Of a DNA stretch of 42,594 nt, positions 1-42,594 are shown in pieces (the stretch's first letter is position 1; every line of letters starts with the position of its first letter). The stretch is from an uncultured Bacteroidales bacterium. GTDB taxonomy: Bacteria; Bacteroidota; Bacteroidia; Bacteroidales; Muribaculaceae. Both the position numbers and the translations under genes were made by a program. The stretch lies in NCBI GenBank assembly GCA_902777835.1, contig CACYVC010000021.1, positions 1 through 42,594 of the forward strand. The letters run 5' to 3'. The notes below the pieces were generated by a model that was given only the letters and a program-made list of their open reading frames with translations, did no database searches and was not told the DNA's origin.

Positions 1-62
1 TTAATGACGTCATTTGACCCACAATAAAAGCATTTTTTGCATCATATTGATAATAAATGCTG

Positions 63-70
63 CAAAGATA
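63..70 (-). promoter_or_regulatory. Possible Bacteroidetes -7 promoter element
   Basis: On the minus strand this reads TATCTTTG, a match to the Bacteroidetes TAnnTTTG -7 element. It would drive transcription towards position 1 and out of the window. No TTTG is seen 19-21 bp upstream, so the call is weak. Nothing else is recognised in positions 1-145. Confidence 0.4.
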
Positions 71-145
71 AGGATTGATCGGCTTTCTCAGAGATTTCAC
101 CACGCAAAATGACCAATAAGCCTTCTTTTGCTCTCCAAAACAGAC

Positions 146-190
146 AAAAAAAGCGGTTAATAAACGACCTAACTGTCTGTTTACTAACCG
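146..190 (-). terminator. Terminator of tRNA-Pro
   Basis: Arms at 154-165 and 179-190 form a 12-bp stem on the minus-strand RNA with one G-U pair. A run of seven T (146-152 read on the minus strand) follows directly. It lies just downstream of the tRNA. Confidence 0.75.
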
Positions 191-203
191 TTTCTTTGTT
201 TCG

Positions 204-278
204 TCGGGATGACTAGATTCGAACTAGCGACCCCACGCCCCCCAGACGCGTACTCTAACCGGACTGAGCTACATCCCG
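204..278 (-). tRNA. tRNA-Pro (anticodon GGG)
   Basis: The minus strand folds as a complete cloverleaf. The acceptor stem is CGGGATG/CATCCCG, the D stem GCTC/GAGT, the anticodon stem CGCGT/GCGTG with loop CTGGGGG (anticodon GGG), and the T arm CTAG/CTAG carries the TTCGAAT loop. The discriminator base is A at 204. The CCA end is not encoded, since CGA follows. The gene has its own upstream promoter and downstream terminator, so it appears monocistronic. Confidence 0.95.
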
Positions 279-335
279 AACATGCATTTTCGAAAAAAGC
301 ATTACCACAAGGTGGTGTTTTTTCGAAAAGCGATG

Positions 336-343
336 CAAAATTA
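336..343 (-). promoter_or_regulatory. Promoter of tRNA-Pro
   Basis: The minus strand reads TTTG (364-367), exactly 20 nt, then TAATTTTG (336-343). This is the full Bacteroidetes -33/-7 arrangement. The predicted start leaves a leader of about 50 nt before the tRNA, and the hairpin at 291-325 lies in that leader. Confidence 0.75.
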
Positions 344-461
344 CTGCTTTGGTTTGAATTGTGCAAACTTTTTCTGATTTTTTTCTTTTTCTATGCTAAT
401 TTTCTTTCAAATTTCGCTGGTTTGTAGCGCGTGGGGTGTGATCTTGCGGCAATGTGGTGAC

Positions 462-488
462 AAAAAAGTGGCGGTATTTGCCGCCACT
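462..488 (-). terminator. Terminator of the DUF4332 gene
   Basis: An 8-bp perfect stem (467-474 with 481-488) has a 6-nt loop and is followed on the minus strand by TTTTTT. It sits about 25 nt past the stop codon of the DUF4332 gene. Confidence 0.85.
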
Positions 489-512
489 TAGCAGTTTTCT
501 TACAGTAAAAGA

Positions 513-920
513 TTAATACTCCATCATTGGAGGAAGCTCTTTGGCTTGGGCTACCATCTTCTCCACCTCAACGAGTGCAGGCACACGGTTTACGAGGTTT
601 TTGGCGGCATTCACTTCTTCGAGTTTTGGCTGCAGGTTGGCAGGCACACGATTGCGAAGCTCTTTCACTGTGTCAACTCCAGCTGCCTCGAGGAGTTCGC
701 TGAATTGTGGTCCTACGCCTTTGATGCGCATCAGGTCGGCATGATTAGTCCACTTGAGGATTAGTTTGCCGCTGATGCCAGTTGCTTCTTCGAGCGCTTT
801 GCGACCAGCGGGTTTCGCGCATTTCTCGAGCAGCGCGTCGGTGTCTTTGATGCCTGCTTCAATCAATTTGGGAGCATATACTTCGCCCACACCCTCAATG
901 TCGATAATCTTGTAAGTCAT
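513..920 (-). CDS. DUF4332 domain protein (helix-hairpin-helix type)
   Basis: A 135-residue soluble protein beginning MTYKIIDIEGVG. It carries two helix-hairpin-helix-like segments: IEGVGEVYAPKLIEAGI near residues 6-22, and IKGVGPQFSELLEAAGV in the middle. The arrangement fits the DUF4332 family, whose members resemble DNA-binding HhH modules, but the biological role is unknown. An in-frame start exists at 974, but that region holds the promoter element TATATTTG at 972-979. The ATG at 920 is therefore preferred, giving a leader of about 45 nt. It is a single-gene unit with a terminator at 462-488. DNA binding is an inference from the HhH pattern only. Confidence 0.85.
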   Translation of the reverse strand: MTYKIIDIEGVGEVYAPKLIEAGIKDTDALLEKCAKPAGRKALEEATGISGKLILKWTNHADLMRIKGVGPQFSELLEAAGVDTVKELRNRVPANLQPKLEEVNAAKNLVNRVPALVEVEKMVAQAKELPPMMEY

Positions 921-971
921 AAAAAATAGAAAGTTTAAATAGTTAATAAATAATTGATGAGTAATTTGTGG

Positions 972-979
972 CAAATATA
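972..979 (-). promoter_or_regulatory. Promoter of the DUF4332 gene
   Basis: The minus strand reads TTG, 20 nt, then TATATTTG, matching the Bacteroidetes -33/-7 pattern. It supports the ATG at 920 as the true start of the gene. Confidence 0.65.
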
Positions 980-1170
980 GGCATTATTATTCCAAAATGC
1001 AAGCGTTTTATGGTTTTTTTTGAGAGATTAAAGCACTGTGATGTGTTATGCATCATCTTTGTCTTAAGAAAATGACTTAAGATATTAGATATTTTCAGTT
1101 AACCAAAAATCGGAGAGTAGTCATCGGCGCCTTGTTACAACCCCTCAAAACATGTTAATCTTATAAAAAT

Positions 1171-1195
1171 GGCCGAGTTTTCTCAGCCTTTTTTT
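1171..1195 (+). terminator. Terminator-like hairpin without an obvious upstream gene
   Basis: GGCCGAG and CTCAGCC pair over 7 bp with one C-A mismatch across a TTTT loop, followed by a run of T. It reads on the plus strand just before the parB promoter. There is no plus-strand protein gene upstream, so it may end a small RNA or read-through, or be chance. Confidence 0.35.
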
Positions 1196-1196
1196 G

Positions 1197-1204
1197 TAAC
1201 TTTG
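1197..1204 (+). promoter_or_regulatory. Promoter of the parB operon
   Basis: TAACTTTG is a perfect TAnnTTTG element about 75 nt upstream of the parB start codon. No clear -33 TTTG is visible. It suggests that parB is transcribed independently of any parA. Confidence 0.65.
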
Positions 1205-1279
1205 CAAGCTAAAATAAATTTTGTGGTGTCGTGATTCCAAACATTATACATTCACCACACATAAAGTACTCAATAGTAT

Positions 1280-2170
1280 ATGAAACGAAACGCATTAGGA
1301 CGCGGACTTGACTCACTCATATCAATGGACTCGATGGACGAGATACAACTTAGTGGCTCGTCGGCAATCAACGATATCCCAATTGGTGACATTGAGCCCA
1401 ATCCTGACCAACCAAGAACCTCGTTTGACAAAGAGGCGCTCAATGAGCTGGCTGCATCGATTAAAGAGCTGGGAATTATCCAGCCACTCACCTTGCGCCA
1501 GCTTGACAACGGCAAATACCAGATAATCTCGGGCGAGAGACGCTACCGCGCTGCAAAAATCGCCAAGCTCACCAGCGTGCCAGCTTACATACGCGATGCC
1601 AACGACACCGAGCTCACCGAGATGGCTCTCATCGAGAACATTCAGCGCGAGGACCTCAACGCCATTGAGATTGCCCTCACCTTCCGCAAACTCATAGACC
1701 AATACAAACTCACTCAGGAGCGCCTGAGCGAGCGCATAGGCAAGAAGCGCACTACGATTGCCAACTTCCTGCGTCTGCTCAACCTCCCGGCAGAGATACA
1801 ACTTGGCCTACGCGACAAGAAACTCGACATGGGCCACGCCCGAGCAATTCTCTCGGTAGCCGATCCTGCGTTGCAGTTAAAATTATATAACGAGACACTT
1901 AAAAAAGGTTTATCAGTTCGACAAGTTGAGCAGCTGGCAAAGCATTATCAGGAAATCATTAAAAAAGGTGAACAACCACAAGAAGATACTGCTAAGCGCC
2001 ACAACACCGCCGATTTCGACATCCTCACCAACCATCTGTCTAAGGCATTTGGCGTGCCAGTAAAGATGGCATGCGATGCCAATGGTAAAGGAAAAATAAC
2101 ATTTGCCTTCAACAGCGATGATGAACTTGACAGAATTATTAGTATCTTTGACCGCTTAAAAGAAAAATAA
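1280..2170 (+). CDS. parB: Chromosome-partitioning protein ParB
   Basis: 296 residues. The N-terminal box MKRNALGRGLDSLIS is the usual ParB start, the segment that contacts ParA in the family. The ParB/Srx CTPase region follows: IEPNPDQPRTSFD, then IIQPLTLRQ and the signature ISGERRYRAAK near residue 90, then ALIENIQREDLNAIE. A helix-turn-helix follows (LTQERLSERIGKKRTTIANFLRLLNLP). The C-terminus is a short dimerisation domain. ParB binds parS and spreads along DNA to load SMC and support origin segregation. No parA gene precedes it; it has its own promoter and leads an operon with a DUF5683 protein and a lytic transglycosylase. Confidence 0.95.
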   Translation: MKRNALGRGLDSLISMDSMDEIQLSGSSAINDIPIGDIEPNPDQPRTSFDKEALNELAASIKELGIIQPLTLRQLDNGKYQIISGERRYRAAKIAKLTSVPAYIRDANDTELTEMALIENIQREDLNAIEIALTFRKLIDQYKLTQERLSERIGKKRTTIANFLRLLNLPAEIQLGLRDKKLDMGHARAILSVADPALQLKLYNETLKKGLSVRQVEQLAKHYQEIIKKGEQPQEDTAKRHNTADFDILTNHLSKAFGVPVKMACDANGKGKITFAFNSDDELDRIISIFDRLKEK

Positions 2171-2176
2171 CCATAC

Positions 2177-2229
2177 GTGCGATGCACACGGCGCCTTCGG
2201 TTTATGCAGGAAGCCTAAGTGCAACGCAC
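2177..2229 (+). repeat. Intercistronic hairpin between parB and the DUF5683 gene
   Basis: Arms at 2177-2187 (GTGCGATGCAC) and 2219-2229 (GTGCAACGCAC) pair over 11 positions with a single A-A mismatch. The 31-nt loop can form an inner CTTC/GAAG stem. There is no T run after it, so it is not a classical terminator. It may be an RNA processing or stability element. Confidence 0.5.
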
Positions 2230-2282
2230 CCTTGAGTTTTGATGTGATACAACACGGCCACATATCAAATCTTTCGTCACGC

Positions 2283-2936
2283 ATGGCACTGCTGCTCGTG
2301 TGTGCGGTTGTTGCCTGCACGGTTCACGCACAAAACCGCGAATTTAACCATGAGCGCGACACTATCGTGATGGCCGACAGCACAATGTTGCTCAGCGCCA
2401 AGCTTGACAAAGACGCGAAGCCCATTGTCAACGACAAACTCAAGTTTAACCCCAACCCTATGCGGGCGATGTGGCTTTCGGCACTGTGTCCTGGCGCAGG
2501 TCAGATCTACAACCGCCGCTACTGGAAGCTGCCCATCGTGATTGGTGCCTTTGTGGGACTCACCTATGGCACGTCGTGGAACAACCGCATGCTCAACGAC
2601 TACTCCAAAGCCTACCGTGACATCACCGACAACGACCCCAACACTCGCAGCTACATGGACTTTTATCCTCCCACTGTTAAGGAGAGCGACCTCGATAAGA
2701 ACTGGCTCACCAGCACACTCAAGAACCGCAAGGATTACTACCGCCGCTATCGCGACATATGCATAATTGGCATTGCCGCTGTGTATCTGCTAAACGTCAT
2801 TGATGCCTACGTCGATGCCTCGATGATGCACTTCGACGTGAGCGATGACCTATCGATGCAACTCCGACCGGCAGTTATCGAGAGTTCCATGTCACGCTTG
2901 CCATCGGTTGGGCTGGGATGCGCGTTCTCGTTTTAA
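2283..2936 (+). CDS. DUF5683 membrane protein
   Basis: 217 residues from the ATG at 2283, which opens a clear signal sequence (MALLLVCAVVACTVHAQ). An upstream TTG at 2232 in the same frame would add 17 residues without hydrophobic character and is rejected. The conserved core PNPMRAMWLSALCPGAGQIY followed by RRYWKLPIVIGAFVG is characteristic of DUF5683. Hydrophobic segments lie near residues 70-105 and 160-185, separated by a charged Tyr/Arg-rich stretch. Function is unknown. The gene sits between parB and the lytic transglycosylase in the same direction, an association familiar in Bacteroidales. Confidence 0.85.
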   Translation: MALLLVCAVVACTVHAQNREFNHERDTIVMADSTMLLSAKLDKDAKPIVNDKLKFNPNPMRAMWLSALCPGAGQIYNRRYWKLPIVIGAFVGLTYGTSWNNRMLNDYSKAYRDITDNDPNTRSYMDFYPPTVKESDLDKNWLTSTLKNRKDYYRRYRDICIIGIAAVYLLNVIDAYVDASMMHFDVSDDLSMQLRPAVIESSMSRLPSVGLGCAFSF

Positions 2937-2977
2937 TAACACACGAAATATCACAATAAGAAAACACAATATAAGTC

Positions 2978-5368
2978 ATGAAATATAAAGTTCTAATATT
3001 AACAGCAATTACGTTTGTAACAACGTGTTTTGGCGTTGAAGCCAAAAACATTCTCTCGCTCAAGGAGTCGATTACCGATAATGCCATTGTCTATCCTTCG
3101 AGCTTTGAGACCAACACAAAAGAGATGATGGAAAACTGGTATCTAAAGAACTATGCCATCATCGATGAGTCAAATATTGAAAACCGCGACTATGGACTGG
3201 TGAGCGACGCTGAGTACATCAGGCGATTAAAAGCTCTGCCCACCGATATAGAGATGCCATTTAACCAGATCGTGAAAAGCTATATCGAGCGATACGTCGT
3301 TAGAAGCCGCACTCTCGTGGCACAGATGTTAGGTATGTGTCCCTACTACATGCCCATCTTTGAGGAAGCCTTAGAGCGCCACCAGATGCCGCTTGAACTT
3401 AAGTATATTCCCATCATTGAGTCGGCACTCAACCCCAATGCCGTGTCTCCAGCAGGAGCAGGCGGACTGTGGCAATTCATGATTACTACAGCCAAGGGTG
3501 TGGGACTCACTGTTGACACTCAACTCGACGAGCGCCGCGACCCCTACAAGTCAAGCGAGAAAGCCGCCGTATATTTCAAGCAGCTCTACGACACCTATCA
3601 TGACTGGTCACTCGCTATCGCTGCCTATAACTGCGGTCCAGGCAATGTAAATAAGGCTATACGCCGTGCCGGCACCGACAACCCCGACTTCTGGGAGATT
3701 TACAACTACCTGCCACGTGAGACACGCGGTTATGTACCAGCATTCATAGCAGCCAACTATGTGATGAACTACTATCAAAAGCACAACATCAACCCTACCC
3801 TCACCAAGAAACCACTTATCATCGACACAGTGGCGGTGACCAAGCGCATACACCTAAACCAAATATCTGACGTGCTCAACATACCTCTTGATGAGATTAA
3901 AATCCTCAACCCCCAATATCGTGCAGGTGTCATCAATGGTTCTCAAGCTAGACCTCTCACACTCGCACTGCCTTCACAACAAATCTACAGCTACATCATG
4001 GCTGAGGACAGAATAGAGAACTACCAGAAGAGCGTTTACGCTCAAAGAGGTGAAGTGAAACCCGGTGATGTAAGACAGATTGTTGGCGAAGAAGAGGTTG
4101 CTGACAAATATATCTACCACACTGTGACCGACGGCGAAGACTTTATAGAAATTGCCGACCGCTATGGCATGGAATATGATGCTCTCAAAGAACTCAATCA
4201 GCTCACATCTACCACCCTGCATCCTGGACAGGTGCTGCAAGTGATTAACATGAACTCTGTCATCGAAGAGACAGTGATGGGCAACACCTATGCCAATAAC
4301 GGCAATCAAGAATTAGTTGCCGAGAACACCAACAGAGGCAATAGCAGCTATAATAACAATAGTGGCTACAGCAGTAACTATAACGATGACTACAACAGTA
4401 GTTACAACAACAGTTACAACAATAGCAACAGCGGCCGAAACAACAATAACAGTAGCAACAATAACAGCAGCAACCGAAACAACGGCAACAACTACAACAA
4501 CAATAACAGCAGCAACAACTACAACAACAATAACGGCAACCACAACAACGGAAACAACGTTAGTGGCCGTGACAACAGGCCAGTGCCTCCAAAACCCGAT
4601 CAGTCGAAGACACAACCTAAGAATGTCGTTCCTGAGAAGCAGAATACCGCTCCTAAAAACAACAACAATACAGCAAAGAACGACAACAAAAACAACAAGA
4701 ACAACACTCCCAAGAACGATAACAAGAACAATAACACTGCCAAGAACGATAACAAAGGCAACACTAAAAACGACAACAAGAACAATACTACCGCCAAAAA
4801 CGACAAGAACAAGAACAACACTGCCAAAAACGACAAGAAAAAGAATGAGGAAAAGAAACCTCAACCAGCTCCTAAGCACAAGGTGAAAGAAGGTGACAAC
4901 CTCACCAAAATAGCCAATCAGCATGGCGTTTCACCCGAAGACCTGCGCGCTGCCAACAATATCAACGGCGACCATATCGAGATAGGACAAAACCTCACTA
5001 TCCCCGAAAAAGGATATGCCAAGAAGCACCCTCAACCCAAACAGCAAACTAAGGAGCAGCCTAAGGAGCAGCCTAAGGAGCAGCCCAAGAATCAAGGCAA
5101 GCAGCATGGCAAACAGCATACTCAAACCAAAGATCAGGATAAGCAGCACACTCAAGCTAAAGATCAAGGTAAAAGCAAAAACAATGCTACTACTAACCAC
5201 AAAGACAATAAGGGCAAAGACAATAACAACACAACAAATCAGAAGAGCAATAAGGGCAAGAACAAGGACAACAACACAACTGCCCAGCCTAACAACAAAG
5301 GCAAAAACAACAACTCTACTACGCAACAAAACAACAAGGGCAGCAATAAGGCAGGAAAGAAGAAATAA
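2978..5368 (+). CDS. Membrane-bound lytic murein transglycosylase D-like protein with LysM domains
   Basis: 796 residues with an N-terminal signal sequence. The SLT/goose-lysozyme-like domain spans about residues 110-270. The catalytic glutamate is Glu148 in PIIESALNP, followed by the motifs GAGGLWQFM and AIAAYNCGPGNVNKAI. This class cleaves the MurNAc-GlcNAc bond of peptidoglycan to leave 1,6-anhydroMurNAc. One LysM repeat lies at about 380-422 and a second at about 634-678. Between them is a long Asn/Ser/Tyr-rich, then Asn/Lys-rich low-complexity linker, and after the second LysM a Lys/Gln/Asn-rich tail. It is the last gene of the parB operon. The low-complexity content is much greater than in classic MltD. 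Confidence 0.93.
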   Translation: MKYKVLILTAITFVTTCFGVEAKNILSLKESITDNAIVYPSSFETNTKEMMENWYLKNYAIIDESNIENRDYGLVSDAEYIRRLKALPTDIEMPFNQIVKSYIERYVVRSRTLVAQMLGMCPYYMPIFEEALERHQMPLELKYIPIIESALNPNAVSPAGAGGLWQFMITTAKGVGLTVDTQLDERRDPYKSSEKAAVYFKQLYDTYHDWSLAIAAYNCGPGNVNKAIRRAGTDNPDFWEIYNYLPRETRGYVPAFIAANYVMNYYQKHNINPTLTKKPLIIDTVAVTKRIHLNQISDVLNIPLDEIKILNPQYRAGVINGSQARPLTLALPSQQIYSYIMAEDRIENYQKSVYAQRGEVKPGDVRQIVGEEEVADKYIYHTVTDGEDFIEIADRYGMEYDALKELNQLTSTTLHPGQVLQVINMNSVIEETVMGNTYANNGNQELVAENTNRGNSSYNNNSGYSSNYNDDYNSSYNNSYNNSNSGRNNNNSSNNNSSNRNNGNNYNNNNSSNNYNNNNGNHNNGNNVSGRDNRPVPPKPDQSKTQPKNVVPEKQNTAPKNNNNTAKNDNKNNKNNTPKNDNKNNNTAKNDNKGNTKNDNKNNTTAKNDKNKNNTAKNDKKKNEEKKPQPAPKHKVKEGDNLTKIANQHGVSPEDLRAANNINGDHIEIGQNLTIPEKGYAKKHPQPKQQTKEQPKEQPKEQPKNQGKQHGKQHTQTKDQDKQHTQAKDQGKSKNNATTNHKDNKGKDNNNTTNQKSNKGKNKDNNTTAQPNNKGKNNNSTTQQNNKGSNKAGKKK

Positions 5369-5392
5369 CTACAACTTCTTACCTACAAAAAC

Positions 5393-5426
5393 AGAAGCGA
5401 GATGGCGTCAATGTCATCTCGCTTTT
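5393..5426. terminator. Bidirectional terminator between mltD-like gene and vsr
   Basis: A 10-bp perfect stem (AAGCGAGATG at 5395-5404, CATCTCGCTT at 5415-5424) ends in TTTT on the plus strand. On the minus strand it is followed by CTGTTTTTG. The flanking genes converge here, so it probably serves both. Confidence 0.8.
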
Positions 5427-5452
5427 AATTTGGGAAGCGATAGCAATAACAG

Positions 5453-5959
5453 CTATTTCCCATATTCCTTTTGTGGCTCAGCGGCAAGGGTGATGGACTC
5501 GTCTTCGGAAGGATATAGTTTAGCGCCATTGGTCTCTAGGAAAATCTGACTCAAACGACGGCTCAAAGCCAGTAGCGTGGCACTACGATTCTCCTTGCTT
5601 AGCTGGCATTCCCACACTACCAGCACATACCAGCCCATCTTGTGCAACAGGCGATAGTTGCGCTCATCGCGCTCACGATTGCGGCGGAATTTCGCTGTCC
5701 AAAAGTCAACATTGGTCAATGGCACACGATACTTGTCGCATCCCTCATGAGCATGCCAAAAACAGCCATTCACAAAAATCACTGTGCTGAGTTTAGTTAG
5801 CACAATATCGGGGCGACCAGGCAACTGCTTTACGTTAAGACGATAGCGGTAGCCCTGTCGCCACAACCAGCGGCGAACTATCATCTCGGGCTCCGTATCG
5901 CGGCTGCGGATGTGGCTCATGCAGCGATGACGCTGCTCGGGGGTCATTTTGTCGGACAT
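5453..5959 (-). CDS. vsr: Very short patch repair endonuclease Vsr
   Basis: 168 residues. The family residues fall almost exactly at the E. coli Vsr positions. The catalytic Asp51 lies in LPGRPDIVL, and FVNGCFWHAHEGC carries Cys66, His69, His71 and Cys74, with Cys118 in VVWECQLSK as a further likely zinc ligand. The N-terminal RSRDTEPE and the motif FWTAKFRRNRERD also match. Vsr nicks 5' of the T in T:G mismatches made by deamination of 5-methylcytosine and is normally paired with a Dcm-type cytosine methyltransferase. None lies in this window. The start is 49 nt downstream of an OmpH/Skp gene in the same direction, so the two may be cotranscribed. Confidence 0.95.
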   Translation of the reverse strand: MSDKMTPEQRHRCMSHIRSRDTEPEMIVRRWLWRQGYRYRLNVKQLPGRPDIVLTKLSTVIFVNGCFWHAHEGCDKYRVPLTNVDFWTAKFRRNRERDERNYRLLHKMGWYVLVVWECQLSKENRSATLLALSRRLSQIFLETNGAKLYPSEDESITLAAEPQKEYGK

Positions 5960-6008
5960 TTCTCCAGTAACGGAAAGGAAGTTAACGCCACTCCCCTACT
6001 CAATGTTT

Positions 6009-6515
6009 TCAATCAACACCTAACGCCTTTTTCACCTGACTTGTGAGGTCGATGGCACCAACGCCAGTATAAACCACTGGACTTTTCGACACATCTATTA
6101 TATATGTGTAATGACCTGCATCGCCCACCTCTTTGATAGCAGCATCAATCTTGGCATAAATTGGTGCTTCTAGTTCCTGCTTCATAGTGGTTAACGAGGC
6201 TTGACTCTTGGCAAGAAACGCCTCTATAGCGCTGTTGCTTTCTTGTATCTCTCGCACTCGGCGGTCACGAATAGTGGCAGGGGTGTCACCAGCAAGACCT
6301 TGATAAGCGGCATACTTATCGTTAAACTCCTGCTGCATCATCTCATACTCTGCTTTATATTGCTGCGACGCCTTCTCGAGTTGTTCACTTGCCCGCTGAC
6401 TCTCGGGCATAGCGTCAAACACACTCTGCACATCGACCATAGCAATCTTCATCTGCGCCATCACCGCAAGTGGCAACACCACCAGCACAAGCGTCAATAA
6501 TCGTTTAATATTCAT
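6009..6515 (-). CDS. OmpH/Skp-family periplasmic chaperone (third paralogue)
   Basis: 168 residues: signal peptide ending AVMAQ, then MKIAMVDVQSVFDAMPESQ, the usual OmpH opening with the short beta strand. A long charged alpha-helical region (about 45-110) forms the coiled-coil prong of Skp trimers, and a C-terminal strand region includes IIDVSKSPVVYTG. The family holds unfolded outer-membrane proteins in the periplasm for delivery to BamA. Unlike the two paralogues next to bamA, this copy is cut off by a strong terminator at 6587-6624 and has its own promoter at 6547-6554. That suggests independent regulation. It precedes vsr. Confidence 0.88.
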   Translation of the reverse strand: MNIKRLLTLVLVVLPLAVMAQMKIAMVDVQSVFDAMPESQRASEQLEKASQQYKAEYEMMQQEFNDKYAAYQGLAGDTPATIRDRRVREIQESNSAIEAFLAKSQASLTTMKQELEAPIYAKIDAAIKEVGDAGHYTYIIDVSKSPVVYTGVGAIDLTSQVKKALGVD

Positions 6516-6546
6516 CGCTGTATCATTTAAATTGATTTCACTACCG

Positions 6547-6554
6547 CAAAGATA
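6547..6554 (-). promoter_or_regulatory. Promoter of the third OmpH/Skp gene
   Basis: The minus strand reads TATCTTTG, a perfect -7 element 32 nt upstream of the start codon. It lies directly after the terminator of the bamA operon. Confidence 0.7.
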
Positions 6555-6586
6555 ACACTTTTCTGCGTGTTTTTACTTTTTCACCA

Positions 6587-6624
6587 CAAAAAAATGGCCT
6601 GCAGCGACAATCACTACAGGCCAT
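6587..6624 (-). terminator. Strong terminator at the end of the bamA operon
   Basis: On the minus strand the stem ATGGCCTGTAGTG/CGCTGCAGGCCAT pairs over 13 bp with two G-U pairs and a 5-nt loop, followed by TTTTTTT. It separates the second and third OmpH/Skp genes. Confidence 0.9.
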
Positions 6625-6644
6625 ACTCTAAATTATCAATAAGC

Positions 6645-7148
6645 TTATTTAATATTCAACTTAGCTTTAACCTTGGCAGATACATCCTCGATGTTGTTGC
6701 CTCTGTAGAGCAGAGTCGCAGAGTCTAGAATGCCGGCATAGCCACCTTCGGCACCAACTGCCTGAATAGCATTCATCAACTTTTGCTGGATAGGAGCCAG
6801 CAGAGTTTCTTGTTGTTGCTGCATATCTTTCTCAGCTGTCTGCCTGAAGTTGTCATAACGAGTCTTCAGATCCTCAAACTCCTTCTGCTTAGCCTCGAGT
6901 TGAGCTTCGCTAGCCTTGTTCTTGGCCAGTTCCTCATATTCATTAAGTTTCTTTTGCAACTCATCTTCGAGAGGTTTAGCCTGGGCTGCATATTTCTCTT
7001 GAACACCCTTCAGTGTGTTGTTGGCAGTAGCCACCTCGGGCATCACATTAAAAATTTCCATTGGATTTACAGCTCCAAACTTCAAAGTCTGTGCACTCAG
7101 GCACATAGGGGCAGCCACGAGGACTGCGAGTAAAAATTTCTTAAACAT
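6645..7148 (-). CDS. skp: OmpH/Skp-family periplasmic chaperone (second paralogue)
   Basis: 167 residues from the ATG at 7148; the two preceding codons (TTG ATT) are not needed. The signal peptide MFKKFLLAVLVAAPMCLSAQ is followed by LKFGAVNPMEIFNVMPEV, a long Glu/Lys/Gln-rich helical segment and a C-terminal strand region. The architecture is that of Skp, a periplasmic trimeric chaperone for unfolded outer-membrane proteins. It lies 109 nt downstream of the first paralogue, with a heptamer array (7188-7257) between them, and is the last gene before the operon terminator. Sequence similarity to its neighbour is limited, so the duplication appears old. Confidence 0.88.
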   Translation of the reverse strand: MFKKFLLAVLVAAPMCLSAQTLKFGAVNPMEIFNVMPEVATANNTLKGVQEKYAAQAKPLEDELQKKLNEYEELAKNKASEAQLEAKQKEFEDLKTRYDNFRQTAEKDMQQQQETLLAPIQQKLMNAIQAVGAEGGYAGILDSATLLYRGNNIEDVSAKVKAKLNIK

Positions 7149-7187
7149 AATCAATTAATTGGTTATTTATAAAAATATAGTTTTGAA

Positions 7188-7257
7188 TTGTCAGTTATCA
7201 GTTGTCAGTTATCAGTTGTCAGTTATCAGTCGAAACCTAACACTTAAAACTCATCAC
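7188..7257 (-). repeat. Heptamer array A (10 units)
   Basis: Starting at the base after the stop codon of the first OmpH/Skp gene, the minus strand reads ten consecutive 7-nt units: GTGATGA, GTTTTAA, GTGTTAG, GTTTCGA, then CTGATAA and CTGACAA alternating three times. The AACTGAT/AACTGAC phase shows the AACT core shared with the other arrays of this window. Confidence 0.85.
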
Positions 7258-7773
7258 TTATTTCGAGTAACCTAGTTTCTCTAGCACTTGGTTGCTGATG
7301 TCGATATTAGGTGAGGCAAAGATGATGCTTTGCGATGAGGCACGGTCGAATATCACTTGCAAGCCTCGTTCCTCGCTCACCTTCTTAACGGCAGCATAAA
7401 TATCGTCCTGAATTGGTTTCATGAGCGACTGACGTTTCTTGAAAAGCTCGCCCTGTGGACCAAAATATTTGGCATTGAGCTGCATTGCCTCTTTCTCCTT
7501 GGCAACGATTTCCTCTTCTTTCTTCTTCTTCTGATCATCGGTCAGGAAAACCGATTCGCTCTGATAGTTCTTATACATTGCATCGGCAGCTTTCTTAAGC
7601 TCGTCAACCTCGCGTTGCCAGCGCTGCGACACTTGATTTAACTGCTCATTGGCCATCTCGTAGGCAGGGATGTTCTTAAGGATATACTCCATGTCAACGA
7701 GAGCAAACTTCTGAGCACTGGCTGTTGCCATGCAGGCAACCATCGCCACTAATAATAATGCAAACTTTTTCAT
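7258..7773 (-). CDS. skp: OmpH/Skp-family periplasmic chaperone (first paralogue)
   Basis: 171 residues with signal peptide MKKFALLLVAMVACMATASAQ. KFALVDMEYILKNIPAYE follows, a strand-helix start typical of OmpH/Skp. Next come a strongly charged coiled-coil region (about 45-115, with the run KKKKEEE) and a C-terminal segment including LQVIFDRASSQSIIFASPNIDIS. It is a periplasmic holdase for outer-membrane proteins on their way to BamA. It is the gene directly after bamA in the operon, as in many Bacteroidetes, separated from bamA by 154 nt that include heptamer array B. Confidence 0.9.
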   Translation of the reverse strand: MKKFALLLVAMVACMATASAQKFALVDMEYILKNIPAYEMANEQLNQVSQRWQREVDELKKAADAMYKNYQSESVFLTDDQKKKKEEEIVAKEKEAMQLNAKYFGPQGELFKKRQSLMKPIQDDIYAAVKKVSEERGLQVIFDRASSQSIIFASPNIDISNQVLEKLGYSK

Positions 7774-7850
7774 GTTGTCTATTACGTATCTAAATTTGTT
7801 AATATTTTGCTTGCTTTGACTATTATTTAAGTTAAAAGTTTAATTCTATT

Positions 7851-7927
7851 TTTCAGAAATCAGATGACTATGAACTCTTAACTATGAACTGTGAACTATG
7901 AACTGTGAACTGTGAACTATGAACTAT
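7851..7927 (+). repeat. Heptamer array B (11 units)
   Basis: Eleven in-register 7-nt units on the plus strand: TTTCAGA, AATCAGA, TGACTAT, GAACTCT, TAACTAT, then GAACTGT and GAACTAT variants. The last unit ends at 7927, exactly adjacent to the bamA stop codon (7928-7930, TAA on the minus strand). Confidence 0.88.
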
Positions 7928-10573
7928 TTAGAATTCCTGTCCAAGCACGAAGTGGAAGTTGCTTCCGCCCTTAGTGCCGTAAACCTTGTCGAAGCCATAA
8001 CCCCAGTCGATACCCATCATACCAATCATTGGCAGATAGATGCGTGCACCCACACCAGCCGAGCGCTTGAGGTCAAATGGATTGAACTTCTTAACGCTAG
8101 TCCAAGCGTTACCAGCCTCAACAAAGGCGAGAGCATAGATGGTGGCACTGTTAGAGAGCATAAACGGGAAGTGAAGTTCCATGCCTAAACGAGTGTAGGC
8201 ATATCCTTCCTGGCCGTAAGGAGTGAAGGCACCATTCTCATAACCACGCAGGGCAATGGTCTCGGTAGCATAGGTGTAGCTTCCGCTCATACCGTCACCT
8301 CCCACATAGAAGGTCTCAAACGGCGACTTCAGGTGCTTGTTCCAGCTGCCGAGCAGACCAAAGTCGGCACGTGTCATCAGCACGAGTGTCCATCGACCAT
8401 TGGGGTCGGTAAGTGGAGTATAGGTCTTAGACTGGAACTTGAGTTTCCAATACTCAATCCAGTGATATAGCTCTTTCTTTGAAGCATCGGTACCAGCCTC
8501 GCTCAGTGCCTTCCAGTCTTTCTTACCAAAGAGGTTGGCTGGAGGTGTAGCGTGGAATGAGAGTGTGAACGAACTGCCTCGACGGGTGTATAACGGGTTG
8601 TCGATACTATTGCGTGAGAGAGTAAGTCCGAGCACGAGCGAGTTGCTCACACCATTCTTCATGTAGTACATATATTCCCAGTTCTTGAGGCTGTACCACT
8701 GATAGCTCAGGTCGGCCATGAGTGTAAAGTAGTCATCAGGCCATTTCAGGCGCTTACCAAAACCAACTGTCACACCAGCCATCTGCAGGCACTTACCTGG
8801 GTCGTAGGCATTCTCATAATAGTTGTTGCCATAGTTGCCATAGTAATTGTTATATCCGTTATACATGCCATTGTACATGTAATTGAGATAATAGTTCTGA
8901 TACTGGCTGTTATAGAACGACGAGTTGATGCCAGTGGTGCGGCTGTAGAATGCCGACACTTGCAATGTGTTGGGGCGCTTGCCACCAAACCAGGGGTCAA
9001 CAAACGAGAGACTGTAGGCCTGGTAATACTTGGCATTGGTCTGAGCACTGATTGAGAATGTCTGTCCATCACCCTGTGGGATGATACCTTTATAGGATGA
9101 AGGATGGAAGAGGTTCTTGATAGAGAAGTTGGTAAACTTGAGTGTCACTTTACCGATGATACCCGTCTGTCCCCAACCTGCAGAGACCTCAATTTGGTCA
9201 TTGGCTTTTGACTCCAGGTTAAGTATGATATCTACGGTGCCATCTTCCTCGTTGGGCTCGGGGCGGATGTCCATCTTCTCAGGGTCGAAGTGTCCTGTCT
9301 GGGCAATCTCACGAGCCGAACGCACCAAGTCTTCCTTACTGAAGAGTTCGCCTGGGCGCACACGCAATTCACGGCGTACTACCTTCTCATAGAGTCGGTC
9401 GTTACCATTAATCACTACCTTATTGATGCGTGCCTGCTTTCCCTCATAGATGCGCATCTCAAGGTCAACAGAGTCGCCTTCAATCTTGGTCTCGGTGGGG
9501 ATGAGTTGGAAGAAGAGGTATCCGTTGTTCATATACAGGTTAGAAACGGCATCGTCGTCTTCGCTCACGCGTTTGTTGAGTAGTTTCTGGTTATACACAT
9601 CACCTTTCTCAAATCCCAACACCTCGTTTAGTGTGGCAGTGGGATACACAGTGTTACCCACCCAGTTGATGTTAGAAATATAGTATTTCTTACCTTCATC
9701 AACCTTAAGGTAAACGTCAACCTGTTTTTCGTTGTAGTTAGCTATGCTATCCCACACTATCACGGCATCGCGATAACCATTCTCGTTATATTTGTCGATT
9801 ATTCGCTGTTTGTCTTCTTCATAGTCGGTGCGCACAAACTTCTTCTGGCTGAACCATTTTAAGACGTTAAGAATACCACTCTCGTTGGTTTTCTTCATGG
9901 TGCGCTTAATCTTGCTGTCGCTGAACACATGGTTGCCCTCGATGTAGATCTTGTGGACACCAACTTTTTCATGTTTATCAACCACAACATCAACAATCAC
10001 TTCGTTCTGCTTGCTAAGGTCGGGTTGCTGACGCACTTGACAAGTGGCCTTTTCAAAACCTTTGGCAGCATAATATTTCTCAATAATTTGCTCAATGCGG
10101 TTAGATATGTTTGGTGTGATTTGATTTCCTACCAGATTGCCCAAGCGCTCAGTGATATCCTTCTGCTCGCCTTTCTTCATGCCCAAGAAGTTGACTTTAG
10201 AGATGCGGGGCTGCTGGCGCAGGTTAAACTCAAGCCATGCCTTGTCGCCATAGATTTTCTCCACATTGATCTGAACCTTTGAGAAAAGCCCCTGACGCCA
10301 AAAACGCTTAGCAGCAGCCTTGAGTTCACTGCCAGGAATCTCGATGCGCTGTCCAATGCTTAATCCCGAGTAGCCAATAATGACATAATCCTCGTAGTTG
10401 TCAACTCCTGTAACTTTTATGCCAGCAATCATATACTTGTTGGGAGTGCCGTTAAAGGAGAGTTTTGGATAGAAAATTGTATCATTCAAGGTATATGACT
10501 CTTGAGCACGGCTGAATGTTGTGCCGAGCGTCATAACTGCAAGAAAGACTATTAAGAATTTAATATATCGCAT
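7928..10573 (-). CDS. bamA: Outer membrane protein assembly factor BamA
   Basis: 881 residues: a signal peptide ending FSRAQ, about five POTRA domains (residues 37-450) and a C-terminal Omp85 16-strand barrel ending in the aromatic residue of VLGQEF. Recognisable pieces include GDVYNQKLLNKRVSEDDDAVSNLY and VRPGELFSKEDLVRSAREIAQ in the POTRAs, and the lid-loop region with LRGYENGAF. BamA folds and inserts beta-barrel proteins into the outer membrane with help from Skp, encoded just downstream. A striking Tyr/Asn-rich loop (about residues 553-590) interrupts the barrel. The gene follows uppS by 26 nt and is clearly in the same operon. Confidence 0.97.
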   Translation of the reverse strand: MRYIKFLIVFLAVMTLGTTFSRAQESYTLNDTIFYPKLSFNGTPNKYMIAGIKVTGVDNYEDYVIIGYSGLSIGQRIEIPGSELKAAAKRFWRQGLFSKVQINVEKIYGDKAWLEFNLRQQPRISKVNFLGMKKGEQKDITERLGNLVGNQITPNISNRIEQIIEKYYAAKGFEKATCQVRQQPDLSKQNEVIVDVVVDKHEKVGVHKIYIEGNHVFSDSKIKRTMKKTNESGILNVLKWFSQKKFVRTDYEEDKQRIIDKYNENGYRDAVIVWDSIANYNEKQVDVYLKVDEGKKYYISNINWVGNTVYPTATLNEVLGFEKGDVYNQKLLNKRVSEDDDAVSNLYMNNGYLFFQLIPTETKIEGDSVDLEMRIYEGKQARINKVVINGNDRLYEKVVRRELRVRPGELFSKEDLVRSAREIAQTGHFDPEKMDIRPEPNEEDGTVDIILNLESKANDQIEVSAGWGQTGIIGKVTLKFTNFSIKNLFHPSSYKGIIPQGDGQTFSISAQTNAKYYQAYSLSFVDPWFGGKRPNTLQVSAFYSRTTGINSSFYNSQYQNYYLNYMYNGMYNGYNNYYGNYGNNYYENAYDPGKCLQMAGVTVGFGKRLKWPDDYFTLMADLSYQWYSLKNWEYMYYMKNGVSNSLVLGLTLSRNSIDNPLYTRRGSSFTLSFHATPPANLFGKKDWKALSEAGTDASKKELYHWIEYWKLKFQSKTYTPLTDPNGRWTLVLMTRADFGLLGSWNKHLKSPFETFYVGGDGMSGSYTYATETIALRGYENGAFTPYGQEGYAYTRLGMELHFPFMLSNSATIYALAFVEAGNAWTSVKKFNPFDLKRSAGVGARIYLPMIGMMGIDWGYGFDKVYGTKGGSNFHFVLGQEF

Positions 10574-10599
10574 ATTTGTGTCGTAATGTTTTGTCGTGT

Positions 10600-11364
10600 T
10601 TAATTTGACGTCAATTGCTCACTGGTTTTGCCATAGCGACGCTCACGTTGCTGATAGCTGATGATAGCCTCGCAAAAATCATCTTTAGTGAAATCGGGCC
10701 AAAATTTGTCGGTGAAATACAGTTCGCTGTAAGCAATCTGCCACAGCAGGAAGTTGCTGATGCGCTCATCACCTGCAGTGCGTATGAGAAGATCGGGATC
10801 GGGCATTTTGCTCGTAGCTAGTTGTTGAGAGAATAAGTCGGCATCGATAGAGTCAATCTCAATTTCTCCATTGGCAGCCTTGCGTGCCAGCGACTTGCAA
10901 GCTTCAACTATCTCCCAGCGCGACGAGTAGCTCAATGCCAAGCACAGCACCAGACCGGTGCAGTGCGAGGTGTCGTCGATGCACTTGGCAAGACGCTGCT
11001 TAGCAAAGTCGGGCATACGCTCCAGGTCGCCAATGGCAGTGAGCCGCACGTTGTTCTTGATAAGATCGGGCGTCTGCTGCTCTATAGAGACCACCACAAG
11101 GTTCATGAGTGCGTCAACCTCATCTTGAGGACGGTTCCAATTCTCGGTCGAGAAGGTATAGAGCGTCAGGTAACCTATTCCCAGCTCACTAGCAATCTCA
11201 GTGATTTGCCTCACTGTGGTCACCCCATTCTCATGGCCGATAGAACGCATCAGTCCTCGCTGTTTTGCCCAACGTCCATTGCCGTCCATAATGATGGCGA
11301 CATGCTTGGGAAGCCGAGTGCGGTCTATTTTATCTATCAATGACATATCTCTGTTGTTAGCCAT
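10600..11364 (-). CDS. uppS: Isoprenyl (undecaprenyl) diphosphate synthase UppS
   Basis: 254 residues. The cis-prenyltransferase motifs are all present. [17 protein letters not shown] holds catalytic Asp27 and the diphosphate-binding residues, [15 protein letters not shown] follows, and the C-terminal box [20 protein letters not shown] and [12 protein letters not shown] completes the site. The enzyme condenses isopentenyl diphosphate onto farnesyl diphosphate to make undecaprenyl diphosphate, the lipid carrier for peptidoglycan and surface glycans. The ATG lies 5 nt downstream of the preceding stop and the gene is 26 nt before bamA, indicating tight cotranscription. Confidence 0.97.
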
Positions 11365-11369
11365 TTAAA

Positions 11370-12065
11370 TTACTCAATATAATGACATTTCACGCAGCGC
11401 TTGCTGAACTCATAAGTCACAGTGAACATTGCCACCGAATACCAGTCGGTGTTCTTGGCGATGCCATGAATGTAGCCATAGAGGTCGGTGATGCCGTCGA
11501 GCTTATCGCTGAACGACTTGCGCATCGTGAACTCAAAACCCAAGTTGAGACGTTCTTTCAACCTGAACTTGACACCTGCTCCCAGAGGCAGCACCATGCC
11601 AAAACTTGTTTTGCCGTTGGCAAACGACAGTTCCGCGCCAAGACCTGCAGTGAGGTAAGGTGTGATGCGCTTGTAGTGCTTGTAGCGAGGGCCATCGCCA
11701 AAGTGGAAGAAGTTAAATTCCACCTGTCCTGCCAGGTCCACCACATGAGCGGTGAAGCTATACTGCTGGTTTAAAGGGAACTTTGACTCTAAGTTCTTGC
11801 TGTCTCCAGCAAGGTTCACATACAAGAGGTTACCCTTAAAAGCGAAGCGCGAGTTCATATTGTAACGGAATATTCCGCCACCTGCCACTCGAGGCATCTT
11901 ATACATGTTGCTCTTGTTAACATCGCCCAAATAACCTGTCACACCCACTGCTGGACCCACCTCAAAGCGATAGGTCTGGCTCCAGGCGCACATCGTGCCA
12001 ACAAGCACCAGGGTCATTATCATTGCGGTTTTTTTTATCATTTGGCTATCAACTTTAATGTTCAT
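11370..12065 (-). CDS. porG: DUF6089 outer-membrane beta-barrel protein, PorG-like
   Basis: 231 residues from the ATG at 12065; an internal ATG at 12041 (MIKKTAMIMTLVLVGTMC) starts the signal peptide proper and is a plausible alternative. The mature part begins YRFEVGPAVGVTGYLGDVNKSN and shows alternating aromatic beta strands typical of a small barrel, including LTAGLGAELSFANGKTSFG and LNLGFEFTMRKSFSDKLDGI. In Porphyromonas gingivalis the gene at this place (upstream of uppS, bamA and ompH) is PG0189, PorG, an outer-membrane component of the type IX secretion system. The PorG assignment rests on synteny and general form. Related DUF6089 proteins also occur in species without that system. Confidence 0.65.
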   Translation of the reverse strand: MNIKVDSQMIKKTAMIMTLVLVGTMCAWSQTYRFEVGPAVGVTGYLGDVNKSNMYKMPRVAGGGIFRYNMNSRFAFKGNLLYVNLAGDSKNLESKFPLNQQYSFTAHVVDLAGQVEFNFFHFGDGPRYKHYKRITPYLTAGLGAELSFANGKTSFGMVLPLGAGVKFRLKERLNLGFEFTMRKSFSDKLDGITDLYGYIHGIAKNTDWYSVAMFTVTYEFSKRCVKCHYIE

Positions 12066-12144
12066 GCTTTATAATAAATAAAAACGCAGTTTAGTAATGA
12101 AAAAGTATATTTTCAATGAGCAACAAGCCATTAATTAATCTTTT

Positions 12145-13641
12145 TTAGAATACCGGTTTATAGGTGAGACGACGCAACACACCCTCCCACACGTTGTTAA
12201 GTGCAGTACCATTAGCAGCATAGCCTCCAAACAGGTAAATGTAGGAGCAATCCCATTCGGTAACTGGAGTCACTTGTCCTGGGTCATAGGCATTAAGGCG
12301 GGGAGCGTTAGCTCTGTGCTGGCGGTCATACACAAAAATCTGCGCGTCGCTAAAGGCAGGAATCATCGATGGCAGTTGCAGTCCGCCTTCGCCCTTGCTC
12401 CAGTTGATGCCCTGGTTGCGAGAGATATAGGTTGTCGTGTTAAGACTGCCGTCGTCAAGCGTGCCGCCCATCACCATCCAAGTCACACGCTTGTTGTAGA
12501 TGAGCGAAGTAGATGAGCGGGAATAGGTGTAGTAGCTAAATAGCGTGGCGCCACTCATTGAAGGCAGCACACTGTTGTTGCTTACCATGCCCCACTGTTC
12601 ACCATCATATCCCCACACGGCATTACTCAACGCGCCGCTGGCAAGCACTCCGCCCATGCACATCGCCTGTTGGCTGGCAGTCCATTCGTTGTTTGCCATT
12701 ACCAACTGACTCATGCCATTGATGGGGAAGTTGCTGTCGATCTTCACAGGCACAAAACCTGCTCGTTGAGGATACTCATCATGAACCCACGACGTGCCAT
12801 CGTTCTTAACTCCCAGAATACGATCGTTATAAGCGCCAACAATAGTGTTCCATGCCACGCCACAGTGGGTCCAGCTTGCTCCCATATCGGTGCTGCTATA
12901 GAGCTCACCAGTCTCATCAAGTATATAAAGAGCTTGAGGTGTGGCGGTAAAGCTCGACACATCGGGAACAAAGGGGAACGAAATCTCCGTCTTATTCCAA
13001 GTTCCAGCAAGAGGATCTTCAGCGTTGCTGAGCACATAATTGCCATTATCGTTAGCAAGGCACATGAAATCACCATTGATCATTACGGTTTTCGAGTCCT
13101 GTAGCGTCGAGGTCACATTGGGCAGGTCGCGACGACGGCTCTGGTCCCACACAATCACATCGGGTTCCTCCTTATGGACATTGACTTTCACTTTATAGTC
13201 ACGGGTGTTCTCTCCGTCGCGGGAAATCACGCGCAACGTCACGTCGCCAGTGAAGTCAATTGAGTCATTGCCGTTATTCCTATAGGTGATAGTAGTATCC
13301 TTCTGCACTGTTCCGTTCTTCACGATAAACAACCTCTCTGCCACAGTGCTGGCACTGGTAACATTCACGCACAACGCTGTAACACGGGTGCCATAAGGCA
13401 GCGAGTCAGCATTATATATCAAGCCACGCTCCTGATCAATTGCAAATGTCACCGAGTCGAGACCACTGGCAATCTTAGTGTTGGCCTTCAGCGAGAATGC
13501 CGAAACAAGTGTTGATGAATAGGAATAAACACTGTAGTTGTCGTCGATCGTGCTCTTGGGTTCATCTTTCTTGTTGCATGCCGCAACAGTCGCCGACAAC
13601 AACAGAATAAGCATCAAATATAATGGAAAGTGTCTGTTCAT
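12145..13641 (-). CDS. DUF6242 domain lipoprotein
   Basis: 498 residues. The N-terminus MNRHFPLYLMLILLLSATVAAC ends in a lipobox with the acylated Cys22, so the protein is probably a membrane-anchored lipoprotein. Residues about 35-165 form the Ig-like N-terminal part of DUF6242 (YSSTLVSAFSLKANTKI, then YRNNGNDSIDFTGDVTLRVI). The rest is a beta-propeller-like region with sialidase-type blades such as YILDETGELYSSTDMGASW and THCGVAWNTIVGAYNDRILG. Function is unknown. It has its own promoter at 13668-13675 and is the first gene in this direction. The 79-nt gap to the DUF6089 gene shows no terminator, so it may head the bamA operon. Confidence 0.8.
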   Translation of the reverse strand: MNRHFPLYLMLILLLSATVAACNKKDEPKSTIDDNYSVYSYSSTLVSAFSLKANTKIASGLDSVTFAIDQERGLIYNADSLPYGTRVTALCVNVTSASTVAERLFIVKNGTVQKDTTITYRNNGNDSIDFTGDVTLRVISRDGENTRDYKVKVNVHKEEPDVIVWDQSRRRDLPNVTSTLQDSKTVMINGDFMCLANDNGNYVLSNAEDPLAGTWNKTEISFPFVPDVSSFTATPQALYILDETGELYSSTDMGASWTHCGVAWNTIVGAYNDRILGVKNDGTSWVHDEYPQRAGFVPVKIDSNFPINGMSQLVMANNEWTASQQAMCMGGVLASGALSNAVWGYDGEQWGMVSNNSVLPSMSGATLFSYYTYSRSSTSLIYNKRVTWMVMGGTLDDGSLNTTTYISRNQGINWSKGEGGLQLPSMIPAFSDAQIFVYDRQHRANAPRLNAYDPGQVTPVTEWDCSYIYLFGGYAANGTALNNVWEGVLRRLTYKPVF

Positions 13642-13667
13642 TTTCTTTCTTTATTAGAAATAACTTG

Positions 13668-13675
13668 CAAAGTTA
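13668..13675 (-). promoter_or_regulatory. Promoter upstream of the DUF6242 gene
   Basis: The minus strand reads TAACTTTG, a perfect -7 element, 27 nt from the start codon. It is the only good promoter element seen upstream of the DUF6242 to Skp cluster. Confidence 0.65.
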
Positions 13676-13880
13676 CAATAAAACAAGCGATAACAGGGCA
13701 TTTTGAGTCAATTATTATCAACAATTTTTCTCAATGCCCAATTTTTAGCGTGTAAAATTAGTATTAATATACCAATGCACATACTTTAATTAAGATAATA
13801 AAAGGCAAAAGTCCATTTTTTACACCTTTTTAACGAACCCGAGTTTCGCAGCGCCATTTGCATTTCAAATATATAATCAC

Positions 13881-13888
13881 TAACTTTG
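13881..13888 (+). promoter_or_regulatory. Promoter of the DUF4886 gene
   Basis: TTTG (13857-13860), exactly 20 nt, then TAACTTTG: a full -33/-7 arrangement. It lies 27 nt upstream of the ATG at 13915 and rules out the longer frame that begins at 13858. Confidence 0.8.
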
Positions 13889-13914
13889 CAATCACTTTCA
13901 TATCACGCCATTCT

Positions 13915-14841
13915 ATGAAAAACAGGACCAATCTCATAGCTGCTGCTATTGCCTTACTGCTGATCTGTGCTCAGTGCTCAAAGCAAGAACTGGAGATTCC
14001 AGTTGCTGATGACAGCCCCAAGCACGAGTTGCCAACAGGTAAAAAGGCGTTAAAGGTGCTGGCGATAGGCAACTCATTTGTTGATGACCCGATGGCATAC
14101 TTCAACGACATTGTTAAAGCCTCGGGAATTGACGCAAGTAACCTATGCGTTTATTCGGCAGTGAAAGGCGGCGCATCGCTCGAATATTGGGCAATCATCT
14201 GCCAAACTGGCGATAAGGTGACTATAAACCGATGCTCAGGAGCGATGAGCGTGCCCATCACTCAAGCGCCTCTAAACGAACTGCTTGCACAAGACTGGGA
14301 CGTGGTGACGGTGCAGCAACTCTCTGATCTTTCACAAAAACCAGAAAGCCTCAACCCTAGCCTATCTTACCTTATTGGCCAAATCAGAAAGCTATGCCCA
14401 AACAAAAACGTGGTCATCGCTTGGCAACAAGTGTGGAGCTATTGGGATGGAGACCTTAATAAAAGCATTGGCAACTGGCAGAACATCAGCGAAGTGGCGA
14501 AACTCACTTTCAATTACGGGATAGACATGATTATACCCACTGGCACCGCGATTCAGAATGCGCGTGGATCTAGTCTCAACACTCCGCATGGACTCTTACG
14601 CGACAGCAAGCACCTGGCTTACGGCGTGGGAAGATATGTGGCAGCCTGCACATGGTTTGAGGCTCTCATCGTTCCTGTATATGACGTGAGTGTTGTGGAC
14701 AACACTGCAGTTCACGCCATTACTGAAACAGAACAGGCAAACTCCACCTATGAAACTGCTCCTGTCACCGACCTCAACCGCACTCTATGCCAGCAATGTG
14801 CTGCATTCGCGGTCGCAAATCCCTTCGAAATCAGTTTTTGA
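13915..14841 (+). CDS. DUF4886 domain lipoprotein (SGNH-hydrolase-like)
   Basis: 308 residues from the ATG at 13915, chosen because the longer open frame starts inside the promoter. The N-terminus MKNRTNLIAAAIALLLICAQC looks like a lipoprotein signal, although the lipobox is weak. The DUF4886 core begins LKVLAIGNSFVDDPMAYF, where GNS resembles block I of SGNH/GDSL hydrolases, and continues with WDVVTVQQLSDLSQ. DUF4886 proteins are often linked to carbohydrate ester or sulfate-ester processing, but the substrate here is unknown. It is followed 69 nt later by the GYF_2 protein in the same direction. Confidence 0.82.
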   Translation: MKNRTNLIAAAIALLLICAQCSKQELEIPVADDSPKHELPTGKKALKVLAIGNSFVDDPMAYFNDIVKASGIDASNLCVYSAVKGGASLEYWAIICQTGDKVTINRCSGAMSVPITQAPLNELLAQDWDVVTVQQLSDLSQKPESLNPSLSYLIGQIRKLCPNKNVVIAWQQVWSYWDGDLNKSIGNWQNISEVAKLTFNYGIDMIIPTGTAIQNARGSSLNTPHGLLRDSKHLAYGVGRYVAACTWFEALIVPVYDVSVVDNTAVHAITETEQANSTYETAPVTDLNRTLCQQCAAFAVANPFEISF

Positions 14842-14910
14842 CATTTTGGGATTAAACTTTAATATCTTATAGCATTCAAATATTCAAAGTCACAATAGGC
14901 ATAACTCTCT

Positions 14911-15690
14911 ATGGAATATTACATATCAAACAGTTACGGAAGCTTCACTGGACCGCACACAAAGCACCAACTGCTAAATGCTGGGTTGAAACGAGATACT
15001 TTGGTGTGGAGAGAAGGGTTCACAACATGGTATCCCGCTTATCAGCTTCCTGAGCTCAACGACATCATATCCAGCACACCACCACCGCTGGCAGCAACTC
15101 CCACCGCCCCTAGCAATCTGCCTCCAGCAATGCCAGCATCTCAACTGGCAATGAGCGCCAAAGACATCGCGAAACAGAGCGAAATCAGCGAGCCTCAAGC
15201 AAAAATTCTGCCTAAGACAAAACCTGCCGAGGACCTAGCGGCAAAACCTGCTAAAAGACCTGTGGCAAAGCCCGCCAAAAAGCCTGTGGTATCCCCCACT
15301 CAAAAGCCTGTGGCAAAAGAAACTACCGCCAAAAATAATGCCTCAAAAAAGAATAGCAAATCAAAATATGATCACCCTGTGAGCCCCTGGTTCAACGAGT
15401 CGATTTGGCTGTTGGCATTTGTCATAATTCATGTGATATTGGCATTAACCGACATGACAACTTTTGAATACATCTATCTTGATATCTTGGGAGCCATCCT
15501 CTGCATCACAGGAATCGTCATTGGCGCTAAAATCAAAAGTCTCAACAAAGTATCTTACGCCAAGGATAGTGCCACACGCAATCAAGCCGAGAAACTCTCA
15601 AAATTCAATGGATTTCTCGTGAGTGCCACAGCTGCTGCTGGTTTCCTAATAATCCTTTACCAATCGGCTCATTATGTGTATGTTTGCTAA
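14911..15690 (+). CDS. GYF_2 (DUF4339) domain membrane protein
   Basis: 259 residues. The N-terminal 50 residues form a GYF_2/DUF4339 domain: YYISNSYGSFTGPHTKHQLL, then GLKRDTLVWREGFTTWYPAYQL with the typical W...W...A pattern. A Pro/Ala/Lys-rich linker with imperfect KPAK/KPVAKPA repeats spans about residues 55-150. The C-terminal third has three hydrophobic segments (WLLAFVIIHVILAL, YLDILGAILCITGIVIGA and FLVSATAAAGFLIILY). The linker and membrane layout fit a protein that presents the GYF module on one side of the inner membrane. Function is unknown. It lies 19 nt before the TPM-domain gene. Confidence 0.8.
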   Translation: MEYYISNSYGSFTGPHTKHQLLNAGLKRDTLVWREGFTTWYPAYQLPELNDIISSTPPPLAATPTAPSNLPPAMPASQLAMSAKDIAKQSEISEPQAKILPKTKPAEDLAAKPAKRPVAKPAKKPVVSPTQKPVAKETTAKNNASKKNSKSKYDHPVSPWFNESIWLLAFVIIHVILALTDMTTFEYIYLDILGAILCITGIVIGAKIKSLNKVSYAKDSATRNQAEKLSKFNGFLVSATAAAGFLIILYQSAHYVYVC

Positions 15691-15709
15691 ACTTTAAAGA
15701 ACATCAGTA

Positions 15710-16576
15710 ATGAAGAATCTCAATAACATAAAATTCATCATTTTAGCAATATTGATGCTCTGCATCGCATCAACAGCAAGTGCCGACATTCCACCACGAC
15801 CAAAAACCACCAGCGACACTATCCTTGTCTATGACTATGCTCATGTCATCGATGCTGCTAACCTCACTGTCATCAACGACTCGCTAAAGTCACTGTTCCG
15901 ATATAATGGGGCACAAGTCGTGGTGCTCACTGTCAACTCACTTGATGGCATGGAGATAGAAGACTATAGTCTTAAAGTGCTCAGAAACTGGGGCATTGGC
16001 GACAAAGAGAAGAACAATGGAGTTCTCATTCTTATCAAGCCAAAGACAAAGAAGAGCAAAGGGCGTGTTCGCATCGAGACAGGATATGGTTCCGAAGGCG
16101 CATTACCCGACGTGCTCTGCAAGCAACTGCAGACCGACTCCATGATTCCATCTTTCAAGGAAAACGACTACGGCACTGCAGTGAGAAAGGCTGTTTGCGC
16201 CATCACACCCATCATGAAAGGCGAGTATCCTCAGGAAATCTCGGCATTCCTAGAGCAGCAAAAAAAGGATAAAGAAAGTGACGCAATAATCGCGACTGTT
16301 ATCTATGTGATTCTATACATCTTGATTTGTGGACTAATATGGTACTTCTTCTTCATGCCTACCAAGAATGATTGGTACTCAATAATGGCATCGCCACTCA
16401 TCGCTATTGCAGCTGGCACAGCAAGCAGAAGGAGCAGCGGCGGCAGCAGCTATAGTGGAGGAGGTTCCACTTGGGGCTCAAGTCATAGCAGTAGCAGCTC
16501 AAGCAGCAGTAGCGGAGGCAGTTGGAGTTGGGGGGGCGGCTCTGGTGGCGGAGGTGGAGCATCAAGCTCTTGGTAA
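15710..16576 (+). CDS. TPM domain protein (YgcG family)
   Basis: 288 residues with a signal peptide ending ASTASA. The TPM domain covers about residues 40-165 (YDYAHVIDAANLTVINDSL, QVVVLTVNSLDGMEIEDYS, WGIGDKEKNNGVLILIKP, RIETGYGSEGALPD). One membrane segment follows (about 185-205, TVIYVILYILICGLIWYFFF). The tail is Ser/Gly-rich and ends GGGGGASSSW, a common finish in this family. TPM proteins are predicted membrane-associated factors, related to proteins of photosystem repair in plants, with no settled role in Bacteroidetes. It probably forms an operon with the GYF_2 gene. Heptamer array C begins about 27 nt after its stop. Confidence 0.88.
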   Translation: MKNLNNIKFIILAILMLCIASTASADIPPRPKTTSDTILVYDYAHVIDAANLTVINDSLKSLFRYNGAQVVVLTVNSLDGMEIEDYSLKVLRNWGIGDKEKNNGVLILIKPKTKKSKGRVRIETGYGSEGALPDVLCKQLQTDSMIPSFKENDYGTAVRKAVCAITPIMKGEYPQEISAFLEQQKKDKESDAIIATVIYVILYILICGLIWYFFFMPTKNDWYSIMASPLIAIAAGTASRRSSGGSSYSGGGSTWGSSHSSSSSSSSSGGSWSWGGGSGGGGGASSSW

Positions 16577-16603
16577 ACACGCAATTCATGCGCTAATGGG
16601 ATC

Positions 16604-16701
16604 GAGTATCGAAGATTGAAGATAATTAAATCCTTAATCTCTAATCCAGTTTTTCGTTCCTCATTCAAACTATGAACTATGAACTGTGAACTATGAACTA
16701 T
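16604..16701 (+). repeat. Heptamer array C (14 units), overlapping the end of the DUF2284 gene
   Basis: Fourteen in-register 7-nt units: GAGTATC, GAAGATT, GAAGATA, ATTAAAT, CCTTAAT, CTCTAAT, CCAGTTT, TTCGTTC, CTCATTC, AAACTAT, then GAACTAT/GAACTGT. The last two units overlap the 3' end of the DUF2284 frame and supply its stop codon. The segment TTCGTTC-CTCATTC-AAACTAT resembles the junction in arrays E and F. Confidence 0.8.
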
Positions 16702-17239
16702 AAAAAATTCCACACACTAGTGTCAAGTAGCGTGGCACGTTTTTACCCTTACTCCACACCATGTCGATACCGAGGAGCTTACTTGCAGTCTCACTCACAT
16801 TAAAACCATAGGCCTCAAGCGAAGGGCGCACCACATCGGGGTGCCGGCATGGTTTACCCTCAACACGAGCACATGGCGCATTGCCGCAACGCTCGCATTT
16901 GCCAACAAAACCAAAAGCCAAACCGTTCTTCTCTCGCTCCAACTCAAGCAGGCGGCGGTTTAGTTGCTCTAGCTCAGGTCGCATGAGGTCATAGACCTGC
17001 TCCATTGGCATTTTTGTGTCGTGAGGCGTGAGTTTCACACCCATTATCATCACTTTCTCGTAGGGCAACAAGTCCTGCAATGTGTCGTGGTCGAAGGGTG
17101 GACACCCCCAGCGATTGCCATAGTTAGGACACTGCTGGCAACAAGCCTCAAAAGTCGCCACATCACGAAACTCACGAATATAACTATCGCGGTCAATCTC
17201 AGCGACAAACTCCTCTATATCATAGTTTTTCTCGGCCAT
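16691..17239 (-). CDS. DUF2284 cysteine-rich metal-binding protein
   Basis: 182 residues, soluble, with two Cys clusters: CCQQCPNYGNRWGCPPFDHD near residues 32-51, and CERCGNAPCARVEGKPCRHP near 114-133. This pattern is that of DUF2284, described as a predicted metal-binding protein. The C-terminus ends IFYSS and the last codons plus the TAG stop lie inside heptamer array C, so the repeat defines the end of the protein. It is the last gene of the efflux operon, separated from the TolC-like gene only by array D. A role in metal sensing or handling is possible but not shown. Confidence 0.85.
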   Translation of the reverse strand: MAEKNYDIEEFVAEIDRDSYIREFRDVATFEACCQQCPNYGNRWGCPPFDHDTLQDLLPYEKVMIMGVKLTPHDTKMPMEQVYDLMRPELEQLNRRLLELEREKNGLAFGFVGKCERCGNAPCARVEGKPCRHPDVVRPSLEAYGFNVSETASKLLGIDMVWSKGKNVPRYLTLVCGIFYSS

Positions 17240-17344
17240 AAAACTGAAAACTCAAAACTGATAACTGTGAACTATGAACTGTGAACTATGAACTGTGAAC
17301 TATGAACTATGAACTATGAACTGTGAACTGTGAACTAAAAACTA
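17240..17344 (+). repeat. Heptamer array D (15 units), filling a whole intergenic gap
   Basis: Fifteen consecutive units: AAAACTG, AAAACTC, AAAACTG, ATAACTG, then TGAACTA/TGAACTG variants and a final AAAACTA. The array starts at the base next to the DUF2284 start codon (17237-17239) and ends on the last base of the TolC-like stop codon (17342-17344). The spacer between the genes is therefore nothing but heptamers. Confidence 0.92.
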
Positions 17345-18685
17345 TTCCCCAACTGCTTGCTTATATTCCAATAGTTTATTTTGATATTCTGCAAAGGCAT
17401 CGGTGCGCTTGTCGCACGCCTGCTGGTAGAGCAGTTGAGCCTCAAGAAGGTCGCTCATCTTCGACATTCCTGCATTGTAGTAGTCACGGTTCACACGCAG
17501 GTTTTCTGTTGCCTGCTCAATGCTTAGTTGAGCTAGCTGCAGCTGGCTGTAAGCCTCCTCCACACCGTTCCAGGCATTCTGCATGCGTATGATGAGCAAG
17601 TCAGTATTATTAGCGAGCTGCTCTTGTGCCTTTTGATGCTCTAATTTGCTGCGCTTTACAGCATGGCTGCCTCCCCACCATCCAGTAATGGGGATGTTGA
17701 CAGTAGCAAACACCATCCCAAATGTTTGGTTCTTCTCGAGCAGGTTATGGAAATTATATCCAGCGCCCACTGCTACAGTGGGCAGGTTCTTGCCCCTCGC
17801 CATCTTCTCCTGCAGACCTGTAGCCTCCACCTGCTTGTCGAGCAACTTATACTCTGGTGTGTTAAGCACAGCAGTCTGGTGGTTTTGCTTTAATGCCATA
17901 GGCGGAACAATCTCGGCATTGTAGGTTATCACAAAACTAGTGTCGCGCAAGCCACAATACTGGCACATCAGCATACGCACCAGCGAAATGCCATTGTTAA
18001 GTTTCAACTTTTGGCTCGCCACATCATTCTGGCGAAGTTGCACTTGCAACAAGTCGTTCCTGATTGCTACACCAGCTCTAATCGCCACATCCACGTCTTT
18101 ATAGATGTCGTTGAGCAATGTTTCCACCGCCTGCACCGTCTTCATTTTCTCTTGGAGCGTGGCAAGTTGCCAAAAATATTGCTCAGCGGTCTTTTCTACC
18201 TCATTTTCTGATAGTTCAAGCTGCAAGCGGCTCACGTCTTCACCCACCTTTGCCAGACGGTTTCCGTTGATGATTTGACCTCCAGCGAACACTGGCTGCA
18301 CAGCCATCACCGAAGCTATGGTGCCTTTTTTCATCATCGATATGTCAATGGGATTGGCAAGAGAAGCAAGTGCCTCGGGAGGAAAACTCTGAGCAAGCGC
18401 CATTCCCAACTCTGGAGAAATCATTTCTGACGGGTTAATAGTCATCTGCGCCATGCCCTTGTTGGCTCTGAATGTCAAGCCCGTAGCGCTCACATCAGGG
18501 AAATACTTCGTAAACGCCTCCTTGCGCTGCAACTGCGCCGCCTCAATGTTGTGATGCGCAGTGCGTATTGCGATATTGTTGTGCCGTGCCGAGTCACAAA
18601 TCTGCTCAAGAGTGTAACAATTCTGAGCATTTGCCACAAAAGCAAAACCTCCCAAAACTGTAACTATAGTCAATAACTTCTTCAT
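17342..18685 (-). CDS. TolC-family outer membrane efflux protein
   Basis: 447 residues with signal peptide MKKLLTIVTVLGGFAFVANAQ, followed by CYTLEQICDSARHNNIAIRTA, the usual opening of outer-membrane efflux proteins. Two OEP repeats of long alpha helices flank short barrel segments. The second repeat contains LLDKQVEATGLQEKMARGKNLP and the C-terminal MQNAWNGVEEAYSQLQLAQ. In the family, trimers form the outer-membrane channel of tripartite pumps. The gene follows the RND pump in the same operon, with heptamer array E between them. Its stop codon TAG is the edge of array D. Confidence 0.93.
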   Translation of the reverse strand: MKKLLTIVTVLGGFAFVANAQNCYTLEQICDSARHNNIAIRTAHHNIEAAQLQRKEAFTKYFPDVSATGLTFRANKGMAQMTINPSEMISPELGMALAQSFPPEALASLANPIDISMMKKGTIASVMAVQPVFAGGQIINGNRLAKVGEDVSRLQLELSENEVEKTAEQYFWQLATLQEKMKTVQAVETLLNDIYKDVDVAIRAGVAIRNDLLQVQLRQNDVASQKLKLNNGISLVRMLMCQYCGLRDTSFVITYNAEIVPPMALKQNHQTAVLNTPEYKLLDKQVEATGLQEKMARGKNLPTVAVGAGYNFHNLLEKNQTFGMVFATVNIPITGWWGGSHAVKRSKLEHQKAQEQLANNTDLLIIRMQNAWNGVEEAYSQLQLAQLSIEQATENLRVNRDYYNAGMSKMSDLLEAQLLYQQACDKRTDAFAEYQNKLLEYKQAVGE

Positions 18686-18688
18686 TAT

Positions 18689-18821
18689 TTTTTCGTTTAT
18701 CGTTGATCGTTTTTCGTTATTCGTTTATCGATTATCGGTGATCGGTGGAAAGTGGAAAGTGAAGTCTCGTTCCACGTTCAAACTATGAACTGTGAACTAT
18801 GAACTGTGAACTATGAACTAT
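18689..18821 (+). repeat. Heptamer array E (19 units, composite)
   Basis: Nineteen in-register 7-nt units fill the gap between the TolC-like start codon and the RND stop codon. The order is eight CGTTTAT/GATCG-type units (TTTTTCG, TTTATCG, TTGATCG and others, ending GTGATCG), two GTGGAAA, then GTGAAGT, CTCGTTC, CACGTTC, and finally AAACTAT and GAACTGT/GAACTAT units. The RND stop codon (18818-18820) lies in the last unit. The block order matches array F. Confidence 0.92.
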
Positions 18822-21800
18822 TTAGTAGATACCTTCCAATATATCACAGGCAACATTGTCACCACCATTATCAGCGAGCCTATGCCACCAGCAAAGATGG
18901 TTACGCCCACAGGCATCCAGAACGACGACTGTGCGATAATCATTGGTACCACGCCCACTGCCGTTGTCGCCGTTGTAAGGAAGATGGGCACCATGCGGCG
19001 CTTGCCGGCATCGTAGGCTGCTTGCTTCACGGCGGCATTATAGGCCTTGCGGTCAACAGTCCAGTCGCCATGCTCTTCCACATATTTCTTTATCAAGTCG
19101 ATAGCATGTTCAAAGATAAGTATCTCGTTGCGCATTATCATTCCCATCAAGGTGATAACGCCCATTACCGAAGTTAGGCCCAAAGTGTTATTCATCAGTC
19201 CAAGTCCTATCAAAGCACCAGGAAGCATCAGGCCAAGAGCCGCCATACACACTGTAGTAACACCGAACTTCTTGAAATTGAATAGCAAGAAGAAGAACAC
19301 TATTATCATGGCAATGCCCACTCCTCCAAAGATTTGCGGAATGGCATCATTCACATATTCTATCTCGCCACCCACCTCGCAGCGAACCCCTTCGGGTAGC
19401 TCAGTCTCGTTCTCCATAATGTCGGCAACGCGATGCTCAACAGGAGCAGCATAAACGCCACTAGCAAGTTGAGCCGTCACAGTGAGGCAACGCTCACCAC
19501 CACGGTGCAAGATGCGGGTCTCGCCCCATTTGGGTGCTACAGTCGCCACCTGACGAAGCGGAACAGTAGTGTTCTTTCCAGTAACCGCCCCATCAAGAAT
19601 CGTTGAGGGTGTAGAAATTCCAATATCTTTCACATTGGTATAATTCAACACAGCATCATCTTTCACCACTATAGGCACCTCGGTATTTCCTTCCCATATC
19701 TGCCCCACACGCAAGTCGCTGGTTGCAGTGCTTATCGCCAGCGATGCTGTGGTGCGACTGATGCCCAATTGCGCTGAGGCAACGGGATCGAGCACCACGT
19801 TGATGTATGGCGACGGCTCAAAGTAGTCGGTGTGCACCCATTCCAGCTCGGGCATGTCGCGCATGCGCGACATCAGGCGTTCGGCAGCCACGTGCAGCGA
19901 GTCGATATTCTCGCCATAGAACCGATACTCGAGTTCTGGAACCTCAAGATAATCAATACGCTTAAAGCGCACATAGGCACCAGGATATTGCTCCGAGAGT
20001 TTGGCCTGATACTCATTTATCAGTTCGATAGTCGCCTCTTGCGACTTGGTGTTCACAATGAACTGAGCAAAGTTCTTGCCCGCCATCTGGGGCGCGTAAG
20101 CTGTCATAAATCTTGGCGACGAGCAACCAATGAAGCTGGTCACGCATTTCACCTTATCATCCTGCATCAGCACCTGGCGCACGGAGTCGGCAACAAAGCG
20201 AGTGTCGTTCAAACTCTTGCCCTCAGGAAGGAAAATCTCTACAGCAAACTGATCGCGGTCGGCATAAGGGAACATTCTGACTTTCAACGAAGGGATTATT
20301 AGTGATGAAATTAATATCACCACTATTCCTCCCACTATTGTGAGCCACGGATGACGAAATGTGAAATCCAGTACATGATTATACAACCGCTGAACGCCGC
20401 GTGTGATGGCATTGCCGTTGGTGCTCACTTTGTTAGGCTTTATAATCAGCACCTCAAGGAAAGGAATCACCGTCACTGCCAGCAGCAGCGACACCATCAA
20501 GTTTATGGCGATCGTCCATGGGAATACACCAATGGCATCGAGAAACGCACCACGCATGGTAAGCAGCAACGGGAAGAAGATAACGCTAATGCATATCGTA
20601 GCAAGCATCATGGGCATGAAATACTGCTTTGCCGAATCTATAGCGGCTCGCTTAGGCTCATAACCTTTGCCCAAATACTCAAGATAGCCGTCAATAACAA
20701 CGATGGAGTTATCAACCACCATTCCCAGCACCACAATCATCGCTGCCAACGTAACGATATTCAGCTCTATACCTGCCATATACATGATTGCCACCGATAT
20801 AAAGGTACTTAGCGGCACTGTGATAGCAGCAACTATTGCCGACCTGAATGGGAACAATATCATCATCACCAAAATGATGACAGCCATTGAGATTAACAAG
20901 TCACGCAGAAAATCGCTCACGCTCTTGCCCACCACTTTGGGCTGGTCGGCGATGCGAGTGATTTTCACATCATCGGGCAGGTCATTAGTCTTAAAATCGT
21001 CAATTACCTTATCGACATCCTCGCCATATTTCACAATATTATTACCAGGAGTCATCTCCAGCGAGAGAAGCACACAGGAATGGCCATCTTGCTCAATATA
21101 GCTCGACGATGGGTCATATTCACGCTCCACCCGAGCCACGTCCTTCACCCTCACAACCTTGCCGGTCAATGGATCGGAATATATAATCTGTTCGGCTATC
21201 TCTTGTTCGCTATGCTCGGTAGGCTCCACATGAATAGTGGTCTGCTGATTGTCGTTGCTCACGCTGCCACTGAGCGTGGTCAAGCCCTCAGAACTGAGAT
21301 GCGACAGCAGCACCTGCTGACCTATGCCATAGGCTTGAAGGCGCTGGCGGTCAATATATAGCGAAATCTGCTCTTTCTGCTCTCCGTAGAGACGCACATT
21401 AGCCACCGACGGAATGCGTCGCAAGCGGTCCGATAGCTGGTCACTATAGCCCTGTAACTCCCTGTAACTGCGGTTCTTGCCTTCTACGGCGATGAGGAGC
21501 GCCGAGGTGTTGCCAAAATCGTCATTGGCGACAAGAGCCAGCACTCCGCTTGGCAATTGATGTTTAAACAACGTCAGACCATGCTTTATCTTCGACCACA
21601 CCTCATCTTTGTTGTTGACATTATCATTAAGGTGCACCATCACTATGCACATCCCATCTTGAGAGGTCGTCGTGGTTTTGGCGCGCTTCACCTCGCTATA
21701 GGTGAACAGGAAGCGCTCCAGCGGGCGTGCCACCTGCTGTTCCACCTCCTCGGCAGTGGCACCAGGATACACAGCCACCACCACACCTTGACGTATGGTG

Positions 21801-21934
21801 AATGCAGGAAACTCATCTTTGGGCATCACTTTCATGCCAAAGATGCCCATCACAAACAAGATTACAATAATCAGCAGTGATATTGGGTAATGCTCTAGTG
21901 GCCATTTCAGCCAGTTCATTTTCTCGCGTGACAT
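18818..21934 (-). CDS. RND-family efflux pump permease (HAE1/AcrB type)
   Basis: 1038 residues, the usual size. TM1 is near residues 15-35, followed by the porter domain start PGATAEEVEQQVARPLERFL. The TM4 motif VLGMVVDNSIVVIDGY near residue 400 keeps the first of the two proton-relay aspartates of AcrB but has Asn in place of the second. The TM10 region ITLMGMIMRNEILIFEHA has Arg where AcrB has a key Lys. These replacements are common in Bacteroidetes homologues. The pump exports drugs or other amphiphiles driven by protons, with the adaptor and TolC-like channel encoded on either side. It sits between composite heptamer arrays E and F. Confidence 0.95.
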   Translation of the reverse strand: MSREKMNWLKWPLEHYPISLLIIVILFVMGIFGMKVMPKDEFPAFTIRQGVVVAVYPGATAEEVEQQVARPLERFLFTYSEVKRAKTTTTSQDGMCIVMVHLNDNVNNKDEVWSKIKHGLTLFKHQLPSGVLALVANDDFGNTSALLIAVEGKNRSYRELQGYSDQLSDRLRRIPSVANVRLYGEQKEQISLYIDRQRLQAYGIGQQVLLSHLSSEGLTTLSGSVSNDNQQTTIHVEPTEHSEQEIAEQIIYSDPLTGKVVRVKDVARVEREYDPSSSYIEQDGHSCVLLSLEMTPGNNIVKYGEDVDKVIDDFKTNDLPDDVKITRIADQPKVVGKSVSDFLRDLLISMAVIILVMMILFPFRSAIVAAITVPLSTFISVAIMYMAGIELNIVTLAAMIVVLGMVVDNSIVVIDGYLEYLGKGYEPKRAAIDSAKQYFMPMMLATICISVIFFPLLLTMRGAFLDAIGVFPWTIAINLMVSLLLAVTVIPFLEVLIIKPNKVSTNGNAITRGVQRLYNHVLDFTFRHPWLTIVGGIVVILISSLIIPSLKVRMFPYADRDQFAVEIFLPEGKSLNDTRFVADSVRQVLMQDDKVKCVTSFIGCSSPRFMTAYAPQMAGKNFAQFIVNTKSQEATIELINEYQAKLSEQYPGAYVRFKRIDYLEVPELEYRFYGENIDSLHVAAERLMSRMRDMPELEWVHTDYFEPSPYINVVLDPVASAQLGISRTTASLAISTATSDLRVGQIWEGNTEVPIVVKDDAVLNYTNVKDIGISTPSTILDGAVTGKNTTVPLRQVATVAPKWGETRILHRGGERCLTVTAQLASGVYAAPVEHRVADIMENETELPEGVRCEVGGEIEYVNDAIPQIFGGVGIAMIIVFFFLLFNFKKFGVTTVCMAALGLMLPGALIGLGLMNNTLGLTSVMGVITLMGMIMRNEILIFEHAIDLIKKYVEEHGDWTVDRKAYNAAVKQAAYDAGKRRMVPIFLTTATTAVGVVPMIIAQSSFWMPVGVTIFAGGIGSLIMVVTMLPVIYWKVSTK

Positions 21935-21943
21935 GAACTATAT

Positions 21944-22111
21944 TTTATCGTTATTCGTTTTTCGTTTATCGTTTTTCGTTTATCGGTGATCGGTGGAAAG
22001 TGGAAGGTGGAAGGTAAAGTCTCGTTCCAAGTTCAAAACTGTGAACTATGAACTCTGAACTCTGAACTATGAACTCTGAACTCTCAACTCTTAACTGTGA
22101 ACTCTGAACTA
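21944..22111 (+). repeat. Heptamer array F (24 units, composite)
   Basis: Twenty-four in-register units without a slip: TTTATCG/TTTTTCG types (six), GTGATCG, GTGGAAA, two GTGGAAG, GTAAAGT, CTCGTTC, CAAGTTC, AAAACTG, and ten TGAACTA/TGAACTC/TCAACTC/TTAACTG units. The array begins 9 nt beyond the RND start codon and ends on the last base of the adaptor stop codon (22109-22111). The block order is the same as in array E with different unit numbers. Confidence 0.93.
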
Positions 22112-23221
22112 AAAAACCACCGCTGTTCCTTCACTGAGTTTCTGGCCGCCATTGGTGATTATGCGCTCACCAACCCTCAAGCCACTGATGATGGCGATGC
22201 GGTTTCCTTTGGTAGAACCCACAGCGATTGTAGTGCGGTGAGCCTGCTTATTGGCGTCGATTGTCCACACAAAGCACTCTCCACCAGGGTTCTTATGAAC
22301 AGCGCTGATGGGCACATACACATTGCCCGACTCGCCACGTGAACCGTTCAAAAACTGTACCGATGCAACCATGCCAGGCAAGAGTTTACGACTGGGGTTA
22401 GACACATTGATGCGCACATCATAGGTGTGCGTTACCACGTCGGCTTGCACGCCTTTCTCTATCCTACCTCCATTAAACGAACTGTTGATAGCATCCACAG
22501 TTATATAGGAAGGTGTGCCTGCGCCAATGTTATTAAGCTCATCTTCGGGAATAGAGACTTTCACTTTCACTGTGCTGATGTCGAGAATGCTCACCACTGC
22601 CTGCGACGGCAAAGCGGTCTCGCCAACAACGAGTTGACGCTTGCCTATCACACCACTCACTGGAGCATAGAGGCGAGTGTCGGCAACACCCTTGCGAGCG
22701 ATTTTCTCGGCTGCCTGAGCCGACGCTACACCCGAGCGAGCTGAGTTGAGGCCTGTCTCGGCCTGACGCAGACGCGTCTCCACTTCCACCCATTTAATCT
22801 CGGGCAACGAACCGTTGTCATGCAATATTTTCATGCGGTCGTAGGCATCTTTAGCTTGTGCATAGACTTGCTCAGCCTGTTTCACCATGTCGTTAGCCTG
22901 ATTGGTTGACGCTCTAGCGATTTCCACACCATTGCTCGACGATGAGGCATCAATCTCAGCAAGCAACTGACCGCGGCTCACCACCTGTCCTTCACTCACA
23001 TACATTCGTTTTATCACTCCCATCGTGGTGAAACTCACAGCAGTAGCCTCATTTTCCTCTACTACGCCCACGTAGGTCTGGCCGTTCTCAACGCCACCCA
23101 CTGTCACCACTTCGGTTTCCACTCTCACAGGTTTTTTTGCTGCTTTTTCTTCTTGTTTTTTGCAGCCTGCAATAAGTGTCACAACCAATATAACTGATAA
23201 AAAAAGTGTGCTATTTCTCAT
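22109..23221 (-). CDS. HlyD-family RND periplasmic adaptor lipoprotein
   Basis: 370 residues from the ATG at 23221; the longer frame to 23266 would start inside the promoter region. The signal MRNSTLFLSVILVVTLIAGC ends in a lipobox, so the protein is probably lipid-anchored. The barrel-sandwich hybrid halves are visible (MYVSEGQVVSRGQLLAEIDA and APVSGVIGKRQLVVGETALP) on either side of a helical hairpin. The membrane-proximal domain contains RKLLPGMVASVQF and the end is VGERIITNGGQKLSEGTAVVF. The adaptor joins the RND pump to the TolC channel. It is the first gene of the efflux operon, divergent from the AraC regulator. The stop TAG is part of array F. Confidence 0.94.
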   Translation of the reverse strand: MRNSTLFLSVILVVTLIAGCKKQEEKAAKKPVRVETEVVTVGGVENGQTYVGVVEENEATAVSFTTMGVIKRMYVSEGQVVSRGQLLAEIDASSSSNGVEIARASTNQANDMVKQAEQVYAQAKDAYDRMKILHDNGSLPEIKWVEVETRLRQAETGLNSARSGVASAQAAEKIARKGVADTRLYAPVSGVIGKRQLVVGETALPSQAVVSILDISTVKVKVSIPEDELNNIGAGTPSYITVDAINSSFNGGRIEKGVQADVVTHTYDVRINVSNPSRKLLPGMVASVQFLNGSRGESGNVYVPISAVHKNPGGECFVWTIDANKQAHRTTIAVGSTKGNRIAIISGLRVGERIITNGGQKLSEGTAVVF

Positions 23222-23242
23222 TGTTGAACTGATTTTTATGTG

Positions 23243-23250
23243 CAAAAGTA
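23243..23250 (-). promoter_or_regulatory. Promoter of the RND efflux operon
   Basis: The minus strand reads TACTTTTG, a TAnnTTTG match 22 nt upstream of the adaptor start. No -33 TTTG is present; an 11-bp repeat arm takes its place just upstream (23273-23283). This is consistent with activator-dependent transcription. Confidence 0.65.
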
Positions 23251-23272
23251 ACAATATAATGACCATTTAGCG

Positions 23273-23347
23273 TGTTTTATTTGTTAGAAAATACGATATT
23301 TTTCTCCTTTGGTAGCAAATAGAACAAAATAATCGTCAAATAAAACA
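23273..23347. promoter_or_regulatory. Candidate AraC operators in the divergent promoter region
   Basis: Arms TGTTTTATTTG (23273-23283) and CAAATAAAACA (23337-23347) are perfect inverted copies. Each lies about 22 bp upstream of the -7 element of the promoter it faces. A further near copy, CAAATAGAAC (23316-23325), is a direct repeat exactly 21 bp from CAAATAAAAC (23337-23346). Direct repeats two helical turns apart are a usual AraC-family site. Confidence 0.55.
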
Positions 23348-23368
23348 TCCCATTCCAGCATCTTTTAT

Positions 23369-23376
23369 TACTTTTG
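23369..23376 (+). promoter_or_regulatory. Promoter of the araC-type gene
   Basis: TACTTTTG, the mirror image of the promoter at 23243-23250, lies 19 nt before the ATG at 23395. The alternative TTG start at 23374 overlaps this element and is rejected. Confidence 0.65.
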
Positions 23377-23394
23377 CAACAAAATCATGAAGCG

Positions 23395-24279
23395 ATGAAA
23401 CGTAACGAAGAAATAACATTGCAATCACTGGCCGAGAAAGGGGAAGTGAGAATAGGCTATTCCGATAACGAAATTGTGGTGGTTGACAGCATTCAGCAAT
23501 TCACCGAGATTAATGCCGCTCACATTGCTATGAACGTGATCATGATTTGCACCAATGGCAAGATTCAGGCAAGGATGAACGATATGCACATGTCTTTGTC
23601 AAAGAATCAAGTGGCGATAGTGCCTCAAAACGTCTTGGTGACCGACATCATGATTAGCCCCGATTTCGACATGAAGGCAATGTTCCTCACCACCAGCATA
23701 TTGCAAAGTCTGCTTCGCGAGAAGATGATGATTTGGAACGACATGATGTATGTTCATCACAACCACGTCATCACCTTAGATGATGAAGATGTAGATAACT
23801 ATTCACAATTCTATGATATGCTGCGTTTAGCAGTAGAACGAGGCAATAAAAAACCTTTCCGTAAAGAGGTTGTTCAATCGCTTCTCAAGGTGGCTCTTCT
23901 TGCCTTGTGTGGAGAGATGAAACTCATGTTACCCGAAGACAACCTCAGTGAGGAAACAAAACTGTCAAACTCTCATTTTCAGCGATTTCTCGAAGTGCTG
24001 CACAATAGCGAAGTGAAATACCACACCGTGGAATATTATGCCAGCGAATTGTGCATCTCGCCTAAGCACCTCACTTCGATATGCAAACGTATATCGGGAA
24101 AGACCGCCAACGAGTGGATTCGCGAACAAGTCATTGAGGACATTCGCTACTACTTGAAAAAGACCGACTTGAGCATTAAGCAAGTAGGCAACCGCGTGGG
24201 GTTCTCCAACACATCATTCTTTGGAAAATATGTGAAACAACACCTCGGAATGACACCCATGGAATATCGTAATTCCTAA
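23395..24279 (+). CDS. AraC-family transcriptional regulator
   Basis: 294 residues. The N-terminal part is a cupin-like sensor region (IRMNVIM-type strands such as AHIAMNVIMICTNGKIQARM and LSKNQVAIVPQNVLV). The C-terminal 100 residues form the two helix-turn-helix AraC domain: YYASELCISPKHLTSICKRI, then the second HTH and signature VGNRVGFSNTSFFGKYVKQH, ending LGMTPMEYR. It is divergent from the RND efflux operon and shares a symmetric intergenic region with it, so it most likely controls that operon and itself. The inducer is unknown. Confidence 0.93.
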   Translation: MKRNEEITLQSLAEKGEVRIGYSDNEIVVVDSIQQFTEINAAHIAMNVIMICTNGKIQARMNDMHMSLSKNQVAIVPQNVLVTDIMISPDFDMKAMFLTTSILQSLLREKMMIWNDMMYVHHNHVITLDDEDVDNYSQFYDMLRLAVERGNKKPFRKEVVQSLLKVALLALCGEMKLMLPEDNLSEETKLSNSHFQRFLEVLHNSEVKYHTVEYYASELCISPKHLTSICKRISGKTANEWIREQVIEDIRYYLKKTDLSIKQVGNRVGFSNTSFFGKYVKQHLGMTPMEYRNS

Positions 24280-24449
24280 AATCCACCACTAAAAAAGCGA
24301 TATACTTTTGATGTAAAATCCATCAAAAAAACATTTGAAACAAACCTAATTAGTATGTTTAAAAGTAATGTGCTGGACGCAGAGATAGCATTTGTAATAA
24401 TTCGAGAGAATTAGGAGTCAGATATTTTTGTTTTTTCATTTTTTACATT

Positions 24450-24457
24450 TATCTTTG
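24450..24457 (+). promoter_or_regulatory. Promoter of the TolB-like/amidase pair
   Basis: TTTG (24427-24430), 19 nt, then TATCTTTG: a full -33/-7 arrangement 52 nt upstream of the start codon. Confidence 0.75.
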
Positions 24458-24508
24458 CAAAAAGATACAATTCTTATGCAAAAAACTAACATTTAATACA
24501 TTCTCACA

Positions 24509-25399
24509 ATGAAAAAATCATTACTATTACTAATGTGGGCATGGGCAATGGTTGCCGGTGCACAGCAGGTGACGGTGACGAGCACCACGCCGCTGCTGCG
24601 CGACATTGAGCCAGCCTTCTACCCCACCCTAAGCCCCAGCGGCGACCGCCTGCTATACAGCGATGTTGATGCTCGCGGCCTTAAGATGCTTGACCTGGGC
24701 ACACATGCTGTCACCACTATCAGCGAGCAGACTGGTGCAGGCTTCGACGCCAAGTGGAGCAACGACGGCCAAGTCTATTATATCACCAGCAAGGTTGACG
24801 AGAAAAGCCGACTGGTATTCCGCACTGGCATGCGCTACGACCTCAAGCGCCAAGCCAGCGACGTGGTGCTTGAGGCACAACACGGAGCTGTGCACCTCGA
24901 GACAGGAACTCAGGGCATGGCTATGAACGGTGAGAGCCACACCTTTGCCACCGCTCCCAAGCGTGGCGTGAGCGTCTATACCACTGGTTCGCAACTCGTT
25001 GTAAACGTTGACGGCAAGGAGAGCCGCTACTCTCCCGTCGAGAGCTATGCCGGCTATCTGTGGTCGAGTGTCTCTCCCGCTGGCGACAAAATCGCCTTCT
25101 ATGCAGCCGGCCGTGGCATCGTGGTCACCACCCTGCAAGGCAAGGTGCTTGCCGAGCTAGGCAACTACGAGATGCCGTGCTGGTATAACAACGACTACCT
25201 CGTTGCCCAAAATGCCAGCGACGACGGATATCAATATACCTCGTCACAGATTCTCCTTCTCAAAGCCGACGGCACTTCGCGCCATGAACTCACCCCCAAG
25301 ACGTCGATGACCATGCAGCCCACCGCTGGCGGCGGCAAGATTGTATATACCACCATCGACGGCAATCTCACAATGATAACATTAGACATTAACGAATAA
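24509..25399 (+). CDS. TolB-like/PD40 beta-propeller periplasmic protein
   Basis: 296 residues with signal peptide MKKSLLLLMWAWAMVAGAQ. The mature part has repeated WD40-like PD40 blades: YPTLSPSGDRLLYSDVDARG, FDAKWSNDGQVYYITSKVDE, SSVSPAGDKIAFYAAGRG and PTAGGGKIVYTTIDGN. The propeller resembles the C-terminal half of TolB, a periplasmic partner of the Tol-Pal system, but there is no TolB N-terminal domain. It may bind a protein or glycan. The stop is 13 nt before the secreted amidase, so the two are probably cotranscribed and may work together. Confidence 0.8.
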   Translation: MKKSLLLLMWAWAMVAGAQQVTVTSTTPLLRDIEPAFYPTLSPSGDRLLYSDVDARGLKMLDLGTHAVTTISEQTGAGFDAKWSNDGQVYYITSKVDEKSRLVFRTGMRYDLKRQASDVVLEAQHGAVHLETGTQGMAMNGESHTFATAPKRGVSVYTTGSQLVVNVDGKESRYSPVESYAGYLWSSVSPAGDKIAFYAAGRGIVVTTLQGKVLAELGNYEMPCWYNNDYLVAQNASDDGYQYTSSQILLLKADGTSRHELTPKTSMTMQPTAGGGKIVYTTIDGNLTMITLDINE

Positions 25400-25412
25400 C
25401 ACTGCAACAACT

Positions 25413-28013
25413 ATGAAAAAGTTTTTCTACACATTAGCATCGATGATGGTTGTTGCAGTGGCAATTACTGCAATAGCCGGCAACAACTACATGCCGCACG
25501 TATATATCAACCCTGGCCACGGCGGACACGACAGCGACGACCGCAACGTGGTGATTTATCCCTTCGCCGCTGGCGACACTTCGGGTTACTGGGAGTCGAA
25601 CTCCAACCTCAAGAAAGGTTTTGCCCTCAACAACTGCCTGAGGGCTAAGGGCTACACCACCAGCATGTCGCGTGTAGCAAACCAAACCGCCAACGACCTG
25701 CCACTCTCCACAATCGTGGCACTGTGCAACAGCAGTGGCGCCGACATCTTCTATTCCATTCACAGCAACGCCACCGGAGTGCCAGCACGGCGCAACCACA
25801 TCCTTGCCCTCTACCGAGGACCTACGGGGTCGCCAGTGGTAGCCAACAGCGACGTGCTCGCCCTGAATCTAGTGCAACGCCTGCAGGTGAACGCCGCCGC
25901 AGTGTGGACCAGCAACTACCAGATTGCCGGTGACTTTACATTCTATCCCGACTGGAATAACGCCGGTTTGGGCGTGCTGCGCGGCAACCAAGCTGTGTCG
26001 ATGCTCAGCGAGGGCTCTTTCCACGACTACATCCCCGAGACCTATCGCCTGATGAACGACAACTACTGCTGGATGGAGGGCTGGAACTTCTCGCTCGGCG
26101 CCGACGACTACTTCGGCTACTCGTTCTTCGGCAAAGGTGCTGTGGCTGGCAACATTCGCGATAACCGCATGCCACGCGTAATCAACGACTTCATCATGTT
26201 TGGTGACGACAACCGCGAGCCAGTGAGCAACGCCACCGTCATCCTAATGGACATGAACGACACGCCACTCGACACCTGCTACACCGACAACATGTATAAC
26301 GGCATCTACGCCTTCAAGATGCTCGACCCTGGCAACTACAAAATCATGGTAGAGCAAGAGCACTACTTCTCTCAGACCAAGGAGGTCACCATTCAGGCAA
26401 ACCATTCAAGCTACTGTAACTTCGACCTGGCACGAGTGCGCGAGACTCCTCCCGAGATCATCAACTACTCGCCAGTGTGGCACGAAGGCGACGCACCACT
26501 CAAGGCTAACACCCCCGTGGTCTTTGAGTTCAACTGGGACATGAATACCGAGGCCACCGAGGCAGCGTTCCACATCGAGCCAGCAGTGGAAGGACACTTC
26601 CGCTGGGAAGACAGCAACTATCGCATGGTGTTTGAACCCAACGATGCCTACGACATCAACACCCTCTACACCGTGACTCTCGACACCACTGCCGAGCACG
26701 GGGGAGGCATGAGGATGCAAGAGCCATTCACCCTCCAGTTCAAGACCACCTACCGCAAGTATCTTGAGGTAATCGACATCTTCCCGCACCAGGGCGACGA
26801 GGTGCACTACAAGAATGCCATCATTGAGCTGCGCACCGACTCAATGCTCAACAACAGCTACTACTATGACAAGATTGTCCTTACCGACAAAGACGGCAAC
26901 GCCCTCACCTACAACCGCCGAAACACCAAGACGGGCAAGAACACCGACCCATTTGGTTTCATTCGTATCCCTGTTGCCAGCACCATGACTCCTGGCGAGG
27001 AATACACACTCACCATCTACAAAGAGATGAGCGACACAGCAGGCATCCACCTGCCCGAGACCATCGTCAACAAGTTCACTGCTGTTGACGCCGGCGAGGA
27101 GAAACCCGAGACAACAGTGATTGAAGATTTTGAGAATGCCAGCACGTTCTCGGTAGCAGACGTCTCGGCAAATACCGAAGTTGCTTTGAGCGCATCAACC
27201 GACCGCCTCTTTGGCAGCAAGTCGCTGCAAATCAAGATAAACGACCCTTTATCGCTTGAAGCAGGAATATACAGCACATCTTTTGATGATGCAATTATTA
27301 ATGGCAATGAAGAGCTTTCACTGCATGTCAACGGTGACATGAGCAATTTATACCTCAAGATGCATCTCAGAAGCACCGATGAGAGCCAAGAAGATGCTTA
27401 CATCGACTTCGGCAAGATCGACTTCCACGGATGGCGATACATCACTGGCAAAGGAAATCTCAACCCCAACAAGACTTACAAAATAGTGATGATTGAAACC
27501 GACAGCGATGAGGACGACCCAATATGGAGCGCCACCATCAAGCTCGACAACCTGCTCAAGGGACAGAAGACGGCAATACAAGGTGACGTCAACGGAGATG
27601 GCTTAGTCACTGCTGCCGACATCACCGAGCTATATAACTACTTGCTCAACAACGACGACAGCCACATTGTGAATGGCGACCAAACCGGGGACGGCATTAT
27701 CACAGCTGCCGATATCACTGCCGTTTACGGCGTGCTGCTCGGGCCAAGCAATGTGGCACCTGCCATTGACCCCGTTCCCGAACCCGCTGCCAACAGCAGC
27801 ATCAAAGTGGGTCCCATCCCCTCGAGCGACTACATCATGGCTAGCGCTGCCAGCTACATCATGGGCGTGGAACTCTACGACATGAGCGGCAACCTCGTGG
27901 CGCGCAACGGCGGCAACTACATGAACGTGGGCAGCATGCGCGACGGCCATTATATATTAAAGGTGTATACCGGCAACGAGATCTCAACCCACCATGTGGC
28001 AGTAAAACACTGA
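25413..28013 (+). CDS. Secreted N-acetylmuramoyl-L-alanine amidase with dockerin-like repeats and type IX-like C-terminal tail
   Basis: 866 residues with a signal sequence. The Amidase_3 domain (about 28-225) has all expected zinc and catalytic residues: His36 in NPGHGGHD, Glu61 in YWESN, His117 in SIHSNA and Glu200 in LSEGSFHD. Such enzymes cut the bond between MurNAc and the L-Ala of the stem peptide. A CarboxypepD_reg-like beta domain (about 245-345), Ig-like Big_5-type domains (about 350-560) and a jelly-roll-like region (about 570-715) follow. Two dockerin-like calcium loops (GDVNGDGLVTAADI and GDQTGDGIITAADI, about 725-780) precede a C-terminal tail with LYDMSGNLV and GHYILKVYTGN, resembling type A Por sorting domains. 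It is probably surface-exposed. Confidence 0.88.
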   Translation: MKKFFYTLASMMVVAVAITAIAGNNYMPHVYINPGHGGHDSDDRNVVIYPFAAGDTSGYWESNSNLKKGFALNNCLRAKGYTTSMSRVANQTANDLPLSTIVALCNSSGADIFYSIHSNATGVPARRNHILALYRGPTGSPVVANSDVLALNLVQRLQVNAAAVWTSNYQIAGDFTFYPDWNNAGLGVLRGNQAVSMLSEGSFHDYIPETYRLMNDNYCWMEGWNFSLGADDYFGYSFFGKGAVAGNIRDNRMPRVINDFIMFGDDNREPVSNATVILMDMNDTPLDTCYTDNMYNGIYAFKMLDPGNYKIMVEQEHYFSQTKEVTIQANHSSYCNFDLARVRETPPEIINYSPVWHEGDAPLKANTPVVFEFNWDMNTEATEAAFHIEPAVEGHFRWEDSNYRMVFEPNDAYDINTLYTVTLDTTAEHGGGMRMQEPFTLQFKTTYRKYLEVIDIFPHQGDEVHYKNAIIELRTDSMLNNSYYYDKIVLTDKDGNALTYNRRNTKTGKNTDPFGFIRIPVASTMTPGEEYTLTIYKEMSDTAGIHLPETIVNKFTAVDAGEEKPETTVIEDFENASTFSVADVSANTEVALSASTDRLFGSKSLQIKINDPLSLEAGIYSTSFDDAIINGNEELSLHVNGDMSNLYLKMHLRSTDESQEDAYIDFGKIDFHGWRYITGKGNLNPNKTYKIVMIETDSDEDDPIWSATIKLDNLLKGQKTAIQGDVNGDGLVTAADITELYNYLLNNDDSHIVNGDQTGDGIITAADITAVYGVLLGPSNVAPAIDPVPEPAANSSIKVGPIPSSDYIMASAASYIMGVELYDMSGNLVARNGGNYMNVGSMRDGHYILKVYTGNEISTHHVAVKH

Positions 28014-28054
28014 GCCAAATCATTATAGTTTAAGAGGGTGTGCCTGAATTTTGC

Positions 28055-28097
28055 AGTGGACCCAAAAAGTTTTTTGTCTAACTTTTTGGGTCCACTT
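28055..28097 (+). terminator. 17-bp perfect hairpin after the amidase gene
   Basis: Arms at 28055-28071 and 28080-28096 (core TGGACCCAAAAAG) form a 17-bp perfect stem with an 8-nt loop. Only a short T run follows (TTTAATAA). It probably ends the amidase transcript, but the sequence also resembles insertion-sequence termini, so it could be a remnant. Confidence 0.55.
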
Positions 28098-28167
28098 TAA
28101 TAAGAACCATTAACTTTAATTGGCGCTTTTTGTGTAAATCACATATTCACAAATGAGGTTTTCATAT

Positions 28168-28207
28168 CTGTAAGTTTCATTTAACACTCAAAACTTCATA
28201 CTTACAG
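28168..28207. repeat. Inverted repeat upstream of the dusB promoter
   Basis: CTGTAAGT (28168-28175) and ACTTACAG (28200-28207) are perfect 8-bp inverted copies 24 nt apart. They lie about 20 bp upstream of the -7 element of dusB, a reasonable place for a regulator, but no protein is known to bind here. Confidence 0.4.
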
Positions 28208-28228
28208 TTAAGGTTGTGTTTTTTATTG

Positions 28229-28236
28229 TATCTTTG
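28229..28236 (+). promoter_or_regulatory. Promoter of dusB
   Basis: TATCTTTG, a perfect -7 element, 21 nt upstream of the start codon. Confidence 0.7.
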
Positions 28237-28256
28237 CAGTCTAAAACATTAAAATA

Positions 28257-29246
28257 ATGAAAATAGGAAACATAGACTTAGGGACACGTCCAGTGATGCT
28301 GGCGCCAATGGAGGATGTGACTGACGTCTCGTTCAGGCAGATTTGCCGTGAACAGGGTGCCGACATGGTTTATACCGAGTTTGTGAGCGCCGACGCGGTG
28401 ATTCGCAACATCAACAGCACCCTGCGCAAGATGGTTATCAACCCTGGAGAGCGGCCAGCAGCCATCCAGATTTATGGACGCGAGGTGATGCCTATGGTAG
28501 AGGCCGCCAAGATTGCCCAAGAAGCAAAACCCGAAGTCCTCGACATAAACTTTGGTTGCCCTGTGAAGAAGGTTGCGCACAAAGGCGCTGGCGCAGGTAT
28601 GCTGCGCAACATTCCGCTGATGCTCGAAATCACCCGCGAGGTAGTGAAGGCTGTTAACCTGCCCGTCACTGTCAAGACGCGCCTAGGCTGGGACTGCAAC
28701 AATAAGATTATCGTGGAACTTGCCGAGCAACTGCAGGACTGTGGCATAAAGGCGCTGACTATTCATGGGCGCACACGCTCCCAGATGTATAACGGCGAAG
28801 CCGACTGGACTCTCATCGGCGAGGTGAAGAATAACCCGCGCATGACCATCCCTATAATTGGCAACGGCGACATCACCAGCGCCGAGAAACTTGCCGAGTA
28901 CTACGACCGCTATGGTGTGGATGGCATAATGGTGGGACGTGCCTCGATTGGCGCTCCATGGATCTTCCGTGAGATGAAGCAGTATTTGACCAATGGCACC
29001 ATACCCGAAATTACCCGTCACGAGAAGATGGCGCTGCTGCGCCGACAGATTGACGAGAGCATTGACCGCATTGACGAGTATCGCGGCATCCTACACATTC
29101 GCCGCCACCTCGCCGCCACCCCGCTATTCAAAGGCATCCGCAACTTCCGCGAGACCCGCATAGCCATGCTTCGCGCCAACACCAAAGCCGAACTAACGGC
29201 CATTCTCGACCACATCGAGAATGAAATCTTTCCTAATTTAGATTAG
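28257..29246 (+). CDS. dusB: tRNA-dihydrouridine synthase B
   Basis: 329 residues with a TIM-barrel flavoprotein pattern: MLAPMEDVTDVSFRQICREQ at the start, catalytic Cys101 in INFGCPVKKVAHKGAGAGML, then TVKTRLGWD, TIHGRTRSQMYNGEADW, IIGNGDITS, and the FMN-phosphate site GVDGIMVGRASIGAPW. It reduces uridine to dihydrouridine in the D loop of tRNA using FMN and NADPH. The overall motif set fits DusB best. It has its own promoter and is followed by a short gap with a small hairpin repeat and the rpoN promoter. Confidence 0.95.
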   Translation: MKIGNIDLGTRPVMLAPMEDVTDVSFRQICREQGADMVYTEFVSADAVIRNINSTLRKMVINPGERPAAIQIYGREVMPMVEAAKIAQEAKPEVLDINFGCPVKKVAHKGAGAGMLRNIPLMLEITREVVKAVNLPVTVKTRLGWDCNNKIIVELAEQLQDCGIKALTIHGRTRSQMYNGEADWTLIGEVKNNPRMTIPIIGNGDITSAEKLAEYYDRYGVDGIMVGRASIGAPWIFREMKQYLTNGTIPEITRHEKMALLRRQIDESIDRIDEYRGILHIRRHLAATPLFKGIRNFRETRIAMLRANTKAELTAILDHIENEIFPNLD

Positions 29247-29278
29247 AGCATAAAAAAACAAGTTTGGGCGTTGTTGAT

Positions 29279-29304
29279 GTATTGCGCCGCAAGAGCGGTG
29301 TTCA
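29279..29304 (+). repeat. Dispersed hairpin repeat, copy 1
   Basis: A 26-nt element (GTATTGCGCCGCAAGAGCGG plus TGTTCA) that recurs at 42362-42387 with only two differences. The core CGCCGC-AAGA-GCGGTG folds as a 6-bp hairpin with one G-U pair. It lies between dusB and the rpoN promoter. Confidence 0.7.
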
Positions 29305-29357
29305 CACTATCAAGGTAAAAATAATGCCTTTTTCTTGCTATTTTTTCTCAATTCCTT

Positions 29358-29365
29358 TATCTTTG
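29358..29365 (+). promoter_or_regulatory. Promoter of rpoN
   Basis: TTG (29335-29337), 20 nt, then TATCTTTG: a good -33/-7 arrangement. It lies 23 nt upstream of the ATG at 29389 and inside the longer frame that starts at 29335, which is therefore rejected. Confidence 0.75.
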
Positions 29366-29388
29366 TAAACTCAATCGAAAGAAATGCT

Positions 29389-30864
29389 ATGAGTGAGACT
29401 AACGATTTTAAACAGATACAGAAGCTGAGTCAGGAAATGGTTCTCAAGCAGAAGGCGTCGCAGATGCAAGTGATGCTCGGTCAGCTCATCGAGATGAACG
29501 ACGATGAGATAAAAGACCGAATCGAGATGGAACTTGACGACAACCCTGCCCTTGAAGAGATCGATGGTACCAACGACGAATTCAGCAACGATAATGACGA
29601 TAACCAGAATCGTGATGACCCCTTCGACACTGCTTTCTCTCAGGCCGATGATGACGACTACGACCGCAACGACGACGGGTTAAGCTACATCCAAACCAAG
29701 CGTCGCCAAAACATCGACAATGACGTGTACCGTCCACCAGTGGTCAACGAGGTGTCAATGTTTGAGGTGCTTATGAACCAAATCAGGGAACGAGATCTCG
29801 ACGAGCGGCAACTGCTTATTGCTGAGTACATCATCGGCGAGATTGACGACGACGGACTGCTACGAAGCCCCATAACCTCAATATGCGGAAACATCATATC
29901 TAAGGAGAACGAATTTGTCACACCACAAGAGGTGCAAGACGTGCTCGAAGTAATTCAAGATCTGGAACCCGCAGGTATTGGCGCAACCAGCACACGAGAG
30001 TGCATATTGCTGCAAATTGAGGACATGAAAGGCGAGAACATCGAAATAGCACAGATTGCCCACGCCATCGTTGATAAACATTTCGAGGAATACGAGCGTC
30101 ACCACTACGACAAGATTCTCAATGCTTTAAACATTGATGAGGAAACATTCCACAAAGCCGACAAAATCATCAAACGCACAAATCCCCGTCCTGGAAACAT
30201 CTTCAGCACTGGTGAACGAATGAGCAACGCACAGCACATCACTCCCGATTTTGTGATAAGCAATGAAGACGGCAAGCTTAACCTCACTCTTGTCAACGAC
30301 ATTCCAGAACTTCAGATTTCTGAAAGTTACGAGATTGAATATCAGCGCATCGCAAAACGCGCTTCTACTAGCGAGAGCGACAACGATATACTCATCAAGC
30401 GACAATATGAGCGAGCAACCAGTTTCATCGAGATGCTCAAGATGCGGCAAGAGAAACTCTACAACATTATGAAGGCCATAATGATAAAGCAACAGGAGTT
30501 TTTCATCACGGGCGACACAATGACCCTCAAGCCATTGGTGCTCAACGATATCGCCGAGATGACAGGATATGACGTGTCAACCATCTCACGAGCAAGGCAA
30601 AACAAATATGTAGATACAAATTGGGGCATATTCGACTTGAAATACTTCTTTGGCAACAGTCTTGACGATAGTGAGACATCTGCAACTGCCGTAAAAGAGA
30701 TTATCAAAGAACTCGTTGAGAATGAAGACAAGAAAAAGCCTCTCAGCGACGAGAAACTCTGCAACATCCTGCAAGAGCGAGGATACAACATCAAGCGCCG
30801 AACAGTGGCAAAATACCGCGAGAACCTCCTTATCCCTGTCGCAAGACAAAGAAAAACATTGTAA
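29389..30864 (+). CDS. rpoN: RNA polymerase sigma-54 factor
   Basis: 491 residues from MSETND; the 18 upstream residues of the open frame are excluded because the promoter lies there. Region I (QEMVLKQKASQMQVMLGQ, about residues 12-50) is the activator-interacting part. An acidic region II follows (about 50-100, rich in Asp/Asn), then the core-binding region (RDLDERQLLIAEYIIGEIDDDGLL). The DNA-binding region includes VLNDIAEMTGYDVSTISRA, and the C-terminal RpoN box reads IKRRTVAKYRENLLIP. Sigma-54 recognises -24/-12 promoters and needs an AAA+ enhancer-binding protein; none is encoded in this window. Confidence 0.96.
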   Translation: MSETNDFKQIQKLSQEMVLKQKASQMQVMLGQLIEMNDDEIKDRIEMELDDNPALEEIDGTNDEFSNDNDDNQNRDDPFDTAFSQADDDDYDRNDDGLSYIQTKRRQNIDNDVYRPPVVNEVSMFEVLMNQIRERDLDERQLLIAEYIIGEIDDDGLLRSPITSICGNIISKENEFVTPQEVQDVLEVIQDLEPAGIGATSTRECILLQIEDMKGENIEIAQIAHAIVDKHFEEYERHHYDKILNALNIDEETFHKADKIIKRTNPRPGNIFSTGERMSNAQHITPDFVISNEDGKLNLTLVNDIPELQISESYEIEYQRIAKRASTSESDNDILIKRQYERATSFIEMLKMRQEKLYNIMKAIMIKQQEFFITGDTMTLKPLVLNDIAEMTGYDVSTISRARQNKYVDTNWGIFDLKYFFGNSLDDSETSATAVKEIIKELVENEDKKKPLSDEKLCNILQERGYNIKRRTVAKYRENLLIPVARQRKTL

Positions 30865-30875
30865 TCTTTCACTCA

Positions 30876-31526
30876 ATGGTTTCAAGAATAAAAAGAATAA
30901 GAATTCTTGACGAGATGGCGAAGTTCATCTCCACTATGCTCAGTCCTCTGCTCACTCCCACCTATAGCACACTAATGGCACTCAGCATATCACCTAAACT
31001 CCTCGACGTCACAGGAGACAGGTTTAAATTGCTGCTCATCATTTTTGCCTTGACCTGCATCTTCCCAATGATAACCATTGCTGTACTGCACAACTTCAAG
31101 GTTATCAAAGACAAGCGCTTGATAAGCCGCAAAGAGCGACTCATCCCTTATATCACCGGCACAATCTACTATGGCGTGGCAGTATTTCATGTGATTTACT
31201 CTCATGAACCTACATGGCTGGTGATGTTCTTTGCAGGAGGTGCATTGGCATGCCTCATTTCGACCATTGTCAACTTTTGGTGGAAAATCAGTGCTCACAT
31301 GGCCGGCATAGGAGGACTACTTGCTCTGTTGTGGCAAATAGACGCCATGGAACTTGAAATCATTAGCAGACCTTGGATGGTAGCTTATATTCTCATTGCC
31401 ATCATCCTTTCGGGCTTGCTTGGCAGTGCTCGCCTTCTCCTAAAACGTCACACCCTGCCACAGGTAATCGCCGGATTCCTAAATGGCTTGATTTGCGTCT
31501 CACTAATGATGCGACTCTTTGGATAA
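30876..31526 (+). CDS. PAP2-like integral membrane protein (degenerate active site)
   Basis: 216 residues with about six hydrophobic segments. The layout resembles membrane PAP2 phosphatases. The stretch KISAHMAGIGG corresponds to the PSGH region, and SARLLLKRHTLPQV to the SRX5HX3D region. The last motif has Gln at the position of the usual Asp, and the first motif is reduced to KDKRLISRKERLIP. Activity on lipid phosphates is therefore uncertain. The start at 30876 is 11 nt after the rpoN stop, so the two are likely cotranscribed. An internal ATG at 30915 is an alternative start. Confidence 0.65.
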   Translation: MVSRIKRIRILDEMAKFISTMLSPLLTPTYSTLMALSISPKLLDVTGDRFKLLLIIFALTCIFPMITIAVLHNFKVIKDKRLISRKERLIPYITGTIYYGVAVFHVIYSHEPTWLVMFFAGGALACLISTIVNFWWKISAHMAGIGGLLALLWQIDAMELEIISRPWMVAYILIAIILSGLLGSARLLLKRHTLPQVIAGFLNGLICVSLMMRLFG

Positions 31527-31560
31527 AAGATAAAATGGCTAGATTTTTTTAGAAGAACGG

Positions 31561-31595
31561 AAAACTCTGAACTGTGAACTAAAAACTATGAACTA
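31561..31595 (+). repeat. Heptamer array G (5 units), overlapping the ispG start
   Basis: Five in-register units: AAAACTC, TGAACTG, TGAACTA, AAAACTA, TGAACTA. The ispG start codon (31588-31590) spans the last two units, so the repeat supplies the ATG and the codons for Asn-Tyr. It is the only array next to plus-strand genes and the only one at a 5' end. Confidence 0.75.
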
Positions 31596-33405
31596 TTTCA
31601 ACTATTGCCGCCGCAAGACTGTTACTGTGAATATTGGCAACACACCGCTGGGAAGTGATTTTCCCATTAGGGTGCAGTCTATGACCAATACCTCGACTAA
31701 CGACATAGAGGCGAGTGTGGAACAAATCATGCGTATTGCTGAGGCTGGTGCACACTATGTGCGACTCACCACACAAGGAGTGCGTGAAGCCGAGAACCTT
31801 GGCATCATTCGCCAGCAAGTGCGCCAGCGTGGATGCAATGTGCCACTGGTGGCCGACATACACTTCAATCCAAGAGCTGCCATGGCAGCAGCTCAGGTCA
31901 CCGATAAGGTGCGCATCAATCCTGGCAACTTCGTTGACCCCGCACGTCAATTCAAAAGCCTAACTTACACCGAAGAAGAGTATCAAGCCGAACTACATCG
32001 CATACACGACTCGCTGTTGCCATTCATCGACCTATGTCGCAAGCATGGCACTGCAGTGCGACTTGGGGTGAACCATGGTTCGCTTAGCGACCGCATAATG
32101 AGTCGCTACGGTAACACTGCACCAGGCATGGTTGAGAGCGTGATGGAATATCTGCGAGTATTCGTGGAGCAAAAGTTCATGGATGTGGTAATTTCGATGA
32201 AGGCCTCCAACGTAGTAGTCATGGTCGAAGCGGTGCGACGGCTCGTCGCCGCTATGGATGCCGAAGACATGCACTTCCCGCTGCATCTGGGAGTTACAGA
32301 GGCTGGTTTTGGCGAAGACGGACGCATTAAGAGTGCTGTAGGAATTGGCGCTCTAATGAGTCAGGGACTTGGCGACACCATTCGTGTATCGTTGAGTGAA
32401 GATCCTGAACTCGAGGTGCCTGTTGCCAACAAACTCGTTGACTACATTGCAAGTCGAGAGAATCATCCTCACATCAATGGAAATTACAGTAAGGACTTTG
32501 ATCCATTACTGCCCAAGCGACGCATGGGCAGTAGCATCAATGGCTTGGTGGGTGGCAAAACACCCATCGTCATCGCTTCTTGCAGTCCTGATGACGTAGC
32601 GGGCAACCGTCGTCCCGATTTCTTCTTCAGCAAAAATGGTCCTCTTAACGACAGCGACAATTTCATAGTTCCCGCCGCAATATATCACGGCAAGAGCAAC
32701 ACCTCTCCCCTTTTCTCCATCAATAATTGGAACGACAAAATCGATGCCCCCCTCAAGTGGCTTGAAGTGGCTGCCAGCACTCCAGTGGAAAAACTACTAT
32801 TCCTAAAGGAATGCAACAATGTGGCGCTAATCATTAGCCCCGACAATATAAACGTGAGCGGATGCCAACAGGCCCTCATTCATGCCATTATCGACAAAGG
32901 CATTAATTGTCCCGTAATCCTGCACAACGGATATCTCGACAGCGACAACGAGTGGCTGCAGGTAAAGGCGGGAGTCGACTTGGGAGCAGTATTGCTCAAT
33001 GGTTTGGGCGACGGCGTGTGGCTCGAAGCACCCGATTATGAGAACCAAAACGAAGTAGTAGGCTACGCCTTCGCAATTCTACAAGCAGCTCGCTTACGCA
33101 CCACCAAAACCGAGTTCATTTCCTGCCCGAGTTGCGGACGCACGATGTTTGACCTTCAAACCACCGTTCGCCGAGTTCAGGAAGCCACCCAGCACCTTAC
33201 ACACCTCAAGATTGGCGTAATGGGATGCGTGGTGAACGGACCAGGCGAGATGGCCGACGCCGACTATGGCTATGTTGGTGCTGCGGTTGGAAAAATCAGT
33301 CTCTACAAAGGCAAAGAATGTATCGAGAAAAACATTCCCGAAGCCGAAGCCATTCCACGTCTCATCGCTCTAATCAAAGATAACAACGACTGGATTGAAA
33401 AATAA
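31588..33405 (+). CDS. ispG: 4-hydroxy-3-methylbut-2-enyl diphosphate synthase (flavodoxin), IspG
   Basis: 605 residues, the long form of IspG with an inserted central domain found in Bacteroidetes, Chlamydiae and plants, compared with about 370 in E. coli. The N-terminal TIM-barrel part starts FNYCRRKTVTVNIGNTPLG and contains QSMTNTSTNDIEASV and VRLTTQGVREAENL. The C-terminal domain holds the 4Fe-4S ligands Cys513 and Cys516 (FISCPSCGRTMFD) and Cys547 (GVMGCVVNGPGEMADADYG), with the conserved Glu in NGPGE. It catalyses the sixth step of the MEP pathway, giving HMBPP for isoprenoids, including the lipid carrier made by UppS. The first codons overlap heptamer array G. Confidence 0.96.
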   Translation: MNYFNYCRRKTVTVNIGNTPLGSDFPIRVQSMTNTSTNDIEASVEQIMRIAEAGAHYVRLTTQGVREAENLGIIRQQVRQRGCNVPLVADIHFNPRAAMAAAQVTDKVRINPGNFVDPARQFKSLTYTEEEYQAELHRIHDSLLPFIDLCRKHGTAVRLGVNHGSLSDRIMSRYGNTAPGMVESVMEYLRVFVEQKFMDVVISMKASNVVVMVEAVRRLVAAMDAEDMHFPLHLGVTEAGFGEDGRIKSAVGIGALMSQGLGDTIRVSLSEDPELEVPVANKLVDYIASRENHPHINGNYSKDFDPLLPKRRMGSSINGLVGGKTPIVIASCSPDDVAGNRRPDFFFSKNGPLNDSDNFIVPAAIYHGKSNTSPLFSINNWNDKIDAPLKWLEVAASTPVEKLLFLKECNNVALIISPDNINVSGCQQALIHAIIDKGINCPVILHNGYLDSDNEWLQVKAGVDLGAVLLNGLGDGVWLEAPDYENQNEVVGYAFAILQAARLRTTKTEFISCPSCGRTMFDLQTTVRRVQEATQHLTHLKIGVMGCVVNGPGEMADADYGYVGAAVGKISLYKGKECIEKNIPEAEAIPRLIALIKDNNDWIEK

Positions 33406-33435
33406 CAAAAATATTAACAAATAACTCAAATCAAC

Positions 33436-35040
33436 ATGAAACGTATTTTACTTTTCGTAATGACACTGATGGCTATGACATCGGTTAATGCACAATGGGG
33501 GTGGAATCCCAACTATCCACCCGACAACGAGAATGTGCAACTCACTCAGACCAATCTACCCATCGTGTGGATGGATGTGGATGGAGCTACTATCGACCGC
33601 GAAGAGCGCATCACGGCGCGCATGAAAATTATCCACAATGGCGATGGCAACCTCAACTATGCCGACACCATAGCGCACCCTGGACAAACTATTGACTACG
33701 AAGGATATGTAGCACTAAAGTATCGCGGCAACTCCTCGTTTGACGCAAGCGATAAGAAGCCATACTCTTTCCGACCGCTTAACGCACCTCTAGAGGAGGG
33801 CGGCACCAAGCAGAAAGTGAAAATCTTAGGTATGGGCAAGGACAACAACTGGGCTCTGCTCGCTCCCTACAACGACAAGAGCATGATGCGCGACCTGCTC
33901 ATCTTTGACCTCGAGCGTCCCTGGATGTACTACACCCCAATGGGCAAGTACTGCGAACTCTATCTCGACGGAATCTACTATGGAATCTACATCATGTGCG
34001 AGTTGCCAACCAAAGGCAAGCAACGTCTCAATCTTGATGACCCTGGCGAGGAAGGTGACGAACTCACTGGCGGTTACCTGCTCGAGGTTGACCGCACCGA
34101 TGAGCCTACCTACACCTCGAAGTATCACCCCATGACAAAGAACGGTCAGTGGATCAACTACCGTTACATCAACTATCAGTTCAAGGAACCAGAATATGAG
34201 GACTTGACCGAAACTCAGTACAACTATATTACTGGAAAGATTGATGAGATGGAGGACGCTCTTGCTTCGTCAAACTACACCGACCCCGAAACTGGCTACC
34301 GCCAATATATGGACGTGATGTCGTTTGTCGATTTCCAGATTGCTCAAGAAATATCACACAACGTTGATGGCTACCGCCTCAGTTCAAAGATTTTCAAACT
34401 ACGCGACAGCGCTGACCCACGCTTCAAGATGGTGCTTTGGGACTTCAATATCGCCTTTGGCAACAGCGATTACTACAACGGATGGTACACCAACACCTGG
34501 GTATATCAAAACAACGACATCCTCAACTGGAATAACGACACACAGCTAGTGCCCTTCTGGTGGTATAAGCTCAACAAAGACCCATATTACCAAAACCTGC
34601 TAAAGCAACGCTGGGCACAGTGCCGTCGTGCAAATATGCGCGAGGACCGCATCATAGCAACTATCGACTCGATGGCGACTCAACTTACTGAGCAAGGCGC
34701 TATGGCACGCAACAGCCAGGCATGGCCTCGCTGGGGACAATATGTGTGGCCCAACCAGTACATAGCCCAAAACTTCGACGATGAGGTCAACCACCTCAAG
34801 GAGTGGATTCACGACCGCCTGACATGGATGGACCAGCAGCTAGGCTTCGATCCAAATGCTGTAATCGTTGGTGACGTAAATGGCGACGGTGAGGTTACCA
34901 CTATCGACATCACTTGCATATACAACTACCTCCTCGAGGGCGATGAGACCTTCATCACCACCAGTGATATTGACGGTGATGGCTTCATCACAACAACCGA
35001 CATAACAATCATCTACAACATCATGCTCGGTAACGAATAA
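33436..35040 (+). CDS. Secreted CotH-family protein with C-terminal dockerin-like repeats
   Basis: 534 residues with signal peptide MKRILLFVMTLMAMTSVNAQ. The CotH domain covers about residues 80-400: GYVALKYRGNSSFDASDKKP, ILGMGKDNNWALLAPYNDKS, GGYLLEVDRTDEP and FKMVLWDFNIAFGNSDYYNG. In spore-forming bacteria CotH is a protein kinase of the coat. In Bacteroidetes the role of these secreted forms is unknown, and many are found with adhesion or glycan-binding modules. The C-terminus has two calcium-loop repeats, GDVNGDGEVTTIDI and SDIDGDGFITTTDI (about 478-534), like those of the amidase at 25413-28013. It lies 30 nt after ispG, so cotranscription is possible. Confidence 0.88.
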   Translation: MKRILLFVMTLMAMTSVNAQWGWNPNYPPDNENVQLTQTNLPIVWMDVDGATIDREERITARMKIIHNGDGNLNYADTIAHPGQTIDYEGYVALKYRGNSSFDASDKKPYSFRPLNAPLEEGGTKQKVKILGMGKDNNWALLAPYNDKSMMRDLLIFDLERPWMYYTPMGKYCELYLDGIYYGIYIMCELPTKGKQRLNLDDPGEEGDELTGGYLLEVDRTDEPTYTSKYHPMTKNGQWINYRYINYQFKEPEYEDLTETQYNYITGKIDEMEDALASSNYTDPETGYRQYMDVMSFVDFQIAQEISHNVDGYRLSSKIFKLRDSADPRFKMVLWDFNIAFGNSDYYNGWYTNTWVYQNNDILNWNNDTQLVPFWWYKLNKDPYYQNLLKQRWAQCRRANMREDRIIATIDSMATQLTEQGAMARNSQAWPRWGQYVWPNQYIAQNFDDEVNHLKEWIHDRLTWMDQQLGFDPNAVIVGDVNGDGEVTTIDITCIYNYLLEGDETFITTSDIDGDGFITTTDITIIYNIMLGNE

Positions 35041-35065
35041 AATGTATAAATCTTAATGCACAACA

Positions 35066-35103
35066 TAAACACAAAAAGCGCCCTCAGGCGCTTTTTGTGT
35101 TTA
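35066..35103. terminator. Bidirectional terminator between the CotH gene and the gene at 35118
   Basis: A 17-bp perfect stem (35066-35082 with 35087-35103; core AAAAAGCGCC/GGCGCTTTTT) has a CTCA loop and internal T/A runs usable on both strands. The flanking genes converge. Confidence 0.9.
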
Positions 35104-35117
35104 GTGCTACAACTAGA

Positions 35118-35795
35118 TTAGTCTTCTGGGCAGAAACCATTACCGTCCCACACCAGTTTGCCTTCACGCTGAAAGACCTTAGGGATAGCAGTTGGGTCAG
35201 CCATACGATACGTGATGTCCTTGCCAGTACGTGGCAGACTGAAGCTTGGCTGGTACTTGTTGGAGTCCTCGTTTCTTGCGCTCAGCACCATATCGACAGT
35301 GGCCTTGTCAGCCTTCTCTTGGTCCACGAGGTCAATTGCGTTGGGCTCGCGGTCGAATGGTGCCTCGATAAGCTTCATCTTCTTGGTTTTCACATTGTAG
35401 CGATAGAAGGTAAGAAAGCTCTCATCAAAGCCCATAGATGAATCAATGTAATTTACCGCCACCAATTTCTCGTTCTTGTTGTCGCAGTTCCAATAGCACA
35501 TCTCAAGTGTGGTGACAGTGCCATCAAACGAGACTACTCTGTATTGCACATATCCATTTTTGGTATCTACAATGCACTCGACATTGTCCCGCTTAGCATT
35601 ACCTCTAGTAAAAGCTGCAAGTGCTTCTCTCTCAAAACTCCCTGCCTCAGATTGCGAGCAGTAGGCACGGGCGAAGTCCTTGATGGTGGGTTGCTTTCCA
35701 GTAAATGTTACTTTGCACACCTCGGGTTGTGCATAACAAAGTGCCGGCAACGCAATCATTGCCAGCAACAGAACGGTTTTCTTGAAAATTTTCAT
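35118..35795 (-). CDS. Periplasmic protein of unknown function
   Basis: 225 residues from the ATG at 35795, where the signal peptide MKIFKKTVLLLAMIALPALC begins; nine extra upstream residues in frame are hydrophilic and excluded. I do not recognise the family. The mature part is a mixed alpha/beta sequence with four Cys (CKVTFTG near the start, YCSQSE, ECIV, and CYWNC), which could form disulfides in the periplasm, and a final segment GKLVWDGNGFCPED. It stands alone on the minus strand next to a converging terminator. A weak -7-like TAAACTTG lies at 35836-35843. Confidence 0.7.
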   Translation of the reverse strand: MKIFKKTVLLLAMIALPALCYAQPEVCKVTFTGKQPTIKDFARAYCSQSEAGSFEREALAAFTRGNAKRDNVECIVDTKNGYVQYRVVSFDGTVTTLEMCYWNCDNKNEKLVAVNYIDSSMGFDESFLTFYRYNVKTKKMKLIEAPFDREPNAIDLVDQEKADKATVDMVLSARNEDSNKYQPSFSLPRTGKDITYRMADPTAIPKVFQREGKLVWDGNGFCPED

Positions 35796-35985
35796 AATAT
35801 ATCTTTTTTCCTCTTTAGACAATAAATGATGCTTGCAAGTTTAATGACAAAAACACTTTAAGCAAGTTTTTAGGCGTGGTCGCCATTAACATAATACACT
35901 ATTCTTTAAACAAAATACTAAATCGCGCGCGCGTGCAATAAAGGACGGGGAGATTGCGTTTTTATTATAGTTATATAACATAAAC

Positions 35986-38370
35986 ATGAAAAAGATTCTC
36001 TACATAATATTTGCGGCTTTCATGCTTGCAACTGGTGTGCAAATCACCTCATGCAAGACTGCAAAGATGAAAGATGCCGACGAGAAATACGAGCGTGGCG
36101 AGTATTATGCTGCCGCCGAGACCTACCGAAAAATCTACAACAAACTGCGTCGCAAGGAAGATCGATACCTGCGCGGAGAGGTGGCGTTTATGCTCGGTGA
36201 GTGCTACCGCCACCTGAACCAGAGCGCACGTGCTGCTGCATCCTACCAGAATGCACAGCGTTATGAATGGGAGGACAGCCTTATCCCGTTCTATCTAGCT
36301 CAAGCGCAGCAGATGGAAGGCCAATACACCCTTGCTGAGCGCAACTACAAGGCATATCTTGACACGGCACCCAAGAACTGGCAGGCCAAAGAAGGCATCC
36401 GCGGCTGTCAGATAGCTCCTAAAGTGCGTGAAGAAGGCAGTCGATATATCGTGAAGAGTGCCCGTCTATTTAACTCACGCCGTGCCGATTTCTGCCCCAT
36501 GTTCCTCGACAGCAAGGGCGACATACTCTATTTTACCTCTTCGCGCGAGAAAGCAACAGGCACAGCCAAGAGCGAGATCACTGGCGCCAAGAACTGCGAT
36601 GTATTCTTCTCGAAAAAGGACGACAAGGGCAAGTGGAGCAACCCCGAGCCTGTGGAGGGAGACCTCAATACCGAGTTTGACGAGGGCATAACAGCATTCA
36701 CACCCGACGGTCAGACTATGTTTTTTGCCAAAGCGCCACGCAAGACCGACTCAGGCACAAGCGTAGAAATCTACAAGGCAAGCCGCAGTGAGGCAAAGTG
36801 GACTGGCGCAGCTAAGTTTGAAATTACCGCCGACACCCTTTCGGCCTACAATGACCCCGCCGTGAGCACCGATGGCAAATGGCTCTATTTCTCAAGCGAT
36901 ATGCCTGGAGGACAAGGCGGCAAGGATATCTGGCGAGTAATGATTAGCGATGGTCATGGCACCCTTGAGAATATGGGTGACCAAATCAACACCCCTGGCG
37001 ATGAGCGCTTCCCATACGTGCGCAACGATAGTACCCTCTATTTCTCAAGCAACGGACACGCAGGACTTGGAGGACTTGACCTGTTTAGGGCACGACTTCA
37101 GCCCTCGGGCAAGTGGTTTATCGAGAATATGGGGTCGCCAATGAACAGCAGCGGCGACGACTTCGGCATCACCTTCGAGGGCGAGGCCGAGAAAGGTTAC
37201 TTCTCGAGCAACCGCAAGGATGCCCGCGGATATGACCACATCTTCAGTTTCGAGAAACCCGACCTCAAAGTGTGGATATCGGGATATGTACTCGACAAGG
37301 ACGAAGAACCAGTGCCTAATGCCATCATACGCATCGTGGGTAACGACGGCAGTAACCAAAAAGCTGTAGCAAAGCCCGACGGCACGTTCCGCTTTGACCT
37401 TCAGCGCGGTGTGAGCTATGTGATGCTTGCAGGCGCTAATGGCTATCTCAATGGCCGCCAGCAGTTCACCAGCGACATAGAAGAGGAGGACGCCGAGTAT
37501 AACGTCGATTTCATCCTTGCCGCTATGGACAAACCACAGGTGATTGAGAATATCTTCTACGACTATAATAAAGCCACATTGCGACCTGAGTCAAAGGCTG
37601 CCCTCGACTCAATGGTGCAAGTGCTTAATGATAACCCCTACATAACCATCGAGATGGGTGCTCACACCGACCGTGTGGGTGGCGATGAGTATAACCTCAA
37701 ACTTAGCGACCGACGAGCCAAGAGTGTTGTTGATTATCTCATCGCTGCTGGCATCGACAGCGCACGACTACAATCTCATGGCTATGGCAGGTCAATGCCC
37801 AAGGTGGTGACAAAGCGCATCGCACGCCTTTACCCTCAGTTTAACGAGGGCGATACGCTAAGCGAACCCTTCGTCATGGCTCTATCAAAAGAAGACCGAG
37901 CAGCAGCCGACCAAATCAATCGACGCACCGAGTTCCAAGTGCTAACCACCAACTACTACCGCACCTTCGACAGTTCTATCCAGCAGCCTGGAGATGAATT
38001 GGCTGAAGGCAAAGAAGGAGAAAAACAGAACAAAAAGGACGTGCTCGAAGGAATTGACACCAAGGACATGTCGGCCGATGAAATTACAAAGTTGAGGGCA
38101 GAGAAAGAGGCTGAGATGAAGATGATTGAACAAAAAGAACGCGAGAAAGCTGCTGCCGAAGGCAAAGAGGCTGACCCCGAAGGCAAATATAGTGGCGAGA
38201 ACGGTAAGCAGCCACCAAAACTTGATGGAGGCAGTATGGGCTCCAGCACAAGAGGCGGAACAGGCACTAGCACAAGAGGTGGCAACACTGGCGGTGGTAA
38301 TACCGGTAGTGGTAATACTGGTGGTGGTTCGAGAAAATCTAACGATCCAAACGCAACTAAACGCCACTAA
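35986..38370 (+). CDS. porE: PorE-like lipoprotein: TPR, PD40 propeller, CarboxypepD_reg and OmpA domains
   Basis: 794 residues. A lipobox ends VQITSC, so the protein is probably anchored in the membrane. The domains follow in order: TPR helices (about 30-150, KYERGEYYAAAETYRKIYN), a PD40/WD40-like propeller (about 165-425, including AVSTDGKWLYFSSDMPGGQG), a CarboxypepD_reg domain (about 430-515) and an OmpA_C peptidoglycan-binding domain (about 520-650, FYDYNKATLRPESKAAL and YNLKLSDRRAKSVVDYL). This order is that of PorE (PG1058) of Porphyromonas gingivalis, a peptidoglycan-binding type IX secretion component. The tail is Gly/Ser/Thr-rich and not seen in PorE. Other OmpA lipoproteins share parts of this plan, so PorE is a best guess. 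Confidence 0.7.
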   Translation: MKKILYIIFAAFMLATGVQITSCKTAKMKDADEKYERGEYYAAAETYRKIYNKLRRKEDRYLRGEVAFMLGECYRHLNQSARAAASYQNAQRYEWEDSLIPFYLAQAQQMEGQYTLAERNYKAYLDTAPKNWQAKEGIRGCQIAPKVREEGSRYIVKSARLFNSRRADFCPMFLDSKGDILYFTSSREKATGTAKSEITGAKNCDVFFSKKDDKGKWSNPEPVEGDLNTEFDEGITAFTPDGQTMFFAKAPRKTDSGTSVEIYKASRSEAKWTGAAKFEITADTLSAYNDPAVSTDGKWLYFSSDMPGGQGGKDIWRVMISDGHGTLENMGDQINTPGDERFPYVRNDSTLYFSSNGHAGLGGLDLFRARLQPSGKWFIENMGSPMNSSGDDFGITFEGEAEKGYFSSNRKDARGYDHIFSFEKPDLKVWISGYVLDKDEEPVPNAIIRIVGNDGSNQKAVAKPDGTFRFDLQRGVSYVMLAGANGYLNGRQQFTSDIEEEDAEYNVDFILAAMDKPQVIENIFYDYNKATLRPESKAALDSMVQVLNDNPYITIEMGAHTDRVGGDEYNLKLSDRRAKSVVDYLIAAGIDSARLQSHGYGRSMPKVVTKRIARLYPQFNEGDTLSEPFVMALSKEDRAAADQINRRTEFQVLTTNYYRTFDSSIQQPGDELAEGKEGEKQNKKDVLEGIDTKDMSADEITKLRAEKEAEMKMIEQKEREKAAAEGKEADPEGKYSGENGKQPPKLDGGSMGSSTRGGTGTSTRGGNTGGGNTGSGNTGGGSRKSNDPNATKRH

Positions 38371-38373
38371 ATA

Positions 38374-38901
38374 ATGAAAACCATCGGAATCATAAGTGAT
38401 ACCCACTGCTACTGGGACGATCGGTATGCTGAGCATTTTGCCGACTGCGACGAGATTTGGCACGCAGGCGACATCGGCAACGAGGCTCTCATCGACATGA
38501 TTGCGTCGATAGGGCCACAGGTGCGTGCTGTATATGGCAATGCCGACGGACAGGACCTGCGCCGGCGCTTCAAGGAGACCGAGATTTTCACAATCGAAGG
38601 AGTTAAAGTGATGATGACACATATTGGCGGCTATCCGGGACGGTATGCTCCAGGCATCAAGTCAAGACTCGACTTAGTGCAGCCCAAAATCTTCGTGTGC
38701 GGGCACAGCCACATCCTAAAAGTCATTCCCGACCGCAGTCTGGGCGTGCTCACCATTAACCCCGGTGCGGCAGGACGTCAAGGCTGGCAGAAGGTGCGCA
38801 CCCTTATCCGCTTAACTCTCGACAACGGAAGCATCACCGGCTGCCAAATCATAGAACTAGCCGATGACCGAAACGCCCCCAAAGGAAGAGTCGTAGAGTA
38901 A
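38374..38901 (+). CDS. YfcE/MJ0936-type metallophosphoesterase
   Basis: 175 residues with the calcineurin-like metal site: GIISDTHCYWDD at the N-terminus, IWHAGDIGN, VYGNADGQD, MMTHIGGYPGRY and VCGHSHILK, then TINPGAAG. These motifs place it with the YfcE-like phosphodiesterases, which need Mn2+ or a similar metal and act on phosphodiester model substrates; the physiological substrate is unknown. The ATG follows the PorE-like stop after 3 nt, so the two genes are translationally close and cotranscribed. A terminator follows at 38932-38975. Confidence 0.88.
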   Translation: MKTIGIISDTHCYWDDRYAEHFADCDEIWHAGDIGNEALIDMIASIGPQVRAVYGNADGQDLRRRFKETEIFTIEGVKVMMTHIGGYPGRYAPGIKSRLDLVQPKIFVCGHSHILKVIPDRSLGVLTINPGAAGRQGWQKVRTLIRLTLDNGSITGCQIIELADDRNAPKGRVVE

Positions 38902-38931
38902 GTACTGAATAATTTGTGTTTATCTCATATC

Positions 38932-38975
38932 AAAAAATATCGACAAGGTTTAATTCCTTGTCGATTTTATTTTTT
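38932..38975. terminator. Bidirectional terminator between the phosphoesterase gene and plsC
   Basis: A 10-bp perfect stem (38939-38948 ATCGACAAGG, 38956-38965 CCTTGTCGAT) with a 7-nt loop has T-rich tails on both strands. The flanking genes converge. Confidence 0.85.
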
Positions 38976-38994
38976 GTACGAGAATATGTTATGC

Positions 38995-39717
38995 TTACTT
39001 GTTTTCCTCTTGTAGCGATAAGATTACTGCATCATAAGCTTTTTGAGTGAGGTCCTGAATAGTGTCGCCGAATTGTTCATGTGGTATGGGTTCGTGGATG
39101 GTGAGAGTGATAGTGCCAGGCTGCACGTGGAACATGGTGCGCGACATCACTTTGTATGATCCATTGATTGTAATTGGAACAATGGGCAATCCAAATTCCT
39201 TTGCAAGCCTAAAAGCGCCGTGCTTGAATGCGTGGATGTGACCGTCGTCGGTGCGCCGACCTTCTGGAAAGACAACAATCGACATTCCTTTAGATAGACG
39301 TTTTTTGGCATCGTTCATGGTCTTAATGATACCTCTTGCTGAGTGGTTGTCAACCATGATGTGACCAGCCATGTGACACGCCCATCCCACGAGAGGAAAG
39401 TTGTGAAGACCTTTGCGCATCATCCACTTGAAGTTGTGACCCAGATATCCATAAATGGAAAAAATATCATAAGCACCCTGATGGTTGGCAACAAAAACGT
39501 AAGCACTATTTCGGTCGATGAGGTTGCGGTTTTCAACTTTCACTCTCACCCCAAAGAAGAAGCACATGGCCCTACCCCACCACTTTGCCGGATAGTATCC
39601 CCAATAGTTGCTGTTGAAAGTACACCCAATGATGGTGACTATGCAAGTGATAATGGTGATTACCAGCACTATAGGTGCCGCTATGCAGTAGTGATATATT
39701 CTGTAAAGGATGTTCAT
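38995..39717 (-). CDS. plsC: 1-acyl-sn-glycerol-3-phosphate acyltransferase PlsC
   Basis: 240 residues with a hydrophobic N-terminal anchor (about 10-40). The acyltransferase motifs are VANHQGAYDIFSIYG (the NHX4D catalytic box), VFPEGRRTDDG (glycerol-phosphate binding, like FPEGTRS) and LPIVPITINGS. It acylates lysophosphatidic acid to phosphatidic acid in the inner membrane. It has its own promoter and ends before a shared terminator, so it is probably monocistronic. Confidence 0.93.
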   Translation of the reverse strand: MNILYRIYHYCIAAPIVLVITIITCIVTIIGCTFNSNYWGYYPAKWWGRAMCFFFGVRVKVENRNLIDRNSAYVFVANHQGAYDIFSIYGYLGHNFKWMMRKGLHNFPLVGWACHMAGHIMVDNHSARGIIKTMNDAKKRLSKGMSIVVFPEGRRTDDGHIHAFKHGAFRLAKEFGLPIVPITINGSYKVMSRTMFHVQPGTITLTIHEPIPHEQFGDTIQDLTQKAYDAVILSLQEENK

Positions 39718-39743
39718 GCTAATGTGATTGGTGTTTTAAACTA

Positions 39744-39751
39744 CAAAGATA
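39744..39751 (-). promoter_or_regulatory. Promoter of plsC
   Basis: The minus strand reads TATCTTTG, a perfect -7 element 27 nt upstream of the plsC start. Confidence 0.65.
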
Positions 39752-39813
39752 GTAAAAGTTTTCAGATTTTGAAAATCAGATTTCATAAATCAATATTTTT
39801 GAAGATGAACAGT

Positions 39814-39855
39814 ATAAAAAAGTTCACGAGGCACAAAATAGTGTCTCGTGAACTT
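39814..39855 (-). terminator. Terminator of the rprXY operon
   Basis: A 15-position stem (39820-39834 with 39841-39855) has one G-T pairing on the plus strand (an A-C mismatch on the minus) and a 6-nt loop. On the minus strand it continues into TTTTTTATA. It lies about 40 nt past the rprY stop. Confidence 0.8.
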
Positions 39856-39896
39856 ATTAATTTAAAGTTGATAATTCAAAACTGAATACCAAAAGC

Positions 39897-40601
39897 CTAC
39901 TTCTCTTCGGGCTCTGGAGCGATAAGTTTGTAGCCCTTGCCGTGGATGTTGATAATCTCGATTGATGGGTCTGCCTTGAGATGCTTGCGCAGTTTGGTGA
40001 TATACACATCCATACTACGAGCGTTGAAGTAGTTATCATCAATCCAGATAGTCTTGAGGGCGAAGTTGCGCTCAAGAATCTCATTTACGTGAGCACACAG
40101 GAGGCTCAGCAACTCGCTCTCCTTGGTGGTAAGCTTGGTTGACATGTCATCGACTATGAGCACTTGCTTCTGAGTGTCGAAGGTAAACTTACCAATCTTA
40201 TACATAGTGATTTCTTTGCCCTTCTTGCCCTTTACGCGGCGCATGATAGCATCGATGCGCATCACGAGCTCCTCCATCGAGAATGGTTTGGTGATATAGT
40301 CATCGGCACCAATCTTGAAGCCCTCGAGGATATCTTCTTTAAGCGCCTTGGCGGTGAGGAAGATTACGGGTACATCGCTATTGATAGTGCGTATTTCCTG
40401 TGCTAACTGGAAGCCGTCTTTCTTAGGCATCATGATATCAAGCACGCAGATGTCGTACTTGCCTTTAAGGAAGGCCTTGTAGCCACTCTCGCCATCGGCA
40501 TAGAGGTCGGCGTTGTAACCTTTGGCCTGAAGATACTCTCTTAACAACATGCCAAGATTCTCGTCATCTTCGCATAAAAGAATTCTCAATTTTTCGTCCA
40601 T
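39897..40601 (-). CDS. rprY: Response regulator RprY (OmpR/PhoB family)
   Basis: 234 residues: receiver domain (1-120) with acidic pocket Glu11-Asp12-Asp13, phospho-acceptor Asp55 in CVLDIMMPKKDG, Thr in FLTAKAL and Lys in ITKPFSMEEL. A winged-helix DNA-binding domain follows (about 130-230, LTTKESELLSLL, SMDVYITKLRKHL and IINIHGKGYKL). The start MDEKLRILLCEDDENLGMLL and the close match in plan to RprY of Bacteroides fragilis support the name. It follows rprX by 9 nt, in the usual sensor-regulator operon. In this family RprXY is linked to envelope stress and tetracycline-related changes in outer-membrane proteins. Confidence 0.9.
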   Translation of the reverse strand: MDEKLRILLCEDDENLGMLLREYLQAKGYNADLYADGESGYKAFLKGKYDICVLDIMMPKKDGFQLAQEIRTINSDVPVIFLTAKALKEDILEGFKIGADDYITKPFSMEELVMRIDAIMRRVKGKKGKEITMYKIGKFTFDTQKQVLIVDDMSTKLTTKESELLSLLCAHVNEILERNFALKTIWIDDNYFNARSMDVYITKLRKHLKADPSIEIINIHGKGYKLIAPEPEEK

Positions 40602-40610
40602 AGTGTTTTC

Positions 40611-42104
40611 TTATTTATATAGTGGTAATGTAATAATAAATTTCGATCCTTTACCCACTTCGCTTTCGGCTTTGATGGTGCCGCCAAAGAGGGTTATCAT
40701 CTTGTGAACATAGGCTAGACCCAATCCAAAGCCTTTCACATCATGCCGGTTGCCAGTAGAGACGCGGTAGAATTTCTCAAAAATCTTCTTCAAGTCGTCA
40801 CGCTTGATGCCTATGCCATTGTCTTCCACAACGATGGTGATGTGAGAGTCATCGGGGTTACTGGTGCTCACCGTAAGCTTAGGTGCCACATCTTCGCGAC
40901 GATACTTGATGGCATTGTCAAGAAGATTGAATATCACATTAGTGAAATGCATTTCATCTACATTGACTATAGGGTCGTCGCTGTTGAGATTGGCAGTGAG
41001 CGTGCCCCCAAATTTCTCCACCTTAAGATTATAGGTATTGACCACGCTGTAAATGACCGAGTCGGCATCCACTTCCTGAAGCTTCATAGTGGCACTAGTA
41101 CGGTCAAACATCGACATCTGCAACACTTTCTCTACCTGGAAGCGCAAACGTTTAGTCTCGTCCTTTATCACCGTCGATGCCTGCTTGAGCAACGCTGGAC
41201 TCTTGACCACAGCAGGGTCATCGAGCATTTGAGCAGCCAGCGAAATGCTAGAAATGGGCGTCTTGAACTCGTGGGTCATATTGTTTATGAAGTCGTTCTT
41301 TATCTCACTGAGTTTCTTCTGCCTAAATATGAGTATGACAGTGAACACAAAGAGCCCCATCAGTAAAAAAGTGAAAGCAATAGATGGCAGCATGAATTTA
41401 ATGGAAGAGAACACATAATCACTCTTGGTAGGGAACACCACATTGAGTGTGATATTGCTGTCTTTTGTTTTGGGGAAGAGAATCTGTGAATAGATATTAT
41501 CTACCTTATTCGTGTTCTGCTCATAACCATTAGTGCAATATACAATCGTTGCCGAACGATTGACAACAGCAAACTCAAACGGCATTTTAAGGCCATTGCG
41601 CTGAAGCTCCATGTCTATGTAAAAACGAACCTTTGAAGAGTCGGCCCGTTCAGCAATCGGACGGTCACTGGCATGCTCAAGGATATTGAGAATTACCTCG
41701 TTGAGTAACGCCTTCTGATAAAGATATTCGTTTTTAAGAGTCTCCTGGCGGCTACGATCATAACCCAAATTAGGTGTTAAACTATTCTCGTTTCCAAACC
41801 GCTTTCTAGTAGGCGGAACAAACGATTGGTTCGGGTTGAAATCAATATCGCTAGAATTGAACTGACCACCGTTGATGTTCATCATCTTCGACTGAGTATT
41901 GTCAAGATGTGTGTCAAGAAAATGTTTTGTCTCGTCACGTTCTAGATTCGAAGCCACATTATAGAGACTCAGTGTTACCAACTCACGGAAATGGTCGTTA
42001 CGCATCTTTACCATCTTTTCAATGTACATAATCTGCATGAACAGCAACCCAAGAAGGGTGACTGCCATCACAATTGTCATGATCCAAATGGTAGATTTCT
42101 TCAT
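40611..42104 (-). CDS. rprX: Sensor histidine kinase RprX
   Basis: 497 residues. TM1 lies at about 7-27 and TM2 at about 240-265, bounding a periplasmic sensor region of roughly 210 residues. The HisKA H-box is FINNMTHEFKTPISSI with phospho-acceptor His278. The HATPase part has the N-box IFNLLDNAIKYR, the G1 box VEDNGIGIKRDDL, F-box FEKFYRV and G2 box GFGLGLAYVHKM, ending GSKFIITLP. It is the cognate kinase for RprY encoded downstream. The start ATG is preceded by a leader of about 86 nt from the -7 element at 42196-42203. Confidence 0.92.
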   Translation of the reverse strand: MKKSTIWIMTIVMAVTLLGLLFMQIMYIEKMVKMRNDHFRELVTLSLYNVASNLERDETKHFLDTHLDNTQSKMMNINGGQFNSSDIDFNPNQSFVPPTRKRFGNENSLTPNLGYDRSRQETLKNEYLYQKALLNEVILNILEHASDRPIAERADSSKVRFYIDMELQRNGLKMPFEFAVVNRSATIVYCTNGYEQNTNKVDNIYSQILFPKTKDSNITLNVVFPTKSDYVFSSIKFMLPSIAFTFLLMGLFVFTVILIFRQKKLSEIKNDFINNMTHEFKTPISSISLAAQMLDDPAVVKSPALLKQASTVIKDETKRLRFQVEKVLQMSMFDRTSATMKLQEVDADSVIYSVVNTYNLKVEKFGGTLTANLNSDDPIVNVDEMHFTNVIFNLLDNAIKYRREDVAPKLTVSTSNPDDSHITIVVEDNGIGIKRDDLKKIFEKFYRVSTGNRHDVKGFGLGLAYVHKMITLFGGTIKAESEVGKGSKFIITLPLYK

Positions 42105-42195
42105 TTCAGTGTCAAAAAAACATCAAAAAAAGTCGTTAACGCAGCAAAAAACACCGCAATCTGTTAACAAACGACCAAAATTTAACTTTACGGTG

Positions 42196-42203
42196 CAAAA
42201 TTA
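42196..42203 (-). promoter_or_regulatory. Promoter of the rprXY operon
   Basis: The minus strand reads TAATTTTG, a TAnnTTTG match 92 nt before the rprX start. There is no clear -33 element. A 26-bp perfect palindrome lies about 40 bp upstream (42242-42267). Confidence 0.6.
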
Positions 42204-42241
42204 ACAAAACTATGTGAAATTAAAAAATTTTGAGCAATTTT

Positions 42242-42267
42242 TTTGTAAAAAAATATTTTTTTACAAA
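42242..42267. repeat. 26-bp perfect AT-rich palindrome upstream of rprXY
   Basis: TTTGTAAAAAAAT (42242-42254) is directly followed by its exact inverse ATTTTTTTACAAA (42255-42267), with no loop. It could be an operator, a cruciform-forming site or a chance AT-rich palindrome. Confidence 0.6.
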
Positions 42268-42361
42268 TCAATCAAAAAAGAAAGGGAAAAAGAGAATAAT
42301 AGGAAGATAGGAAAGTGATAGGAAAGAGGTAAAAGAAAAAAGCAAGCGTGGTTGTTGTTCA

Positions 42362-42387
42362 GTATTGCGCCGCAAGCGCGGCGTTCA
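42362..42387 (+). repeat. Dispersed hairpin repeat, copy 2
   Basis: A 26-nt element that differs from 29279-29304 at two positions. The core CGCCGC-AAGC-GCGGCG is a perfect 6-bp hairpin. One of the two differences converts the G-U pair of copy 1 to G-C, so the fold is kept. It lies between the rRNA operon terminator and rprXY. Confidence 0.7.
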
Positions 42388-42465
42388 GAGGAGCGGCTAG
42401 GCTCTGGGCGGTGAAGGGAATATCGCGCGGGGAACAAAAAGGGAAAAGGGAAACAAAAAGGGAAC

Positions 42466-42500
42466 AAAAAAAGAGACCCAGGAACGGATTCCTGGGTCTC
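42466..42500 (-). terminator. Terminator of the rRNA operon
   Basis: A perfect 12-bp stem (42473-42484 GAGACCCAGGAA, 42489-42500 TTCCTGGGTCTC) has a 4-nt loop and is followed on the minus strand by TTTTTTT. It lies just after the 5S rRNA gene. Confidence 0.93.
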
Positions 42501-42504
42501 CATA

Positions 42505-42594
<90 letters not shown>

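Follow-up and report, generated by a model that had tools for sequence, protein, structure and literature searches.

A dispersed family of modular, oriented heptamer arrays between the genes of a Bacteroidales bacterium

The preferred reading of the data, with a probability of about one half, is that the intergenic heptamer arrays of the window (the whole stretch of 42,594 nucleotides that was analysed, contig C21 of the 2.89-Mb draft genome G000) belong to a dispersed, modular and oriented family, the composite members of which were copied into gene junctions and then changed by slippage of one unit at a time. The same blocks (A, B and C) recur with A first, array ends are anchored at codons, many arrays are missing from orthologous sites, and lengths change by whole units. 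Many gene gaps of this gut-type bacterium tend to be filled, from stop codon to next start codon, with slowly changing heptamer repeats. Arrays are frequently missing at the same site in relatives and therefore look like small pieces of DNA arising or spreading between genes by some copying process. Heptamer repeats occur in several phyla and have no accepted origin or function; here the recurring blocks, codon-anchored ends, replicated strand rule and polarised gain make slippage, composite copying and selected leaders testable. The A-first order, the codon-anchored ends and the array-free sites in relatives go beyond what was seen in an earlier, sequence-only reading of the window.

All seven arrays described in that reading were confirmed, with lengths of 70, 77, 98, 105, 133, 168 and 35 nt, although an exact multiple of 7 depends partly on the end points chosen. 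Identity per array was 0.62-0.86 at lag 7 and 0.16-0.31 at lags 6 and 8. TRF assigned period 7 to 7/7 arrays (for the array at 16604, only across 16668-16701). Scanning the window lag by lag, with identity ≥0.8 required over 28 nt, gave 8 clusters at lag 7, zero at lags 2-6, 8-11 and 13, and, beyond multiples of 7, 1-3 clusters at lags 12, 15, 24, 27, 30 and 39. A scoring scan gave 8 lag-7 segments, and none in a locally shuffled copy, so the ordered heptamers of the sequence-only reading stand out from shuffled sequence. Other scoring lags were 6, 9, 12, 15 and 18 (2-3 each) and 19 (1), mostly multiples of 3, the likely source of which is a set of low-complexity CAACAA/AACAAC repeats within an ORF at 4390-4850. 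The weakest array, 31561-31595, had a TRF score of 40 and was dropped at the score threshold of 16 of the array scan. Searching the window and four loci with Rfam returned just one tRNA and one 5S rRNA, both in the window and away from the arrays. The chance that the arrays are assembly artefacts is practically nil: all genomes compared are drafts (one per species), but the arrays lie within long contigs and the same units occur in other assemblies.

The array at 7188-7257 (minus strand) consists of TTGTCAG/TTATCAG units, which are of AACTGAT type on the transcribed minus strand, and lies between two minus-strand OmpH-like genes. An A-type array at 7851-7927 (minus strand) sits directly 3' of the TAA stop (7928-7930) of a POTRA-domain gene, which may be BamA-like in our own reading. 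In the convergent gap at 16604-16701 (minus strand), drifting heptamers lead to a terminal A block, the TAG of which is the stop of the DUF2284 gene (16691-16693). The A-type array at 17240-17344 (minus strand) fills its gap, from the TAG (17342-17344) that closes the outer-membrane efflux gene to the DUF2284 start. Two arrays are composite. That at 18689-18821 (minus strand) occupies the interval from the AcrB-like gene, which ends in TAG, to the start of the efflux gene, with A at 18781-18819, B at 18746-18757 and C at 18693-18737; that at 21944-22111 (minus strand) extends from the TAG that ends the HlyD-like gene to a point just 5' of the AcrB-like start, with A at 22037-22110, B at 21994-22012 and C at 21948-21992. 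The short AACT-unit array at 31561-31595 (plus strand) points at the GcpE gene, and the ATG of the ORF (31588-31590) lies within an AACTATG unit. TAG stop codons are supplied by the array in 4/7 cases. Pfam matches of the adjoining genes were two OmpH-like, POTRA-domain, TPM, DUF2284, outer-membrane efflux protein, AcrB-like, HlyD-like and GcpE; a 216-aa ORF 5' of GcpE had no Pfam match.

The family extends over the genome. One 18-nt pattern had 200 matches in G000 and its reversed control 0; the AACT pattern had 200 in G000 vs 0-21 in each of 60 relatives, and the C pattern was present in 7/101 genomes. Twenty G000 stretches chosen for arrays (205,920 bases, scoring scan) contained 52 lag-7 segments; lag 9 had 10, lags 4-6 and 8 had 0-1, and the local shuffle contained no lag-7 segment. 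Relatives were sampled at 80 loci (1,075,452 bases) matching the window efflux gene (17342-18685; 65-76% identity; mostly Prevotella, Prevotellaceae or Bacteroidales records), which yielded 118 lag-7 segments, 28 at lag 8 (the second commonest short lag there) and 1-11 at each remaining lag between 4 and 13, with 1 lag-7 segment after shuffling. Lag 7 was clearly foremost in the G000, G001 and G011 samples, and the small G096 sample (71,635 bases) had 4, 4 and 2 arrays at lags 7, 9 and 8. Ten G000 stretches not chosen for arrays held 14 arrays per 200,000 bases, which extrapolates to roughly 200 in the whole genome.

Blocks were named on the sense strand of the composites as A (AGTTCAY), B (TTCCAC) and C (CGATAAA), and were surveyed in 31 stretches of G000 that total 448,514 bases; 20 of these stretches had been selected because they carry AACT arrays. 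Fourteen clusters held more than one block type and A was present in 13; in 13/13 clusters holding A with B or C, A came first and the others followed on the same strand. A fixed A-B-C order was rejected, as B and C occur in either order and only 'A first' holds. A trailing inverted A block was present in 2/14 multi-block clusters.

Relative to genes (simple longest-ORF calls), the 54 A arrays were distributed over tandem (39), divergent (5), convergent (4) and long (6) gaps, with 0 inside ORFs. In tandem gaps, 17 of the 24 sense A arrays began within 8 nt of the stop codon and 9 overlapped the TAG of the stop, and 9 of the 15 antisense A arrays (AACT toward the gene) lay no more than 16 nt from the start codon. 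TAG was the stop of 13/21 genes that have an A array there, vs 46/301 for others (Fisher p 4.9e-6, a value that overstates independence because arrays of one genome share descent). Stops on the sense vs antisense strand numbered 22 to 3 at loci of TolC relatives, 13 to 6 in G000, 2 to 1 in G096 and 3 to 1 in G011; an excess of sense-strand stops as a general selected feature was rejected, the ratio being reversed in G001 at 4 to 10.

On a first look at C arrays, 16/16 tandem-gap hits were on the sense strand. Further C arrays were gathered by pattern in G000, and a set from G001 served as replication, of placement and not of origin because G001 shares ancestry with G000. Counted over distinct tandem gaps, C was on the sense strand in 13/13 of the earlier G000 stretches (recounted) and 8/10 of the new set, 21/23 together, and in 18/19 in G001, where 17/18 ended within 25 nt of the start. 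The exceptions to the strand rule were 2/10 in the new G000 set and 1/19 in G001, plus 2 C hits in convergent gaps. Hits excluded beforehand were 1 edge hit in the earlier stretches; 8 inside ORFs, 2 convergent and 1 edge in the new G000 set; and 1 divergent and 1 inside an ORF in G001. Seven of the 8 in-ORF hits of the new set were in two short opposite-strand ORFs, which we take as spurious. The eighth falls close to the N-terminal end of an ORF of 437 aa; this array has an equal number of units in G000 and G001 and is in-frame and open in both (L302 2077-2107, L293 2646-2676). The C end is rich in A (0.54 A in the 20 nt upstream of 8 starts vs 0.43 upstream of 293 others), and the reverse complement of the CGATAAA repeat is T-rich and without a stop codon.

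Orthologous gaps were anchored on their flanks (69-93% identical), giving 38 comparisons with G001 and G096 for 27 arrays; arrays that could not be anchored were not counted. The relative had no lag-7 array in 23 comparisons, another array in 9 and an array sharing at least 3 unit classes in 6, under a strict sharing rule (the two L302 arrays and L313:2070, scored as 'other', have C units visibly in common with G001). For 18/27 anchored arrays, one or both relatives lacked a lag-7 array. An orthologous gap was available for 12/16 arrays (23 comparisons), and the window arrays at 16604, 18689, 21944 and 31561 had no anchored gap in the compared loci. Three window gaps could be compared. The gap at 7188-7257 was scored 'no array' although G096 has an 8-nt AATAGTGG repeat there (L148 about 1285-1322); the site of 7851-7927 is without a lag-7 array in G096, with flanks about 91% identical; and the gap holding 17240-17344 is 106 nt in the window vs 25 nt, array-free, in G001. 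The clearest gain is L128:6704-6836, where G000 has a 137-nt A-B-C array between two genes. At the same junction in G096, G001 and G094, the two genes overlap by 4 nt (ATGA), the TGA stop of the upstream one running into the ATG of the next. In G000 the upstream ORF extends into the array, which encodes its tail and stop (...DSSQFIVHSS-TAG). No target duplication was seen at this site against G096, the sole clean site.

This turnover bears on the proposal, made for TAACTGA repeats, that a ribosomal or RNA-binding protein binds the repeats and sets translation, which would make the arrays selected regulatory sites. The AACT arrays facing start codons and the A-rich C blocks near starts would fit it, as would the 3/57 AACT arrays (about 0.6 expected) that run into a TANNTTTG promoter-like box, which we take to be the Bacteroidota -7 box. 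With 23/38 orthologous gaps lacking a lag-7 array, such a role appears unlikely for the family. Six examples of AACTGAT-type arrays that run at constant spacing into a promoter-like TANNTTTGCA box are at L119, L127, L166, L209, L214 and L216; in the sampled stretches the count was 3/57.

The commonest unit classes in G000 are AACTATG, AACTGTG, AAACGAT (= CGATAAA), AACACTT, AAAAACG, AAGGTGG and AACTGAT. Units drift evenly along an array, identity between neighbours being 0.76 at lag 7 and 0.69 at lag 14, down to 0.33 at lag 77. A genome-specific unit vocabulary was considered and dropped (sharing within vs between four genomes 0.296 vs 0.245, reached by 95/1000 label shuffles). The register was said in the sequence-only reading to persist where the unit changes, and this is mostly so: the offset changes in 15/48 G000 array regions, with 51 changes vs 1016 neighbour mismatches, a count in which selection of arrays at lag 7 hides breaks and spacer inside some regions adds them. 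It was further argued there that slippage would be expected to disrupt the register, a point of little weight because whole-unit slippage preserves it. That total length is selected to be a multiple of seven, one of the two explanations then offered, was not supported: 10/38 length differences between orthologous gaps were multiples of 7, with 5.4 expected, so species do not keep to multiples of seven in total length. The other, addition of units by copying, fares better in part. Units are gained and lost in 7-nt steps; two composite window arrays aligned to each other differ by internal indels of 7, 7 and 1 nt, and at L313 the start codon that has a 362-nt array in G000 has a short C array in G001, counted by eye as 5-6 units, and the G000 gap is longer by 308 nt, or 44 units. 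The family also exceeds what decayed independent tracts would give; the copying mechanism itself is putative.

We hold it possible, rather than probable, that purely local replication slippage accounts for the arrays, with a polymerase that favours 7-nt slips and selection that only purges arrays entering coding sequence, so that ends come to lie at stop and start codons. Loops of at least 5 nt escape mismatch repair. Smooth drift between neighbouring units, whole-unit indels, the many different units among relatives, the 8-nt repeat in an orthologous gap and the lag-8 segments beside those at lag 7 in relatives (28 vs 118) are all consistent with it. The available text of PMC4679880 and PMC4692102 cites a proposed polymerase property favouring 7-nt slips and, along with a 2007 study of long SSRs, the idea that 7 nt is the contact length of the polymerase. 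Local slippage leaves unexplained the recurrence of A, B and C blocks, A first, at unlinked loci, and the presence of a whole 137-nt composite at a junction that is ATGA in three relatives.

A-first blocks at unlinked sites and a whole composite at an overlap kept by three relatives point to composite copying, and the 7-nt steps to later slippage. Under the copying reading, composites would have entered gene junctions by a route leaving no visible target duplication, for which template switching, or ectopic copying between arrays through shared 7-nt homologies, are candidates. Growth and shrinkage by one-unit slippage would have followed, with point mutations drifting the units. Arrays may be kept in operon gaps because the oriented A end supplies stop codons and the C end an A-rich leader for translation starts. 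One TAG per CATAGTT unit means that all three frames are stopped within 21 nt, and translation in Bacteroidota starts without Shine-Dalgarno sites. The strand rule would fit selection for expression, with translation terminated at the A end and an A-rich C end, whereas the C repeat in the opposite orientation is T-rich and has no stop codon in its sequence. The arrays would thus be mostly neutral or mildly useful spacers under an orientation constraint, and not a regulator with a known partner. Copying into operon junctions, if real, would offer a route to new intergenic regions and to the uncoupling of overlapping genes. A stronger form of this, which we offer tentatively, is that the composite may act as a gene spacer that is portable and strand-specific and reaches operon junctions by copying, with no transposase involved, providing stops at one end and a start leader at the other, and splitting overlapping genes with both still expressed; it would then be a dispersed element with its placement written in codons. 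Against the copying reading stand the lack of any mover found, the variable order of B and C, the exceptions to the C strand rule, the sharing of units within genomes, not significantly higher than between them, and the reversed stop excess in G001. No recent copying was caught, since even the two most similar composites found share only 84% identity over 135 nt.

It is very unlikely that the arrays are of MITE or REP type and owe their spread to a Y1 (RAYT) or other transposase, even though they are dispersed and missing at orthologous sites, with no target duplication seen, a common core precedes the C block in some copies, and L223, one of the three G000 Y1 genes, is flanked on each side by heptamer arrays. 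Y1 transposase as the mover was rejected: 20 long Y1 genes of relatives had 0 arrays in 98,453 surrounding bases, and 30 short ones had 6 in 91,477, or 0.066 vs a background of 0.098 per kb. Next to L221 are other palindromes, and terminal inverted repeats do not characterise the family, 2/76 G000 arrays having an inverted partner within 160 bp. The common core, GATTGYA...CACTGTCTTC, lies just 5' of some C blocks (22 rows; L191 1640-1690, L192, L193, L194, L202, L207, L213 and others). A hairpin in this core was rejected, as stems seen by eye in single copies gave no helix clearly above column shuffles (8/200 reach it; 19 copies of the 22 rows, 3 omitted), and a compensatory reading of the stems was not upheld by the same test.

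Heptamer arrays as such are of a known kind. The heptameric STRR repeats of cyanobacteria are tandem, intergenic heptamers, and the window arrays resemble them in these general respects. The closest known kinds are the TAACTGA and GGGAATC repeats. In the available text of MacGregor 2015 (PMC4679880), TAACTGA direct repeats are reported from Beggiatoaceae, Cyanobacteria and five Bacteroidetes, mostly as one unit in 2-6 copies, forward toward the start codon, with indels between two close Cyanothece strains that are mostly 7 nt. Like the present arrays, they are intergenic, mixed with related heptamers, and in many cases end just 5' of start codons; the AACTGAT class itself occurs in 12/68 G000 arrays. 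Against that text, the window family differs in its several unit types, drifting A-first composites, A at stops and C at starts. On a TAACTGA-like forward orientation close to a start codon the counts are mixed: 9/15 AACT arrays read toward a start within 16 nt, and 24/39 tandem-gap A arrays are in the opposite orientation. The sequence-only remark that placement differs holds only in part for known heptamer repeats, since AACTGAT units (the TAACTGA of Beggiatoaceae) occur in G000 and TAACTGA repeats also end near start codons in Beggiatoaceae. GGGAATC / GGGGA(C/T)T repeats of Xanthomonas and Nostoc are described in the available text of PMC4692102 as G-rich, with a proposed G-quadruplex, and about equally on both strands relative to genes; they are alike in being dispersed, mostly intergenic, nearer the end of the upstream gene and different between related species. 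A GGG run is absent from the A, B and C units and from all the commonest G000 units listed above. Inverted pairs are common in GGGAATC repeats, according to the same text, and in some relatives of G000.

Two other element types share features with the family, as far as the accessible text of their descriptions goes. The BrickBuilt MITE of Porphyromonas gingivalis (PMC4596501) is likewise a dispersed intergenic Bacteroidales element with a tandem repeat, but it has a 23-nt unit, a leader and tail, inverted-repeat ends and distances of 49-591 nt from coding sequences, whereas the units of the window family are 7 nt long and often directly adjoin codons. Also dispersed, and forming mosaics, are the intergenic REP / BIME modules that go with RAYT transposases (PMC3733652); the window family differs in that it needs no palindrome and showed no association with Y1 genes, L223 in G000 being the one exception. 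Families derived from heptamers are mentioned in the available part of a satellite survey (PMC6749651). A literature search of mostly open-access titles and abstract openings returned no such arrays in Prevotella and no stop-to-start composite.

Other repeats were also noticed. A dispersed repeat of ~90 bp at L128 5828-5919 has dozens of copies in G096, G001, G081 and G094; ARAGORN did not call it a tRNA and it had no Rfam match. Inverted partners within 160 bp were present for 27/118 arrays of relatives, and for 1/118 in a control stretch, with examples at L085 6467-6588 and 7669-7803, L109 7679-7796, L084 7682-7784, and L044 14131-14242 and 14939-15046. L044 carries the same inverted-pair element twice, in opposite orientations. 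Several pairs lie in frame within AcrB- and efflux-type ORFs around a short core like AA-x4-ADANN, and are reminiscent of the Rickettsia palindromic elements.
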